From Pseudomonas cavernae (lineage in GTDB: Bacteria > Pseudomonadota > Gammaproteobacteria > Pseudomonadales > Pseudomonadaceae): a stretch of 64,000 nucleotides of DNA. The stretch lies in the NCBI RefSeq assembly GCF_003595175.1, contig NZ_CP032419.1, positions 496,001 through 560,000 on the forward strand. The letters run 5' to 3'. The notes below the pieces were generated by a model that was not told the DNA's origin, made no database searches, and saw only the letters and a program-made list of their open reading frames with translations. Position numbers and translations under genes: made by a program. Shown here piece after piece: positions 1 to 64,000 of the stretch (position 1 is its first letter; each line of letters starts with the position of its first letter).

Positions 1-2
1 GC

Positions 3-899
3 CACGACATCCAGAAGGTCTCCGACCTGGGCTTCACCTACACCCTGCTGTGCACCGAAGTGGCGATCACCCCGGAGGAGAACGCGCAGTTCACCGCCTG
101 GGCCAAGGACACCACCGGCGACAAGCTGGGTCTGTTCTTCCATGCCGGCTTCGGCACCCTGGCCGAGAACATCGAGGCGGTGAAGCTGGCCGAGAAGGCC
201 GGTGCCGATATCGTCCTGTTGTCCTACCCGTCGAACTTCTGGCCGACCAGCGAGCAGGAGATCTACGACTACACCAAGACCTTCTGCGATGCCACCGACC
301 TGGCGGTGATGCTGTTCCCTATCCCGCTGTGGGGCTTCGAGCGCGTGCACCCGCAGGGCATGTCGCCCGAGCTGATCCGTCGCCTGCTCGACGAGTGCCC
401 GAACATCGTGGCGATCAAGGCCGAGCAGGGTTTCCCGCATGTTGCCGGGCTGATCGAGACCTATCACCGCTTCGGCAAGGAAACGGTGATCAGCTGCCCG
501 ATCGAGAGCGACATCATCCCGCTGATGAAATTCATGGACCTGCAGTTCTCCGGCACCAGTTACACGCAGTGGATGGGCGACCACTTCACCAAGACCTTCG
601 ACCTGGCCCGCAACGGCAAGTGGGAAGAGGCCATGCAGCTGTACTGGCAGGCGCAGCCTGCGCGCGCCGCCGTCGGTGCCGCCACCGGCGCCTACATGCC
701 CGGCTCCAACTACATCAACCGCGCGCACTGGAAGTACATGGACTGGCTCGCCGGCTTCAACGGCGGCCCGTTGCGTGCCCCGGTTGCCCGCATCCCGGAT
801 CGCATGATGAAAACCCTGCGTCAGGGGCTGATGGCTTCGAAGCTCGAGTGCACCTCGGACGACGACAGCCAGTTCCTGATCGGCCGTTTCCCGTGCTGA
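3..899 (+). CDS. DapA-family (class I) aldolase, 5' partial
   Basis: The frame is open from the first bases of the window, so the start lies to the left. The visible part (about 298 residues) has the TIM-barrel layout of the dihydrodipicolinate synthase / N-acetylneuraminate lyase family. The Schiff-base lysine is visible in the motif NIVAIKAEQG, and the barrel strand that usually carries a Y-P-P-Y-like motif reads LSYPSNF. The stop (897-899) is 10 bp before the aldehyde dehydrogenase, so the two are probably co-transcribed. Family members in aromatic pathways (NahE, PhdJ) are hydratase-aldolases that release an aromatic aldehyde and pyruvate, which an aldehyde dehydrogenase then oxidises. 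That role fits here but is inference. Plain DapA is unlikely given the context and the divergent active-site strand. Confidence 0.75.
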   Translation, partial: HDIQKVSDLGFTYTLLCTEVAITPEENAQFTAWAKDTTGDKLGLFFHAGFGTLAENIEAVKLAEKAGADIVLLSYPSNFWPTSEQEIYDYTKTFCDATDLAVMLFPIPLWGFERVHPQGMSPELIRRLLDECPNIVAIKAEQGFPHVAGLIETYHRFGKETVISCPIESDIIPLMKFMDLQFSGTSYTQWMGDHFTKTFDLARNGKWEEAMQLYWQAQPARAAVGAATGAYMPGSNYINRAHWKYMDWLAGFNGGPLRAPVARIPDRMMKTLRQGLMASKLECTSDDDSQFLIGRFPC

Positions 900-909
900 G
901 GGCCAGGCA

Positions 910-2382
910 ATGAGCATGGATCTGTTGAAAGACAAATCGCTGTTCCGCCAGGCCGCCTTCATCAACGGTCAGTGGGTCGAGCAGACCGCGCACGGCAAGT
1001 ACGCCCTGCGCAACCCGGCGACCGGCGAGGTGCTGGTCGAGCTGCCGGTGTGCCGGGAAGCCGAGACCGAGTTCGCCATCGAGTCGGCCCACGAGGCGTT
1101 CCAGCGCTGGAGCAAGGTCACTGCCAAGCAGCGCGCCGAGATCGTCAACCGCTGGTACCAGCTGGTGGTCGAGCACAAGGAAGACCTGGCGACCCTGATT
1201 ACCCTGGAAGAGGGCAAGCCGCTCGCCGAGGCGCGTGGCGAGATCGACTACGCCGCCTCCTTCCTGCAGTGGTTCTCCGAGGAAGCCAAGCGGGTGCGTG
1301 GCGACGTGATCCCGGCGCCGAAGGACAGCCAGCGGATCGTCGCGCTGAAGCAGCCGATCGGCGTGTGCGCGGCCATCACCCCGTGGAACTTCCCGGCGGC
1401 GATGATCACCCGCAAGGCCGGCCCGGCACTGGCTGCGGGCTGCTCGATGGTGGTCAAGCCGGCCAGCCAGACGCCGCTGACCGCCCTGGCCCTGGCCGAG
1501 CTGGCGCAGCGCGCTGGGGTGCCGACCGGGGTGTTCAGCGTGGTGACCGGCAACGCCACCCGTCCGGTGGGCAACGTGCTGACCGGCCATCCGCTGGTGC
1601 GCAAGATCACCTTCACCGGTTCCACCGAAGTGGGTCGCGTGCTGCTCGCGCAGTCCGCCGAGACGATCAAGAAATGCTCGATGGAGCTGGGCGGCAACGC
1701 GCCGCTGATCGTCTTCGAGGACGCCGATCTGGATCTCGCCGTGGAGGGCATCCTCAACGCCAAGTTCCGCAACACCGGACAGTCCTGCATCGCCGCCAAC
1801 CGGGTGCTGATCCAGGACGGCATCTATGAGCAACTGGCCGCGCGCCTTGCTGCACGCGCCGCCGAGCTCAAGGTTGGCAACGGCCTGGAGGCGGGTGTGC
1901 AGATCGGTCCGATGATCGACGAGGCCGCAGTGGGCAAGGTCGAGGAACACCTGCAGAACGCCGTGGCCGGTGGCGCCCGGGTGCTCGCCGGTGGCCGTCG
2001 TCATGCGCTGGGTGGGGCCTTCTTCGAGCCGACCGTGGTCGCCGACGTGGCGCTCGGCATGACCATCGCCCGCGAGGAGACCTTCGGTCCGGTGATGCCG
2101 CTGCTGCGCTTCCGTGACGAGGCCGAGGCCATCGCGATGGCCAATGACACCGACTTCGGCCTGGCTGCCTACCTGTTCAGCAAGGACGCGGCGCGTATCT
2201 GGCGCACCGCCGAGGCGCTGGAGACCGGCATGGTCGGCATCAACACCGGGTTGATCTCCAGCGAGGTGGCGCCGTTCGGCGGCATCAAGCAGAGCGGTCT
2301 GGGCCGTGAGGGCTCGCACTACGGCATCGATGAGTTCCTCGAGATCAAGTACCTGTGCTGGGACGGAGTGACGCCCGTGTAA
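910..2382 (+). CDS. NAD(P)-dependent aldehyde dehydrogenase (succinate-semialdehyde dehydrogenase-like)
   Basis: A 490-residue protein of normal length for the ALDH superfamily. The oxyanion asparagine sits in TPWNFP (N160), the general base in MELGGN (E259) and the catalytic cysteine in NTGQSC (C293). Overall it looks most like the GabD branch. It lies 10 bp behind the DapA-type aldolase, which suggests that it oxidises the aldehyde the aldolase releases, as NahF does after NahE and PhdK after PhdJ. The exact aldehyde cannot be read from sequence. A simple succinate-semialdehyde dehydrogenase is the main alternative. Confidence 0.9.
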   Translation: MSMDLLKDKSLFRQAAFINGQWVEQTAHGKYALRNPATGEVLVELPVCREAETEFAIESAHEAFQRWSKVTAKQRAEIVNRWYQLVVEHKEDLATLITLEEGKPLAEARGEIDYAASFLQWFSEEAKRVRGDVIPAPKDSQRIVALKQPIGVCAAITPWNFPAAMITRKAGPALAAGCSMVVKPASQTPLTALALAELAQRAGVPTGVFSVVTGNATRPVGNVLTGHPLVRKITFTGSTEVGRVLLAQSAETIKKCSMELGGNAPLIVFEDADLDLAVEGILNAKFRNTGQSCIAANRVLIQDGIYEQLAARLAARAAELKVGNGLEAGVQIGPMIDEAAVGKVEEHLQNAVAGGARVLAGGRRHALGGAFFEPTVVADVALGMTIAREETFGPVMPLLRFRDEAEAIAMANDTDFGLAAYLFSKDAARIWRTAEALETGMVGINTGLISSEVAPFGGIKQSGLGREGSHYGIDEFLEIKYLCWDGVTPV

Positions 2383-2473
2383 CACCCGGAGCCGGCGGCC
2401 CGCCGCACGCCTTGGTGGCGGGTCGCTTCACCGCAACGTGGCATCCAGAACAATCATAAAAGAAGGTAGAGCC

Positions 2474-4162
2474 ATGACACTTCGCAAGAGCAAGTGCGTT
2501 CGTTTACCCGCCGCCCTAGGAGCCGTCCTGGTGGTCGGCGCCCTGTCACCCGCGCAGAGCTGGGCGACGTTCAGCTGGGAGTCGGAGGACGGCCTGAAGG
2601 TCGATTGGACCAACTCGCTGCGCTATTCGGCTGTGTTTCGGGTCAAGGATCGCGAGAGCGAGTTGCTGAGAAATCCCAACCTCGACGACGGCGACCAGAA
2701 CTTCAGCAGCGGCCTGGTTTCCAACCGCGGCGAGCTGCTCAGCGAGCTCGACATCGTCCACGCCAACGGCTTCGGCGCGCGGGCCAGCGCCATGGGTTGG
2801 TACGACACCGTCTACAACCGCGACAACGACAACCCGGGCGTCGCTGGTGGCGCTTTTCCCAATCAGCTTTCCAGCGACTTCGATGAGTTCACTGACTCGA
2901 CCCGCGACCAGCATGGCCGTGACGTCGAGCTGCGCGACGCCTTCGTCTTCGGCCGCCTGCAACTGGGCGACACCGAGCTGACCGGCCGCCTCGGCCAGCA
3001 CTCGCTGGTCTGGGGCGAGAGCCTGTTCTTCGCCAACAACGCGGTGGCCGGTGCGCAGAGCCCGTTCGATGTCACCCGCCTGCTCGACGACCCGACTGCC
3101 GAGGCCAAGGAGTTCGTCCTGCCGGTGCCACAGGTCTCGGCGCAATGGCAGCTCACCGACGGCCTGTCGCTCGGCGCGTACTACCAGTTCCGCTATGTGC
3201 ACAATCGCATCCCGGCATCCGGCAGTTATTTCTCGGTGTCCGACATCGTTGGCGACGGTGCCGAGCGCCTGGTGCTCGATCCGGTCACGGGTCTCTCCGC
3301 CCTTCGTGGCTCCGATCAGGATGCCAAGGACGAAGGCCAGTTCGGTGTGCAGCTACGCTGGCAGGTTGGTGAGTTCGACCTGGGCTTCTACGCCCTGCGC
3401 TTCCACGACAAGGACTTCCAGCAGGTCACCGAGCTGGGGCAGCCGTTCGGCCCGTTCGGTCCGGTACTGCCGACTGGCTACTACCTGGCCTATCAGGAGG
3501 ACACCCAGCTCTATGGTTTCAGCGCCAGCCGTAGTTTCGGCGACCTGAACCTGGCCATGGAGACCTCGATTCGCAAGGACCAGTCGCTGGCCACCACCCA
3601 TGCCGTCGATGCCTCGGCATTGGGCGCTGCCGCACCGGACAACCGCGATCATCCGGCCTACGCCGTTGGCGATACCGCCCACGTCAACCTCTCCACCATC
3701 TGGAGCGTGCCGCGCACCGCGCTGTGGAACGAGGCCAATCTGGTCGCCGAGCTGGCCTGGACGCGCCTGCTCAAGTGCAAGCAGAACTGCGACGACACGC
3801 CGGCCGGCGTCGCCGCTCTGGACCCCAACATCACCCGCGACTCCTGGTCGATGCGTGCGGTGTTCGAGCCGATGTACCGCCAGGCCCTGGTCGGCTGGGA
3901 CATCAGTGTGCCGATGGGCGTCGGCTTTACCCCCGACGGCTCGCGCAACCCGCTTGGCCCGGCGGCGGTTCCGCCGGAGAACGGTGGTGACTTCACCATC
4001 GGCGTCAGCGGCCTGTACATGAGCACCTGGGACCTCAACCTGGCTTACACCCACTTCTTCGGGCCGGCCGGCACCTTCGTGGATGAAACCAATTCGTACA
4101 GCTACCAGCAGGCTCGCCACGACCGCGACTTCGTCGCCTTCACGGTTCGCCGCAGCTTCTGA
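2474..4162 (+). CDS. DUF1302 family protein, probable outer-membrane beta-barrel
   Basis: The ATG at 2474 is chosen over an in-frame one 36 bp upstream because it follows an AGAAGG ribosome site and opens directly into a signal peptide (basic start, hydrophobic stretch, cleavage near SWA). The mature part (about 530 residues) is rich in alternating polar/aromatic strands such as LKVDWTNSLRYSAVF and ends in an aromatic residue (RRSF), typical of outer-membrane barrels. DUF1302 proteins are regularly next to DUF1329 proteins, as here (35 bp apart), and often near hydrophobic-substrate catabolic genes. A role in uptake or surface handling of substrate is inferred; no function is established for this protein. 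Confidence 0.85.
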   Translation: MTLRKSKCVRLPAALGAVLVVGALSPAQSWATFSWESEDGLKVDWTNSLRYSAVFRVKDRESELLRNPNLDDGDQNFSSGLVSNRGELLSELDIVHANGFGARASAMGWYDTVYNRDNDNPGVAGGAFPNQLSSDFDEFTDSTRDQHGRDVELRDAFVFGRLQLGDTELTGRLGQHSLVWGESLFFANNAVAGAQSPFDVTRLLDDPTAEAKEFVLPVPQVSAQWQLTDGLSLGAYYQFRYVHNRIPASGSYFSVSDIVGDGAERLVLDPVTGLSALRGSDQDAKDEGQFGVQLRWQVGEFDLGFYALRFHDKDFQQVTELGQPFGPFGPVLPTGYYLAYQEDTQLYGFSASRSFGDLNLAMETSIRKDQSLATTHAVDASALGAAAPDNRDHPAYAVGDTAHVNLSTIWSVPRTALWNEANLVAELAWTRLLKCKQNCDDTPAGVAALDPNITRDSWSMRAVFEPMYRQALVGWDISVPMGVGFTPDGSRNPLGPAAVPPENGGDFTIGVSGLYMSTWDLNLAYTHFFGPAGTFVDETNSYSYQQARHDRDFVAFTVRRSF

Positions 4163-4197
4163 TCCAGCCGTTTAAAAACTAGAACGAGGAGACAGTT

Positions 4198-5562
4198 ATG
4201 AAGAAGGTTCTTGCCTTGGGACCAGGCCTGGCGTTGCTCGCCTGCGCTATCGCCCTGCCTGTCCATGCCGCTGTCCCGGCAGATCAGGCGCAGCGCCTGA
4301 AGAGCGGCGACCTGACGCCGTTCGGCGCCGAGAAGGCCGTCAATGCCGATGGCTCGATTCCCGCCTGGACCGGCGGGCTGACCAAGCCGACGCCGGGCGA
4401 CACGCCCGGCGGCCGTCGTGGCGATCCGTTCAAGGACGAAAAGCCGCTGTTCTCGATCGACGCGAAGAACATCGACCAGTACGCCGGCAACCTCACCGAG
4501 GGCACCAAGGCGATGCTGAAGAAGTACCCGGACTACCGCCTCGACGTCTACCCGACGCACCGTACCGCGGCTGCGCCGCAGTGGGTGTACGACAACACCT
4601 TCGCCAACGCCACCCGCGGCACGCTCGATAAGGGCGTGCCCAAGGGCATCTACGGCGGCATTCCCTATCCGATCCCGCAGAGCGCGGAGGAGGTGATGTG
4701 GAACCATGTGCTGCGCTGGCGTGGCGCCCGCTTCCAGCACTTCAACAACTGGTACCAGATTCTCGCCGATGGCCGCGCCGTGCTGGTCACCGACGCGGAA
4801 CTCAACGAGCAGCTGCCGTACTACGATCAGAGCAGCAGCCTCGAACAGTTCGATAGCGAGGGCAAGCCGTTCTGGCAGGTGGCGATCCGCAACATCGGCC
4901 CGCCATTGCGCGCCGGCGAGGCGCTGCTGGCCCATGAGTATCTCGATCCGGACAAGCTGCAGACCTGGGTCTACCTGAAGGGCCAGCGCCGCGTGCGCAA
5001 GCTGCCCAACGGCTGCTGCGACACGCCGACCCCGGCTGCTGCCGGAGTGATGACCTTCGACGAGATGTACACCTGGACCGGTCGCCTGGACCGCTTCGAC
5101 TGGAAACTGATCGGCAAGCAGGAAATGTTCGTCCCCTATAACGCCAACCGTCTGTTGCAGGCGGGTAAGGACGAGGACGCGATCAAGGGGCATTTCCTCA
5201 ATCCCGACTATGTGCGCTGGGAGAAGCACCGCGTCTGGGTGGTCGAGGCCAATGTGCGCAGCGGTCAGCGCCACCAGGCCGCCAAGAGCCGCTACTACTG
5301 CGACGAAGACACCTGGGTTTGCGTACTGGCCGACCGCTGGGATGCCAACGGCCAGCTGTGGCGGACCCTGTGGTCGCAGGTGATCGCGGTACCGGAGTTG
5401 CCGGGCAGCGCCATCGCCAGCTTCGGCTACAACGACCTGCAGGCGGGCACCGCCTTCGTCGCCCAGCTCTACGGCTCCAAGCCCAAGCACTACGTGCTCA
5501 AGGACATGGGCAACGACAAGGTGTTTTCGCCTGACGGCCTGGCCGGCAGCAGCGTGCGCTGA
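4198..5562 (+). CDS. DUF1329 family exported protein (LolA/LolB-like fold expected)
   Basis: A 454-residue protein with a clear signal peptide (MKKVLALGPGLALLACAIALPVHAA). The downstream start GDLTPFGAEKA..NADGSIPAW is characteristic of DUF1329. It follows the DUF1302 gene by 35 bp with a GAGGAG ribosome site and precedes a strong terminator, so the pair closes an operon that begins with the aldolase/aldehyde dehydrogenase genes or earlier. DUF1329 proteins are periplasmic or outer-membrane associated, and family models relate them to lipoprotein-carrier folds. A periplasmic partner for the DUF1302 barrel in moving a hydrophobic compound is a reasonable inference, not shown. Confidence 0.85.
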   Translation: MKKVLALGPGLALLACAIALPVHAAVPADQAQRLKSGDLTPFGAEKAVNADGSIPAWTGGLTKPTPGDTPGGRRGDPFKDEKPLFSIDAKNIDQYAGNLTEGTKAMLKKYPDYRLDVYPTHRTAAAPQWVYDNTFANATRGTLDKGVPKGIYGGIPYPIPQSAEEVMWNHVLRWRGARFQHFNNWYQILADGRAVLVTDAELNEQLPYYDQSSSLEQFDSEGKPFWQVAIRNIGPPLRAGEALLAHEYLDPDKLQTWVYLKGQRRVRKLPNGCCDTPTPAAAGVMTFDEMYTWTGRLDRFDWKLIGKQEMFVPYNANRLLQAGKDEDAIKGHFLNPDYVRWEKHRVWVVEANVRSGQRHQAAKSRYYCDEDTWVCVLADRWDANGQLWRTLWSQVIAVPELPGSAIASFGYNDLQAGTAFVAQLYGSKPKHYVLKDMGNDKVFSPDGLAGSSVR

Positions 5563-5584
5563 AGTCGAGCGCAGCGCTGTACAG

Positions 5585-5608
5585 AAAGGGGCCGCAAGGC
5601 CCCTTTTT
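5585..5608 (+). terminator. Rho-independent terminator after the DUF1329 gene
   Basis: A 9-bp stem (AAAGGGGCC / GGCCCCTTT) with a GCAA tetraloop runs directly into five T residues, 23 bp after the DUF1329 stop. It ends the aldolase-DUF1302-DUF1329 transcription unit. Confidence 0.9.
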
Positions 5609-5647
5609 CATTGGTAATGCCCTAGTTACGTGCTGGAGATGCCATAG

Positions 5648-5778
5648 CCCGGATGCAATCCGGCGGGGGCAGGTTCGTAGGGTGGGTTAGCCGTAGGCGT
5701 AACCCACCAACTCCTGGCCACGGAGTCCATGCAGGCACCGCTGGTGGGTTACGCCGCTACGCGGCTAACCCACCCTAC
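5648..5778. repeat. REP-like palindromic element with two nested hairpins
   Basis: This stretch begins with a small palindrome CCCGGATGCAATCCGG (5648-5663). It then carries a large inverted repeat: GTAGGGTGGGTTAGCCG (5677-5693) pairs perfectly with 5762-5778. Each arm is itself a hairpin because GTGGGTTA is followed by TAACCCAC. A related CCCGGATTGCATCCGGG palindrome recurs at 44834. No coding potential. It fills most of the 405-bp gap between 5563 and 5967; the rest of that gap (5779-5967) shows no clear feature except the ribosome site of the next gene. Confidence 0.75.
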
Positions 5779-5967
5779 AAAAGCGGGGTGCAACACATCG
5801 CTGGGGCATGGCCTTTTCATGGCTGCATGCGGCGCTCCTAGCCCTGCATTTTCTAGATAACTGAATTAAAGGCCGGCGCGTAGCTGGTGCCGGAGCCACT
5901 CCATACACTCGGCTCACAACAGTCGGAGTCGCGACTGTGGCGTACAACAACAAGAGGCAATGTGCCC

Positions 5968-7050
5968 ATGAGCTGCAAATTCGACAAGGCGCGCCGCGGC
6001 GTGCTCGGGGCGGTGCTGTGTGGACTGTCTGCCTGCGCCGTCGCATCGGTGCCGGCCGCCGAAGTCGGCGAGCCTGCCAGCCGCGCGGCGCTGGCCTCCA
6101 GCCAGGCGGAAAAATCGGTTCTGCTGGGTGCTGCCCGCACCGACAGTGGTCGGCTGGTTTCCGTTGGCGAGCGTGGTCTGGTGCTGTTGTCCGACGACAG
6201 TGGGGCGCACTGGCGCCAGGCTGTCGTGCCGGTCAGTGTGACGCTCACCGCCGTGCGTTTCGCCGGCCAGCAGGGGGTCGCGGTCGGCCACGCCGGCGTG
6301 GTGCTGACCAGCGGCGATGGTGGCGAGACCTGGGTACAGCGTTTGGATGGCCGCCGGGCGGCCGAAGTGGCACTGCGCGACGCCCAGGCGAGCAAGGACG
6401 AACAGTTGATCTCCAGCGCCCAGCTGCTGGTCGACGAGGGCCCGGACAAGCCGTTCCTCGATGCCGCCATCGGTGCCGACGGCCAACTGCTGGTGGTCGG
6501 TGCCTACGGCATGGCCTTCGCCTCGCCGGACATGGGGCAGAGCTGGAACTCCTGGAGCGGGCGCCTGGACAATCCCACCGGCCTGCATCTCTACGCCGTG
6601 CGCCAGCGCGGCCAAGCGCTGCTGGTCGCCGGCGAGCGCGGTCTGGTGCTGAGCTCGGTGGACGCTGGGGCCAGCTTCAAGCGCCTGGAAGTTCCCTATC
6701 AGGGCAGTCTGTTTACGGCCGAGCTACCGGGCGATGGCGACATCGTTGTCGCCGGCCTCAAGGGCAGCCTGCTGCGCAGCCGCGATGGTGGCGCCAGCTG
6801 GCAGCGCCTGGACGCCGCAGATGCCTCTTCCTTCACCGCTTCGACCCTGGGGCGTGACGGTTCGCTCTATCTGGTGACCCAGGCCGGCCATGTGCTCGGT
6901 CTGCAACGGGACGGGCTGGTGCAGTTGAGCAGCCAGGCCATGCCCTCGCTCAACGGCATCCTGCCGGTCAATCCGCAAAGCGTCGTGCTGCTCAGCAACC
7001 TCGGCCTGACCACGCTGCAGCTGAACGCTGGTACGGAGGAGCAGCCATGA
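5968..7050 (+). CDS. YCF48/BNR-repeat exported protein
   Basis: The ATG at 5968 is preferred to an upstream in-frame ATG because GAGG lies 10 bp before it and it opens into a signal peptide (basic residues, then GVLGAVLCGLSACAVASVPAA). The 360-residue product has at least five BNR-like blades, visible as repeated GERGLVLLS.D.GAHW, GHAGVVLTSGDGGETW, GAYGMAFASPDMGQSW, GERGLVLSSVDAGASF and GLKGSLLRSRDGGASW. YCF48-like beta-propellers are often scaffold or assembly factors. Its stop overlaps the start of the MMPL transporter (ATGA), so the two proteins are probably made together and may act as a complex in the envelope. The function is not established. Confidence 0.85.
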   Translation: MSCKFDKARRGVLGAVLCGLSACAVASVPAAEVGEPASRAALASSQAEKSVLLGAARTDSGRLVSVGERGLVLLSDDSGAHWRQAVVPVSVTLTAVRFAGQQGVAVGHAGVVLTSGDGGETWVQRLDGRRAAEVALRDAQASKDEQLISSAQLLVDEGPDKPFLDAAIGADGQLLVVGAYGMAFASPDMGQSWNSWSGRLDNPTGLHLYAVRQRGQALLVAGERGLVLSSVDAGASFKRLEVPYQGSLFTAELPGDGDIVVAGLKGSLLRSRDGGASWQRLDAADASSFTASTLGRDGSLYLVTQAGHVLGLQRDGLVQLSSQAMPSLNGILPVNPQSVVLLSNLGLTTLQLNAGTEEQP

Positions 7051-9485
7051 ACCTCAATGTCACCCCGCCGGAGCGTACCCCGATGGACGATTTCGACCCC
7101 CGCTCCGGTTCGCTGGTCGAGCGTGCGATCTTCAACCACCGACTGATCGTCGTGGTGCTGTGCGCACTGCTCACGCTGTTCTTCGCCGGCCAGCTGCGCC
7201 ACCTACAACTGGCGGCCAGCTTCGAGAAGATGATTCCGCAGGCTCACGCCTACATCCAGAACTTCACCGCCCACCAGAAGGATCTGGTAGGCCTGGGCAA
7301 CGCCGTGCGCGTCGCCCTGGCTAACCCCAAGGGCAGCATTTATGACGCCAGCTACATGGAGGCGCTGCGCGAGCTGAATGACGATCTGTTCCTGACGCCC
7401 GGCGTCAACCGGATGCAGATGAAGTCGCTGTGGACGCCGTCGACCCGTTGGGCCGGCGTTACCGAGGACGGCCTGGAGGGAGGGCCGGTGATTCCGGCCG
7501 GTTACGACGGATCAAAGGCCAGCCTGGAGCAACTCGCGGCCAACCTGGCGCGTTCCGGCGAGATCGGTCGCCTGGTCGCCAACGACTTCCGTTCCTCGGC
7601 GATCTTCCTGCCGCTGTTGGCCGCCGATGCCAAAGGGCAGCCGCTGGACTACACCGCGCTGGCGGCGTCCCTCGAGGGGCTGCGGGCCAAGTACGAGGCG
7701 CGTGGCTTCGAGCTGCACATCACCGGCTTCGCCAAGCTGATCGGCGATCTGATCGACGGTGTGCGCAGCGTGCTGCTGTTCTTCGTCATCACCCTGGCCT
7801 TGAGCGGCGCGGTGCTCTACTGGTTCACCCGCTGCTGGCGCTCCACCGCGGCGGTGGTTATCGCCTCGCTGATCGCCGTGGTCTGGCAGCTCGGCATGCT
7901 GCCGACCCTGGGCTACGCGCTCGATCCCTATTCGATCCTGGTGCCGTTCCTGGTGTTCGCCATCGGCATGAGCCATGGCTCGCAGAAGATGAACGGCATC
8001 CTGCAGGACGTCGGTCGCGGTGTCTGCAAGCTGACTGCCGCGCGCCTGACCTTCCGTCGCCTGTTCGGTGCCGGCCTGGCGGCGCTGGTGATCGATGCGG
8101 TGGGCTTCGGCGTGTTGCTGGTGATCGACATCGAGGTGATCCGCGAGCTGGCGCTGGCCGCCTCCATCGGCGTCGGCATTCTGATCTTCACCAACCTGAT
8201 CCTGTTGCCGGTGATCCTCAGCTATGTCGGGGTTTCGCCGCTGGCCGCCAAACGTAGCCTGCGCGCCGAGCATGCCGACCAGAGCGGGGCGGCCAAGCAT
8301 CCGCTGTGGCGCATTCTTGATCGGTTCACCGAGCGGCGCTGGGCCATTGGTGCGATTGTCGGCAGTCTGGTGCTGGCCGGTGCCGGCTGGACCGTCGCCA
8401 GCCAACTGCAGATCGGCGACCTCGATCCGGGCGCTCCGGAACTGCGCCAGGACAGTCGCTACAACCGCGACATGGCCTTCATGAACAGCCGCTACGGCGC
8501 CTCCAGCGACGTGCTGGCGGTCATGGTGAAGACCCCCGCCGGCTACTGCTCGGCCAAGGCAACCCTGAACAAGATCGACGCCCTGGAGTGGCAGCTGCGC
8601 CAGCTGGACGGCGTGGAGAGCACCGATACCCTGGCCCTGCTGAGCCGGCGCATGAGTGCTGCGCTGAACGAGGGCAATCCCAAGTGGTACGACTTCGTGC
8701 CCAATCAGGACATGCTCAACACCATCACCGCCAGTGCGCCGCGCGGGCTGTACGACGACAGCTGCTCGCTGCTGACGCTGTACGTCTATCTGGCCGACCA
8801 CAAGGCCGCCACCCTGTCGCGCGTCGTCGACCACGTCGAGCGCTTCGCGGTGGAGAACAACACCGACGAGGTGCAGTTCCTCCTGGCGGCCGGTAGCGCC
8901 GGTATCGAGGCGGCGACCAACATGGTGGTAAGCGACGCATGGCGGCAGATGAACATGCTGGTCTATGGCATCGTCGCCCTGCTGGCGCTGATCACCTTCC
9001 GCTCCTGGCGCGCGGTGGTCGTCGCGGTGCTGCCGCTGATGCTCACCTCGCTGCTGGCCGAGGCGCTGATGGTCGCCCTGGGCATGGGCGTCAAGGTGGC
9101 CACCCTGCCGGTGATCGCCCTGGGCGTGGGCATCGGTGTCGACTATGCGCTGTACATCCTGTCGGTGATGCTGGTGCAGCTGAAGAGCGGTCAGCCGCTG
9201 TCGGTGGCCTATTACCGCTCGCTGATCTTTACCGGCAAGGTGGTGATGCTGACCGGGATCACCCTGTCGCTCGGCGTCGCCACCTGGCTGGCCAGCCCCA
9301 TCAAGTTCCAGGCTGACATGGGCGCATTGCTGGCGTTCATGTTCCTGTGGAACATGCTCGGCGCTCTGGTCTTGGTGCCGGCGCTGTCGGTGTTCCTGTT
9401 GAAACCCAGGCAGGCTCGGGAAACGAAACAAGCAGGCGTGGCCACCGAAGTGGGCGCGCAGGTGCTGGAGCGAGCGGGCCGTTAG
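7047..9485 (+). CDS. MMPL/RND-superfamily transporter
   Basis: An 812-residue inner-membrane protein with the two-fold RND layout. It has one membrane helix near residues 32-48, a periplasmic domain, a bundle of five helices (about residues 230-400), then a second helix near 430, a second periplasmic domain and a C-terminal bundle. The GVGIGVDYALYI motif in the second bundle is typical of MMPL proteins. It overlaps the YCF48 gene by 4 bp and is 57 bp before the Rieske dioxygenase genes. Such transporters, without a membrane-fusion partner, usually move lipids or hydrophobic molecules. Uptake or export of the aromatic substrate is inferred from context. Confidence 0.9.
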   Translation: MNLNVTPPERTPMDDFDPRSGSLVERAIFNHRLIVVVLCALLTLFFAGQLRHLQLAASFEKMIPQAHAYIQNFTAHQKDLVGLGNAVRVALANPKGSIYDASYMEALRELNDDLFLTPGVNRMQMKSLWTPSTRWAGVTEDGLEGGPVIPAGYDGSKASLEQLAANLARSGEIGRLVANDFRSSAIFLPLLAADAKGQPLDYTALAASLEGLRAKYEARGFELHITGFAKLIGDLIDGVRSVLLFFVITLALSGAVLYWFTRCWRSTAAVVIASLIAVVWQLGMLPTLGYALDPYSILVPFLVFAIGMSHGSQKMNGILQDVGRGVCKLTAARLTFRRLFGAGLAALVIDAVGFGVLLVIDIEVIRELALAASIGVGILIFTNLILLPVILSYVGVSPLAAKRSLRAEHADQSGAAKHPLWRILDRFTERRWAIGAIVGSLVLAGAGWTVASQLQIGDLDPGAPELRQDSRYNRDMAFMNSRYGASSDVLAVMVKTPAGYCSAKATLNKIDALEWQLRQLDGVESTDTLALLSRRMSAALNEGNPKWYDFVPNQDMLNTITASAPRGLYDDSCSLLTLYVYLADHKAATLSRVVDHVERFAVENNTDEVQFLLAAGSAGIEAATNMVVSDAWRQMNMLVYGIVALLALITFRSWRAVVVAVLPLMLTSLLAEALMVALGMGVKVATLPVIALGVGIGVDYALYILSVMLVQLKSGQPLSVAYYRSLIFTGKVVMLTGITLSLGVATWLASPIKFQADMGALLAFMFLWNMLGALVLVPALSVFLLKPRQARETKQAGVATEVGAQVLERAGR

Positions 9486-9542
9486 CCGACCCGTCGCAAG
9501 GCCCATGACCAATAAGAATAAGTAGTGAGGAGGTAACCCAAG

Positions 9543-10943
9543 ATGAATTACGACCTGATCTATCCAGGCAACCCCGACCAGTATCTGGACGATCTCTGCC
9601 AGCGTGTCTCGCAAGGCATGGACGAAGGCCTGCTGCCCATCGAGGTGTTCCGTGACGACGCCGTATTCAAGGCGGAAATGGAGCGCATCTTCACGCGTAA
9701 CTGGATCTTCGTCGCGCATGTCTCGGAGATCCCCAACAAGGGCGACTACGTGCTGCGGCGCATGGGCATCGACAAGGTCATCGTCACCCGCGATGACGAT
9801 GACCAGATCAACGTGATGCTCAACCATTGCCGTCACCGCGGCACCGAGCTGTGCCACCAGGACAAGGGCAATACCAAACACTTCAAGTGCCCCTACCACG
9901 GCTGGGTCTACCGCAACAACGGCGACTGGGCCGGCGCGCCGCACATGCGCGACGCCTACGGCGGCCCGCTGGACAAGAAGGAGTGGGGCCTGCTCAAGGC
10001 GGCCAAGGTCGAGGCCATCCACGGTTTCGTGTTCGCCTCGCTGAGCGAGGAAGTGCCGCCGCTGCGCGAGTACCTCGGTGGCGCGGCCTGGATGATGGAC
10101 GCCATCTTCGGCCTGCACCCGGACGGCATGAAGGTGCTCAAGGAGCCGGAGCGCTTCATCGTCAAGGCCGACTGGAAGAGCGGCGCGGAGAACTTCAGCG
10201 GCGACGCCTATCACGTCAGCACCGCGCACCTGTCGGCGGCCCTGTCGGAGTTCATTCCCGGGGTCAACCAGGTCAGCAGCATGGCCAGCGGTTACGACTT
10301 CGGCAACGGCAACAGCTTTATCGGCCACGCGCTGCCGGAGCTGATCGCGCCGATGTTCGACATGTGGGGCTACACGCCCGAGCAGCGCGCCCAGTTCGAC
10401 CTGTCGAAGCTCGACGAGGTGCAACTGGAGATGCTCAAGACGGTGCCGCCGACCATCGGCACGATCTTCCCCAACTTCAGCTTCCTGCGCTTCCCGCAGC
10501 CGGACGTGCCCGGCGAGATGCCGATTCCCTTCACCAGCATCCGCATGTGGCAACCGGTGGCGCCGGGCGTGATGGAACTGTGGAACTACGAGCTGGAATA
10601 CGCCTGCCTGCCGGAAGACTTCCACGCGCGCGCCTATATGGCCGGCCAGTTCGGCTTCGGTTCCGGCGGCATCTTCGAGCAGGACGACACCGCGGTCTGG
10701 GAAGGTATCGCCAAGGTGGCGTCCAGCCCCTGGACCCGCTCCAAGGGCATGCGCCTGCACTACCAGCAAAAGCGCGGCGGGCCGGACCCGGACTGGAAGG
10801 GGCCGGGCGAGTTCCACCCGTCGGTCTACGGCGAGTACAGCCAGGAGCGCTTCTGGCGCCGCTGGGTTAAAGAGATGACCGAAGGCAAGGCGGCGCCGCG
10901 TTCGACTGCCGACAAGTGCCTGGGCGAAGGGGAGTGCGAGTGA
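9543..10943 (+). CDS. Rieske non-heme iron ring-hydroxylating dioxygenase, alpha subunit
   Basis: The 466-residue catalytic subunit has a complete Rieske [2Fe-2S] motif, C96-R-H98 then 17 residues and C116-P-Y-H119. The mononuclear iron site is visible as H224 and H229 in DAYHVSTAH, with the acidic ligand near D381/D382 in FEQDD. A strong GAGGAGGT ribosome site precedes the ATG. It overlaps the beta subunit (TGATG) and is followed by a [3Fe-4S]-type ferredoxin, so the oxygenase is an alpha-beta enzyme of the biphenyl/PAH type. It adds dioxygen to an arene to give a cis-dihydrodiol. The natural substrate is not predictable from sequence alone. Confidence 0.95.
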   Translation: MNYDLIYPGNPDQYLDDLCQRVSQGMDEGLLPIEVFRDDAVFKAEMERIFTRNWIFVAHVSEIPNKGDYVLRRMGIDKVIVTRDDDDQINVMLNHCRHRGTELCHQDKGNTKHFKCPYHGWVYRNNGDWAGAPHMRDAYGGPLDKKEWGLLKAAKVEAIHGFVFASLSEEVPPLREYLGGAAWMMDAIFGLHPDGMKVLKEPERFIVKADWKSGAENFSGDAYHVSTAHLSAALSEFIPGVNQVSSMASGYDFGNGNSFIGHALPELIAPMFDMWGYTPEQRAQFDLSKLDEVQLEMLKTVPPTIGTIFPNFSFLRFPQPDVPGEMPIPFTSIRMWQPVAPGVMELWNYELEYACLPEDFHARAYMAGQFGFGSGGIFEQDDTAVWEGIAKVASSPWTRSKGMRLHYQQKRGGPDPDWKGPGEFHPSVYGEYSQERFWRRWVKEMTEGKAAPRSTADKCLGEGECE

Positions 10944-11446
10944 TGAGCAACCTGCATGAATTGCGCGAGATCGCCTCGGACTTTCTCGCCCGCGAGGCGC
11001 TGATCCTCGATGAACGGCGCTTCCGCGACTGGTTCGCCCTGCTCGACGACGAGATCGATTACGACGTGCCGATCCGCATCGCCATGCGCGACTACGCCGA
11101 CGAGTTCCCCGAAGGCGCGTTCCGCATCAAGGACTGCAAGGCGCATATCCAGACCCGCATCGCCCGTCTGGAAAGCGATCACGCCTGGGCCGAAGTGCCG
11201 CCGTCGCGCACCCTGCGGCTGGTCGGCAGCGTGCTGGTGGAGGCCACCGAGCGCTCCGACGTGATCTCGGTGATCAGTGCGCTGATGCTCTATCGCCAGC
11301 GTGGCCACGACGAGCTGGGCGACGTGATCCCGGTTCGCCGCCACGACCTGCTGCGCATCACCGACGGCGGCCTCAAGCTGCTCAAGCGCAAGGCGCTGAT
11401 CACCCATGCCGTGCTGCATACGCCCAACCTCGGCGTATTCCTGTAA
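10943..11446 (+). CDS. Ring-hydroxylating dioxygenase, beta subunit
   Basis: A 167-residue protein of the cystatin-like/NTF2 fold family of small dioxygenase subunits, with typical features such as the early FLAREALILDERRFRDWFALLDDEIDYDVPIR-type segment and a C-terminal RRHDLLRI region. The ATG at 10943 shares its A with the stop of the alpha gene (TGATG), so translation is coupled. The subunit is structural, forming the alpha3-beta3 oxygenase. Confidence 0.93.
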   Translation: MSNLHELREIASDFLAREALILDERRFRDWFALLDDEIDYDVPIRIAMRDYADEFPEGAFRIKDCKAHIQTRIARLESDHAWAEVPPSRTLRLVGSVLVEATERSDVISVISALMLYRQRGHDELGDVIPVRRHDLLRITDGGLKLLKRKALITHAVLHTPNLGVFL

Positions 11447-11470
11447 CACCCAGAACAAGAGAACAGAGTG

Positions 11471-11686
11471 ATGGCGACTGAGAGAGTTGAAGTGATTCTG
11501 GATACCCAGAAGTGCCAGGGCTATGGCCTGTGCCTGGGGGCGGACGACGTCTTCGAGCTGGATGCGGCGGCCAACATCGCCCATCTCAAGCAGCGTTTCG
11601 TCGACATCGCGCGCAAGGGCGAGTTCGAGCAACTGGTGCGCGACTGCCCGGCCGCCGCCATCAGCCTTCGTGTGGTTCAAGAGTGA
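11471..11686 (+). CDS. [3Fe-4S]-type ferredoxin of the dioxygenase
   Basis: A 71-residue ferredoxin with C15-x5-C21 and C59-P. The usual central cysteine of a [4Fe-4S] CxxCxxC motif is replaced by glycine/tyrosine (CQGYGLC), the pattern of [3Fe-4S] ferredoxins. The ATG at 11471 is taken rather than the GTG codon just before it. Lying 24 bp after the beta subunit, it is the expected electron carrier to the Rieske centre. A [3Fe-4S] ferredoxin combined with a glutathione-reductase-type reductase (seen at 28025-29251) defines what has been called type V ring-hydroxylating systems (e.g. phenanthrene dioxygenase PhdABCD); the diterpenoid DitA system of Pseudomonas is also similar. Confidence 0.9.
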   Translation: MATERVEVILDTQKCQGYGLCLGADDVFELDAAANIAHLKQRFVDIARKGEFEQLVRDCPAAAISLRVVQE

Positions 11687-11701
11687 GTAGTGGAGCAAGC
11701 C

Positions 11702-12241
11702 ATGAGTGATATCGCCAAGAACCTGATCGGCCGCAAGTTCGACCAGATCTGCTTCGTCGTCCCGGACATCGAGGCGGCCATGGAAATGTGGAAGAAGACC
11801 AACGGCGTCGAGGTGTGGAACGTCGCCTACGACCTGGCCAAGGAGCAGACCCAGAAGGAATACCGCGGCCAGCCGGGCGATTTCCAGTTCAGCTGCGCCT
11901 ATGGCTTCGCCGGCGACACCCTGATCGAGCTGGCCCGCCACGACGGCGGCAACAGCCTGTACAAGGACTGGATCGACAGCCGCGGCTACGGCCCGCACCA
12001 CATCGGCTTCCGCCAGTCCAGCGCCGAGGAATACGCCCAGGCCGAGCAGCATTACCTGGAGCAGGGCCTGGAGAAAGCCATGGCCGGCTTCTTCGAAGGG
12101 CCGTTCGGCAACTGCCGCTGGAGCTACTGGGATACCCGCGAGCAGATCGGTTTCTACACCGAGCTGTATTACGTCGATGGCGAGCTGGATGAGCGCATGG
12201 CCGCCCTGCGCCGTGGCGAGAACGTCAGCATCACCTCGTGA
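11702..12241 (+). CDS. Single-domain VOC (glyoxalase-like) protein
   Basis: The 179-residue product has a vicinal-oxygen-chelate fold: FDQICFVVPDIEAAMEMW at the start and PHHIGF, then GFYTELYY near the end. Candidate metal ligands are a Gln or His at the first strand, Glu in LIELARH, His in PHHIGF and Glu in FYTELYY. That layout is more like glyoxalase, epimerase or isomerase members than extradiol dioxygenases. The ATG at 11702 is chosen over an earlier in-frame one because GTGGAGCA precedes it. It lies inside the dioxygenase operon, directly before an extradiol dioxygenase, so it may supply an isomerase or hydratase step. The reaction is unknown. Confidence 0.8.
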   Translation: MSDIAKNLIGRKFDQICFVVPDIEAAMEMWKKTNGVEVWNVAYDLAKEQTQKEYRGQPGDFQFSCAYGFAGDTLIELARHDGGNSLYKDWIDSRGYGPHHIGFRQSSAEEYAQAEQHYLEQGLEKAMAGFFEGPFGNCRWSYWDTREQIGFYTELYYVDGELDERMAALRRGENVSITS

Positions 12242-12246
12242 CCGAC

Positions 12247-12274
12247 CCGCGACCGCCGCATACGGCGGTCGCGG
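12247..12274 (+). other. Strong intercistronic hairpin without T-run
   Basis: A perfect 12-bp stem (CCGCGACCGCCG at 12247-12258 with 12263-12274) closes a CATA loop, 6 bp after the stop of the VOC gene and 34 bp before the extradiol gene. No T tract follows, so it is more likely an mRNA-stabilising, processing or translation-modulating structure than a terminator. Confidence 0.7.
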
Positions 12275-12307
12275 ACGAAGCCAATCCGAATTCGGAGCAA
12301 GCCGCAC

Positions 12308-13264
12308 ATGAACATCCTCGGACCCGATGCAGTGGTCTTCGGCGTCGACGACCTCGACGTCGCCATCCAGTACATGACCGACTTCGGTCTCAAGGACGCC
12401 GGCCTGGTGCGCGATGGCCGCCTGTTCGAAACCCTCGACGGCACCGGCGTGATCATTGCCGCCAGCAATGACCCGGCGCTGCCGGCACCGCTGAGCCCGG
12501 CCAACAAGGCGCGCAAGATCATCTATGGCGTCGCCGACCAGCAGAGCCTCGACGAGATCGCCGCCGAACTGGGCAAGGACCGCGAGGTCAAGCGCCTGGC
12601 CGATGGCGCGCTCGAGGCGCTCGACGACATGGGCATCACCCTGGCGTTCCAGCTGACCCGGCGCCGCGAGATCAACCTGCCCGCCGAGGCGATCAACGCC
12701 CCCGGTGCACCGCTGCAGCGTCCGCTCAACGTGCTCGGCGTCGACGACAGCCACGTCGGGCTGCCGCGCAGTCTTGGCCACTTCGCCCTGTTCGTGCCGG
12801 ATGTGGCCAAGGCCGAGGCGTTCTACGTCGAGCGCCTGCAGTTCCGCGTCAACGACCGTCTCGGCGGCGGCCCGTTCATGCGCTCCAAGGGCACCTACGA
12901 ACACCACACCATGTTCCTGATCCAGACCCCGCCGCAGGTCAAGGGCGTCGAACACATGGCCTTCCACCTGGCCGGGCCCAGCGAAGTCATGCAGGCCGGC
13001 AACCGTTTCCTCGCCAAGGGCCACAACAGCTACTGGGGCCCGGGCCGCCATGGCTTCGGCTCCAACTGGTTCTGGTACTTCGAAAGCCCGCTGGCCTGTC
13101 GCTTCGAGTACGACGCCGACATGGACAAGCACGACGACAACTGGGTGCCGCGCGACAAGCCACTGCATGCCGACAACGCCCAGTCCTACCTGCTGGAAAT
13201 GCAGCGCGAGAACTGGGCACCGTTCAACGGCCCACGCAAGCCGGCAGGCGAGACCTCGGCCTGA
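12308..13264 (+). CDS. Type I extradiol ring-cleavage dioxygenase (first copy)
   Basis: The 318-residue protein has the two-domain VOC architecture of 2,3-dihydroxybiphenyl 1,2-dioxygenase / catechol 2,3-dioxygenase relatives. The iron ligands of the C-terminal domain are visible: H158 (SLGHFALF), H216 (VEHMAFHL) and E267 (CRFEYDAD). It closes the dioxygenase block and is followed by a terminator. It is paralogous to the enzyme at 15426, so the cluster has two ring-opening steps. Placed behind the Rieske genes, it probably cleaves the first catechol formed from the substrate, but assignment of each paralogue to a ring is inference. Confidence 0.9.
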   Translation: MNILGPDAVVFGVDDLDVAIQYMTDFGLKDAGLVRDGRLFETLDGTGVIIAASNDPALPAPLSPANKARKIIYGVADQQSLDEIAAELGKDREVKRLADGALEALDDMGITLAFQLTRRREINLPAEAINAPGAPLQRPLNVLGVDDSHVGLPRSLGHFALFVPDVAKAEAFYVERLQFRVNDRLGGGPFMRSKGTYEHHTMFLIQTPPQVKGVEHMAFHLAGPSEVMQAGNRFLAKGHNSYWGPGRHGFGSNWFWYFESPLACRFEYDADMDKHDDNWVPRDKPLHADNAQSYLLEMQRENWAPFNGPRKPAGETSA

Positions 13265-13347
13265 CGCCCTGCTCCGCCGTCATCACCGCGCCGGTGATGG
13301 CGACGGGATGCTTGCGCAGCTCTCTGCGCCAAGATGTTCGCGATTGA

Positions 13348-13375
13348 CAGAAACCAGGGGCTTCCCTGGTTTCTG
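13348..13375 (+). terminator. Terminator-like hairpin after first extradiol gene
   Basis: A perfect 12-bp stem CAGAAACCAGGG / CCCTGGTTTCTG with a 4-base loop, followed by CGTTTC. The T tract is weak. It lies 83 bp after the extradiol stop and 240 bp from the 3' end of the convergent MFS gene. The rest of the 13265-13612 gap shows nothing else I can support. Confidence 0.7.
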
Positions 13376-13612
13376 CGTTTCAGCCTGTGCAAAACAAGAG
13401 CCGACAGGCAGGGGCGGGTGGGGCAGTGGCGCGAGCCGGTTCAACCAGCGCTGCGCTACTCGCGCGCCGGTGATCCACCTGCTGATCCAAATGGTTCTGT
13501 GCGCGCCCTGCAGCAGGGGTATCGCGGCGCCCGGCTCATCCTGTGCTCCGGCCAGCCTTGGCCGACGTCAGGCCATGGCGCCATGCAGCGGTTGCCATTC
13601 GAGAGGCGGCTA

Positions 13613-14821
13613 TCAGGTCGCCGATGACGGCTGGCGCCGCATGCTCCACGCCCAATAGGCCAGCAGGGCCGTGCTTGCGCCAGCGAACACCGGTGACGCG
13701 CCCAGATGGGCAGCCAGCAACCCGGCCAGCAGCCCGCCAATCGCCTCGAAGCCGAAGCGGATCGCGGTATAGGCGGCCACCACGCGGCCGCGCAGGGCAT
13801 CCGGTGTGCTGCTCTGCAGGGTGATATTGGTGCCTATGTTATTGCCGGCGATACCGAAGCCAAGTGCGGCCATGGCCAGCAGGGATAGCCACAACTGGCT
13901 GCTGAAGGCGAAGACGAGCATCGCCAGGGCGCTGACCAGGGTGGCACCGAAGATCAGCCGGGGCAGGGCTTTGGGTGCCCGCTGCCATGCGAGTAGTCCG
14001 CTGGCGGCCAGCGAGCCCAGGCCGGCGGCGCCCCAGAGCCAGCCGAGAGTCCGAGCATCGCCGACGAACACCTTGCTGGCGAACACCGGCAGCAGTACCG
14101 CATAGGTCGAGGCGGTGAGGTTGACCGCCAGCACATTGAGCAGCATCGCCTTCACCCCGGAGTTGCCCAGGATGTAGTCAAGGCCCTCGCCGAACACGCT
14201 GCGCAACGAACCTGAAGTCCTCGGCGTCGGCGCCATGCGCACCCAGCACAGCGCCGCGATCAGGGGCAGGTAGGACAGCGCATTGAGCGCAAAGCAGGGT
14301 GCTTCGCCGAACAGCACCAGGAGCAGGCCGGCGGCCGGCGGGCCAACGAAGCGCGACAGGGTGAACAGCGTGGCGTTCAGCGCCAGGGCATTGCCCAGGT
14401 CATCGCGGCAGTCGACGAAGCCGCTGACCAGCGACAGGCGCAAGGGCGTGTCCACGGCGTTCAGTAGCCCGTGCACGGCGGCCATGACCACGATGGTCGT
14501 CGGCCCGATCAGGCCGGTGGCGGTCAATGTCGCCAGGGTCGCAGCCTGCAGGCCGAGCAGGCTCTCCAGCAGGATCAGTAGCTTGCGCTTGTCGTAGCGG
14601 TCGATCCAGGCGCCGGCCAGCGGGCCGACCAGCAGTTGCGGCAGCAGGGTGGCGCAGGTGGTCACGCCCAGCAGCGCTGCAGAGCCGGTGAGCTGGTAGA
14701 CCAGCCAGGCCAGCGCGACCTGCTGAATCCAGTTGCCCAGGGTGGAAATGGCCTGGGCGCTGAAGTACAGGCGGAAGTTGCGGTGGCTTAGCGCACGCAG
14801 GCTGTCGGGCCAGCGCCTCAT
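13613..14821 (-). CDS. MFS transporter (EntS/DHA3-like)
   Basis: A 402-residue 12-helix major facilitator. The N-terminus RNFRLYFSAQAISTLGNWIQQVALAWLVYQLTGSA is typical of the DHA3 / enterobactin-exporter (EntS) branch, and the loop after helix 2 carries AGAWIDRYDKRK. It is the only gene read leftward between the two extradiol blocks. It could export a pathway intermediate or a toxic compound, or it may simply be an unrelated passenger. Substrate unknown. Confidence 0.88.
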   Translation of the reverse strand: MRRWPDSLRALSHRNFRLYFSAQAISTLGNWIQQVALAWLVYQLTGSAALLGVTTCATLLPQLLVGPLAGAWIDRYDKRKLLILLESLLGLQAATLATLTATGLIGPTTIVVMAAVHGLLNAVDTPLRLSLVSGFVDCRDDLGNALALNATLFTLSRFVGPPAAGLLLVLFGEAPCFALNALSYLPLIAALCWVRMAPTPRTSGSLRSVFGEGLDYILGNSGVKAMLLNVLAVNLTASTYAVLLPVFASKVFVGDARTLGWLWGAAGLGSLAASGLLAWQRAPKALPRLIFGATLVSALAMLVFAFSSQLWLSLLAMAALGFGIAGNNIGTNITLQSSTPDALRGRVVAAYTAIRFGFEAIGGLLAGLLAAHLGASPVFAGASTALLAYWAWSMRRQPSSAT

Positions 14822-15425
14822 GACTGTGCGGACGGCAGGGCATTGGCGCCACGGCCACAGGCAGAAGCTGTGCTGCCTTTGCCCATCAGGGTAGCGCGCC
14901 CCGATAGGGGCGGGCGAAGTTTACTTCGCGATGCAGTCATGGGCGCGAGTCCTGAGTTCAAGTTGCTGCGGAAGTATTTCTTATTGCCCTGGGAATAGGC
15001 GGGTGGCGATTGAGTAGCGATATTGAAATCGGCTTCTAGTTGGCTTGGCAATAGCGATTATGAGTTCGGCAGGTGGCGGCTCGATCTTTTTCCCGCCGGC
15101 GCAGATGGCGAACCTGACCGCCTGCTGGCGGCGCCGCCGAGCCCCGCCTGGCGAGGCTGCCAGGCCAGGCATAGCGGGCGCGGGCACCGATGCATTTCCT
15201 GAATATCTGTATTGAGGGAAACCCGCTGGCTCAACTGGATGATCGTTCTTAAGATCACCATCAACGGGCGAAGGGTTAACTTTTTGCTGATGTTTTTTGT
15301 TGGGAAGTTGCTGCTTTATAAATTTTGCTTCTTCAGTCTTTACGACACTCTAAACATATAGGAAGTGTTGTGGAAGAGTGCTCGAGGCGATCTTAAAGAA
15401 CTAGAAAGTAGGTGGGAATATAGTT
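14822..15425. promoter_or_regulatory. Divergent intergenic region upstream of the second catabolic operon
   Basis: 604 bp between the leftward MFS gene and the rightward second extradiol gene. Near the MFS start are two small hairpins, CGCCCC-GATA-GGGGCG (14897-14912) and GCGAAG-TTTA-CTTCGC (14914-14929). From about 15265 to 15425 the sequence is markedly AT-rich compared with its surroundings (runs such as CTTTATAAATTTTGC), as expected of the promoter and leader of the operon starting at 15426. I could not assign convincing -35/-10 or -24/-12 boxes. A ribosome site AGGTGGG precedes the ATG at 15426. Confidence 0.5.
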
Positions 15426-16400
15426 ATGTCAGCCGGAAATCGTTTTCGCTTTACTGGCGTCGAATGCGTCAAGTTTGCGGTACAGGATGTCGCGGAAGCC
15501 TGTCGTTTCGCGTCCGACTGGGGCCTCACCTATATCGCTTCGACTGACCCCGAGATGAAGGTTTTCCGCGCCGTGGATGGCTCCGAAGTGCAGGTGTTCG
15601 CCGCCGACCCTTCGCGCATCGAGCGTACGCCGATCGGTGGTGGCAGCGGCCTGTGTGAGCTGGTGTTCGGCGTGGAAGATCAGCAGACCCTGGATGCCCT
15701 GCTCGACGAGCTGAGTAAGGACCGTCGCGCCGAGTTCGATGCCGAGGGTGTGCTGCACAGCGTCGATGACCTGGGCATCAACCTGGCTTTCCGCATTGCC
15801 CAGCGTCGTGCCGTCACCACTCAGGAGGTGACGCGCTACAACGCGCCGGGCCATGCCGAGCGCATCAATCGCCGGGCGCCGCGTTATGAGGCGGCCAAGC
15901 CCCGCGAGATCAGTCACATCGCCATCGGTGTGGACGACGCCGGTGAAGCGGTGCAGTTCTACCTCAAGCGCCTGGGCTTCATCGTCTCCGACCGTTACGC
16001 CAACCGCGGCGTGTTCATGCGCTGCTCGCCGGCGGGCAATCACCACCACGTGTTCTTCATGAACGCCAAGGTGCCCGGTACGCGCTTCAATCACCTGGCC
16101 TTCAAGGTGCGGGATATCCACGAGGTGATCGGCGGTGGCCAGCATGTCGAGTCGCTGGGCTGGAAGACCTTCGCCGGCCCCGGTCGCCACATCATTTCCT
16201 CCGCCTGCTTCTGGTACTTCCAGACGCCGTTCGGCGGCTCCTGGGAATACGCCGCCGACGAGGACATCGTGACCCCGGCATGGGAGGCGCAGGACTTCGC
16301 CGCCACGTCGCATGTCTTCACCGAGTGGACCTTCGGTCTGGAGAAGTCCGACGGCACCCTGAAAGGGCCGATCTCGGGGAGCAAGGAGAAGGCGCTCTAG
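15426..16400 (+). CDS. Type I extradiol ring-cleavage dioxygenase (second copy)
   Basis: A 324-residue two-domain VOC enzyme with iron ligands H164 (ISHIAIGV), H223 (FNHLAFKV) and E274 (GSWEYAAD). It heads an operon of hydrolases, FAD monooxygenase and lower meta-cleavage enzymes, so it most likely opens the ring whose product is then hydrolysed by one of the alpha/beta hydrolases downstream. Similarity to the protein at 12308-13264 is clear in the C-terminal domain (e.g. GPGRH..G/S..FWYF). Substrate specificity is not predictable. Confidence 0.9.
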   Translation: MSAGNRFRFTGVECVKFAVQDVAEACRFASDWGLTYIASTDPEMKVFRAVDGSEVQVFAADPSRIERTPIGGGSGLCELVFGVEDQQTLDALLDELSKDRRAEFDAEGVLHSVDDLGINLAFRIAQRRAVTTQEVTRYNAPGHAERINRRAPRYEAAKPREISHIAIGVDDAGEAVQFYLKRLGFIVSDRYANRGVFMRCSPAGNHHHVFFMNAKVPGTRFNHLAFKVRDIHEVIGGGQHVESLGWKTFAGPGRHIISSACFWYFQTPFGGSWEYAADEDIVTPAWEAQDFAATSHVFTEWTFGLEKSDGTLKGPISGSKEKAL

Positions 16401-16513
16401 TTCGCCGTTATCCCTCCCGAACCTGTCCGCCGCCCTGGCGGGGTCGCGCCAAGCGCTGCTCCCCGCCGTGGCGAGGCGGACGCAGCATTCTGCCGGCAAG
16501 AAGGAAGTCTCTC

Positions 16514-17410
16514 GTGTCCGCATCACGTTCTAGCGAAACCCCTTACTGGATCGAACTGCTGGATTGCCAGGTCCGCCAGATCCAGGGCAAGTACCGCACC
16601 CGCATCATCGAGGCCGGCAGCGGCCCGGCGCTGATCCTGCTGCATGGCACCGGTGGCCATGCGGAAAACTACGCCCGCAACATCGCCGAGCTGGCGCAGC
16701 ACTTCCATGTGATCGCCATGGACTTCCTCTGGCACGGCAAGTCGCAGACCGAGGGCTACGACCCCGAGATCATTCCCCTGCTGGTGGACCAGGTCATCGA
16801 CGTGATGGATCAGTTGGGCCTGCCGAACGCCTGTGTCGAAGGCCAGTCGCTGGGCGGCTGGGTAGCCATGCAACTGGCCCTGAACCACCCCGGGCGGGTC
16901 AACGCCCTGGTGCTGACCACCACCATGGGCTACACGCCGGACGCGGGCGCCATCGAGGGCTATGTCGAGCCGGACTGGGCCAGCAACCTGCCCAGCTCGC
17001 TGGAGGTGCTGCGCAACCCCAGCTTCGACAACGTGCACACGCGCATGGCGCGCATCCTGGCCAAGCCTGAGCGCCTGACCGACGAGGCCGTGCTGGTGCG
17101 CCAGGCCCTGTACCAGCAGCCCGCGCTAGCCGAAGTGCAGCAGCTGTTCATCGCCGAATACCTGGCCGGCGCAACCATCCGCCGGCATCTGGTCACCGAC
17201 GCGCTGGCCCGGCAGATCCGCCAGCCGACCCTGGTCTACTGGGGCGACCGCAACCGCACGCCGCCGGCGCTGGGGCTGCATATCTCGCAGCAGGTGCAGA
17301 ACGGCACCTTCCACTGTGCACAAGACACCGGGCACTGGGCGCAGTTCGAGAGTGCCCCCGAGCATAACCAGGTCGTGGCTGCCTTCTGCAAAGAACAGCT
17401 GCAGGCATAA
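16514..17410 (+). CDS. Alpha/beta hydrolase, probable meta-cleavage product (C-C bond) hydrolase
   Basis: A GTG start at 16514 with GGAAG upstream is chosen because the upstream extension of the frame overlaps the extradiol gene and has no hydrolase character. The 298-residue product has the catalytic triad S112 (EGQSLGGW), D245 (WGDRN) and H274 (DTGHWAQFE) and the oxyanion motif LLHGTGGH. The arrangement matches MhpC/BphD-type hydrolases that split ring-opened 2-hydroxy-6-oxo-dienoates. It follows the extradiol gene by 113 bp. A second, more XylF/DmpD-like hydrolase lies downstream. Confidence 0.88.
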   Translation: MSASRSSETPYWIELLDCQVRQIQGKYRTRIIEAGSGPALILLHGTGGHAENYARNIAELAQHFHVIAMDFLWHGKSQTEGYDPEIIPLLVDQVIDVMDQLGLPNACVEGQSLGGWVAMQLALNHPGRVNALVLTTTMGYTPDAGAIEGYVEPDWASNLPSSLEVLRNPSFDNVHTRMARILAKPERLTDEAVLVRQALYQQPALAEVQQLFIAEYLAGATIRRHLVTDALARQIRQPTLVYWGDRNRTPPALGLHISQQVQNGTFHCAQDTGHWAQFESAPEHNQVVAAFCKEQLQA

Positions 17411-17424
17411 ATAAGGAAACAAGC

Positions 17425-17868
17425 ATGTCGACATCCAACCTCAATCCAGTCGGCCGCTGGGAGATCCTCTCCTGGGAGCAGGCCTTCGACGACGGCCGCC
17501 GCGAGCTGCCCATGGGCGAGCACCTGCACGGCTTCATCCTCTACACCGCCGGCGGCCACATGGCCTGCATGATCGCCGCGGCCGAGCGGCCGAACTTCGA
17601 GACCGGCGGCCAGTGGAATGCCAGCGATGCGGAAAAGGCCCGTGCCTACAACAGCATGCTGGCCTATGGCGGGCGCTACGAGATTGAGGCTGACGTCATC
17701 ACCCACAAGGTCGACATCAGCATGTTCCCCAACTGGCAAGGCGGGGCGCAGAAGCGTCGTTTCGAGGTCAATGCCGACGGCACCCTGACCCTCAGCGCGC
17801 GCCTTGAAGAGGGTACCCCACAGGCGCGTACCGCCCGCCTGGTCTGGCGCCGTGCCGACGTGCAGTGA
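17425..17868 (+). CDS. Lipocalin-like domain protein
   Basis: A 147-residue soluble protein with no signal peptide. The opening NPVGRWEILSWEQAFDDGRR and the internal GFILYTAGGHMACMI resemble the small Lipocalin_5 family, predicted beta-barrels that bind small molecules. It is 14 bp after the first hydrolase and 12 bp before the second, so it is certainly co-expressed with ring-fission enzymes. It could bind, isomerise or shuttle a pathway intermediate. No activity is known to me for this family in such a pathway. Confidence 0.8.
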   Translation: MSTSNLNPVGRWEILSWEQAFDDGRRELPMGEHLHGFILYTAGGHMACMIAAAERPNFETGGQWNASDAEKARAYNSMLAYGGRYEIEADVITHKVDISMFPNWQGGAQKRRFEVNADGTLTLSARLEEGTPQARTARLVWRRADVQ

Positions 17869-17880
17869 ACAAGGGAAAAC

Positions 17881-18717
17881 ATGATGAATAGCCCAGTGAG
17901 CAATCCCGAGATCGGCCTGAGCATCCAGACCGGCAACATCCTGACCAACTACCACGATGTCGGCAGCGGCGAGCCGGTGCTGTTGCTGCACGGCTCCGGG
18001 CCGGGCGTCAGCGCCTGGGCCAACTGGCGCCTGCCGATCCAGAGCCTGAGTGCCGACTTCCGCCTGCTGGCGCCGGACCTGGCCGGCTTCGGCTACACCC
18101 AGGTGCCGGACGACATCGTCTATTCGCGCCAGGTCTGGCTGGAGCAGATAGTCGCCTTCATGGATGCCATGGGCGTGGATAAGGCCAACGTCATCGGCAA
18201 CTCGTTCGGCGGCTCGATGGCCCTGGCCCTGGCCATCCATCATCCGGAGCGGGTCAACAAGCTGATCCTGATGGGTAGCGTGGGCGTGCCCTTCGAGCTG
18301 ACCGCCGGCCTCGATGCGGTGTGGGGCTACGAGCCGAGCGAAGAGAACATGCGCGCCATCATGCGCATCTTCGCCTACGACCAGCAGCTGGTCGGCGACG
18401 ACCTGGTGCGCATGCGCTACGAGGCGAGCAAGCGCGCCGGCGTGCACGAGGCCTATTCGAGCATGTTCCCGGCCCCGCGCCAGCGCTGGGTCGAAGCCAT
18501 GTCGCATCCCGAAGCGGACGTACGCGGCATCCAGCACAAGACCCTGATGGTGCATGGCCGCGACGACAAGGTCATTCCGCTGTCGACCTCCGAGACCCTG
18601 CTGCAGTGGATCGACAACAGCCAGCTGCACATCTTCGGCCGCTGCGGCCACTGGACGCAGATCGAGCACGCCGCGGCGTTCTGCCAGCTGGCGGCGAATT
18701 TCCTCAAGGCCGCCTGA
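17881..18717 (+). CDS. Meta-cleavage product hydrolase (XylF/DmpD/TodF-like)
   Basis: A 278-residue alpha/beta hydrolase of the 2-hydroxymuconate-semialdehyde hydrolase type. The oxyanion motif is LLHGSGPGVSAWANW, the nucleophile S108 lies in GNSFGG, the acid near D228 in HGRDDKV and the histidine H257 in CGHWTQIEH, all hallmarks of XylF/DmpD/BphD. It converts the ring-opened product to 2-oxopent-4-enoate plus an acid, feeding the hydratase encoded 1.2 kb downstream. Spacing to the lipocalin-like gene is 12 bp. Confidence 0.9.
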   Translation: MMNSPVSNPEIGLSIQTGNILTNYHDVGSGEPVLLLHGSGPGVSAWANWRLPIQSLSADFRLLAPDLAGFGYTQVPDDIVYSRQVWLEQIVAFMDAMGVDKANVIGNSFGGSMALALAIHHPERVNKLILMGSVGVPFELTAGLDAVWGYEPSEENMRAIMRIFAYDQQLVGDDLVRMRYEASKRAGVHEAYSSMFPAPRQRWVEAMSHPEADVRGIQHKTLMVHGRDDKVIPLSTSETLLQWIDNSQLHIFGRCGHWTQIEHAAAFCQLAANFLKAA

Positions 18718-18755
18718 TCCGGCCGCGCCTCCCACAAGAACAAGGAACAAGCGTT

Positions 18756-19889
18756 ATGGCCAGCAAAGCAGCACAGAAGATTCTGATCGTCGGCGCCGGC
18801 ACCGCCGGCATGTCGGCAGCGATCACCCTCAAGCGCATCGGCGTCGACGTGGACATGGTCGACATCAACCCGAACTGGGGCGCCCTGGGCGCCGGTCTGA
18901 CCATCACCGGTCCGACCCTGCGTGCCCTGCACCAGCTCGGCGTGTACCAGGACATGGTCGACGAGGCCTACGTCGGCGAAGGCATCCAGGTGTGCAACAC
19001 CCAGGGCGAGCCGCTGCGCAAGCTGGCCACGCCTATGCCCTCCGGCAGCCCGACCGCGAGCAGCGGCGGCATCATGCGCCCGACCCTGCACCATATTCTC
19101 GCGCGCCACGCCAAGGCCGGCGGCACGCCGATCCGCCTGGGCCTGACGGTCGATGCGCTGAAGCAGGATGCCGAGGGTGTCGACGTGACGTTCAGCGACG
19201 GCAGCCAGGGTCGTTACGACATGGTGCTGGGCTCCGACGGCGTGTTCTCCCGCGTGCGAGGCCTGATCTTCCCCGCTGCGCCCAAGGCCGAGTACACCGG
19301 GCAGAGCTGCTGGCGTCTGTTCCTGCCGCGCCCGGCGAGCATCGAGCGGCGCACCTATTTCCTTGGCGGCCCGCACAAGGTCGGTTTCACCCCGGTCTCC
19401 GACACCGACATGTACATGTTCCTGCTGGAGCGCACGCCGCAGGTGTTCATCCAGCCGGACCAGTTCCATATCGAACTGGCCAAGCGCATGGAAGGCTACG
19501 GCGGCATCCTCGACGAGATTCGCCGGTCGCTCAGCGAGAAGGACAACCCGGCGATCAATTTCCGTCCGCTGGAAGCCTTCATCCTGCCGGCGCCCTGGTA
19601 TCAGGGGCGTGTGCTGCTGATCGGCGATTCCGCGCACCCGACCACGCCGCAGTTGGCTTCCGGCGCCGGCATGGGCATCGAGGACGCCCTGGTGCTGGCC
19701 GATGAGATGACCAAGGCAGACAGCGTCAGCGAGGTCTATGCGCGCTTCATGGAACGCCGCGAAGGCCGTTGCCGCCTGGTCACCGAATGCTCCATGGAGC
19801 TCGGTCGTCTGGAGCAGGCCCGTGCGCCGGTCGAGGCGCAGACCGCGGTGGTCGAGCGCGCACTGCTCAAGCTCAGCGAGCCTATTTGA
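18756..19889 (+). CDS. FAD-dependent aromatic monooxygenase (first copy)
   Basis: The ATG at 18756 follows AAGGAACAA and opens directly into the dinucleotide-binding fold IVGAGTAG (G13, G15, G18). The DG motif is at 161-162 (GSDGVFSRVR) and the GD motif at 290-291 (LLIGDSAHPTTPQ). At 377 residues it has the size of class A flavoprotein hydroxylases such as 6-hydroxynicotinate 3-monooxygenase, urate hydroxylase HpxO or salicylate hydroxylase. In this operon it would hydroxylate (or oxidatively decarboxylate) a phenolic intermediate to the catechol for the extradiol enzyme. A close paralogue lies at 30490. Confidence 0.9.
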   Translation: MASKAAQKILIVGAGTAGMSAAITLKRIGVDVDMVDINPNWGALGAGLTITGPTLRALHQLGVYQDMVDEAYVGEGIQVCNTQGEPLRKLATPMPSGSPTASSGGIMRPTLHHILARHAKAGGTPIRLGLTVDALKQDAEGVDVTFSDGSQGRYDMVLGSDGVFSRVRGLIFPAAPKAEYTGQSCWRLFLPRPASIERRTYFLGGPHKVGFTPVSDTDMYMFLLERTPQVFIQPDQFHIELAKRMEGYGGILDEIRRSLSEKDNPAINFRPLEAFILPAPWYQGRVLLIGDSAHPTTPQLASGAGMGIEDALVLADEMTKADSVSEVYARFMERREGRCRLVTECSMELGRLEQARAPVEAQTAVVERALLKLSEPI

Positions 19890-19964
19890 TCCGTGCGCCG
19901 TCGGCGCTCCCCGCTCTGTCGCGGGGGCGCCATGCGCTATCAGAACAAACATGAGGGGGTACAT

Positions 19965-20753
19965 ATGGCGATTCAACAAGCAGAACTGCAAGGCATCAGT
20001 GCCGACCTGTACAACGCGCTGCGCAAGGCCGAGAGCATTGCGCCGCTGACCGAGCGGCATCCAGAGATGACCATCGAGGATGCCTATGCGATCCAGCAAT
20101 ACCTGATCGCCCAGCGCCTGGACGATGGTGAGCGCATCATCGGCAAGAAGATCGGCGTGACCAGTCAGGCGGTGATGAACCTGCTGGGGGTCAACCAGCC
20201 GGACTTCGGCATCCTCACCGATGCCATGACCTACAACTCCGGCGAAGTCATCCCGATGGCCGCGCTGATCCAGCCCAAGGCCGAGGGCGAGCTGGCCTTC
20301 GTGCTGAAACACGACCTGCAAGGGCCGGGCGTGACCGTGGCCGACGTGCTGCGCGCCACCGAAGGCGTGATGGTGTGCTTCGAGATCGTCGACTCGCGCA
20401 TCCAGGACTGGAAGATCCGCATCCAGGACACCATCGCCGACAACGCCTCCTGCGGCGTGTTCGTGCTCAGCGACCGCCTGGTGCCGGTGGGCGAGGTGGA
20501 CTTGAGCCTGTGCGGCATGGTCCTGGAGAAGAACGGCGAGATAGTCGCCACCGGCGCAGGTGCGGCCTCCATGGGCTCGCCGGCGGTGGCGGTGGCCTGG
20601 CTGGCCAACACCCTGGGCCGTCTGGGCATGTCGCTGAAGGCCGGTGAGGTGATTCTTTCCGGCTCGCTGGGGCCGATGATCCCGGTGGGCGCGGGCGATA
20701 ACCTGCGCGTGTCCATCGGTGGTGTCGGCAGTTGCTCGGTGCGCTTCGCCTGA
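19965..20753 (+). CDS. dmpE: 2-oxopent-4-enoate hydratase (DmpE/MhpD type)
   Basis: The ATG at 19965 is chosen because GAGGGGG precedes it; upstream in-frame starts are arginine-rich and not part of the family. The 262-residue protein carries family signatures IIGKKIGVTSQAVMNLLGVNQPDFG and the metal-binding region around PKAEGELAFVL..CFEIVDSRI. It hydrates 2-oxopent-4-enoate (2-hydroxypenta-2,4-dienoate) to 4-hydroxy-2-oxovalerate, the substrate of the aldolase at 23095. A decarboxylase of the same superfamily (DmpH) is the main alternative, but the operon has no tautomerase/dehydrogenase branch. Confidence 0.88.
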   Translation: MAIQQAELQGISADLYNALRKAESIAPLTERHPEMTIEDAYAIQQYLIAQRLDDGERIIGKKIGVTSQAVMNLLGVNQPDFGILTDAMTYNSGEVIPMAALIQPKAEGELAFVLKHDLQGPGVTVADVLRATEGVMVCFEIVDSRIQDWKIRIQDTIADNASCGVFVLSDRLVPVGEVDLSLCGMVLEKNGEIVATGAGAASMGSPAVAVAWLANTLGRLGMSLKAGEVILSGSLGPMIPVGAGDNLRVSIGGVGSCSVRFA

Positions 20754-20857
20754 AGCCCCTGGCATGCTGGTGAACGCCATGCAGCACTGACTGCGAGCCG
20801 GCACTGCGGCAGTGCCGGCGCCTTAATCCGGCCGCAGAACAAGACAAGGAAGGCGAG

Positions 20858-21592
20858 ATGGGCAGGCGTTGGGTTGAAGCGCTGGCGGGGACATTGCTGC
20901 TGTTGTCCCTGCAGGTACAGGCGCAGGAAAACCAACTGGATCGCATCCAGTTGCTGCGCAGCGAGAGTTATCGCGCGGTTTCCATCGTACTGCTGAGCTA
21001 CAACGCTTTTTCCCGAACCCTGGCGCCCGACCGGCGCGACGAGTATCTGGGCAGCCTGGAGAAAATGGCGGCGGTCATGGGCGATCCCGGTCTGGCCACC
21101 CTCGAGGACGAGTTTGCCGAGTTCGCCGGGGCGATTCGGAGCCTGGACGAAAATGCCCGGGATGTTGCGCTGGTGTCGGTCAACCAGGCGCTGTCGGCGC
21201 AGGCGAAGCTGATCACCGCCGCCGGCGAACTGTATGCCAGCCGGCAAACCGCTGATTCAGCGCGCAAGCAGCGCCTGCATGCCTTGAGTGTCGCCAACGG
21301 GCAGATGCTGATCAGCTACCAGATGCGCCCCTACGGCGGCCTGGTGCTCTATCCCGGCCTGTTGTTGAACGAGGAGTCGCTGCTGGCGCTCGATGGGCAA
21401 ATTACAGCTGGCCTCGAACTCTTGCGCCAGGACGGCATGCAGCCTGAGCGCGATATCGACAGCATGCAGCGTAACTACCGCTATGTTCGCCCCAAGTTCT
21501 TCGATGCCCAGAAGGAGTTCGCCGCCTATGTGGTGGACCACTATCTGGGGCAGAACATGGAGCGGTTGGATGCTTTTGCCGGCCGCCTCTGA
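20858..21592 (+). CDS. Exported helical protein of unknown function
   Basis: A 244-residue protein with an AAGGAAGG ribosome site, a signal peptide (MGRRWVEALAGTLLLLSLQVQA) and a mature part that is almost entirely alpha-helical by composition, with repeated heptad-like segments such as LGSLEKMAAVMGDPGLATLEDEFAEFAG. It ends in amphipathic helices. No motif or family is recognised. It sits between the hydratase and the acylating aldehyde dehydrogenase, so it is likely co-transcribed with them and may act in the periplasm. Confidence 0.7.
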   Translation: MGRRWVEALAGTLLLLSLQVQAQENQLDRIQLLRSESYRAVSIVLLSYNAFSRTLAPDRRDEYLGSLEKMAAVMGDPGLATLEDEFAEFAGAIRSLDENARDVALVSVNQALSAQAKLITAAGELYASRQTADSARKQRLHALSVANGQMLISYQMRPYGGLVLYPGLLLNEESLLALDGQITAGLELLRQDGMQPERDIDSMQRNYRYVRPKFFDAQKEFAAYVVDHYLGQNMERLDAFAGRL

Positions 21593-21854
21593 GCGCTTCC
21601 GCCAGCCCCAATCCTGCTTATTTGCATGCCCTGCGCCAAAGGCCGTCCGGGCCGGTTCTCGCTGCGCAGGGCCACCATGCGATTTCGGGATAACTGCTTT
21701 GCCCGACGCTGTCTGGCTCGTGTTGCGGGTCGGTTCGTATGCTGGAAGCAGCGTGGCGTTACTGCCGTTCGCCTTGCGCCCTGAGTTATGAACAACCCTG
21801 GGGCGCAGTGCCGAGCAAAAAGAGTGTCGACAACAACAAGAAGGAGACAAGGGT

Positions 21855-22085
21855 ATGAGCTTTGCGATCAAAGAATCGATCCTGGCCGGGATCATCGGCG
21901 GCATCATCGCGGCGATCCTGGCTTTTGCAGTCAACCATTTCATCGTGCCCTTCCCGCAGAGCGTTCTCGACAACTCGCTGGGCAATGGCATCAGCGGATT
22001 CGTCAGCGGTCTGCTGAGCGGCTTCATCGGCGTCTATCTGGTCTTGAAAAAAATGTCTGGCAAGGACGGCGCGGCTCTGCGCTGA
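21855..22085 (+). CDS. Small two-helix membrane protein
   Basis: A 76-residue product with an AAGGAGACA ribosome site. Two hydrophobic helices are evident: residues about 7-31 ([19 protein letters not shown]) and 45-64 ([20 protein letters not shown]), both rich in small residues, followed by a basic tail. It lies 57 bp before the acetaldehyde dehydrogenase start. No family is recognised. The 262-bp gap before it (21593-21854) shows no other feature. Confidence 0.65.
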
Positions 22086-22141
22086 AAGGCCTTGCCGATG
22101 AAGTTTCGGCTGGGAAATCTGGATTGACTGTTGGGGTTCGT

Positions 22142-23083
22142 ATGAAAACAAAGCTGAAAGTCGCAATCATCGGCTCGGGCAATATCGGCACCGACCTGAT
22201 GATCAAGATCCTGCGTAACGGCAAGAATCTGGAAATGGGCGCCATGGTCGGTATCGACCCGGCATCCGATGGTCTGGCACGCGCATCACGAATGGGCGTT
22301 GCCATCACTCATGAAGGCGTCGAGGGTTTGACCCGCCTGCCGGTGTTCCAGGACATCGACTTCGTCTTCGATGCAACCAGCGCTAGTGCTCATGTGAAGA
22401 ACGACGCGTTCCTGCGGGGCCACAAGCCCGGTATTCGCATGATCGATCTAACGCCGGCGGCTATCGGGCCTTACTGTGTCCCGGTGGTCAATCTCGAGCA
22501 CAACCTGCACGAGAGCAACGTGAACATGGTCACCTGTGGCGGTCAGGCCACCATTCCGATGGTGGCGGCTGTTTCACGGGTGGCCAAGGTTCATTACGGC
22601 GAAATCATCGCCTCGATTTCCAGCAAGTCGGCGGGGCCTGGCACCCGTGCCAACATCGATGAGTTCACCGAGACGACCTCAAAGGCCATCGAAGTGATCG
22701 GCGGTGCCCAGAAGGGCAAGGCCATCATCATCATGAACCCGGCTGAGCCACCGTTGATCATGCGCGACACCATCTACACGCTGTCCGACCCGGCCGATCA
22801 GGACAAGGTCGAGGTGTCCATCGAGGAGATGGCCGCAGCGGTGCAGTCTTACGTGCCGGGCTACCGCCTCAAGCAGAAGGTGCAGTTCGACGTCATCCCG
22901 GCTTCCGCACCGTTGAACATTCCTGGCTTGGGTCATCTGTCGGGTTTGAAGACTTCCGTGTTCCTCGAAGTCGAAGGGGCTGCCCACTATCTGCCGGCAT
23001 ACGCCGGTAACCTCGACATCATGACCTCCGCTGCGCTGGCTACGGCCGAGCGCATGGCCGAGTCGATGCTGCAGAACGCCTAA
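22142..23083 (+). CDS. dmpF: Acetaldehyde dehydrogenase (acylating)
   Basis: The 313-residue protein has the N-terminal NAD-binding motif [13 protein letters not shown], the catalytic cysteine in [13 protein letters not shown] and the conserved [17 protein letters not shown] segment of the DmpF/BphJ/MhpF family. Length is normal. It converts acetaldehyde, NAD+ and CoA to acetyl-CoA. It is encoded 12 bp before the aldolase, with which it forms a substrate-channelling complex in known systems. The start at 22142 matches the family N-terminus (KLKVAIIG), although its ribosome site (TTGGGG) is modest. Confidence 0.95.
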
Positions 23084-23094
23084 GGAGATCCCCC

Positions 23095-24126
23095 ATGACC
23101 TTCAATCCCGGCAAGAAGCTGTATATCTCCGATGTGACCCTGCGCGATGGCAGCCACGCGATCCGCCACCAGTACTCGATCAAGAACGTCCAGGACATCG
23201 CCCGTGCGCTGGACCAGGCCAAGGTCGACTCCATCGAAGTCACCCACGGCGATGGCCTGCAAGGCTCCAGCTTCAACTACGGCTTTGGTGCGCATACTGA
23301 CCTGGAGTGGATCGAGGCAGCCGCCGAGGTGATCGAATACGCCAAGATCACCGTGCTGCTGCTGCCCGGCATCGGTACCGTCCACGACCTCAAGGCGGCG
23401 TATGAGGCGGGGGCGCGTTCGGTACGTATCGCCACCCATTGCACCGAGGCGGATGTATCCCGGCAGCACATCGAATACGCCCGTGAACTGGGTATGGACA
23501 CCGTTGGCTTCCTGATGATGAGCCACATGATCCCGGCTGAGCAGCTGGCGGCCCAGGGCAAGCTGATGGAGAGCTACGGTGCCCAGTGCATCTACATGGC
23601 TGACTCCGGTGGCGCGATGAACATGCAGGACATCCGTGACCGCATGCGCGCCTTCAAGGCGGTGCTCAATCCCGAGACCCAGACCGGCATGCACGCGCAC
23701 CACAACCTCAGCCTGGGTGTGGCCAACTCGATCACGGCGGTGGAAGAGGGCTGCGACCGCATCGATGCCAGCCTGGCTGGAATGGGCGCGGGTGCTGGCA
23801 ACGCGCCGTTGGAGGTGTTCATCGCCGCGGCTGAGCGTCTGGGCTGGAACCACGGCACCGATCTGTACCGCCTGATGGACGCCGCTGACGACCTGGTTCG
23901 TCCGTTGCAGGATCGCCCGGTGCGCGTTGACCGCGAAACCCTGGCCCTGGGCTACGCAGGCGTGTACTCCAGCTTCCTGCGGCACGCCGAAGTCGCCGCC
24001 GCCAAGTACGGGCTGAAGACCCTCGACATCCTGGTCGAACTGGGTCGGCGGCGCATGGTCGGCGGCCAGGAAGACATGATCGTCGACGTGGCCCTCGACC
24101 TGCTGGCCGCGCGCACGCCTAGCTGA
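23095..24126 (+). CDS. dmpG: 4-hydroxy-2-oxovalerate aldolase
   Basis: A 343-residue DmpG/BphI/MhpE aldolase with an AAGGAGAT ribosome site. The active-site TLRDGSHA near residue 17 and the metal-binding histidines in GMHAHHNLS are intact, as is the C-terminal communication domain ([18 protein letters not shown]). It splits 4-hydroxy-2-oxovalerate into pyruvate and acetaldehyde, which passes to the preceding enzyme. It is the last gene of the meta-cleavage operon. Confidence 0.96.
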
Positions 24127-24186
24127 TCGATACGCGCTCCACTCCTGGCGCGGGAGGTCTCTTCCCATTGCCACACCCGGCCCCGT

Positions 24187-24326
24187 CAGGCCGTGTGAAA
24201 ACTACTGCGCTCGGTTATGCGGCGTTAAAAACAGGCTCAAAATGCTCATTTACAGCTCGTAAACTGCGCTTTTTCGCCTGTTTTTGCCTTGCCTAACCTT
24301 CGCTCGCTACGTTTTCACACAGCCTG
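24187..24326. repeat. Interspersed palindromic repeat, copy 1
   Basis: A 140-bp element bounded by a 16-bp inverted repeat (CAGGCCGTGTGAAAAC at 24187 against 24311-24326, 15 of 16 match). It contains the core CTCATTTACAGCTCGTAAAC, which recurs almost unchanged at 25618 and 46822 in the same orientation, and ends with TTGCC units before CTTCGCTCGCTACGTTTT. It fills the gap between the aldolase and the Bcr-type pump. No coding potential. Confidence 0.8.
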
Positions 24327-24373
24327 CCGTGCCGGGTTTTTTCTTGCCATTCTTCACTCCAAGGAAATCTGCC

Positions 24374-25558
24374 TTGAACAGCACAACCACCGCGCTGCGC
24401 CCCATTCCCCTGCCGCTGTTGTTCCTGCTCGGCAGCCTGGCGGCCATCGCGCCGCTGTCCACCGACATGTACCTGCCTGCGTTCGCCGCGATTCGTCAGG
24501 AAATCGGCCTGGCTGCTGGTGACGTGGAGTTAAGCTTCTCGTCCTATTTCATCGGCATGCTGATTGGCATGCTCTGCTATGGACCGGTCAGCGACCGCAT
24601 CGGCCGCAAGCTGCCGCTGCTGGTCGGCCTCGGCCTGTACGTGTGTGCCAGCGCCGCCATCACCCAGGCCGGCGATCTCACCAACCTGGTGTTCTGGCGC
24701 TTCCTCCAGGGCCTGGGTGGCTGCGCCGGTGCGGTGCTGACCTTCGCCATCATCCGCGACCGCTGTGACATGGCACAGAGCGCCCACAACATCTCCCTGC
24801 TGGTCCTGATCATGGGCGCGGCGCCGGTACTGGCACCGCTGCTGGGCGGCTGGGTGATGGAACTGGCGGGCTGGCGCAACGTGTTCACCGCGTTGAGCCT
24901 GTTCGGCGTGGCGCTGTTTCTCTATGCGTTTGTGGTGCTCGACGAGCGTCCGGTCGCCCACCACGGCGACAGCGGGTTTTTCGCGGTGCTGCGTGAATAC
25001 CTGGATCTGCTGAAGTCCAGCCGCTTCATGACCTTCGTGCTGATCCAGGCGCTGGTGATGGGCGGCATGTTCAGCTACATCATTGGTTCGCCGTCCGTAT
25101 TGATGGATATCCACGGCATCTCGCCAGGCATGTTCGGTTACTTCTTCGGCGCCAACGCCATCGGTGTGATGATCGCCGGGCAGCTCAACCGCGCGTTGCT
25201 CAAGCGCTTCGCGCCGGTCGAGATTCTGCGGCCGGCGTTGTGGCTGCCGCTGCTCGGCGGAGCGCTACTGGTGATCGACGCGCAACTGGCCGAAAGCACC
25301 CTGTGGCTGGTGCTGCCGGGGTTCTTCCTCGCGGTGTGCAGCGTGGGCTTCGTCAATCCCAACGCTTCCGCGCTGGCCATGGCCGATCAGGGACGCCGCG
25401 CCGGCAAGGCCTCGGCGATTCTCAATGGCGCCATCTTCGGTTTCGGCATGCTCGCCGGTCTGCTGCTGAACCTGTGCTACACCGGCACCACCGCGACGGT
25501 GGCCTGGCTGATGTTCGGCTGTGCCATGCTGGCCATCTGCGTCGGGCGCCGTCTCTGA
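24374..25558 (+). CDS. Bcr/CflA-family MFS drug efflux transporter
   Basis: A TTG start at 24374 with AAGGAA 8 bp upstream is preferred; the longer frame would begin inside the repeat. The 394-residue product has 12 helices and the Bcr/CflA hallmark in helix 1, SLAAIAPLSTDMYLPAFAAI, and the MFS loop motif GPVSDRIGRKLPL. It probably exports a toxic compound. The gene is bracketed by two copies of the same interspersed repeat (24187-24326 and 25553-25728), the second overlapping its stop codon, so it may have moved as a unit independently of the catabolic genes. Confidence 0.88.
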   Translation: MNSTTTALRPIPLPLLFLLGSLAAIAPLSTDMYLPAFAAIRQEIGLAAGDVELSFSSYFIGMLIGMLCYGPVSDRIGRKLPLLVGLGLYVCASAAITQAGDLTNLVFWRFLQGLGGCAGAVLTFAIIRDRCDMAQSAHNISLLVLIMGAAPVLAPLLGGWVMELAGWRNVFTALSLFGVALFLYAFVVLDERPVAHHGDSGFFAVLREYLDLLKSSRFMTFVLIQALVMGGMFSYIIGSPSVLMDIHGISPGMFGYFFGANAIGVMIAGQLNRALLKRFAPVEILRPALWLPLLGGALLVIDAQLAESTLWLVLPGFFLAVCSVGFVNPNASALAMADQGRRAGKASAILNGAIFGFGMLAGLLLNLCYTGTTATVAWLMFGCAMLAICVGRRL

Positions 25559-25728
25559 GAGCCTGCTCAAAGTCTGCTGCGCGTCGGCCCTGCTGCGTTA
25601 AAAACAGGCTCGGAATGCTCATTTACAACTCGTAAACTCCGCTTCCTCGCCGTTTTGACCAGCCGGAGGCTGTTACTAACGTAGCGCCTTGCATGGCTCT
25701 AGCTCGCGAGACTTTGAACAGTCTCTGA
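25553..25728. repeat. Interspersed palindromic repeat, copy 2
   Basis: About 176 bp in the same orientation as copies at 24187 and 46705. The shared block GCGTTAAAAACAGGCTC and the core CTCATTTACAACTCGTAAAC are present. Imperfect terminal inverted repeats are AGAGCCTGCTCAAAGTCT at the left and AGACTTTGAACAGTCTCT at the right. It begins over the stop codon of the MFS gene. Confidence 0.78.
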
Positions 25729-25741
25729 GCTCGCACCCCGT

Positions 25742-25762
25742 CGGGGCGCATGCTGCGCCCCG
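25742..25762 (-). terminator. Hairpin at the 3' end of the chemoreceptor gene
   Basis: A perfect 9-bp stem CGGGGCGCA / TGCGCCCCG with a TGC loop, 6 bp beyond the chemoreceptor stop. No T tract follows on the minus strand, so it is only a possible terminator. Confidence 0.45.
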
Positions 25763-25768
25763 CGATCA

Positions 25769-27700
25769 TCAGGTGCGGAAGCCCGCCACCGCGGCATTCA
25801 GCGTGCTGCCGAGCTGTTCCAGTTCCTGTACCGAACCTTCCAGTCGACCGCTGGCCTGGCTGCTCTGCTCGGCGATCTCGCGTACCCGCTCCATGCTGCG
25901 GCCGACCTGTTCGGCCACCGTGCTCTGCTCCTCGGCGGCGGCAGCGATCTGCTGGCTCATCTGCTCGACGGTCGACACTGCCGCGGTGATGGCCTGCAGC
26001 GCCTGCGAGGTCTGGGCCGTCAGCCCCACGCTCTCGCGGGTCAGCGACTGGCTGCCCTGTAGGCGTTCGGCGGCCTGCTCGGTGAGGCGGCGCAACTGGT
26101 GGACTATGGTGGCGATCTCATCGGTGGAGCTCTGCGTACGATGGGCCAGGCTGCGCACCTCGTCGGCCACCACCGCGAAGCCGCGGCCATGCTCGCCGGC
26201 GCGGGCGGCCTCGATGGCGGCATTGAGCGCCAGCAGGTTGGTCTGCTCGGCCAGGGCGTTGATCACGTCGAGCACCTTGCCGACCGCATGGCTCTCCTGC
26301 ATCAGCAGCGCCATGGCCTCGGAGCAACCGCCCATCTCCACGGCCAGGTGATCGATCTGGGCACTGGCCTGGCGCACCAGTTGATCGCCGCGCTGCGCCT
26401 CGCGGTTGGCCTGATCGACCGCTGCGCAGGTGTCGACGGCGTTGCGTGCGACCTGCTGCGCGGTGGCGGTCATCTGCTGCATGGCGGTCGCCGCCAGTTC
26501 GGTTTCCGCGTTCTGCTTTTCCACGCCCTGGGTGGTGTGGTCGGCAACCTGCACCACGCCGTGGGCGGCCTGGTTCAACTGGCCGACGCCCTGGCCGATG
26601 CGCCCGACCAGGCTGCGCAGGCTGTCGAGCATGCTGGCCACACTGGCGATCAGCTGACCCAGTTCATCGCGGCGTCCCTGGGCATCGATCTGCGCGCTGA
26701 GGTCGCCGGAGGTGACGCGCTGGGTCAGTTCCAGGGCCTGGCGCAGCGGCTGCAGGATCAGGTGGCGGATCAGCACGGCGGCGCCGATGCCGAAGGCGAG
26801 CGACAGCAGCAGGATCACGCCGAGCAGGCGCGAGACCTGCTGGCTCATTTGCTGCCAGGTCTGCTCCTGGGCCGCCATCACTGCGCCGAGCCGCGCGCTG
26901 ACCTGCTCGGAGGCCTGGTTCATCGCCGTCTGGCTGTCGGCCGCGCGGGTTCTGCCCGAGGCGAAGCGCTCGAATGCCTGGCGATACTCGTTCAGCGCCT
27001 GGTTCGCCTGGGCCAGCGATTCCTGTTCGGCACCTTCCAGCTGGCGTGACAGGCTGTCCAGGTAGGTGAGCAGCTCGGTCATGCGGGTTTCCCAGTCATC
27101 GTGGGCGCGATGGCTGCCCTCGTGGGCGAAGTACAGTTCGCTGTCGCGCAGGTTGGCCAGCTTGTCGCGCAGCATCGCGGCCTGCTCGAGCAGCATCATG
27201 CGCGTCGACGGTATGGGCTGGCCCTGCTCGGCCAGGGTATTGAGCGCGTCGAGCTGGTCGAGCAATACATCGGTGAAGCGCTCGCCAAGCGTTTGCGCCA
27301 GTTCCTGCATGCGCATCCGCGCTTCGCGCTCCTCCCGCAGGGCCTGGGCATACTGCTGGAACTGGGCGAGATAAGCCTTGGCGGCATTACTGGAACTCGC
27401 CGCATCGGCATTGGCCGCGTGGTGCTGCTGGAGCAGGCCGACCAGTTCGTCGATCAGCGCGGCGACCCGCTTGGCTGCGTCGGTGGCCAGCGTCAGGCCG
27501 AACTCCTTCTCCGTGGCACGCGCCTGCAGCATCAGCGCGTGCACGCCACCCAGCTCGCGGATGGTCTCGCCGCGCGCCTCCAGCCGGTGCAGCGCATGGA
27601 AGGCGGTGAGTGCCACGCCCAGGGTCGAGAGCAGCACCAGGCCGAAGCCGAGCGAGAGTTTTACCCCAACCGAAAGATTGCCGAGTACGCGATTGAACAT
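25769..27700 (-). CDS. Methyl-accepting chemotaxis protein with large helical (HBM-like) sensor domain
   Basis: A 643-residue chemoreceptor with a membrane helix at about 11-33, a 250-residue helical periplasmic domain, a second helix near 292-312, a HAMP domain and a cytoplasmic signalling domain with the conserved tip [23 protein letters not shown]. The length and all-helical character of the sensor region suggest the helical bimodular (HBM) class, known from organic-acid sensors such as McpS. It is read opposite to the catabolic genes. Sensing of the aromatic substrate or of a pathway acid is possible by proximity only. Confidence 0.92.
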
Positions 27701-28024
27701 GGAGTCACCTTGCTTGAGGCCCTGGGTGGCATGGGCGCCGGGTAGGCTGGTGGGCTATGTCCGCGGAGCAGGGCAGCCGTGCCAGCGCTGCCCGCCGTCA
27801 ACAACGCACCTGCACCGGCCTGACGCTGGAGGTGGTAGGAGTGGAACGGGACTGGTCAGGCGCCGCGCAATCGACGTTGCGGTCTGTGCCTGGCGGGAAG
27901 CGGTCGCGAGTACTTCATGTCGATTCTTCTTGTTGTGTTGAGATGAAGAGCAGGGTGGCGCGCCGTGTCCGGGAGTATGTGCCGGAGCGCTGCATGCCAG
28001 CATGCAGGCCCCGGCCGGGTGGAC
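27701..28024. other. Intergenic, no clear feature
   Basis: 324 bp upstream of the chemoreceptor and downstream of the ferredoxin reductase. It should contain the chemoreceptor promoter, but I see no convincing boxes, RNA gene or small gene here. Confidence 0.5.
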
Positions 28025-29251
28025 TCAGCCGAGCAGGCTTTTCAGATCCACGCGGGTGTCGGCAATCAGCGCCTTGTCCGGCGAGATGCCGCCTGCCAGC
28101 AGCTTGCGGCTCTGGATATGCTCCAGTGGCTGGTTGATGGAGTCGACGGCGATCAGCGTCTGCTCGCGGTAGTGGAACACCGAGAAGCGTCCCTGGGCGG
28201 GGTCGCCTCGGGTGACGCAATCGGTCCGGCCGATCGACAGGCCGACCATCTGCAGCTTGACCTCGCCCTGGTCGGACCAGAACCAGGGCACCGCCTGATA
28301 GCGTGCCTCGCTGCCGCAGATGACCTGGGCAACCAGACGCGCCTGGTCGTTGGCATTCTGGATCGATTCCAGGCGCACGCGCGCGCCACCGGCATAGGCA
28401 TGTTCATGGGATGCGCAGTCGCCGATGGCGAAGACGTTCGGCGCTGAGGTGCGCAGCTGGGCATCGACCAGGATGCCGTTGCCGCACTCGATACCGGCCG
28501 CCTGGGCCAGCTCGCTGTTGGCGATACCCCCCGCACCGACGATGACAAGGTCCGCCGGTCGCTCGCCCGAGCAGCAGCGCACGCCGCTGACCCGGCGCTG
28601 TTCGCCGATGAAGGCTTCGACGCAGGCATTCAGTTCGATGGTCATCCCCTTGGCGCGGTGCTTCTGCGTGACGAACTCGGAAACCTCCGGGGCCACTGAG
28701 CGCTCCATGATCCGCGAAGCGGTCTCCAGTACCGTGACCTGCTTGCCGAGTTGGCGTGCGGTGACGGCCAGCTCGAGGCCGATGAATCCGCCGCCCACTA
28801 CGACCACCGCTTGGCAGTTGGCCAGGTTTTGGCGGATGCGCCGGGCATCCGCGAGGGTGCGCAGGGTCTCGATGCCCTGCAGGTCGTTGCCGGGCAGTGG
28901 CAGGGTGCGTGCGCGGGCGCCGGTGGCCAGGATCAGGTGCTCATAAGCCAGAGCTTCGCCATGGCTCAGGGCCACGCGCTGGTTGGCCGTGTCGATGGCG
29001 GTGACGCGCACGCCGAGGCGCAGGTCGATCTGCTTTTCGTCGTAGAAGCTTTCCTGCTCGAGCAGCAGCTTCTTTTCGTCGTCCGCACTGTCGCTGCTGA
29101 TGAAGGCCTTGGACAGCGGCGGGCGGTGGTAGGGGTAGTCGGCTTCATCACTGAGCAGGGTGATCTTGCCGGTATATTCCTGCGCGCGCAGGGCCGAGGC
29201 CAGGCTCACCCCACCATGCCCGGCGCCAACGATGACGACACCTTTATTCAT
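28025..29251 (-). CDS. Ferredoxin-NAD(P)+ reductase, glutathione-reductase type
   Basis: The ATG at 29251 starts directly at the FAD fold MNKGVVIVGAGHGGVSLA; an upstream extension has no family character. The 408-residue product has the first GxGxxG, a second NAD-binding motif VVVVGGGFIGLELA, ATGAR and the C-terminal FAD motif VFAIGDCA. This matches BphA4/PhdD/rubredoxin-reductase-type enzymes. It would pass electrons from NADH to the [3Fe-4S] ferredoxin encoded at 11471, although the two genes are 16 kb apart and in opposite orientation. No other dioxygenase reductase is present in the window. Confidence 0.92.
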   Translation of the reverse strand: MNKGVVIVGAGHGGVSLASALRAQEYTGKITLLSDEADYPYHRPPLSKAFISSDSADDEKKLLLEQESFYDEKQIDLRLGVRVTAIDTANQRVALSHGEALAYEHLILATGARARTLPLPGNDLQGIETLRTLADARRIRQNLANCQAVVVVGGGFIGLELAVTARQLGKQVTVLETASRIMERSVAPEVSEFVTQKHRAKGMTIELNACVEAFIGEQRRVSGVRCCSGERPADLVIVGAGGIANSELAQAAGIECGNGILVDAQLRTSAPNVFAIGDCASHEHAYAGGARVRLESIQNANDQARLVAQVICGSEARYQAVPWFWSDQGEVKLQMVGLSIGRTDCVTRGDPAQGRFSVFHYREQTLIAVDSINQPLEHIQSRKLLAGGISPDKALIADTRVDLKSLLG

Positions 29252-29352
29252 GATTGTTGTTCTCTGTTTTGCTGGGTCGATCGATGGCGAGCCGGCGCGC
29301 TGGCAAGGCGAATGGGTCCCTTGCTGGTCCGGCTCGACTGTCTCCTGGCGGC

Positions 29353-30132
29353 TCAAACCACCAGATACTGCTTGAGCAGCTTCTCCACTTGCGCTGGTGC
29401 CTCGTGGTTGCAGATGTGGCCGACGCTGCCGATCACGGCGAGCTGCATGCGCGGATTCTGCGCAGCCATCTGGCGCATGTCGGCCACCGGGCCGCCGCCA
29501 TGATCGTGCTCGCCGGCCACCAGCAGTGCCGGTACCTGGATATCGTTGAAACGCTCGGCGAAGTCCATTTCGATGAAGGCGCGGACATAGGCGAGGTAGC
29601 CTTCCAGGGTGGTGCCTTTCATCATCGTGCGCAGCAGCTGGTCGACCTCGGGGCGGGCCGCCCTGAACTCCGGGCTCAGCCAGCGATCGACGGTGACGTC
29701 GGCCAGCTTGTCCATGCCCTGGGCCTGCGCGGCTTCGCAGCGGGCCTGCCAGAATTCGCGGCGATCATCAGGCTGGCGCGGTCGGCAGCAGAAGGCGACC
29801 AGGCGCTCGATGCGCTGCGGATGTTCGAGGGCCAGGGCCAGGGCCAGCGAACCGCCGAAACCCAGGCCGACCACGCTGGAGCGCTCGATGCCGAGCGTGT
29901 CCCACAGCTGCACGACGCCTTCGACGATGTCGGCGAAGCGGCAATCCTGCGGCGGCAGCGGGCTTTGGCCATGCCCCCAGGGGTCAAAGCACAGCACCCG
30001 AAAATGCCCGGCCAGCGCCTCGGCCTGCTGGGCCCAGAAGCTCGCATCGTTGCCGATGCCGGGGATGAAGGTCAGCCATGGCGCGCCTTCCGGGCCCTGG
30101 ATGACATGGTGAAACGTCGGCAGTGTCTTCAT
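29353..30132 (-). CDS. Alpha/beta hydrolase fold protein lacking the nucleophile serine
   Basis: A 259-residue protein of the 3-oxoadipate enol-lactonase / C-C hydrolase type. The nucleophile elbow reads VVGLGFGGSLA: the serine expected in G-x-S-x-G is glycine at residue 91 (codon GGT). The acid D210 (GEHDHGG) and histidine H239 (SVGHICNHE) remain in place. The fold is otherwise intact, with no frameshift. It is 101 bp upstream of the reductase on the same strand, so probably co-transcribed. It may be catalytically dead, act by a serine-independent mechanism, or bind an intermediate. Confidence 0.85.
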   Translation of the reverse strand: MKTLPTFHHVIQGPEGAPWLTFIPGIGNDASFWAQQAEALAGHFRVLCFDPWGHGQSPLPPQDCRFADIVEGVVQLWDTLGIERSSVVGLGFGGSLALALALEHPQRIERLVAFCCRPRQPDDRREFWQARCEAAQAQGMDKLADVTVDRWLSPEFRAARPEVDQLLRTMMKGTTLEGYLAYVRAFIEMDFAERFNDIQVPALLVAGEHDHGGGPVADMRQMAAQNPRMQLAVIGSVGHICNHEAPAQVEKLLKQYLVV

Positions 30133-30489
30133 GGAACAAGCTCCTCTCGCTGGCCGCAGGTTACGAACCGTCAGCAGCTGGAGCTAGTTGAAGAGCTGGA
30201 TGGCTGCTATCCGGGCAATGCATGGCTGGTGCCGCAGCACGTGCAGCGCTGGTCGCGTGCGCTGCAAGGAGCTGTGTCGGCTTCGTGCAGCAGGGTCGGT
30301 AGGGTTTGCGCGTGGTCCGCGCCGGGCCAGGGATGGGCTAATAGAAAGCTGAGTTACCGCTTTTGCAGGTGGCCTGGGCAGGCTTTGTCCATAAGATCGT
30401 TGCATGCTTGGCTTCACGCGCCTCAGCGTTACCGTGCAGCGCGCAAGCTAGAGCTTTTCACTGCGTCCAGGCCTAAGGAAAACAATAAT
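30133..30489. promoter_or_regulatory. Divergent intergenic region before second FAD monooxygenase
   Basis: 357 bp between the leftward hydrolase/reductase pair and the rightward FAD monooxygenase/SDR pair, so it must hold both promoters. A TAAGGAAAA ribosome site precedes the ATG at 30490. I could not assign convincing promoter boxes or operators. Confidence 0.4.
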
Positions 30490-31620
30490 ATGACAACGCT
30501 CATTGATACCGTCCTGATCGTCGGCGGCGGCTTTTCCGGTATGTCCGCCGCCATCGAATTGCGCAAGCGCGGGGTGGCGGTAGACCTCGTCGAGATCGAT
30601 CCGGGCTGGCGCAGCTATGGCGCCGGTATCAGCATCGGCGGCCCCACGCTGCGGGCCTTTCGTACGCTCGGTATCCTCGAGCGTTTCCTGGTCGAGGGTT
30701 ACGCCTGCGACGGCCTGGATATTTTCTCGCAGGACGGCCAGCTGCTCACCCAGGTGCCGACGCCGCGTATCGCCGGGGAGGACGTGCCAGGTAGTGGTGC
30801 CATCATGCGCCCGGTGCTGGCGAGGATTCTGGCCGATGCGACGCGTGTCTGCGGCACGTCCGTGCGACTGGGTTGCACGGTGACGGCGTTGGAGCAGCAC
30901 CCTGATCGGGTGGACGTGAGCTTCACCGATGGCAGCCAGCGCCGCTATGACCTGGTGATAGCCGCCGATGGTCTGTACTCGGCAATGCGCGAGCGGATCC
31001 TGCCCGATGCGCCGAAGCCGAACTACAGCGGACAGGGTGTATGGCGCGCCGTGTTGCCGCGTCCGGCCGAGATCACCAAGACCATTCTGTGGGTCGGTAG
31101 CGACGTGAAGGTCGGTCTCAACCCGGTCTCGCAGGACGAGATGTATCTGTTCGTCAACGAGAACCGCCCGACCAATGAATACATCCCGCCCGAGGAGTTC
31201 CTGCCGCGGCTGCGTGGCCTGCTCGAACCCTTTTCCGCCGCCGAAGTACGCCAGGCCAGCGCGCAGTTGAACGAGGATTCGTTGGTTATCTATCGGCCTC
31301 TTGAGGGATTGCTGGTGACGCAACCCTGGTACCAGGGGCGTGTGGTGCTGATCGGCGATACGGTGCATGCCACCACGCCGCACCTGGCTTCCGGCGCCTG
31401 CATCGGCATCGAGGATGCCATCGTGCTGGCCGAGGAACTGGAGGCTGCCGCCAGCCTGCCATCCGCTTTGCAGCGCTTTCAGCAGCGCCGCTGGGAACGT
31501 TGCCGCATGGTCGTACAAAACTCCGCCCGCCTAGGCGAGATCGAGATCAGCGGCGGCGACAAGCAGGAGCACATGCGCATCATGCACGACTCTTTCCAGG
31601 CCCTGGCCTGTCCGATTTGA
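30490..31620 (+). CDS. FAD-dependent aromatic monooxygenase (second copy)
   Basis: A 376-residue class A flavoprotein hydroxylase. The N-terminal IVGGGFSGMSAAIEL fold, the DG motif in AADGLYSAMR and the GD motif in VLIGDTVHATTPHLASGACIGIEDA are intact. It aligns along its length with the protein at 18756 (shared YGAG/LGAG..I.GPTLRA, PWYQGRV), so the two are paralogues with probably different substrates or positions of attack. The long upstream extension of this frame is rejected because it is antisense to the hydrolase and has no ribosome site. It forms an operon with the SDR 27 bp downstream. Confidence 0.9.
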   Translation: MTTLIDTVLIVGGGFSGMSAAIELRKRGVAVDLVEIDPGWRSYGAGISIGGPTLRAFRTLGILERFLVEGYACDGLDIFSQDGQLLTQVPTPRIAGEDVPGSGAIMRPVLARILADATRVCGTSVRLGCTVTALEQHPDRVDVSFTDGSQRRYDLVIAADGLYSAMRERILPDAPKPNYSGQGVWRAVLPRPAEITKTILWVGSDVKVGLNPVSQDEMYLFVNENRPTNEYIPPEEFLPRLRGLLEPFSAAEVRQASAQLNEDSLVIYRPLEGLLVTQPWYQGRVVLIGDTVHATTPHLASGACIGIEDAIVLAEELEAAASLPSALQRFQQRRWERCRMVVQNSARLGEIEISGGDKQEHMRIMHDSFQALACPI

Positions 31621-31647
31621 ACCGATGCACCACGTTGGGAGACGTTC

Positions 31648-32457
31648 ATGCAGTTACTGAAAGATGATGTGGTACTGGTCACCGGTGGTGGTTCGGGGTT
31701 GGGCCTGGGTGTGGCGCGCTATTGCCGGGCCGAGGGCGCCGAGGTGGTGATCTTCGAGATATCCGCGGAAAAAGTTCGGCAGCTCAGGGAGGAATTCGGC
31801 CCCGAGGTACTGGTCATCCAGGGCGACGTGACCAAGCTGGCCGATCTTCGGGCCTGCCGTGCGGCCATTCTCGAGCGCCATGGCCGGCTCAACGCGTTGA
31901 TCGGCGCGCAGGGCATCTTCGACGGCAATATCCCGTTGCTGCAGATGCCGGAGGATCGCCTGGATACCCTGTTCGACGAGATCTTCCACGTCAACGTCAA
32001 GGGCTACATGCTCTGCGCCCGGGTGTTCTTCGACCTGCTGCAGGCGACCGAGGGCGCGATGGTGCTGACCACTTCGACGGCCGCCTATGCCGCCGATGGC
32101 GGCGGGCTGGTCTATACGGCCAGCAAGGGCGCCATTCGCAGCCTGGTTAACCAGCTGGCGTTCGAGTTCGCGCCGCATGTCCGGGTCAATGGCGTGGCGC
32201 CTGCTGGCATCGCCAACAGCCAACTGAGCGGTCCCCGTTCGCTGGGACTCGAGGGGCAGAAGCAGTCCGACATCCCCAAGGATGCCTTCCTCTCGATGTT
32301 CCGCTCGTTGAGCCTGCTGCAGGAGTTGCCGACGGCCGAAGATCACGGGCCGATCTATGCCTTCCTGGCGTCGCGGCACAACAAGATCATGACCGGGCAA
32401 ACCGTGGTGGCGGATCAGGGCCTGCTTAATCGCGCCGTGCTGAAAACGGCAGGCTGA
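31648..32457 (+). CDS. cis-dihydrodiol dehydrogenase (SDR family)
   Basis: A 269-residue short-chain dehydrogenase with TGGGSGLG (12-19) for NAD binding and the catalytic set N116, S143, Y156 and K160 (VYTASKGA). The late segment APAGIANSQLSGPRSLG corresponds to the region typical of cis-2,3-dihydrodiol dehydrogenases (BphB/NahB), and the C-terminus HNKIMTGQTVVADQG is normal. It would oxidise the cis-dihydrodiol from the Rieske dioxygenase to a catechol with NAD+ reduction. No other dihydrodiol dehydrogenase is present in the window, which supports this job. Confidence 0.88.
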   Translation: MQLLKDDVVLVTGGGSGLGLGVARYCRAEGAEVVIFEISAEKVRQLREEFGPEVLVIQGDVTKLADLRACRAAILERHGRLNALIGAQGIFDGNIPLLQMPEDRLDTLFDEIFHVNVKGYMLCARVFFDLLQATEGAMVLTTSTAAYAADGGGLVYTASKGAIRSLVNQLAFEFAPHVRVNGVAPAGIANSQLSGPRSLGLEGQKQSDIPKDAFLSMFRSLSLLQELPTAEDHGPIYAFLASRHNKIMTGQTVVADQGLLNRAVLKTAG

Positions 32458-32497
32458 CTCGGGATACAGGCCTGGTCAGAGCCGTGGCCCTGGGGGC

Positions 32498-33409
32498 TCA
32501 GGCGGGCCTGTTCTTGAGCAGGAGCGGGGCTTCCTGCTCCAGCAGCTTTTGCACTGTGCGCGTGGCCAGGGTGTTGGGACGCCGCAGTGAACTGGCAAGC
32601 ACGACGCTGCGCAGCAGTTCCGGTTTGATGATCCGCGAGACCGCGAAGCGTGAGTCGTCGATATGCTCGAACAGCCCCGAGGTGATGGCATAGCCACCAC
32701 CGGCCGCGACGATTTCCCACTGCAGGCGAATCGAGTCGGCCTCGACGGCACAGTTGAAGAACAGGTCGTGCGATTTGGACAGCTTCTCCAGGCGAATGCG
32801 CAGCGGGTGCGGCCTGGATGGGAGGACCAGGGGAATGCTCTGCAATACGGCCAGTTCGACCGTGGGTTGTGCCACCGCCGGGTCGCCAGCCCGTCCGATC
32901 AGCATCAGTTTGGGTTGCACCAGTACCGACTCGTCGGCGCTCGACACATCGCCTTCGCGCAGCAGGATGGCCATGTCGATCCGCCCTTCGCTGATCAGCT
33001 CCTCCAGGTGCGCGCTGCTGCCGTCGCACAGATGCAGTTTGATCCGCGGGTAGCGCTCACGAAGCATTTTGAATAAAGGGCCGGCCAGCGGAACCACGGT
33101 CGAGGGCAGTAAACCGACCTTGACCTCACCGATCGGCACGCCGCCGGAGGTGCGGATCACGTCGGAGATTTCTTCCGACTCGCCGGCCAGCGCTTCGATA
33201 CGCGGCAGCAGTTGCATGCCGAACTCGGTCAGGGTCACGCCACGCCCGGTACGGTTGAACAGGCGCACACCGCAATCTCTTTCCAGCTGGGAAATGTGGC
33301 GGCTGATCATCGATTGCGGAACGTCGAGGATCACGGCCGCCTGGGTCAGACTACCCAGCTTGGCCACCTTGATGAAGTGGTGCCACTTGGGATCTAGAAT
33401 CGATTGCAA
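32498..33409 (-). CDS. LysR-family transcriptional regulator
   Basis: The 303-residue protein has an N-terminal winged helix-turn-helix (FIKVAKLGSLTQAAVILDVPQSMISRHISQLE, residues 12-43) and a substrate-binding-like effector domain. It is convergent with the SDR gene (40 bp between stops) and is the only transcription factor gene in the catabolic half, so it is the best candidate regulator of the pathway, with an aromatic intermediate as inducer. A perfect dyad lies about 90 bp upstream of its start. Confidence 0.92.
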   Translation of the reverse strand: MQSILDPKWHHFIKVAKLGSLTQAAVILDVPQSMISRHISQLERDCGVRLFNRTGRGVTLTEFGMQLLPRIEALAGESEEISDVIRTSGGVPIGEVKVGLLPSTVVPLAGPLFKMLRERYPRIKLHLCDGSSAHLEELISEGRIDMAILLREGDVSSADESVLVQPKLMLIGRAGDPAVAQPTVELAVLQSIPLVLPSRPHPLRIRLEKLSKSHDLFFNCAVEADSIRLQWEIVAAGGGYAITSGLFEHIDDSRFAVSRIIKPELLRSVVLASSLRRPNTLATRTVQKLLEQEAPLLLKNRPA

Positions 33410-33499
33410 AACGGCGTTTCCTCTTGAAGATCAAAGGTTTTATTGGTGCTCGTTTGAATCCCATACGCGCAGAAGAGTATTCCACTCATCACCAGCCAG

Positions 33500-33530
33500 C
33501 GCCATTGGGCTAATGAACTGCCCAATGGCG
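33500..33530. promoter_or_regulatory. Perfect dyad upstream of the LysR gene
   Basis: CGCCATTGGGC (33500-33510) and its exact reverse complement GCCCAATGGCG (33520-33530), separated by 9 bp, lie 91-121 bp upstream of the LysR start. The dyad includes T-N-A type half-sites compatible with an autoregulatory LysR site, but it could also be an RNA hairpin. Apart from this and the tRNA terminator I see nothing else in 33410-33845. Confidence 0.45.
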
Positions 33531-33800
33531 GTGCCTCACAGCTCGATAGACGTAGCCCGTGTCCGCTAACGCCAAGCCCGTGGGGTTCGCGGGCAGTGAG
33601 CAGGCAGCCTTGTCTTACTTGAAATCTGAAAAATAGAAACCTGAGTTCGCGCCTAGTGGATGGTTGGGGTTCAGCCAATCCCGAGCGGCAGACCTAAAGT
33701 CGAGCCTTTGCATTTGATTGGTTGCAGGCGCGCTTAGAAAATCAGCGCTGGATGGTTCGCTGGTGAAACGGGGAATGAACGGGGAAAGTATCAGGGGCTG

Positions 33801-33838
33801 AAACAACAAGGGGTTAGGCTGTTACGCCTAACCCCTTG
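33801..33838 (-). terminator. Terminator of the tRNA-Ile2 gene
   Basis: On the minus strand a 13-bp stem CAAGGGGTTAGGC / GCCTAACCCCTTG (33826-33838 with 33807-33819) is followed by TTGTTT. It lies 7 bp beyond the encoded CCA of the tRNA. Confidence 0.85.
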
Positions 33839-33845
33839 ATTTTAT

Positions 33846-33922
33846 TGGTGGGCCCACACGGACTCGAACCGTGGACCAAAGGATTATGAGTCCTCTGCTC
33901 TAACCAACTGAGCTATAGGCCC
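33846..33922 (-). tRNA. tRNA-Ile2 (CAU anticodon, lysidine type)
   Basis: A 77-nt tRNA with encoded CCA. The four stems fold, and the anticodon loop is CTCATAA, anticodon CAU. The acceptor stem GGGCCTA carries C4-G69 and C5-G68, the determinants for the lysidine synthetase TilS, and the variable region TTTGGTC resembles E. coli tRNA-Ile2. Elongator tRNA-Met has U4/A5 in E. coli, so Ile2 reading AUA is preferred over Met. It sits at the junction between the catabolic region and the conserved core. Confidence 0.88.
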
Positions 33923-33938
33923 CCAGAAGGCCGGCGGA

Positions 33939-36900
33939 TTATACCGGTGCCTTCTCGGCGGCGCCAATCGCATGGCGTGGGTTGAGGAAATGGCTGGCGA
34001 AGGCCTCGGCCGGCAGCGGCTGGCTGACCAGGAAACCCTGGATCTGCACGCAGCCTTCGCGGGCGAGGAAGTCTTGCTGGGCCTGGGTTTCCACCCCTTC
34101 GGCGATCACCGTCAGCTGCATGCTGCGCGCCAGGGCGAGGATGGCGCGGGTGATGGCGGCGTCGTGCGGGTCGTCCGGCAGGCCGCTGACGAAGGATTTG
34201 TCGATCTTCAGGGTGTCCAGCGGCAGGCGCTTGAGGTAGCTCAGCGAGGAGTAGCCGGTGCCGAAGTCGTCGATCGCCAGCTGCAGGCCCAGGGCCTTCA
34301 GTTCGTGGAGGATCGCCAGGGCCTGTTCGGTCTGGCTCATGATGAAGCTTTCGGTGATCTCCAGCTGCAGCAGGGCGGCCGGCAGCGCGTAGTTGCTCAG
34401 CAGTTTGGCGATGCGCTGGACCAGTTGTGGCTGGCGCAGTTGGCTGCCGGCGAGATTGACCGAGAGCGGGCCGAAGGGCGCGTGCTGCTGTTGCCACAGG
34501 CTCATCTGCCGGCAGGCTTCCTGTAGCGCCCAGTCGCCGAGGGGCAGGATCAGGCCGCTGTCCTCGGCCAGCGGAATGAAGCGGTCGGGCGGGATCTCGC
34601 CGAGTTGCGGATGATGCCAGCGCAGCAGCGCTTCGGCACCGATCAGTTGGCGGTTGGTCAGCGACAGTTTCGGCTGGTAGTAGAGACTGAACTCCTTGCG
34701 CTCCAGGGCGCGGCGCAGTTCGTGTTCGAGGGCCATGCGCTCGGTGGCCTGGTAGGTCAGGTCGCGGGTGTAGAACTCGGCGCGGTTGCGGCCCTTGGCC
34801 TTGGAGCGGTACATGGCGGCGTCGGCGTTCTTGACCAGGGTGGCGACGTCTTTGCCATCCTGGGGGAACAGGCTGATACCGATGCTGGCGCTGATGAAGA
34901 ACTCGTGAGCGCCGGCGGGGAACGGGGCGCCGAAGCAGTTCAGCAGCTTGTCGGCGACATGCTCGGCATCGCTGGCTTGATGCAGGCCGGGCAGCAGGAT
35001 GATGAACTCGTCGCCGCCGAGGCGGGCGACGGTGTCGATGTCGCGCAGCTGGTCGCGTAGGCGCAGGGCGATGCTTTTCAGCAGCTGATCGCCGACCGGG
35101 TGGCCGAGGCTGTCGTTGATGTGCTTGAAGCGGTCGAGGTCGAGGAACAGCACGGCACCTTGGCGGTTGTCGGCCTGGGCGTCCTGCAGGGCCGTGCGCA
35201 GGCGGTTCTCGAACAGCAGGCGGTTGGGCAGGCCGGTCAACGGGTCGTGGTGGGCCTGGTAGTCCAGGCGTGCCTGGGCGTGCTTGAGGGTGGAGATGTC
35301 GGCGAATACGCCGACGAAATGGGTGATCTCAGCGCTGCTGTTGCGTACGGCGCTGATGGTCAGCCATTCCGGGTAGGGCTCGCCGCTCTTGCGCCGGTTC
35401 CAGATCTCGCCCTGCCAGTGGCCGTCGGCGGCCAACTGGTGCCACATGGCGACGTAGAAGGCGCTGTCGTGCTGCCCGGAAGCCAGCAGGCGCGGGGTCT
35501 GGCCGAGCACTTCGGCTTCGCTGTAGCCGGTGATCTCGCTGAAGGCGCGGTTGACCGCGGTGATGCGCTGCTGGGTGTCGGTGATCAGCACCCCTTCGGC
35601 GGTGCTTTCGAACACGGTGGCGGCCTGTTGCAGTGTTTCCTGCATCAGCTGGCGTTCGGTGATGTCGCGGGCGATGGTCAGCATGCAGGGTTCGTCGCCG
35701 ATCACGATGGCTTGCGTGGACAGCTCGCAGAGGCGTTGCTGCCCATCGCGGGTCAGGATCGGGGCCATGAAGTCGCGAGCGCTGCCATCGCGTTGCAGTA
35801 GCTCGATCATGCGCAGGCGATCCGCCGGGTCGGCCCAGATGCCGAGCTGCAGGGTGGTGTGCGTCGCGGCATCGCCGGGGCTGTAGCCGGTGATGCGGGT
35901 GAAGCCCTCGTTGGCCTCGATCAGCAGGCCGTCGCGCAGGCGGGTGATCAGCAGCCCATCCGGCGAGGCGTGGAAGGCCTTGGCGAACTTCTCTTCGGAG
36001 CGCTGCAGTTGCTGCTGGGTCTCCTTCAGCTGGCTGACGTCGCGCACCGCCACGACCAGCGCCGGGGTGTGCTCGAACTGGATCTGCTGGGCCGAGATCA
36101 GGCCGGTGAAGCGCTCACCGTTACGGCGGCGGAAGGGCATTTCCAGATTGTGCAGATTCTGTTGTTGCAGCAGTTGCAACAGGCCGGGGCCGATATCCGG
36201 AATGCCCCAGATATCCAGCTCGGTGGAGGTCTTGCCGAGGGCTTCGGCGGCGCTGATGCCGAGTTGCTGCTCGAAGGTGCGGTTGACCGTCAGCAAGCGC
36301 CCGTCTTCGCGGCTGGCGATGACCAGGATATCCGGGCAGTGGTGGAACACCGAGGTGAACTGCTGTTCGGACAGGCGCAAGGCCTGCTCGGTCTGCTTGG
36401 CTTCGGTGACGTCGATCATCAGGCCGCGCATCAGCAGGCCGTCGCCGTGCGGGATCAGGGTGACTATGTCACGCAGCCAGAGCACCCGGCCGTCGGCGGC
36501 GAGCATCCGGTAGTCGAGGCTGTGGTCGCGGCCGGCGGCGCTTTCGCTGAGACGGTAGTCGATGGCTTGCTGGGCGTCGTCCGGATGCAGGGTGCGTTGC
36601 CAGAAGCCGGGTTGTCGCCATTCGTAGAGCGGGTAGCCGAGGAGTTTTTCCGCATGCGGCGAAACGTAGGTGAAGCAGTAGTCGGACGGGCGCATTTCCC
36701 AGGCGATGGCCGAGAGGCTTTCGACCAGGCCGCGATAGTGCTGCTCGCTGGCGCGCAGTTCCTGCTCGAGGGCGACGCGCTGACCGATCTCGGCGCTCAG
36801 GCGGCGGTTGATGCGCAGGATCATGGCGAGCACGGCAAGCACCAGCAGCAGCCCGGGCAGGCCATAGAGCAGCAGTTCGCGCCAGATGCTGCGGCGGTCG

Positions 36901-37673
36901 AGGAGGCTGCCGACCCAGGGCTCCTGCAGGGCGCTGACTTCTTCGCGGCTGAGCTCGGCGAACAGCTTGTCGAGGATGCCGACTAAGGCTTCCTGGCCAT
37001 GCGGCACGGCCATGGCCAGCTGGTAGCGGTACGGGGTTTCGCCGCTGATGTAGAGGCCTTCCAGCTTGAGCTGGCGCAGGCTCCAGACGCTGGAGGCGAG
37101 GTCGCCGACGAAGGCGTCGGCCTGGCCGGTCGCCAAGGCCTGGAGGGCGGCGTTGACGTTGGCCAGGGGCAAGAGGTTGAGGTCGGGATGCTGGTTGCGC
37201 AGCAGTTCGTGCGGGGCGTAGTCGCGGACGATGGCGATCTTCAGCCCGTATAGCTCCGTCAGGGTGCGCGGCTGCGGGCCATCTTGGCGGGCGAGGATGA
37301 CGATCGGGAAGTCGAGGTAGGGGCGGGTGAAGCTCAGGTAGGTCTGGCGTTCGGGCGTTGACATCACTCCCGGCAGCAGATCCAGTTTGCCGGCCTTGGC
37401 CTGATCCAGCACCTCGCTCCAGCTGCTCGGTTCGACCGGTTGCAGCTGGATGCCCAGACGTTGCTCGATCAGCTGGACGTAGTCGGCCGCCAGCCCCTGA
37501 TAGCGGTTGTGTTGGTCGCGGAACTCGAAGGGTGGCCAGGAGGCATCGACGCCCAGTTGCAGCTGGGGATGGGCGGCCAGCCAGGCACGTTCGTCCTCGC
37601 TCAGCGTCAGGGCCATGGCCGAGGCCGTGCACAGCGCCAGACATAGCAGAAGAATGGCCGGCAGTCGCGGCAT
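33939..37673 (-). CDS. rmcA: Multidomain c-di-GMP enzyme RmcA (SBP-PAS-GGDEF-EAL)
   Basis: The 1244-residue protein has a signal peptide, a periplasmic bacterial solute-binding domain type 3 (about residues 25-255), one membrane helix near 268-288, four successive PAS domains, a GGDEF domain with intact GGDEF near 886-890 and an EAL domain with E-A-L-L-R near 1014 and DDFGTGYSSL. Length, architecture and position next to rpoD match RmcA (PA0575, 1245 residues), which degrades c-di-GMP in response to redox state through phenazine/FAD-linked PAS sensing and affects biofilm structure. Both catalytic motifs look intact; net activity here is presumed to be phosphodiesterase by homology. Confidence 0.93.
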   Translation of the reverse strand: MPRLPAILLLCLALCTASAMALTLSEDERAWLAAHPQLQLGVDASWPPFEFRDQHNRYQGLAADYVQLIEQRLGIQLQPVEPSSWSEVLDQAKAGKLDLLPGVMSTPERQTYLSFTRPYLDFPIVILARQDGPQPRTLTELYGLKIAIVRDYAPHELLRNQHPDLNLLPLANVNAALQALATGQADAFVGDLASSVWSLRQLKLEGLYISGETPYRYQLAMAVPHGQEALVGILDKLFAELSREEVSALQEPWVGSLLDRRSIWRELLLYGLPGLLLVLAVLAMILRINRRLSAEIGQRVALEQELRASEQHYRGLVESLSAIAWEMRPSDYCFTYVSPHAEKLLGYPLYEWRQPGFWQRTLHPDDAQQAIDYRLSESAAGRDHSLDYRMLAADGRVLWLRDIVTLIPHGDGLLMRGLMIDVTEAKQTEQALRLSEQQFTSVFHHCPDILVIASREDGRLLTVNRTFEQQLGISAAEALGKTSTELDIWGIPDIGPGLLQLLQQQNLHNLEMPFRRRNGERFTGLISAQQIQFEHTPALVVAVRDVSQLKETQQQLQRSEEKFAKAFHASPDGLLITRLRDGLLIEANEGFTRITGYSPGDAATHTTLQLGIWADPADRLRMIELLQRDGSARDFMAPILTRDGQQRLCELSTQAIVIGDEPCMLTIARDITERQLMQETLQQAATVFESTAEGVLITDTQQRITAVNRAFSEITGYSEAEVLGQTPRLLASGQHDSAFYVAMWHQLAADGHWQGEIWNRRKSGEPYPEWLTISAVRNSSAEITHFVGVFADISTLKHAQARLDYQAHHDPLTGLPNRLLFENRLRTALQDAQADNRQGAVLFLDLDRFKHINDSLGHPVGDQLLKSIALRLRDQLRDIDTVARLGGDEFIILLPGLHQASDAEHVADKLLNCFGAPFPAGAHEFFISASIGISLFPQDGKDVATLVKNADAAMYRSKAKGRNRAEFYTRDLTYQATERMALEHELRRALERKEFSLYYQPKLSLTNRQLIGAEALLRWHHPQLGEIPPDRFIPLAEDSGLILPLGDWALQEACRQMSLWQQQHAPFGPLSVNLAGSQLRQPQLVQRIAKLLSNYALPAALLQLEITESFIMSQTEQALAILHELKALGLQLAIDDFGTGYSSLSYLKRLPLDTLKIDKSFVSGLPDDPHDAAITRAILALARSMQLTVIAEGVETQAQQDFLAREGCVQIQGFLVSQPLPAEAFASHFLNPRHAIGAAEKAPV

Positions 37674-37747
37674 GGCGGTCTCGGTTCCCGCTAAAGGTGT
37701 AGGCCGAGTTTAGCCGGGCTGAGGGGGCGATAGGCTAGCTAAAAAGC

Positions 37748-37774
37748 AAAACCCCCGGCAGGGCCGGGGGTTTT
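37748..37774 (-). terminator. Terminator of the rpsU-dnaG-rpoD operon
   Basis: A 12-bp stem AAAACCCCCGGC / GCCGGGGGTTTT with a 3-base loop and flanking A/T run, just 5 bp beyond the rpoD stop. The minus-strand read gives a GC-rich stem then TTTTGCTTTTT. Confidence 0.92.
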
Positions 37775-37778
37775 GGGG

Positions 37779-39629
<1,851 letters not shown>

Positions 39630-39696
39630 AACACCCTATCCACTGAAGGTCTTGGCGGGCTAAAAACAAGCCGAGGATTATACCTGATTAAGGGGC

Positions 39697-41664
39697 TCAG
39701 GCGCCAGTTGAGCTCTTGTCGCTGGGGGAAGAAGGGCGGCTGAAGTGCTCTCGCAGTAGGGCTTTTTCTTCCGGGGCCAGTTCGCTGGGGCTTTTTTGCA
39801 TGACGCTGCGCAGGAGTTGCTCGCGTCGTTTCTGCAGTTGGTTATGGGTAAGTGTAGTAATGGTGTCGAAGAACTGCTTTTCAAGATTGTCCTGACCGAT
39901 CAACCATTCCTTTTCCGCTAGGGCCTTGAGCAGGCGGCCCTGCTCGGTGCCATGCCAGCGGGCGATCAGTTGCAGCGAGCGCAGCTTGGGGTTCTTCTGC
40001 AAGGCGCCGAGCAGGGCGACCAGCAGTTGGGCGTAGGTGTGCTCTTCGTCGGCGAAATGGCTGACATCCTCGACCTTATGCGCGAGCTCTGGGTGATGCA
40101 GCAGGGTGCGCAGGGCGGTCAGGGTTGGCGATTCGACCGCTACCGCGATCCGTGGCGCGCGGGGCTGGAAGTCCTGGCGTGAGCCTTTCTTGTCCCAGTT
40201 TTTCTGCCATTTTTTCTTGCCCTTGTCGGCTTGCTGCGAGCCTGGCCAGCTGGGCTCAGGCTGAAACTCCTGTTCTTCATAAGGCTGCCCGGCGCTGCTG
40301 TTGTAGTAGGCATCGTAGCCGGGAGGGGCGTCATCATGGCTGGCGGGCTGGGCTGGAGTGCTGCGGCTGATCTGCTCCAGGTTTTCGCCGCTCAGGCCGG
40401 TGATCTCCTTGAGGCGCTGGCGCATCAGGGTGCGCAGGTTGGCGCCCGGAATCTTGTCGATCAGCGGTGCGGCCAGGGTGGCCAGGTGGGCTTTGCCTTC
40501 CAGCGAGCGCGGGTCGGCTTCCTGGGTCAGTTGCTGGAAGAAGTAGTCGGCCAGTGGCTGGGCGTGCTGATTGATGCGCGCACGGAAGGCGTCGGTGCCC
40601 TCGGTGCGCACCAGGCTGTCCGGGTCTTCGCCTTCGGGGAGGAACAGGAAGCGCGCGCGGCGGCCGTCCTGCAGGCTCGGCAGGGTCGACTCGAGGGCGC
40701 GCCAGGCGGCGCTGCGGCCGGCCTGGTCGCCGTCGAAGCAGAACAGCACGCTCGGCACGATGCGGAACAGGCGCTTGAGGTGTTCCTCGCTGGTGGCGGT
40801 GCCGAGGGTGGCGACGGCATTGCGCAGACCCTGCTGAGCCAGGGCGATGACGTCCATATAGCCCTCGACCACCATGATTTCGTCGAGGTTGCGGTTGTGC
40901 TGGCGGGCCTCGAACAGGCCATAGAGTTCCTGGCCCTTGTGAAATACCGGGGTTTCCGGGGAGTTCAGGTATTTCGGCTTGTCGTCACCCAGTACCCGGC
41001 CGCCGAAGGCGATCACCCGGCCGCGGCTGTCGCGGATGGGGAACATCACACGGTCGCGGAAGCGGTCGTAGCGCTTGCCGGATTCGGCGTTTTCGATCAG
41101 CAGGCCGGCGTCGATCAGGGCTTTCTGTTGCAGGCTGTCGCTGCCCAGGTACTTGAGCAGGTTGTCCCAGCCCGGCGGGGCGAAGCCGAGGCCGAAGTCG
41201 CGGGCTATCTCGCCGGACAGGCCGCGACCTTTCAGGTAGTCGACCGCAGCCTTGCGGGTCGGGTGGCTTTTCAGGGTCTGGCGGTAGTAGTCCGCGGCCG
41301 CAGCTAGCAGTGGGTAGAGCGGTGAGTCGGTGGGCTGGCGCGGCTTATGGCCACGTCCGCCTTCCTCGCGCGGCACGTCCATGCCGGCGGCCTTGGCCAG
41401 TTCCTCGACGGCCTGGGGAAAGTCCAGGTTGTCGTGGTCCATGATGAAGCCGAGCGCATTGCCGCCGGCGCCGCAGCCGAAGCAGTAGTAGAACTGCTTG
41501 TCCGGGCTGACGCTGAAGGACGGCGTCTTTTCCTTGTGGAACGGGCAGCAGGCGCTGAGGTTCTTGCCGGTCTTCTTCAGTTGAATGCGCGAACTCACCA
41601 CGTCGACGATGTCGGTGCGGTTGAGCAGGTCATCGATGAATGATTGTGGGATCAGTCCGGCCAT
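39697..41664 (-). CDS. dnaG: DNA primase DnaG
   Basis: The ATG at 41664 gives the family N-terminus MAGLIPQSFIDDLLNRTDIVDVV; the longer frame upstream is rejected. The 655-residue protein has the zinc-binding domain (CCPFHKEKTPSF, then CFGCGAGG), the TOPRIM core (VVEGYMDVIAL, CFDGDQAGR) and a C-terminal DnaB-binding helical domain. It makes RNA primers for replication. It lies between rpsU and rpoD as in other gammaproteobacteria. Confidence 0.97.
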   Translation of the reverse strand: MAGLIPQSFIDDLLNRTDIVDVVSSRIQLKKTGKNLSACCPFHKEKTPSFSVSPDKQFYYCFGCGAGGNALGFIMDHDNLDFPQAVEELAKAAGMDVPREEGGRGHKPRQPTDSPLYPLLAAAADYYRQTLKSHPTRKAAVDYLKGRGLSGEIARDFGLGFAPPGWDNLLKYLGSDSLQQKALIDAGLLIENAESGKRYDRFRDRVMFPIRDSRGRVIAFGGRVLGDDKPKYLNSPETPVFHKGQELYGLFEARQHNRNLDEIMVVEGYMDVIALAQQGLRNAVATLGTATSEEHLKRLFRIVPSVLFCFDGDQAGRSAAWRALESTLPSLQDGRRARFLFLPEGEDPDSLVRTEGTDAFRARINQHAQPLADYFFQQLTQEADPRSLEGKAHLATLAAPLIDKIPGANLRTLMRQRLKEITGLSGENLEQISRSTPAQPASHDDAPPGYDAYYNSSAGQPYEEQEFQPEPSWPGSQQADKGKKKWQKNWDKKGSRQDFQPRAPRIAVAVESPTLTALRTLLHHPELAHKVEDVSHFADEEHTYAQLLVALLGALQKNPKLRSLQLIARWHGTEQGRLLKALAEKEWLIGQDNLEKQFFDTITTLTHNQLQKRREQLLRSVMQKSPSELAPEEKALLREHFSRPSSPSDKSSTGA

Positions 41665-41715
41665 GGGGGTCAGGATACTGTCGCGGTGAGCGACTGGACA
41701 GCGCTTCGGTGGAAA

Positions 41716-41755
41716 CAAAAAAACTCCGCTGATTCGCCTGTTGGCGAAGCGGAGT
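41716..41755 (-). terminator. Terminator between rpsU and dnaG
   Basis: On the minus strand a stem ACTCCGCT..AGCGGAGT (41748-41755 with 41723-41730), with an inner TCGCC/GGCGA pairing, is followed by a run of seven T. This is the well-known partial terminator position that lets rpsU be expressed more than dnaG and rpoD. Confidence 0.9.
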
Positions 41756-41824
41756 CCGTTTTTTGCTGCACTGCGATGCCCGGACCAGGCCGGGCATTCG
41801 AGGCGTCGCGCTGTACGGGGTCGA

Positions 41825-42040
41825 TCAGTACAGGCGAACGGCGCGGCGCTGTTCGCGCTGCACTTTCTTGGCATGACGCTTAACGGCGGCAGCCGCTTTG
41901 CGCTTGCGCTCGGAAGTCGGCTTTTCGTAGAACTCGCGGCTACGAACTTCAGCCAGGACACCGGCCTTTTCGCAGGAGCGCTTGAAGCGACGCAGGGCTA
42001 CGTCGAAGGGTTCGTTCTCTTTAACTTTGACGGCTGGCAT
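41825..42040 (-). CDS. rpsU: 30S ribosomal protein S21
   Basis: The ATG at 42040 gives the 71-residue S21 sequence starting [27 protein letters not shown] and ending RAVRLY, strongly basic in the second half. A GTGGAGG-type ribosome site lies upstream. It is the first gene of the rpsU-dnaG-rpoD operon and is divergent from tsaD. Confidence 0.98.
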
Positions 42041-42242
42041 CCAGGTCGTACCTACATTAATTACCGTGGAGGAACGTAACCCCGGCAGTCGGCTCGGGAT
42101 ACGTCGGTTTTTAAGGGTTGCGGATGTTACCGTCTCGCCGCCCGGAATGCAAAGCCTCTGATCGAAAAGCGCTGGTCGGGGCTGGGGGCGGCGATTATCA
42201 TGCGCGCCTTCGAATTTGCCCAGTCTTAATAGGGACAAACCC
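42041..42242. promoter_or_regulatory. Divergent promoter region rpsU / tsaD
   Basis: 202 bp separating the two divergent starts. A TATCAT hexamer at 42197-42202 could be the -10 box for tsaD, and on the minus strand TTGCAT with TAACAT 17 bp on could serve rpsU, but both are weak matches. No obvious LexA box (CTGT-N8-ACAG) is seen. Confidence 0.4.
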
Positions 42243-43274
42243 ATGCTCGTGCTGGGATTGGAAACTTCTTGCGACGAAACCGGCGTGGCGCTCTATGACA
42301 GCGAGCGCGGCCTGCTGGCGGATGCGCTGTTCAGTCAGATCGATCTGCACCGCGTGTATGGCGGGGTGGTGCCGGAGTTGGCCTCGCGCGATCACGTCAA
42401 GCGTATGCTGCCGTTGATTCGCCAGGTGCTCGACACTGCCGGCTGCACCTCGCAGGACATCGATGCGATCGCCTATACCGCCGGCCCGGGCCTGGTCGGT
42501 GCGCTGCTGGTCGGCGCCTCCTGCGCCCAGGCGCTGGCGCTGGCCTGGGATATTCCGGCGCTGGGCGTGCACCATATGGAAGGCCATCTGTTGGCGCCGA
42601 TGCTGGAAGAGACGCCGCCACAGTTTCCGTTCGTCGCCTTGCTGGTGTCCGGCGGACATACCCAACTGGTACGGGTCGATGGCATCGGCCGCTATCAGTT
42701 GCTGGGCGAGTCGCTCGACGATGCCGCCGGCGAAGCCTTCGACAAGACCGCCAAGCTGATCGGCCTGGGTTATCCCGGTGGGCCGGAGATTGCCCGCCTG
42801 GCGGAAAGCGGTACGCCGGGGCGCTTCGTCTTCCCGCGGCCGATGACCGATCGCCCGGGGCTGGATTTCAGCTTCAGTGGCCTGAAGACCTTCACCCTCA
42901 ACACTTGGCAGCAATGCCGCGCCGCCGGCGACGACAGCGCGCAGACCCGTTGCGACGTCGCCCTGGCCTTCCAGCAGGCGGTAGTCGAGACGCTGACCAT
43001 CAAATGCCAGCGCGCCCTCAAGCAGACCGGCCTGAACAGCCTGGTGATCGCCGGCGGGGTCAGCGCCAACCAGGCCTTGCGCCGTTCACTGGAAACCATG
43101 TTGGGCAAGCTCAAGGGGCGGGTGTTCTATGCCCGTCCGGCGTTCTGCACCGACAACGGCGCGATGATTGCTTATGCCGGCTGCCAGCGTTTGCTCGCCG
43201 GCCAGCACGACGGCCCGGCCATCCAGGTGCAGGCCCGTTGGCCGATGGAGCAGTTGCCGCCGCTGGCACCCTGA
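42243..43274 (+). CDS. tsaD: tRNA N6-threonylcarbamoyladenosine transferase TsaD
   Basis: The 343-residue protein has the ASKHA-type start [16 protein letters not shown] and the metal-binding H111/H115 in [10 protein letters not shown]. With TsaB, TsaE and TsaC it forms t6A37 on tRNAs reading ANN codons. The ATG at 42243 gives the family N-terminus [14 protein letters not shown]. Upstream in-frame starts are not conserved. Former names gcp/ygjD. Confidence 0.97.
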
Positions 43275-43302
43275 GGTCATGAGCCAAATTCAGCCAATAG
43301 AT

Positions 43303-43872
43303 TCAAAAATGCCGTTCGCGCCCGGCCAGCAGGTCGCGTAGATTGCTGCGGTGACGCCAGACAATCAGCGCGGTCAGCAGGGTTATCGGCAGCAGCGCGG
43401 CAGGCTGCTGCCAGGCCAGCAGCGGCAGGGTCAGCGGCGTGGCGATCAGCGCCGCCAGCGAACTGGTGCGAGTCAGGGTGAACGCCAGCAGCCAGGCGCA
43501 GATGGCCAACAGTGCCGCCGGCGGATAGAGGCCGAGCAGCATGCCGGCGGCGGTGGCCACGCCCTTGCCGCCCTGAAAACGGAAGTACAGCGGATAGAGG
43601 TGGCCGACCACTGCGGCCAGGCCGACCCAGGCTTGTTGCTGGAGTTGCAGGCCGGCCAGGGCGGCGATCAGGACCGGCAGCAGGCCCTTGAGCAGGTCGC
43701 CGAGCAGGGTGAGGATCGCCAGTTTCTTGCCGGCGACGCGCAGCATGTTGGTGGCGCCGGGGTTGCCCGAGCCGCTGGCACGCGGATCCGGGCCGCCGAC
43801 GAGGCGACTGAGCAAAATGGCGAAGGATAGTGAGCCGAGCAGGTAGGCGAGGACCGCCAGCAGCCAGAACAT
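43303..43872 (-). CDS. plsY: Acyl-phosphate glycerol-3-phosphate acyltransferase PlsY
   Basis: The start at 43872 ([17 protein letters not shown], 189 residues) is preferred over an ATG three codons upstream because GGA then sits 9 bp before it. The protein has five hydrophobic helices and the PlsY motifs [24 protein letters not shown] and the conserved [11 protein letters not shown]. It acylates glycerol-3-phosphate from acyl-phosphate in the inner membrane. It is divergent from folB. Confidence 0.95.
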
Positions 43873-43941
43873 GGTATCCATTCCGGGCGGATAAGCCCTG
43901 ATTCTAACGGGGCGCGGCGCCCTTGTCGTGGAGCGGAGCGG

Positions 43942-44295
43942 TTGGACAAAGTATTTATCGAAGGTCTGGAAGTCGACACCCTGATCGGTGCGTACGACTG
44001 GGAGCGCAACATTCGCCAGTGCTTGCGCCTGGACCTGACCTTCGGCTGGGATATCAGCGCGCCGGCCGCCGAGGATGATCTGAGCAAGGCGCTCGACTAC
44101 GCCAAGGTCGCGGCCAGCATCGACGCCTTCGCCCAGGCGGCGCGCTTCGAGCTGGTGGAAACCTTCGCCGAACGCCTGGCGGCGGCGCTGATGAGCGAGT
44201 TCGGGATTGCCTGGCTGCGCCTCAAGGTCACCAAGCCGGGTGCCAACCCGGCGGCCAGCGGCGTCGGCGTGGAGATCGAGCGCGGATGTCGCTGA
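43942..44295 (+). CDS. folB: Dihydroneopterin aldolase
   Basis: A 117-residue protein with a TTG start, GGAGCGGAG upstream and the FolB opening [21 protein letters not shown]. The conserved TNNP-type pocket is represented by [10 protein letters not shown] and [16 protein letters not shown] elements (here [12 protein letters not shown]). It converts dihydroneopterin to hydroxymethyl-dihydropterin and glycolaldehyde in folate synthesis. It overlaps folK by 10 bp, so the two are translated together. Confidence 0.93.
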
Positions 44296-44825
44296 CCCCG
44301 GTTTTCCTCGGCCTCGGCAGCAACAGCGAGCGCGAGCCGCACCTCCGCGCCGGCCTCGACGCCCTGGCTGGTTTCCTCCACGACCTGCGCTGTTCGCCGG
44401 TGTTCGAGAGCCAGGCGGTGGGGATCAAGAGCGGGCCCTTCTACAACCTAGTGGTGGCCGCGCAGACCGACCTGCCGCTGCTGGAGCTGGACCGTCGACT
44501 GAAAATCATCGAGGCCGACAACGGCCGCTATGCGCCGACCCGCAAGGGCCTGCCGCTGGACATCGATGTGCTGCTGTATGGCGACCGGGTCGGCAATTTC
44601 GATGGCCTGGTGCTGCCGCGCGCGGAAATCCTCAAGAACGCCTTCGTCCTCTGGCCGCTGGCGCTGCTGGCGCCGGAGGTTGAGCATCCGGGCGTCAAGC
44701 AGCGTTTCGCCGAGCTCTGGCAGGCGGCGCGGATCGAGCAACAGCTATGGCCGGTGGCTTTCCAGTGGCGGGGCGCCGAGTTGACTCCGACTACGTTGCT
44801 CGAGACATATCCGGCGCCCGTGTAG
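44286..44825 (+). CDS. folK: 2-amino-4-hydroxy-6-hydroxymethyldihydropteridine pyrophosphokinase
   Basis: A 179-residue HPPK with the start [22 protein letters not shown], the ATP/Mg site [14 protein letters not shown] and the [18 protein letters not shown] region. It follows folB in folate synthesis and in the operon. The C-terminus (about 20 residues) is longer than in E. coli FolK, as is usual for this second Pseudomonas FolK type. Confidence 0.93.
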
Positions 44826-44833
44826 CCGCTCCT

Positions 44834-44850
44834 CCCGGATTGCATCCGGG
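44834..44850. repeat. REP-type palindrome
   Basis: CCCGGATTGCATCCGGG, a 17-bp palindrome between folK and cca, the reverse-orientation relative of the motif at 5648-5663. It lies in the convergent gap and may also help end transcription. Confidence 0.65.
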
Positions 44851-44863
44851 CTATGCCTCGCGC

Positions 44864-46096
44864 CTACGCGTGCGCGGCGCTTTCCTTGTAGGCCTTGAGT
44901 GCCTTGAGGCGTTCGCGCTTGAGCGCTTCGCCCAGTTCTGCACCCTGCAGTCCCCGCGCCAGCAAGGGTTGCGCCGCCACTTCGCGTGCCGTCGCCGCGG
45001 CGCCGCGCAGGTAGGCGGCCTGCGGATAGTCGCGCTGTTCGAAGCCGAGGCGGCCGCGGGAGTCCATTTCGCAGGCGGCGATGAACTCCTCGAAGCGCTG
45101 CGGGCGGCGGTAGACGTCGAAACTGTGCAGCAGCTCGAGCAGGGTCGAGGCCTTGAGTTCGAGGGCACGATGGCCGTGGCCGTGGTATTGGCCGACCAGC
45201 AGGGCCAACTCCTGGCAGTCGCGCGGGGCCTTGCAGCGCTGGTTGACCGCGCGGATCAATTTCAGTCCGCGCTGTTCGTGGGCGATATGCTGCGGCCATT
45301 CGCTTGCCGGGGTCAGGCCCTTGCCCAGGTCGTGCAGCAGGCAGGCCCAGCGCACGCTCAGCGACTGGCCATGTTCGGCGCACTGGCGCAGCACGCTGAG
45401 GGTGTGGATGCCGGTGTCGATTTCCGGGTGGTGGCTGGCGGTCTGCGGCACGCCGAACAGCGCATCGACCTCCGGCAGCAGCTCCTTGAGTGCGCCGCAA
45501 TCGCGCAGGACCCGGAGAAACACCTCCGGCCGCGACTCCATCAGCGCGCGGGAGATTTCCTTCCAGCTGCGCTCCGGGGTCAGCGCCTGCAGTTCGCCGG
45601 ATGCGCTGAGCTGGCGCATCAGCGCCAGGGTTTCGTCGGCCACGCGAAAGCCCAGCAGTGCGTAACGGGCGGCGAAGCGGGCGACGCGCAGGACGCGCAG
45701 CGGATCTTCGGCGAAGGCTGGGGAGACGTGGCGCAGCAGGCGCGCCTGCAGGTCACGCTGGCCACCGTAGGGGTCGATGACCGTGCCGTGCGCGTCCTCG
45801 GCCATGGCATTGATGGTCAGGTCGCGGCGCAGCAGGTCCTCTTCCAGGCTAACCTCGGGGCTGGCGTAGAAGGTGAAACCGCCGTAACCCTGGCCGCTTT
45901 TGCGCTCGGTGCGGGCGAGGGCGTATTCCTCGCCGCTGTGCGGATGGATGAACACCGGGAAGTCCTCGCCGACCGGGCGGAAGCCCTGGGCCTGCATCTG
46001 CGCGGCGCTGGCGCCGACCACCACCCAGTCGATGTCCGCCACCGGCAGGCCGAGCAGGCGGTCGCGCACGGCGCCGCCGACTTTAAAAAACTGCAT
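44864..46096 (-). CDS. cca: Multifunctional CCA tRNA nucleotidyltransferase
   Basis: A 410-residue class II nucleotidyltransferase with KVGGAVRD at the start, catalytic D21-x-D23 (ADIDWVVVG), the [11 protein letters not shown] region and a C-terminal HD phosphohydrolase domain (H255-D256 in LLHDLGKG), the E. coli-type arrangement. It adds or repairs the CCA end of tRNAs; the HD domain gives phosphatase/phosphodiesterase activity. It is convergent with folK. Confidence 0.96.
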
Positions 46097-46150
46097 GAAA
46101 GCACCTCCGTCAGGCCCACAGCATAACCCCTGCGCGGCCGCTCCGGCGCT

Positions 46151-46660
46151 TCAGTGGGCCGGCGGAATCTGTTGCAGCAGCGCGTTGATGGCGACTTGCA
46201 GCAGCTCGGCGCTGTCCCTGGCCGGGCTCAGGCCGGTGCTGACCAGGCCTTCCCAGAGGATTTGCCCGCTTGGATCGGTCAGGCGCAGGCGCAGGGTGCC
46301 GGTCTCGTCGCGCAGGCGGTGGATGGCCTGGTAGCTGCCCAGCGGGTTGGGCGGCGGCACGTCGACGCGAAACTCCAGTGGTGTGTCGCGCAGGGCCAGC
46401 CAGTAGTAGACGTACAGCTGCGGGGTCTGGCTTTCATGGTAGCCGCGCTCGCCGAGGCCCTGGCGCAATAGCGGTTCCAGCTGGGCATAGCGTTCCTCAT
46501 AGGGCGTGGCGCTGTTCAGCGCCTGCTCCGGCGGCATCAGCTGAAAACTCTGGCGACCGCGCAGCTCGGGTGCGGCCGCGTGCTCGATGCGGATTTGCGG
46601 GATGTGGCTGGCACAGGTGGCGAGGGCGAGGCACAGCAGCAGAAGGGCAAACACACGCAT
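46151..46660 (-). CDS. DUF4136-like lipoprotein
   Basis: The ATG at 46660 gives a lipoprotein signal MRVFALLLLCLALATCAS with lipobox LATC; the GGAG in the leader supports this start over one 30 bp upstream. The 169-residue product has a DUF4136-like layout, a beta-sandwich of unknown function. Position 3' of cca on the same strand group matches PA0585 in P. aeruginosa. No function is known. Confidence 0.8.
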   Translation of the reverse strand: MRVFALLLLCLALATCASHIPQIRIEHAAAPELRGRQSFQLMPPEQALNSATPYEERYAQLEPLLRQGLGERGYHESQTPQLYVYYWLALRDTPLEFRVDVPPPNPLGSYQAIHRLRDETGTLRLRLTDPSGQILWEGLVSTGLSPARDSAELLQVAINALLQQIPPAH

Positions 46661-46704
46661 GGGCACGGGCTCCGCGGACGATAATGCCATGCTCGGCCGC
46701 GGGC

Positions 46705-46915
46705 CTAGCAGGTTGTTGAAAACTACTGTGCTCGGCTATACGGCGTTGAAATCAGCCTTAGCAAGCCGCTTGCGGCTAACGCGCTTTAGCGCGGCCCGAA
46801 GGGCGAGTGCTACGAGTACTGCTCATTTACAACTCGTAAACTCCGCGTCTTCGGCTGATTTTGCCTTGCCTTGCCTTGCCTTGCCTTCGCTCGCTACGTT
46901 TCAACAACCTGCTAG
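46705..46915. repeat. Interspersed palindromic repeat, copy 3
   Basis: A 211-bp element with perfect 17-bp terminal inverted repeats (CTAGCAGGTTGTTGAAA against TTTCAACAACCTGCTAG). It holds the core CTCATTTACAACTCGTAAAC (46822-46841) shared with the copies at 24187 and 25553, an extra internal palindromic segment (about 46756-46818) absent from copy 1, and a run of five TTGCC units (46861-46885). Confidence 0.82.
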
Positions 46916-46929
46916 CGCCGGTCAACCGA

Positions 46930-48480
46930 TCAAATGGGCGGGATGGCCAGCTCCAGGCGCGGGTATTCGTCACCGCTGCGCGGGTCGGGTCGCGGCGGCA
47001 TGTGCTGGGTGTGAATGATCTGCTCACCCTGTACGGTTTCCAGGTGGATGTCGAAGCCCCAGAGGCGGTGCAGGTGCCTGAGCACCTCGTCGGTGGAGTC
47101 GCCCAGCGGTTTGCGGTCGTGCTGCTGGTGACGCAGGGTTAGGGAGCGGTCGCCGCGGCGGTCGATGCTCCAGATCTGCACGTTCGGTTCGCGGTTGCCG
47201 AGGTTGTATTGGGCGGCCAGGGTTTCGCGGATGAAGCGGTAGCCCTGCTCGTCGTGGATCGCCGGGACCAGCAGTTCGTCCTTCTGGTCGTCGTCGAGGA
47301 TGCTGAACAGTTTGAGGTCGCGGATCACCTTGGGCGAGAGGAACTGCAGGATGAAGCTTTCGTCCTTGAAGCTGCTCATGGCGAATTTCAGGGTCGTCAG
47401 CCAGTCGCTGCCGGCGATGTCGGGGAACCAGTGGCGGTCTTCGTCGGTCGGCTTTTCGCAGATGCGGCGCAGGTCGCTGTAGATGGCGAAACCCAGGGTG
47501 TAGGGATTGATGCCGCTGTAGTAGGGGCTGTCGAAGCCCGGCTGGTAGACCACGCCGGTGTGCGACTGGAGGAACTCGATCATGAAGCCGTCGGTGACCA
47601 GGCCCTCGTCGTACAGGTCGTTCATCAGGGTGTAGTGCCAGAAGGTCGCCCAGCCTTCGTTCATCACCTGGGTCTGGCGCTGCGGGTAGAAGTACTGGGC
47701 GATCTTGCGCACGATGCGCACCACTTCGCGCTGCCAGGGCTCCAGCAGCGGCGCGTGCTTCTCGATGAAGTACAGGATGTTTTCCTGCGGCTCGGCGGGA
47801 AAGCGCTTGTTGTCCTTCTCGCTGTGCTTGCCGCTGCCCTTGGGGATGGTGCGCCAGAGGTCATTGATCTGCTTCTGTAGGTGCTCTTCGCGGTCCTTCT
47901 GGCGCCGGCGTTCTTCCTCGGCGGAGATCGGATAGGGACGCTTGTAGCGGTCGACCCCGTAATTCATCAGGGCGTGGCAGGAGTCCAGCAGTTCCTCCAC
48001 TGCGTCGATGCCGTAGCGTTCCTCGCACTGCATGATGTACTGCTTGGCGAACACCAGGTAGTCGATGATCGAGCTGGCGTCGGTCCAGGTGCGGAACAGG
48101 TAGTTGCCCTTGAAGAAGCTGTTGTGCCCGTAGCAGGCATGGGCGATCACCAGGGCCTGCATGCACATGGTGTTTTCTTCCATCAGGTAGGCGATGCAGG
48201 GATCGGAATTGATCACGATCTCGTAGGCCAGGCCCATCTGCCCGCGCTTGTAGCCTTTTTCGGTGCTGAGGAAGTGCTTGCCATAGGACCAATGGTGGTA
48301 GCCGAGCGGCATGCCGACCGAGGCGTAGGCGTCCATCATCTGCTCGGCGGTGATCACCTCGATCTGGTTCGGGTAGGTATCCAGCGCGTAGCGCTCGACC
48401 AGGCGGCTGATTTCACGGTCGTAGGTGCGGATCAGCTCGAAGGTCCATTCCGAGCCGGTGGAAATGGGCTGGCGCTTCAT
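46930..48480 (-). CDS. SpoVR family protein
   Basis: A 516-residue SpoVR/YcgB protein starting MKRQPISTGSEWTFELIRTYDREI (ATG at 48480; the GTG codon just before is ignored). Typical segments include PNQIEVITAEQMMDAYASVGMP and EENTMCMQALVIAHACYGHNSFFKGNY. It is 10 bp after yeaH and in the same operon as prkA. In Bacillus it affects spore cortex; in Gram-negatives its role in the RpoS-linked stress response is poorly defined. Confidence 0.93.
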   Translation of the reverse strand: MKRQPISTGSEWTFELIRTYDREISRLVERYALDTYPNQIEVITAEQMMDAYASVGMPLGYHHWSYGKHFLSTEKGYKRGQMGLAYEIVINSDPCIAYLMEENTMCMQALVIAHACYGHNSFFKGNYLFRTWTDASSIIDYLVFAKQYIMQCEERYGIDAVEELLDSCHALMNYGVDRYKRPYPISAEEERRRQKDREEHLQKQINDLWRTIPKGSGKHSEKDNKRFPAEPQENILYFIEKHAPLLEPWQREVVRIVRKIAQYFYPQRQTQVMNEGWATFWHYTLMNDLYDEGLVTDGFMIEFLQSHTGVVYQPGFDSPYYSGINPYTLGFAIYSDLRRICEKPTDEDRHWFPDIAGSDWLTTLKFAMSSFKDESFILQFLSPKVIRDLKLFSILDDDQKDELLVPAIHDEQGYRFIRETLAAQYNLGNREPNVQIWSIDRRGDRSLTLRHQQHDRKPLGDSTDEVLRHLHRLWGFDIHLETVQGEQIIHTQHMPPRPDPRSGDEYPRLELAIPPI

Positions 48481-48490
48481 CACGAGGCCC

Positions 48491-49762
48491 TCATGTGGTC
48501 ATCCGGCGCTGGAACAGTTCGCGGAACACCGGGTAGATATCGGCCGCCGACACCAGTTGCTGCTGAGCGAAGGTGTCCTCGAACGTCTCGCGCACCGCTT
48601 CGTACTCGAACCACAGCGCCTGGTGTTCGCGCGGGGTGATCTCGACGTAGGTGAAATACTGGACGTACGGCATGATCTGCTTCATCAGGATATCCCGGCA
48701 GATCGGCGAGTCGTCATTCCAGTTGTCGCCATCCGACGCCTGGGCGGCGTAGATGTTCCATTCGTTGATCGGGTAGCGCTCGGCCATCACCTCCTGCATC
48801 AGCTTGAGCGCGCTGGAGACAATGGTGCCGCCGGTTTCCCGCGAGTAGAAGAATTCCTCCTCGTCGACCTCGCGCGCACTGGTGTGGTGGCGGATGAACA
48901 CCACCTCGATCTTGTCGTAGTTCCGCTTGAGGAACAGGTAGAGGAGGATGAAGAAGCGCTTGGCGATATCCTTGGTCGCCTGGGTCATCGAGCCGGACAC
49001 GTCCATCAGGCAGAACATCACCGCCTTCGAGGTCGGATTAGGCTGCTTCACCAGCAGGTTGTACTTGAGGTCGAAGGTGTCGAGGTAGGGCACGCGGTTG
49101 ATGCGCGCGCGGAGTCGAGCAATTTCGGCTTCTATTTCCTGAATATCGTCGAAGTTATCCGGTTCTTCGCACTTGAGGCGCTCCAGCTCCGCGACTGCCA
49201 GCTTGAGTCTGGCGCGGCTGCTGCCGGACAGGGCGATGCGTCGGGCGTGGGCCGAGCGCAGGGTGCGGATGATGTTGATGCGCGACGGGTTGCCTTCGTT
49301 GCTGATGCCGGCGCGCACGGTCTTGAAGGTGTCGCTGCCGGTCAGATGGCGTTTGACCAGATTCGGCAGTTCGAGGTCCTCGAACATGAAGTCGAGGAAT
49401 TCCTCTTGGGTGATCTGGAAGACGAAGTCGTCCATGCCTTCGCCGCTGTTGCTGGCTTTACCGCCGGCCTTGCCGCCACCGCCGCCGGGCGGGCGGGGAA
49501 TGCGGTCGCCGGTGGTGAACTCCTTGTTGCCGGGATGGACGATGGTCTGCTTGCCGCCGCGGCCATGGTGCAGCACCGGCTCGTCGATATCGCGACCCGG
49601 GATGCTGATCTGCTCGCCGTGCTCCATGTCGGTGATGGAGCGGCGGCTGACGGCCTCCTCCACGGCCTTCTTGATGTGCTCACGATAACGCCGCAAAAAG
49701 CGCTGGCGGTTCACCGTGCTCTTGTTCTTGCCGTTCAGACGGCGGTCAATCACATAGCTCAT
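48491..49762 (-). CDS. yeaH: YeaH/YhbH family (DUF444) VWA-like protein
   Basis: A 423-residue protein with an AAGGAG ribosome site. The N-terminal half has a glycine-rich linker ([15 protein letters not shown]); the C-terminal half is von Willebrand A-like with the metal-site motif DVSGSM. It is always found between PrkA and SpoVR. The molecular role is unknown; it may be a partner or substrate of the PrkA kinase. Confidence 0.93.
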
Positions 49763-49836
49763 GAGCGCTCCTTAGGGCCCACGCCCGTGCGGGCGTAGGC
49801 TCTGCGGTAACAGCGACCGGCCAGGCCGGCGGCGGG

Positions 49837-51759
49837 TTACTGCGATTTTCTGACCCGCAGGTACCACTCGGACAGCAGACGCACCTGTTTCTCGGTGTAG
49901 CCACGCTCGACCATGCGTTTGACGAAGTCGTTGTGTTTCTGTTGGTCCTCCTTGCTGGCCTTGGCGTTGAAGCTGATGACCGGCAGCAGGTCTTCGGTGT
50001 TGGAGAACATTTTCTTCTCGATCACCACGCGCAGCTTCTCGTAGCTCAGCCAGGTCGGGTTCTTGCCATTGTTGTTGGCGCGCGCGCGCAATACGAAGTT
50101 GACGATCTCGTTGCGGAAATCCTTCGGATTGCTGATGCCGGCCGGTTTCTCGATCTTTTCCAGTTCTTCGTTGAGGGCCACGCGGTTGAGGATCTCGCCG
50201 GTTTCCGGATCGCGGTATTCCTGATCCTGGATCCAGAAGTCGGCGTACAGCACGTAGCGGTCGAAGATGTTCTGCCCGTACTCGCTGTAGGACTCGAGGT
50301 AGGCGGTCTGGATCTCCTTGCCGATGAACTCGATGTAGCGCGGCGCCAGGTATTCCTTGATGTAGCGCAGGTAGCGCTCGCGCAGTTCGGCGGGGAACTG
50401 TTCCTGCTCGATCTGCTGCTCGAGCACGTAGAGCAGGTGCACCGGGTTGGCGGCGATTTCGTGCGGGTCGAAGTTGAACACCTTGGAGAGGATCTTGAAG
50501 GCGAAACGGGTCGACAGACCGCTCATGCCCTCGTCGACGCCGGCGCTGTCACGATACTCCTGGATCGACTTGGCCTTGGGATCGGTGTCCTTGAGGTTCT
50601 CGCCGTCATACACACGCATCTTCGAGTAGACGTTGGAGTTCTCCGGCTCCTTCAGGCGCGACAGCGCGGAGAACTGCGCGAGCATCTTCAGGGTATCCGG
50701 CGCGCAATGGGCGTTGGCCAGCGAGCTGTTGAGCAGCAGCTTGTCGTAGATCTTGATCTCGTCGGTGACGCGCAGGCAGTAGGGCACCTTGACGATGTAG
50801 ATGCGGTCGATGAACGCCTCGTTGTTCTTGTTGTTGCGGAAGCTGTGCCATTCCGACTCGTTGGAGTGGGCCAGGATGATGCCACTGAACGGCAGGCCGC
50901 CGAGACCCTCGGTGCTGTTGTAGTTGCCTTCCTGGGTGGCGGTCAGCAACGGGTGCAGCACCTTGATCGGCGCCTTGAACATCTCGACGAATTCCATCAT
51001 CCCCTGGTTGGCGCGGCACAGGGCTCCGGAGTAGCTGTAGGCGTCGGCGTCGTTCTGGGGGAATTCTTCCAGTTTGCGGATATCCACCTTGCCGACCAGG
51101 GCGGAGATGTCCTGGTTGTTCTCGTCGCCCGGTTCGGTCTTGGCGATCGCCACCTGGTTGAGGATCGACGGATGCAGCTTGATCACGCGGAACTTGCTGA
51201 TGTCGCCGCCGAACTCGTTGAGCCGCTTGGTGGCCCAGGGCGAGATGACCGTGCGCAGGTAGCGCTGCGGAATGCCGTACTCCTCCTCGAGGATGGCGCC
51301 GTCCTCATCCGGGTTGAACAGCCCCAGCGGCGACTCGAACACCGGAGAGCCCTTGATCGCGTAGAAGGGCACGTGCTCCATCAGTTGCTTGAGTTTTTCC
51401 GCCAGCGACGATTTACCGCCGCCGACCGGGCCCAGCAGGTAAAGGATCTGTTTCTTCTCTTCCAGGCCTTGGGCGGCGTGGCGGAAGAAGGAGACCATCT
51501 GATCGATGCACTCTTCCATGCCGTGGAAGTCGGCGAACGCCGGGTAGCGGCGAATCACCTTGTTGGAGAAGATCCGCGACAGCCGGGAGTTGCTCGATGT
51601 ATCGGTCAGTTCCGGTTCGCCGATGGCCAGCAACATGCGCTCAGCCGCGGTGGCATAGGCACTGCGGTCTTGCTTGCACAGCTCAAGGTACTCCTGCAGC
51701 GAGTACTCCTCTTGCCGAGTCGCCTCAAAACGCTGTTGGAAGTGGCTGAAAATACTCAT
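49837..51759 (-). CDS. prkA: PrkA family serine protein kinase (YeaG)
   Basis: A 640-residue protein with a GAGGTG ribosome site. It has an N-terminal AAA+ domain with Walker A GPVGGGKS (110-117), a PrkA-specific middle region and a C-terminal domain related to eukaryotic kinase folds. First gene of the prkA-yeaH-spoVR operon. In enterobacteria YeaG is induced under nitrogen starvation and stationary phase. Promoter presumed in the 288-bp gap 51760-52047, which also holds a near-palindrome GATCAGCCGACAGGTCGGC around 51822. Confidence 0.94.
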   Translation of the reverse strand: MSIFSHFQQRFEATRQEEYSLQEYLELCKQDRSAYATAAERMLLAIGEPELTDTSSNSRLSRIFSNKVIRRYPAFADFHGMEECIDQMVSFFRHAAQGLEEKKQILYLLGPVGGGKSSLAEKLKQLMEHVPFYAIKGSPVFESPLGLFNPDEDGAILEEEYGIPQRYLRTVISPWATKRLNEFGGDISKFRVIKLHPSILNQVAIAKTEPGDENNQDISALVGKVDIRKLEEFPQNDADAYSYSGALCRANQGMMEFVEMFKAPIKVLHPLLTATQEGNYNSTEGLGGLPFSGIILAHSNESEWHSFRNNKNNEAFIDRIYIVKVPYCLRVTDEIKIYDKLLLNSSLANAHCAPDTLKMLAQFSALSRLKEPENSNVYSKMRVYDGENLKDTDPKAKSIQEYRDSAGVDEGMSGLSTRFAFKILSKVFNFDPHEIAANPVHLLYVLEQQIEQEQFPAELRERYLRYIKEYLAPRYIEFIGKEIQTAYLESYSEYGQNIFDRYVLYADFWIQDQEYRDPETGEILNRVALNEELEKIEKPAGISNPKDFRNEIVNFVLRARANNNGKNPTWLSYEKLRVVIEKKMFSNTEDLLPVISFNAKASKEDQQKHNDFVKRMVERGYTEKQVRLLSEWYLRVRKSQ

Positions 51760-52047
51760 GACGTCACCTCGCTCGATGCTAGTAACCGGCGGGTATCGGT
51801 CGTGCAGGTGCTGGTGCTGGCGATCAGCCGACAGGTCGGCCGATCAAGAATCCCCCCAGAACACCTAAATGGTCGCTGCCGATAGCCCGGAAGCCGGTGT
51901 GCCGGCTCTCCCTTGTTTTGGATGGCCTGAGGTAAGAGTAGTTCGGAATCGGCGAGGTCAAGGGGCGAGGAGCGATAACAGGATGTTACCGTTCGTCAGG
52001 CCGGGCCCGTAGCCCAAGGCTGGCGCGGGCTTGGCGGGCGGGAAAAA

Positions 52048-52377
52048 TTATTCCGCGGCGGATTGGCTGGTTTCGTTCGGGTAGGTCGCGCGCCACAGCT
52101 CGAAGCCGCCATCTAGGCTGTACACCTCGGAGAAGCCCTGGCCGACCAGGTAGGCCGCGGCGCTCTGGCTGGAGTTGCCGTGGTAGCAGGCGACGATCAG
52201 CGGCTGGTCGAGATCGGCGTGGCTGATGAAGTCGTGCAGCGAGTGGTTGTCCAGGTGCCGCGAGCCGCTGATATGGCCAAGGGCGAAGCTCTGCGGGTCG
52301 CGGATATCGACGACCACGGCGCCTTGCTCGCGCAGCTGCTGGGCTTGTTCCGGGGCGATGCGGTGGAAATCGGTCAT
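52048..52377 (-). CDS. glpE: Thiosulfate sulfurtransferase GlpE
   Basis: A 109-residue single-domain rhodanese with the catalytic cysteine C64 in VACYHGNSS and the [13 protein letters not shown] substrate loop. Its ATG at 52377 overlaps the stop of apaH by 4 bp, so translation is coupled and the long upstream frame is not part of it. It transfers sulfane sulfur from thiosulfate to cyanide or thioredoxin. Confidence 0.93.
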
Positions 52378-53198
52378 GGCTGGTTCTCCGGGCAGTCGCA
52401 GCGATGGCGCTCGCCGCTGTCGACATTCAATAAGGTCAGGGCGCCACCCCATACGCAGCCGGTGTCCAGGGCGAACAGGCCGGGTTCGTCGCAGCGGCCT
52501 TCGAGGGCCGCCCAGTGGCCGAAGATCAGTTTCAGCCCGCGGGTCTTGCGCGCGGGATGGCTGAACCAGGGGGCGTAGCCCGACGGCGCACTGCCGAGGC
52601 CTTCCTTGCTCTTCAGGTCGAGGGTGCCGTCGGCTTTGCAGAAGCGCATGCGGGTGAGGTAGTTGGTGATCACCCGCAGGCGGGTCACGCCTTTCAGCTC
52701 CTTGTCCCACTTGACCGGCTCGTTGCCGTACATGCCATCCAGATAGAGCGGCAGGCGGGCCTCGTCGCGCAGCGCTTCCTCGACCTCGGCGGCACATTTC
52801 AGCGCCTTCTTCAGCGACCACTGCGGTGGAATACCGGCATGCACCAGGGCGATTTCGCGTTCGGCGTCGTAGTGCATGAGCTTTTGCTGGCACAGCCAGT
52901 CGAGCAGGACATCGCGATCCGGCGCGTCGAGAATCTCGCGCAGGGTATCGGCCTTCTTCAGGCGTTCGATGTTGTGCGCGGCCGCCAGCAGGTGCAGGTC
53001 GTGATTGCCCAGCACGCAGACCAGCGCCTCGCGCATGGCGTAGAGGAAACGTAGGGTTTCCAGCGACTGCGGGCCGCGATTGACCAGGTCGCCGGTCAGC
53101 CACAGCTGATCCTGGGCCGGGTCGAAAGCCACGCGTTGCAGCAGGCACTTGAGCGGTTGCAGGCAGCCTTGCAGGTCGCCGACGGCATACACCGCCAT
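52374..53198 (-). CDS. apaH: Symmetrical diadenosine tetraphosphatase
   Basis: A 274-residue metallophosphatase with motifs GDLQGC (near 8), [14 protein letters not shown] and HAGIPPQW. It hydrolyses Ap4A to two ADP and also removes Np4 caps from RNA. It lies 1 bp after apaG and overlaps glpE by 4 bp in the rsmA-apaG-apaH-glpE operon. Confidence 0.96.
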
Positions 53199-53199
53199 C

Positions 53200-53580
53200 T
53201 CAGTGCAGGGCTCCCGGCACGAACAGGCGGAACGGCGCGATCGGGGCGTCGAACTGCTGGCCGTCCTCGGCGAGCATCTGATAACTGCCCTGCATGCTGC
53301 CGACTCGGGTGGCCAGCACTGTGCCGCTGCTGTAAGTGTGACTGGCGCCGGGATCGATCAGCGGTTGCTGGCCGATCACCCCGGCGCCGCGCACTTCCTG
53401 CACCCGGCCGTCGCCATCGGTGATGATCCAATGCCGCGCCAGCAGCTTGGCCGGCAACTGGCCCTGGTTGTGGATGGTCACGGTGTAGGCGAAGGCAAAG
53501 CGATTTTCTTCCGGCAGCGATTGCTCCGGGAGGTAGCGGGTGACGACGCTGACGTCGATCTGATAACGGGAGTCGGACAT
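53200..53580 (-). CDS. apaG: ApaG protein
   Basis: A 126-residue ApaG of fibronectin type III-like fold, with characteristic [36 protein letters not shown] and [11 protein letters not shown]. The function is unresolved, linked to Co2+/Mg2+ homeostasis. Position between rsmA and apaH is typical. Confidence 0.96.
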
Positions 53581-53618
53581 GGGAAACGCTCGGGAATCTG
53601 ATCTGCGAGTCTAAAACC

Positions 53619-54425
53619 TCAGCCCGCGCTTGTCTGCTCGGCCAGTCGGTCGGCGAGGCGGACGAAGGCGGCCAGGTCCAGCTGTTCCGGACGCAGGCTG
53701 CCATCCACCCCGGCCGCGGCAATGGCGCCGCTGTCGAGCAGGCCCTTGAGGGTGTTGCGCAGGGTCTTGCGCCGCTGGTTGAACGCCTCGCGCACCACCT
53801 TCTCGAGCAGGCGATGATCCCTGGCCGGATGCGGCAGCACCTCATGCGGGACCAGGCGGACGATCGCCGAGTCGACCTTAGGCGGCGGATTGAAGGCGCC
53901 GGGGCCGACGTTGAACAGGTGTTCGACCCGGCAATGGTACTGCACCATGATCGACAGGCGGCCCCAGTCGCCACCACCGGGCTCGGCGGCCAAGCGCTCG
54001 ACCACTTCCTTCTGTAGCATGAAGTGCATGTCGCGGATCAGCCCGGTGTGCTCGAGCAGGTGGAAGATCAGAGGCGTGGAGATGTTGTAGGGCAGGTTGC
54101 CGACCACGCGCAGGCTGTGCGGTGCGTCGCTCAGCTGGCGGAAATCGAACTTCAGCGCATCGCCCTGGTTGAGGCGGAAGTTCGCCTGCTGGCCGAACTT
54201 GCCTTGCAGGATCGGAATCAGGTCGAGGTCCAGTTCGACCACGTCCAGTTGCGCGCCGCTGCCGAGCAGGCCTTCGGTGAGGGCGCCCTGGCCGGGGCCG
54301 ATCTCTACCAGACGCTCGCCTTCACGGGCGTGAATGGCGCGCAGGATGCGATGGATCACGCCGGCGTCGTGCAGGAAGTTCTGCCCGAAGCGTTTGCGCG
54401 CGCGGTGTTGGTAGTGTTCGGTCAT
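53619..54425 (-). CDS. rsmA: 16S rRNA (adenine1518-N6/adenine1519-N6)-dimethyltransferase
   Basis: The ATG at 54425 gives a 268-residue KsgA. Motifs are GQNFL (substrate entry), VEIGPGQGALTE (SAM binding), and NLPYNIS (catalytic NLPY). It dimethylates two adjacent adenines in helix 45 of 16S rRNA; loss gives kasugamycin resistance. It lies downstream of pdxA by 136 bp. Confidence 0.96.
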   Translation of the reverse strand: MTEHYQHRARKRFGQNFLHDAGVIHRILRAIHAREGERLVEIGPGQGALTEGLLGSGAQLDVVELDLDLIPILQGKFGQQANFRLNQGDALKFDFRQLSDAPHSLRVVGNLPYNISTPLIFHLLEHTGLIRDMHFMLQKEVVERLAAEPGGGDWGRLSIMVQYHCRVEHLFNVGPGAFNPPPKVDSAIVRLVPHEVLPHPARDHRLLEKVVREAFNQRRKTLRNTLKGLLDSGAIAAAGVDGSLRPEQLDLAAFVRLADRLAEQTSAG

Positions 54426-54561
54426 GGGGCGGCTCCAAGCTTCAAGCCACACGCTCAAAGCACAATGCAAAGAGCGTGCAGTTTACCAAGCAAAGCCGCT
54501 GCAGGTGACAAACCATGGGGTCGAAGGGGTGATTTTCGCGTGTGGTGGCCAGGGTGGGGGG

Positions 54562-55560
54562 TTAACCCCGCGCGCGGCTGGCCGCCATGGCGTAGGCGGT
54601 TTCCAGGGCGACTTGCAGACTGCCGGTGTCGACCTTGCCGCTGCCGGCCAGATCAAGGGCGGTGCCGTGATCGACCGAGGTGCGGATGATCGGCAGGCCG
54701 AGGGTGACGTTCACCGCCGCGCCAAAGCCCTTGTACTTGAGCACCGGCAGGCCCTGGTCGTGGTACATCGCCAGTACCGCGTCGCACTGGTCGAGATACT
54801 TGGGGGTGAACAGGGTGTCGGCGGGCAGCGGGCCGATCAGCTCGAGGCCTTCACTGCGCAACTGCTCGAGGGTCGGTTCGATCACCTCGATTTCCTCGCG
54901 GCCGAGGTGGCCACCTTCGCCGGCATGCGGATTGAGGCCGCAGACCAGGATGCGCGGGCGGGCGATGCCGAACTTGTCGCGCAGATCGGCATGCAGGATG
55001 CGCGCGACCCGCTGCAGGCGCTCGGAGCTGATCGCCGCGGCGACATCCTTGAGCGGCAGATGGGTGGTCACCAGGGCCACGCGCAGGCCGCGGGTGGCGA
55101 GCATCATCACCACCTGCGCGGTGCCGGTCAGTTCGGCGAGGAACTCGGTATGCCCGGAGAAGGCGATGCCGGCGTCGTTGATCACACCCTTGTGCACCGG
55201 CGCGGTGATCATCCCGGCGAAGTGGCCGTCGAGACAGCCCTGGCCGGCGCGGGTGAGGGTCTCCAGCACGTAGGCGGCGTTGGCCGAGGCCAGCTGGCCC
55301 GGGATTACCGGCGCCTGCAACGGCGTATCCCAGACATACAGGCTGCCGGCTGGCGCCGGTTGCTGCGGCCATTGCGCTGGGCTGACGTCGAGCAGTTCGA
55401 CGCTCAGCGCCAGCTGCTTGGCCCGCTCGGCGAGCAGGGCGCGACTGGCGATGGCGACCAGCGGATGCGGCTGGGCATGCTGGGCGAGCAGCAGGCACAG
55501 GTCGGGGCCGATGCCGGCGGGCTCGCCGGGGGTCAAGGCGAAAACGGGGGTAACGCTCAT
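54562..55560 (-). CDS. pdxA: 4-hydroxythreonine-4-phosphate dehydrogenase PdxA
   Basis: The ATG at 55560 gives the family N-terminus [21 protein letters not shown]; 332 residues. Metal-binding and substrate motifs [20 protein letters not shown], and [16 protein letters not shown] are intact, as are [11 protein letters not shown] residues near the C-terminus. It acts in pyridoxal-phosphate synthesis. A terminator lies between it and surA. Confidence 0.96.
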
Positions 55561-55634
55561 CGATGGGCTCTCGTATGCGTGGCGCCGGCACGGCTGGGGC
55601 AATCGACACTCTACGCCGAAGCGGGCGGCGGACA

Positions 55635-55661
55635 TAAAAAAGCCCGGCTTGGAGCCGGGCT
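55635..55661 (-). terminator. Terminator between surA and pdxA
   Basis: On the minus strand a 9-bp stem AGCCCGGCT / AGCCGGGCT with a 3-base loop is followed by six T residues. It is 19 bp past the surA stop and so splits the lptD-surA part from pdxA-rsmA-apaG-apaH-glpE. Confidence 0.9.
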
Positions 55662-55680
55662 TGGATGTTTCTACAGCCCG

Positions 55681-56988
55681 TTAGAGCTTGATCTCGACGT
55701 AGGACTCATCGCGGATCTGGCGCAGCCAGGCCTGCAGTTCTTCGTCGTACTTGCGGTTGCGCAGGATGTTCAGCGCCTGCTGCTCGCGGAACTGCTCGCT
55801 GCTGTCGGTGGCGCGGCGGCCCATGACCTGAAGCACATGCCAGCCGTAGGTGCTCTTGAATGGCTTGGACAGTTCGCCGCTGGCGGTATTCGCCATCTGC
55901 TCGCGGAACTCGGGAACCAGCGCATTGGGGTCGATCCAGTTGAGGTCGCCGCCATTGAGCGCCGAGCCTGGGTCTTCCGAGAAGCTCTTCGCCAGCTCGC
56001 CGAAGTCTTCGCCGGCCTGAATGCGTTCGTAGAGGCGCTCGGCCAGGCGCTGGGCCTCAGCTTCGCTGCGGATTTCGCTCGGCTTGATGAGGATGTGGCG
56101 CACATGCACTTCATCCCGCACCTGGGCGCCGCCACCGCGCTTTTCCAGCAGCTTGAGGATGATGAAGCCGCCCGGGGTGCGCATCGGCTGGGTCACTTCG
56201 CCGGCCTTCAAGGCGCCAATCATGGCGTCGAACGGCGACGGCAGCTGGGCGGCCTTGCGCCAGCCCATGTCGCCGCCTTCCAGGGCGGTTTCACTGGCCG
56301 AGCGGGCGATCGCCAGCTGGGCGAAATCGGCGCCTTGCTGCAGTTGCTGATAGAGCTCGCTGGCCTGGCGGTCGGCGGCCTGGATGGCTTCTGAAGAGGC
56401 GCTTTCCGGCACCGGGATGAGGATGTTGGCCAGGTGGTATTCCTCGGACAGCTGCAGCTTGCCGAGGTCGGAGGCGAGGAAATTCTGCACTTCTTGCTCG
56501 GTGACCTGGATACGCTCGGCCACTCGACGCTGACGCACGCGGCTGATGATCATCTCGCGGCGCACCTGCTCGCGGGCGTCCTCGAAGGACAGGCCGTCAC
56601 GGGTCAGGGCGGCGCGGAACTGCTCGACGCTCATGCCGTTGCGCTGGGCGATGGTGCCGATCGCCTGGTTCAGTTCCTCGTCGGTGATGCGGATGCCCGA
56701 GCGATCGCCGATCTGCAGCTGGATGTCCTCGATGATCAGGCGCTCGAGCACCTGCTGGCTGAGCACATGCTCGGGCGGCAGCGCCGCGCCGCGCTTGGCG
56801 ATGGTCTGCTGGACCTCGCGCAGGCGCTGGTCCAGCTGGCTCTGCATGATCACGTCATTGTCGACGATGGCGACTACGCGGTTGAGCGGCTGCACTTCGG
56901 CCTGTGCCGAGGTGGCCAGAGTTGCATTTCCCAGCAACAGCGCGCCCAGCAGCAGCGGGCGCATGCAATCAGAAAGCTTGGTCTTCAC
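55681..56988 (-). CDS. surA: Periplasmic chaperone/peptidyl-prolyl isomerase SurA
   Basis: A GTG start at 56988 (family N-terminus [10 protein letters not shown]) is chosen, overlapping the end of lptD by 20 bp. The 435-residue product has a signal peptide, an N-terminal chaperone domain ([19 protein letters not shown]), two parvulin domains (about 175-275 and 288-385) and a C-terminal helix. It folds outer-membrane proteins such as LptD. Confidence 0.95.
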
Positions 56989-59713
56989 GTTCACGGTAAC
57001 CTTCAATGCCTTTGTCGAGGAAGCCTTCAACCTTGTTGCCCACGACTCCGCCGAGGCCTTTGAGGATGATTTGCAGGAACACGCCGCGATCGCCCTGCTC
57101 GTTCAGGTCGGGCGACAGGCTGAACTCGTCGTAGTCGACCCAGTAACGGTTGACCAGACGCAGCTTCCAGCAACAGCTGTCGTACTCGAAGCCACCGAAG
57201 GCCTCGAGGGTGCGGCTGCGGTTGTAGTCGAACTGCCAGCGGGCGATGGCGCTCCATTGCGGCACGATCGGCCAGATGGTCGAGATATCGTGCTGCTCGA
57301 CCTTGTAGTAGTCCTTGATGGTTCGGCCGGTGACCGGGTCGAGGTAGTCGCCGCCCTGCTGCCATTGGCCGGTGCTCGAGTTGTACACAACGGTGTCATT
57401 GCGATAGCGGAAGCCAGCGTTGACCACCTTGTTCGGGTTGTCTTCCGGCTGGTAGTGGAACATCGCGCTGCCCGAGCGGGTGCTATGGCTGTCCGGGTCC
57501 CAGTTGAAGTCCGAGCTGAAGCGCCAGTCGCGGTTGAAGCGGTACAGGTACTCCAGGGCATAAGGCGATACCGAGGAGGTGGCGTCGTCGCGGTCGCGGA
57601 AGTCGATACCGGGCATCTGCACCTTGCGGTCGGCGAAGTAGTAGGCCTGGCCGATGCTGAAGGTTTGCCGCTCGAAACCGTCGGGCTGGATCCAGCGGTT
57701 GGTCGCACCCAGCGACAGCTGGTTGGCGTCGCCGATGCGGTCGTGACCGGAGAAGCGGTTCTCGCGGAACAGCGAGGAGTAGCTGAAGCTGCTCTCGCCG
57801 CTGTCGAACACCGGGATGTCGTCCTGGTCGCGTTCCGGGACATAGAGATAGAAGGCGCGCGGCTCGAGGGTCTGGCGGTAATTCTTGCCAAACCACTGGC
57901 TGTCGCGATCGAAGTACAGGCCGCTGTCGACGCTGTAGACCGGTACGCCACGATCCGGGGCATCGTCGAAGGTGCCGACCTGGCTCTTGCCGATGCTGTC
58001 CAGGTCGAGCTTGTAGTCGGTATAGAGATATTTGGCCGACGGCTTGAGGAAGCCCCAGGTCCAGTTGAGCGGCAGGCTGACGCCCGGCTCGACATGCGCA
58101 CGATCGCCGTTGGCGCGGGCCAGACCAAAGATCTGGCTATCGTACCAAGGGGTCGGGAGGCCGTTCTCGTCGATGAAGTTGCCTTCCCGCAGGTCGCGGT
58201 CGAAGCGCACGAACTCGGTCGCGTAGGTCAGGTTCAGCCCGCCCGGCTGGAACGGCAAGGCGCCATCCAGGGTCAGCTGCGGCAGCCGATCGTAGGGGGT
58301 GATGTCGGTCACCGTCGCCAGTTCGTAGGCATGCGCATTCAGGCGCGCGGTGTAACTGTCGCCGCGCCAGGTCAGGGTGCCGCGCTGGTTGACGTAGGCG
58401 GTGGAGTCGATGCCGAGATCGGTCTGCAGATCTTGGAAATAGTACGGATCGCTGATGTCGGTGTAGTCGACTTCTTGCAGCAGGCGCGAGTCCAGGCCGC
58501 CGATGTGTTTCCAGCTGTACAGCCAGCGCTGATCGGTGTACTCGGACTGCAGTTTGCGTTCGTCTTCCTGGTCGTCCAGGTAGGCGGCGCCGATCTGCCC
58601 TTGGCTGCTCTCGGTCAGGTAGCGCCCCTCACCCTCCAGCAGCAGGCCGCGATTGGCCATGTAGGTCGGGTAGAGCGTGGCGTCGTAGTTGGGCGCCAGG
58701 TTGAAATAGTACGGCGTCGCGATGAAGAAGCCGGTATCGCTCGAGGTGCCCAGGCTCGGCGGCAGGAAGCCGGACTGGCGACGGTCGTCGATCGGGAAAT
58801 AGATGTAGGGGGTGTAGAAGACCGGAACGTCTTTGACCCGCAGGGTCACGTTGGTGGCGGTGCCGAAGCCGGTGGCCGGGTTCAGCGTGACGTTGTTGCC
58901 CTTCAGGCTCCAGGCGTTGCTGCCCGGCTCGCAACGGGTATAGGTACCGTCCTTGAGGCGGATGATCGCGCTCTCTTCACGCTTGGCGTACAGCGCGTTG
59001 CCGCGGGTATGGCCTTTGTGCAGCACATACTCGGCGTTATCGACCTGGGCCTCGCCGTTGTCCAGTTGCAGCTCGGCACGGTCGCCGACCACCAGGGCGC
59101 CGTCGTCGCGCATGCGGACGTTGCCAACCAGTTCGCCACGGTTCTCCGCCTGGTGCAGGCTGGCCTCGTCGGCCTCGACCTGCAGGCTGCCCTGGCGCAG
59201 GACCACGTCGCCGGCCAGGGTGGCGACCTGCTTTTCCTGCTCGTAGCGCGAGGCCTTGGCCGAGATGTACATCGGCGCCTGACTCAGCGGGGTCTTGTCG
59301 TTCATCCCCGGACGGGTCGGCTCGATGTAGGCGCCGGCGCAATAGGGTCCGGTTTCCGCCAGTTGGGCTGGGGTCAGCTGATCCCGGGGTACCCAGTCGA
59401 GATGGCTGTAGTCGGCGCTGCGCGATTTGAGCCCCTTGCCCGCGCTTTCGGTGACCAGGGTGGTGGTCGGCGCGCCTTCCTCGGTGGTTTTGGTGCTGGT
59501 CGCACTGACGGCGCTGTCAGTATGCTCCGGGCGTGGCGGCAACGCGCCGGCTTCGGCCTTGGGCGCACAGGCCCAGCCGCCAGTGGGAGACACTTGGCAG
59601 TCAAACTGCTCGGCGGCGGCGACGTATTGGGTGGCTACAGGCTGCAAGGCCAGAAGGCTGCCGGTGACCAGCAGCGGGAATTTTTTACGAAACGCGGGGT
59701 AGTTTACTGCCAT
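56969..59713 (-). CDS. lptD: LPS-assembly protein LptD
   Basis: The ATG at 59713 ([18 protein letters not shown]) opens a signal peptide. The 914-residue product has an OstA-like jellyroll (about 130-300) and a C-terminal barrel; cysteines in the N-terminal CQV/WACAPK region and at DSCCWKL correspond to the disulfides needed for assembly. It inserts lipopolysaccharide into the outer leaflet with LptE. It overlaps surA and is divergent from amgK. Confidence 0.96.
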
Positions 59714-59839
59714 CTTATAAGTCCGGGCTTCCTGCGCGCCAACGGCCGCTGGGGCCGCACGCCACTCGATGGGCTGAAAAAGATGCTGGATAATAAAGCA
59801 TGCCCCGCACAACGGCTAGCGCCGTCGGAGACCCTTGTA

Positions 59840-61533
<1,694 letters not shown>

Positions 61534-61534
61534 G

Positions 61535-62314
61535 ATGCTCTGGCCGGCGACTGTCATCGGCGCCACCGCGGGGCTGGCCTTGGCCAACATTCCCGGGGCG
61601 CTGCTCGGCGCCTTGCTCGGCCAGGTGGTCGATCGCCGCCTGCGCCTGGACAGTTGGCGTGCGCTGCTGAGCCATCTGCGCGGCTCGCTGGCGGCGGCCC
61701 CGGCGCTGGACGAGGGCGAGCTGCTGTTCGTTCTCCTCGGCCGGCTGGCCAAGAGCGACGGTCAGGTGCTGGAGGCGCATATCCAACTGGCGCGCGGCGA
61801 GATGCGCCGCCTGCGCTTGGACGAGCAGGCGCAGCGCCAGGCCATCGATGCCTTCAGCCGTGGCAAGCTCGGTCAGGAGTCCCTGCGTTTGCCGCTGGAG
61901 CGCTTACGCACGCGGCGCGAGCGCGGCGAGGCGCTGTTGCGGGCCTGCTGGCGGATGGCCTGGGTCGATGGCCGAGTCAGCTCGCGCGAGCGCGAGCTGT
62001 TGCTGCGCTGGGGCCAGTGGCTGGGCTGGAGCGGCGAGGCGGTGACGGCGCTGGGGCGCGACTATCAGCCGGCCAGTCAGCCGCTGACCCATAACGCCGG
62101 CACCTATCAGGACGCCCTGCGCCTGCTCGGGGTGCAGGCCGACAGCGAGCCGGCGGCGATCAAGCGCGCCTACCGCCGTCTGCTCAGCCGCCATCACCCG
62201 GACAAGCTGGCCGGCAGCGGCGCCAATCCGGCGCGGGTGCGCGAGGCCACGGAGCAGACCCGAGAGCTGCACAGCGCCTACAGCCTGATTCGCGAGCGCC
62301 GCGGCTTTCGTTAA
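61535..62314 (+). CDS. djlA: DjlA-type co-chaperone (TerB + J domain)
   Basis: The ATG at 61535 gives 259 residues with an N-terminal membrane/glycine-rich helix (ATVIGATAGLALANIPGALLGALLG), a TerB-like helical domain (about 60-175) and a C-terminal J domain with H221-P222-D223. It stimulates DnaK at the membrane. Its stop overlaps the stop of the convergent DUF3530 gene (TTAA, 62311-62314). Confidence 0.92.
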   Translation: MLWPATVIGATAGLALANIPGALLGALLGQVVDRRLRLDSWRALLSHLRGSLAAAPALDEGELLFVLLGRLAKSDGQVLEAHIQLARGEMRRLRLDEQAQRQAIDAFSRGKLGQESLRLPLERLRTRRERGEALLRACWRMAWVDGRVSSRERELLLRWGQWLGWSGEAVTALGRDYQPASQPLTHNAGTYQDALRLLGVQADSEPAAIKRAYRRLLSRHHPDKLAGSGANPARVREATEQTRELHSAYSLIRERRGFR

Positions 62315-63285
62315 TCGGCTTGGGCCGCGCTCTGCAGATGCAAGGCCAGCCAGCCCTTGATGCGCCGATACAGCTGTTCCTGCTCGATCGCCGGGTTGCC
62401 CGGTAACGCCTTCATCGCCACCTGGGCATAGGCCGGCTGTGGCTGGCGCTTGCCGGCCTGGAGGCGCTGGCGGGCGGCGTCGCGCTCGTTGGCCTGGTCC
62501 TGATAGTAGAAATCACCGGCGGCCAGCTTCAGTTGCGGCAGCAGTTGCTCCAGCGCTGGGCCGAAGCCTTCCGGCTCGCGGGCGGCGACCAGCAGCAGAT
62601 TGTGGATCGGTGCCTCGGCATGCTCGCTGAGGTAGCGCGCGGCCCAGTAGGCGCCGCTGCCGTGACCGAGCAACACGATGCTGGCGGGTTGCTGCTGCTG
62701 GGCGACGGCGATGCCGGCCTGGATGCGCGCCAGCATCCGTTCGGCATGGGCCTGGCGCTGTTCGGCGCTGAAGCTCGGCGCTGCGTCCGGCGGCGCTGCC
62801 GCGGCTGCCTCGGGCGTGGCGCTGGCGGGCGCGTCTGCTGCTGGCGGCGCCTGCTCAATGCTGACTCCCGCGGTCGGCCGCACTGGCGGTATGGCGCCCT
62901 GTGGATCGGGCAGGCTGAGGCTGAGGCTATGCCAGCCGGCGTCCGGCAGCTTGCGCCGCAGCGGGCCGATGGCCTGCGGCCAGTCGGCACTTTCCGCATC
63001 GCCGGGGAGGAGGATCACCACGCCGCGGGGCTGGCTGACATTGGCCGGCCGCCAGAGGGCGAGGAACGACTCGTCGCCGGCTCGCAGCAGCTGTTGCTCG
63101 GCGGCGGGCAGCTGCCGCTCCAGCGCGCTGGCGGCGTCGGCGCTGCGTTCGCTGTGGCGGCGCTCGACCACCGGCGCCTGCTCCGGCTCGGCCGCCGGCT
63201 GCTCGGCGGCCAGCACGGGCTGGGCGCCGAGCAGCAGGAGCAGCAGGCACAGGGTGGGCAGTCGCGGACGGGGCAGGTGGCGCAT
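62311..63285 (-). CDS. DUF3530 family exported alpha/beta hydrolase-like protein
   Basis: A 324-residue protein with a signal peptide (MRHLPRPRLPTLCLLLLLLG) and an alpha/beta hydrolase-like layout: VVILLPGDAESADWP near 90-104 and LLGHGSGAYWAARYL in the nucleophile-elbow position. A long Ala/Pro-rich insert lies about 139-172. Family DUF3530; function unknown. Convergent with djlA. Confidence 0.87.
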   Translation of the reverse strand: MRHLPRPRLPTLCLLLLLLGAQPVLAAEQPAAEPEQAPVVERRHSERSADAASALERQLPAAEQQLLRAGDESFLALWRPANVSQPRGVVILLPGDAESADWPQAIGPLRRKLPDAGWHSLSLSLPDPQGAIPPVRPTAGVSIEQAPPAADAPASATPEAAAAAPPDAAPSFSAEQRQAHAERMLARIQAGIAVAQQQQPASIVLLGHGSGAYWAARYLSEHAEAPIHNLLLVAAREPEGFGPALEQLLPQLKLAAGDFYYQDQANERDAARQRLQAGKRQPQPAYAQVAMKALPGNPAIEQEQLYRRIKGWLALHLQSAAQAD

Positions 63286-63418
63286 CGTGGCATTCCGGGC
63301 CGGTGTGGTGCGGGCAGCCTACTGCGCCGCCGTGCGTTTGTCAGGCCGGGCTTGGCCAGCAGCGGGGCGGCTGGAGTAAGGTAAGGCGGCCGCCTCCGCC
63401 AGTCTCAGGATGTCCCGC

Positions 63419-64000
63419 ATGCCGCGTCTGCTCCGCCTTTGTCTGCTTCTCTGCGGCCTGTGCCTGCCGCACCTGGCCTTGGCGGCGCCGGCGCCCGTGC
63501 CGTTGGAGTTGAGCGCCGAGCAGCAGGCCTGGCTGGCGGCACACCGGCAACTGCGGGTCGGCGTGGTGCTGCAGGCGCCCTATGCGCAGCTGGATCGCCG
63601 CGTGCAGAAACTCTCCGGCGCCAATATCGAACTGATGGAGGCCCTGGCCGCGGCCCTGCGGGTCGAGTTGGAGTGGCACAGCTATGCCGACCAGACGGCG
63701 CTGGAGGCGGCGCGACGGGCCGGGCACATCGACCTCGCCCCTGGCCTCAGCCAGACCCCGGCGGGCCTGCGGCTGTGGCTGTTCTCCGCCCCCTATATGC
63801 GCGTGCCGCAGCTGCTGGTGGGCGAGCGCAGCAGCGCCGGCAGCATCGATCTCGAACAGCTCGGTGGCGCCGATCCACTCGCCGTGCGCAGCCCCAGCGC
63901 GGTGGCGGACTTCCTGCGCGGCACCTACAGCAACCTGCTGCTGCAGCCGGTGAACTCCGAACGCCAGGCCCTGCAACACCTGCGCGCCGGCCAGGCGAAG
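63419..64000 (+). CDS. Sensor protein with bacterial solute-binding type 3 domain, 3' partial (AgtS-like)
   Basis: The frame is open from the ATG at 63419 (AGGA 8 bp upstream; another in-frame ATG lies at 63410) to the window end, 194 codons. It starts with a signal peptide (MPRLLRLCLLLCGLCLPHLALA) and continues into a periplasmic solute-binding type 3 domain (AHRQLRVGVVLQAPYAQLD...FSAPYMRVPQLLVG). By position it corresponds to PA0600, the AgtS sensor kinase for GABA/delta-aminovalerate. The kinase part would lie beyond the window, so the assignment rests on synteny. Confidence 0.75.
   Translation, partial: MPRLLRLCLLLCGLCLPHLALAAPAPVPLELSAEQQAWLAAHRQLRVGVVLQAPYAQLDRRVQKLSGANIELMEALAAALRVELEWHSYADQTALEAARRAGHIDLAPGLSQTPAGLRLWLFSAPYMRVPQLLVGERSSAGSIDLEQLGGADPLAVRSPSAVADFLRGTYSNLLLQPVNSERQALQHLRAGQAK

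Follow-up and report, generated by a model that had tools for sequence, protein, structure and literature searches.

A conserved gene cluster of Pseudomonas cavernae with two ring-cleavage blocks and a possible role in the degradation of flavonoid-like phenolics

The catabolic cluster of Pseudomonas cavernae described here, comprised of about 25 genes with two ring-cleavage blocks, is a single conserved unit (Table 1). It was studied in a 64,000-nucleotide window (positions 496,001 to 560,000 of contig NZ_CP032419.1), and extends from an ornithine-cyclodeaminase-family (OCD) gene, approximately 1.2 kb outside the left edge of the window, to a LysR gene that ends at 33409. The cluster is tentatively read, with confidence a little short of even, as a mobile, self-contained pathway for a hydrophobic flavonoid-like phenolic, i.e. 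a phenyl group attached to a fused ring such as a benzopyranone.

Table 1. Genes of the cluster, with positions relative to the first nucleotide of the window (fde-like operons are introduced in the text)
Feature	Position	Strand	Family, score or motif
OCD-family NAD(P)H enzyme, precedes aldolase	-1187 to -147		PF02423
DHDPS-family aldolase, 339 aa	1..899, start -120 (genome C1 495880)	+	PF00701
Aldehyde dehydrogenase, succinate-semialdehyde subfamily	910..2382	+	PF00171; TIGR01780
DUF1302 protein, putative outer-membrane transport	2438..4162	+	PF06980
DUF1329 protein, putative periplasmic transport	4198..5562	+	PF07044
YCF48-like BNR repeat protein	5887..7050	+	PF14870; 48% to three fde-like operons
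MMPL/RND transporter	7047..9485	+	PF03176; 65-70% to three fde-like operons
Rieske dioxygenase alpha subunit	9543..10943	+	PF00355/PF00848
Rieske dioxygenase beta subunit	10916..11446	+	PF00866
Small ferredoxin	11468..11686	+	Fer4_15; CQGYGLC
Single-domain VOC protein, 183 aa, conceivably an isomerase (guess)	11690..12241	+	PF13669
EDO1, FdeC-like two-domain extradiol dioxygenase	12308..13264	+	PF00903
MFS exporter, loosely tied to unit	13613..14821	-	PF05977; in 1 of 8 relatives
EDO2, second extradiol dioxygenase	15426..16400	+	PF00903
Alpha/beta hydrolase 1 (start uncertain)	16526..17410	+	PF00561; elbow GQSLG
Lipocalin-like protein	17425..17868	+	PF13924
C-C hydrolase 2, CumD-like	17881..18717	+	elbow GNSFG
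FMO1, FAD monooxygenase	18756..19889	+	NF005313, 424 bits (cut-off 372)
2-Hydroxypenta-2,4-dienoate (2-oxopent-4-enoate) hydratase	19893..20753	+	PF01557; TIGR03220, 433.1 bits (cut-off 408.8)
244-aa protein	20858..21592	+	no Pfam match; 46-48% relatives in 3 of 8
Acylating acetaldehyde dehydrogenase, DmpF type	22142..23083	+	PF09290; TIGR03215, 469.8 (cut-off 282.25)
4-Hydroxy-2-oxovalerate aldolase, DmpG type	23095..24126	+	PF00682, PF07836; TIGR03217, 596.1 (cut-off 286)
MFS transporter	24284..25558	+	PF07690
Methyl-accepting chemotaxis protein	25769..27700	-	HBM sensor domain
Ferredoxin reductase, probably for Rieske system	28025..29251	-	PF07992, PF14759
Alpha/beta hydrolase 3, without nucleophilic Ser	29353..30132	-	PF00561; GLGFG
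FMO2, FdeE-like FAD monooxygenase	30490..31620	+	NF005313, 531.6 (cut-off 372)
cis-Dihydrodiol dehydrogenase (SDR)	31648..32457	+	best PDB match BphB 2y93, E 1.5e-54
LysR regulator	32498..33409	-	PF03466/PF00126

A core of 20 genes is complete in seven of the eight relatives compared (four Pseudomonadaceae and three Acinetobacter), and therefore a chance gathering or fragmentary genes can be ruled out; in the eighth, P. alkylphenolica, the unit is divided among contigs and visible only in part. The original prediction had called the cluster dispersed, which is refuted by a gene content kept across genera and a gene order kept inside the blocks, while its view of two ring-opening blocks is supported, now within one unit. 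The genes that it listed are real, but its inventory was incomplete: the DUF1302-DUF1329-YCF48-MMPL quartet, the chemoreceptor, both MFS transporters and the LysR gene were left out, and the OCD gene beyond the window edge is also part of the unit. The unit occupies differing genomic sites in P. lalucatii, Pseudomonas UMAB-08, Stutzerimonas V81 and Serpens, and is rearranged in Acinetobacter. An integrase adjoining guaA is located near it in P. lalucatii and Stutzerimonas V81, the latter also having conjugation genes nearby, and the Rieske alpha gene was found in 3 of 298 genomes of the genus, the host's own included. It is quite improbable that two independent one-ring pathways are merely travelling together: EDO2, the hydrolases and FMO1 do form a separate block, found on the opposite strand in Acinetobacter, but both blocks are kept together in seven of the eight relatives where visible, in two families and at different chromosomal sites.

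The Rieske alpha and beta subunits, Fer4_15 ferredoxin, FAD ferredoxin reductase and SDR were all confirmed by Pfam. The alpha subunit has complete motifs, CRH 96 and CPYH 116 (Rieske C-H/C-H) and DAYHVSTAH 221 (mononuclear iron, DxxHxxxxH), and its best PDB match is the Rhodococcus naphthalene dioxygenase 2b1x (288 bits). The nearest NCBIfam models of the reductase are AndAa and HcaD, both with scores under cut-off, and the SDR scores below the HcaB model (246 bits, cut-off 450) and the BphB model TIGR03325 (220.8 bits, cut-off 459.85). Pfam likewise bore out the two extradiol (VOC) enzymes and the two FAD monooxygenases. In all seven extradiol enzymes aligned, EDO1 and EDO2 among them, the His, His and Glu columns that we take to be the type I iron ligands are invariant. 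In the second block EDO2 is conserved at 63-81%, FMO1 at 68-87% (Acinetobacter included) and the lipocalin-like protein at 60-89% in the seven relatives where visible; the MFS transporter downstream of DmpG is 66-80% identical in two of eight relatives and 38-40% in three Acinetobacter.

The two intact C-C hydrolases that had been predicted fit hydrolases 1 and 2 with their elbow motifs. Hydrolase 2 shares 145 of 270 residues (54%) with CumD (2d0d). The BphD model TIGR03343 is not reached (173.7 bits, cut-off 462). The motif lacking the nucleophilic Ser in hydrolase 3 is invariant in five of five sequences, and the nearest NCBIfam model of this protein is PcaD (208 bits, cut-off 256). The complete hydratase-aldolase-acylating dehydrogenase route was also upheld, with the hydratase (DmpE model), DmpG and DmpF all scoring above the NCBIfam curated cut-offs.

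The kinship of EDO1 and FMO2 points to flavonoid-type operons. EDO1 is 51-58% and FMO2 57-69% identical to adjacent pairs in four operons of Burkholderia, Azospirillum, Diaphorobacter and Massilia, which we call fde-like from their gene content and which are the basis of the comparison with the fde pathway of Herbaspirillum seropedicae. In trees that omit loci L007, L010, L011, L015, L016 and L018 and contain several very long branches, FMO2 clusters with three of the four fde-like copies and an Allorhizobium copy (96/98), the Massilia copy joining at 81/65. The transport quartet is present in three of the four fde-like records, with identities of 38-45% for the DUF1302 and 53-63% for the DUF1329 protein, and the Azospirillum record also has a chemoreceptor; a separate fde-like operon of the host itself is adjoined by a chemoreceptor 58% identical to that of the cluster. 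EDO1 matched 225 plasmid records, of which seven were read: the four fde-like ones, a B. elkanii locus with an EDO, a Rieske protein, an FMO and the OCD-aldolase-aldehyde dehydrogenase trio, a Pseudomonas CIP-10 plasmid with VOC, FAA hydrolase, cyclase and oligopeptidase genes in which no FMO was seen, and an Allorhizobium record without annotation. Closer relatives exist for both proteins in the databases (for FMO2 at 72-78% in Thauera, Noviherbaspirillum and Massilia), the link to fde-like operons being one among the neighbourhoods read. Neither FMO2 nor the transport quartet or chemoreceptor is found in the Acinetobacter versions read, which carry a third FMO (37-39% to FMO2); it is therefore conceivable that the 20 core genes act on a different compound.

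It is rather improbable that the same enzyme classes degrade some other two-ring phenolic of plant or lignin type, such as a stilbene, biaryl, lignan or dihydrochalcone: such oxygenases have relaxed specificity, but no link to any of these compounds was found in this analysis, and the EDO1 and FMO2 relatives with neighbourhoods read sit in fde-like operons. The transport set would suit any hydrophobic compound, as illustrated by P. putida, where Tween 20 requires DUF1302, DUF1329 and two more genes (available part of PMC10866462).

The trio at the left end of the unit may act in the fused-ring branch. Pfam confirmed the DapA-type family of the aldolase and the presence of the aldehyde dehydrogenase, though the aldolase gene begins outside the window. 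Lys180 and Phe146 of the aldolase are invariant in all seven sequences aligned, with Phe where Tyr is usual, and PhdJ (6daq), which is in the PDB, was absent among its 46 sequence matches; in a fold search with a weak model (pLDDT 55.6), 6daq ranked 48th and did not stand out among the DHDPS folds. The aldehyde dehydrogenase passes the succinate-semialdehyde subfamily model TIGR01780 (696.7 bits, cut-off 646.35), and is below the GabD equivalog NF008415 (733 vs 828). These features, together with FMO1 and FMO2 scores (82.8 and 103.4 bits) far below the salicylate monooxygenase cut-off of TIGR03219 (446.35) and the absence of a NahD-type (2-hydroxychromene-2-carboxylate isomerase) Pfam match among the ORFs scanned, make a naphthalene-like logic unlikely. 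Under that logic the Rieske enzyme and SDR would convert a fused bicycle to a bicyclic catechol to be cut by EDO1, the aldolase and aldehyde dehydrogenase would yield an aromatic acid, FMO1 would form a catechol, and EDO2, the hydrolases, the hydratase, DmpG and DmpF would finish the route, with FMO2 as a side entry for hydroxylated substrates. It accords with the PDB match of the alpha subunit, with the fact that the Rieske dioxygenase, EDO1, aldolase, aldehyde dehydrogenase, small VOC protein, FMO1, EDO2, hydrolases and lower pathway are common to Pseudomonadaceae and Acinetobacter, and with the location of EDO1 a few genes from the Rieske dioxygenase in 13 of 13 loci. Since EDO1 adjoins the Rieske genes, attack of the fused ring by the Rieske enzyme also fits, a point against the flavonoid reading. 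The original prediction had compared the reaction types with those of naphthalene or phenanthrene catabolism; beyond such general reaction types, closeness to these pathways is unsupported, the EDO1 and FMO2 kinship pointing elsewhere. Its two ring-opening blocks and unusual gene order stand.

On plasmids, 74 records matched the aldolase (25 of them at 44% or more), and in the six neighbourhoods read the trio is located beside clear fde/ifc-type genes in four, beside weak ones in one and beside none in one. The LysR protein is 50% identical to one beside the trio in Variovorax, whose trio copies come from legume roots. The trio may be a module of general use, trimming what cleavage of the fused ring yields, and might also account for the X2 to X3 step of the ifc isoflavone pathway; it would provide named gene candidates for a step left without a gene by the ifc authors in the available text of PMC11069340.

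The analysis establishes which genes the cluster holds, that their catalytic motifs are intact and that they are linked and conserved; the flavonoid-like substrate class, the assignment of blocks to rings and each individual reaction, as set out below, are inferred. The substrate would cross the outer membrane via the transport quartet and, itself or as a derivative, be sensed by the chemoreceptor and LysR protein. On the fused ring, FMO2 would hydroxylate beside an existing OH, giving a catechol cut by EDO1, and the side chain would be trimmed by the trio. The small VOC protein perhaps takes part in this trimming as an isomerase; it is 69-95% identical in relatives and 25-33% in the 15 plasmid matches listed of 30 records, and its structure model is too weak (pLDDT 46.7) for function assignment. 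The phenyl ring would be converted to a catechol by the Rieske oxygenase, ferredoxin, reductase and BphB/HcaB-like dehydrogenase, or by FMO1 from phenolic forms or intermediates; EDO2 would cut this catechol, hydrolases 1 and 2 would split the product, and the hydratase, DmpG and DmpF would yield pyruvate and acetyl-CoA. That the cluster is a complete mobile route for both flavonoid rings, with the Rieske system opening the phenyl ring, the FdeE/FdeC-type pair opening the fused ring and the trio acting both as general trimming module and in the ifc step, is possible but somewhat doubtful. Biphenyl dioxygenases act on the flavone B ring (PMC8119895 and PMC8552027, available parts). According to the available part of PMC8552027 (2021), direct evidence for biphenyl-type dioxygenases in flavonoid utilisation is lacking, fde is the sole reported genetic determinant, and extra genes for A-ring hydroxylation and fission might complement the dioxygenase. 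The cluster unites both enzyme kinds in a conserved unit moving between bacteria, and this idea is therefore testable by gene deletion.

As predicted, the gene order is unlike those of nah, bph, dit and mhp. The searches made turned up no system of published substrate that is syntenic with the whole cluster, the finding that would have refuted the prediction. With nah/phd the cluster shares reaction types and the PDB neighbour of the alpha subunit, whereas NahD was not found, the aldolase is not PhdJ-like by sequence and the dehydrogenase is of the SSADH type. As the original prediction had noted, no GST isomerase occurs among the window ORFs scanned, but a GST-fold gene is located left of the OCD gene and another inside the P. 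lalucatii cluster; these two are 34% identical, and none was found in the other relatives compared. For the hca phenylpropionate/cinnamate system, the nearest NCBIfam models of the alpha subunit, beta subunit and SDR are Hca-type, all below cut-offs; extradiols, FMOs and the trio are not known to be part of hca. Hydrolase 2 is the one enzyme for which a resemblance to cumene degradation was observed. The bph ferredoxin is of the Rieske type, whereas that of the cluster is Fer4_15; gene order also differs, and the extradiols are not BphC (TIGR03213: 39.0 and 32.4 bits, cut-off 366). Common to the cluster and bph, including the BPDO_AVS region (available part of PMC8552027), are the Rieske alpha and beta subunits, BphB-like SDR, C-C hydrolase, hydratase and DmpG/DmpF types. 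Two further systems were set aside: the coumarin pathway of Pseudomonas NyZ480 (xenA plus mhp; PMC13181038, available part), as no OYE- or MhpB-type Pfam match occurs among the ORFs scanned, and dibenzofuran strain Pvy, where degradation is attributed to ndo genes (PMC8022969, available part).

In flavonoid systems, the A ring is hydroxylated by FdeE/IfcA, after which FdeC/IfcB act (PMC11303751, PMC11069340 and PMC8552027, available parts). A naringenin-type cluster has been reported in P. thivervalensis SC5 (PMC8515041, available part); the term fde is absent from the text of PMC4440368. The cluster has in common with the fde naringenin pathway of H. seropedicae SmR1 and the fde-like operons the FdeE-like FMO/FdeC-like extradiol pair and a LysR gene. 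The fde systems encode an FdeD-type small Rieske protein (no tblastn match at 1e-4 in the window or L004) and a cupin, FAA hydrolase, cyclase and epimerase (with the oligopeptidase-type hydrolase, no match at 1e-4 to the Diaphorobacter genes), in place of which the cluster carries the trio, a Rieske dioxygenase and another block for ring cleavage. With the ifc cluster of Variovorax V35 (PMC11069340, available part) it shares the logic of an FMO followed by an FdeC-like dioxygenase, the match to IfcA and IfcB being at the level of protein families, and the trio, related copies of which are carried by Variovorax plasmids; compared with the IfcA/IfcB/IfcD set, no cupin was found in the cluster, which has in addition a Rieske system, an SDR and a meta-cleavage lower pathway.

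The genome of P. cavernae consists of a single contig (C1) of 4.95 Mb, of which the window spans C1:496001-560000. The genes of the catabolic unit between base 1 and base 33409 were defined from the ORF listing, codon-position GC and Pfam matches, and were checked with NCBIfam. The unit is real, conserved and mobile, and contains two ring-cleavage blocks. It begins with a trio composed of an OCD-family gene, an aldolase and an aldehyde dehydrogenase (ALDH), an order common to Acinetobacter, UMAB-08, P. lalucatii, Stutzerimonas V81 (where the fetched stretch interrupts the aldolase, the remainder being found on another stretch) and Serpens. In UMAB-08, P. alkylphenolica and P. lalucatii a LysR gene closes the unit on the opposite side; it is the last cluster gene in V81 and lies inside the cluster in Serpens. 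Genes outside the unit differ: type VI secretion genes are found in UMAB-08, and the rpoD side in the host, where the right flank comprises tRNA-Met, a GGDEF/EAL protein, and rpoD-, dnaG- and tsaD-type genes, an arrangement known from Pseudomonas. The GST-fold genes of the host and of P. lalucatii, located differently, are 34% identical. Relatives of the 244-aa protein occupy another cluster position in Stutzerimonas and Serpens, adjoining hydrolase 3.

Positions of unit genes and related loci (window numbering, negative to the left of the window, unless C1 or another stretch is named)
Feature	Position	Strand	Remarks
OCD/mu-crystallin-family gene	-1187 to -147		upstream of aldolase
Aldolase, DHDPS family	-120 to 899 (1-899 in window)	+	extends beyond left window edge
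Extradiol dioxygenase EDO1	12308-13264		
Lipocalin-like protein	17425-17868	+	flanked by the two C-C hydrolases; Acinetobacter versions examined have it too
244-aa protein	20858-21592	+	no Pfam match; relatives 46-49% identical
Alpha/beta hydrolase 3	29353-30132	-	
FAD monooxygenase FMO2	30490-31620		
Host GST-fold gene	L004 (host, left of window) 17629-18498		left of OCD gene
P. lalucatii GST-fold gene	L051 (cluster stretch) 10216-10890		inside cluster, following EDO1
V81 integrase to conjugation genes	L053 (cluster stretch) 3681-17811		
Host fde-like operon	C1:1704776-1732000 (1.704-1.732 Mb; L068, L069)		chemoreceptor, LysR genes, oligopeptidase-type hydrolase, EDO, Rieske protein, FMO, FAA hydrolase, epimerase; own transport quartet; Azospirillum-related genes for a Rieske oxygenase and reductase
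Third host locus	C1:2575545-2587727 (L070)		DUF1302/DUF1329/YCF48/MMPL-type genes adjoining an alpha/beta hydrolase with 36% identity to hydrolase 2; DmpG, DmpF and hydratase share 73-86% with those of the window

Scanning contigs from one genome per species with the Rieske dioxygenase alpha subunit (RHD alpha) gave 13 loci, 69-90% identical, in Pseudomonas, Stutzerimonas, Serpens and Acinetobacter. Gene-by-gene comparison with eight relatives recovered 20 genes in seven of them; in the eighth, P. alkylphenolica, the cluster is split over contigs and visible in part only. The transport quartet (DUF1302-DUF1329-YCF48-MMPL), the chemoreceptor and FMO2 were not found in the cluster stretches of three Acinetobacter genomes, which hold instead a third FMO (37-39% to FMO2), accompanied in A. 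bouvetii, the one checked, by a PF13557 gene. The cluster is rare: of 298 genomes from the host's genus, 3 contain RHD alpha (E 1e-120 or better), and of 369 from its class, 2 contain the small VOC protein, the host being counted in both. EDO1 is 99% identical to its copy in Pseudomonas sp. LS44 and FMO2 only 80% to the copy on the same contig, so that the cluster is possibly a mosaic.

In P. lalucatii and V81 a tyrosine integrase gene adjoins guaA on the cluster side, and one is also found near the Serpens copy. As V81 additionally has TraG-, TrbE- and TrbB-type genes directly at the OCD end, an integrative conjugative element probably carries the cluster, in this strain at least. No integrase was recognised among the ORFs listed for the window genome and UMAB-08, where Pfam covered part of the flanks.

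The half of the pathway predicted to process the phenyl ring is bph/hca/cum-like in sequence: the closest PDB match of the SDR is BphB, hydrolase 2 is 54% identical to CumD, and the hydratase, DmpG and DmpF score above NCBIfam cut-offs. Hydrolase 3, whose nearest NCBIfam model is PcaD at a score under the cut-off, has the nucleophile elbow GLGFG, devoid of Ser, in all five aligned proteins and retains the GHI His; it may act non-hydrolytically or without a cofactor.

EDO1 and FMO2 resemble proteins of operons that we call fde-like from their gene content. In such operons of Burkholderia anthina, Azospirillum B510, Diaphorobacter HDW4B and Massilia putida, the VOC proteins share 51-58% identity with EDO1 and the neighbouring FMOs 57-69% with FMO2; the protein database holds closer relatives of both. 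All four operons share the VOC, a small Rieske protein, FMO, FAA hydrolase and epimerase; a cyclase-family gene occurs in three, the transport quartet in three and a cupin in two. In the tree, an Allorhizobium copy and three of the four fde-like FMOs form a group with FMO2 (support 96/98), while FMO1 falls in a separate clade (97/99). PMC8552027 and PMC11303751 describe FdeE as the C8 hydroxylase with FdeD as its carrier, and A-ring fission; PMC11069340 gives 36.3% identity between IfcA and FdeE and 65.8% between IfcB and FdeC. Growth of P. putida on Tween 20 requires proteins of the quartet's type, which have been modelled as forming a transport system (PMC10866462).

The host fde-like operon is separate from the window unit. 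Its chemoreceptor and the one in the window share 58% identity; the second EDO copy was found only in the host and P. alkylphenolica among seven genomes searched, and the window unit is therefore independent of this operon. The third host locus is, as read from its genes, another meta-cleavage set.

The aldolase occurs at 44% or more identity in 25 plasmid records, three of them Variovorax from legume roots (72%). Six of these loci were examined. Two Variovorax loci encode LysR (50%), OCD (60-62%), aldolase (72%) and ALDH (73-74%), followed by fde-type genes for a cupin, an FAA hydrolase and an epimerase that are 60-67% identical to their counterparts in the Diaphorobacter operon. The trio is accompanied by FMO, EDO and oligopeptidase in Roseomonas, and by EDO, Rieske protein, FMO (35%) and cupin (37%) in Bradyrhizobium elkanii. 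The literature search found no paper combining most of the trio and flavonoid terms. The aldolase retains Lys180 and carries Phe146 in all seven aligned proteins, where the DHDPS matches shown have Tyr, a residue with a functional role in DHDPS; with this invariant Phe and the Lys kept, it appears as a distinct DHDPS subfamily.

A 7-hydroxychromone would be hydroxylated at C8 and cleaved between C8 and C8a, leaving a side chain of the arylidene-pyruvate type, from which a class I (Lys) aldolase would release an aldehyde and pyruvate; a dehydrogenase would convert the aldehyde to the acid. The ifc authors isolated X3, 2-hydroxy-5-(4-hydroxyphenyl)-4H-pyran-4-one, and assigned no gene to the conversion of X2 to X3 (PMC11069340). 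We infer that the trio could be a candidate for this step.

A flavonoid-like substrate is our best single guess, a tentative one to which we give slightly less than an even chance. Against it count the absence of the downstream fde genes from the unit, the lack of FMO2 in the Acinetobacter versions examined, the position of EDO1 beside the Rieske genes, which would equally suit attack on a fused ring, and a naphthalene dioxygenase as the closest PDB match of RHD alpha, as well as two of the six trio loci, that of Novosphingobium having no fde-type gene match and that of Corynebacterium weak ones only. Compared with the fde and bph systems, the unit works like a mix of both and is a member of neither.
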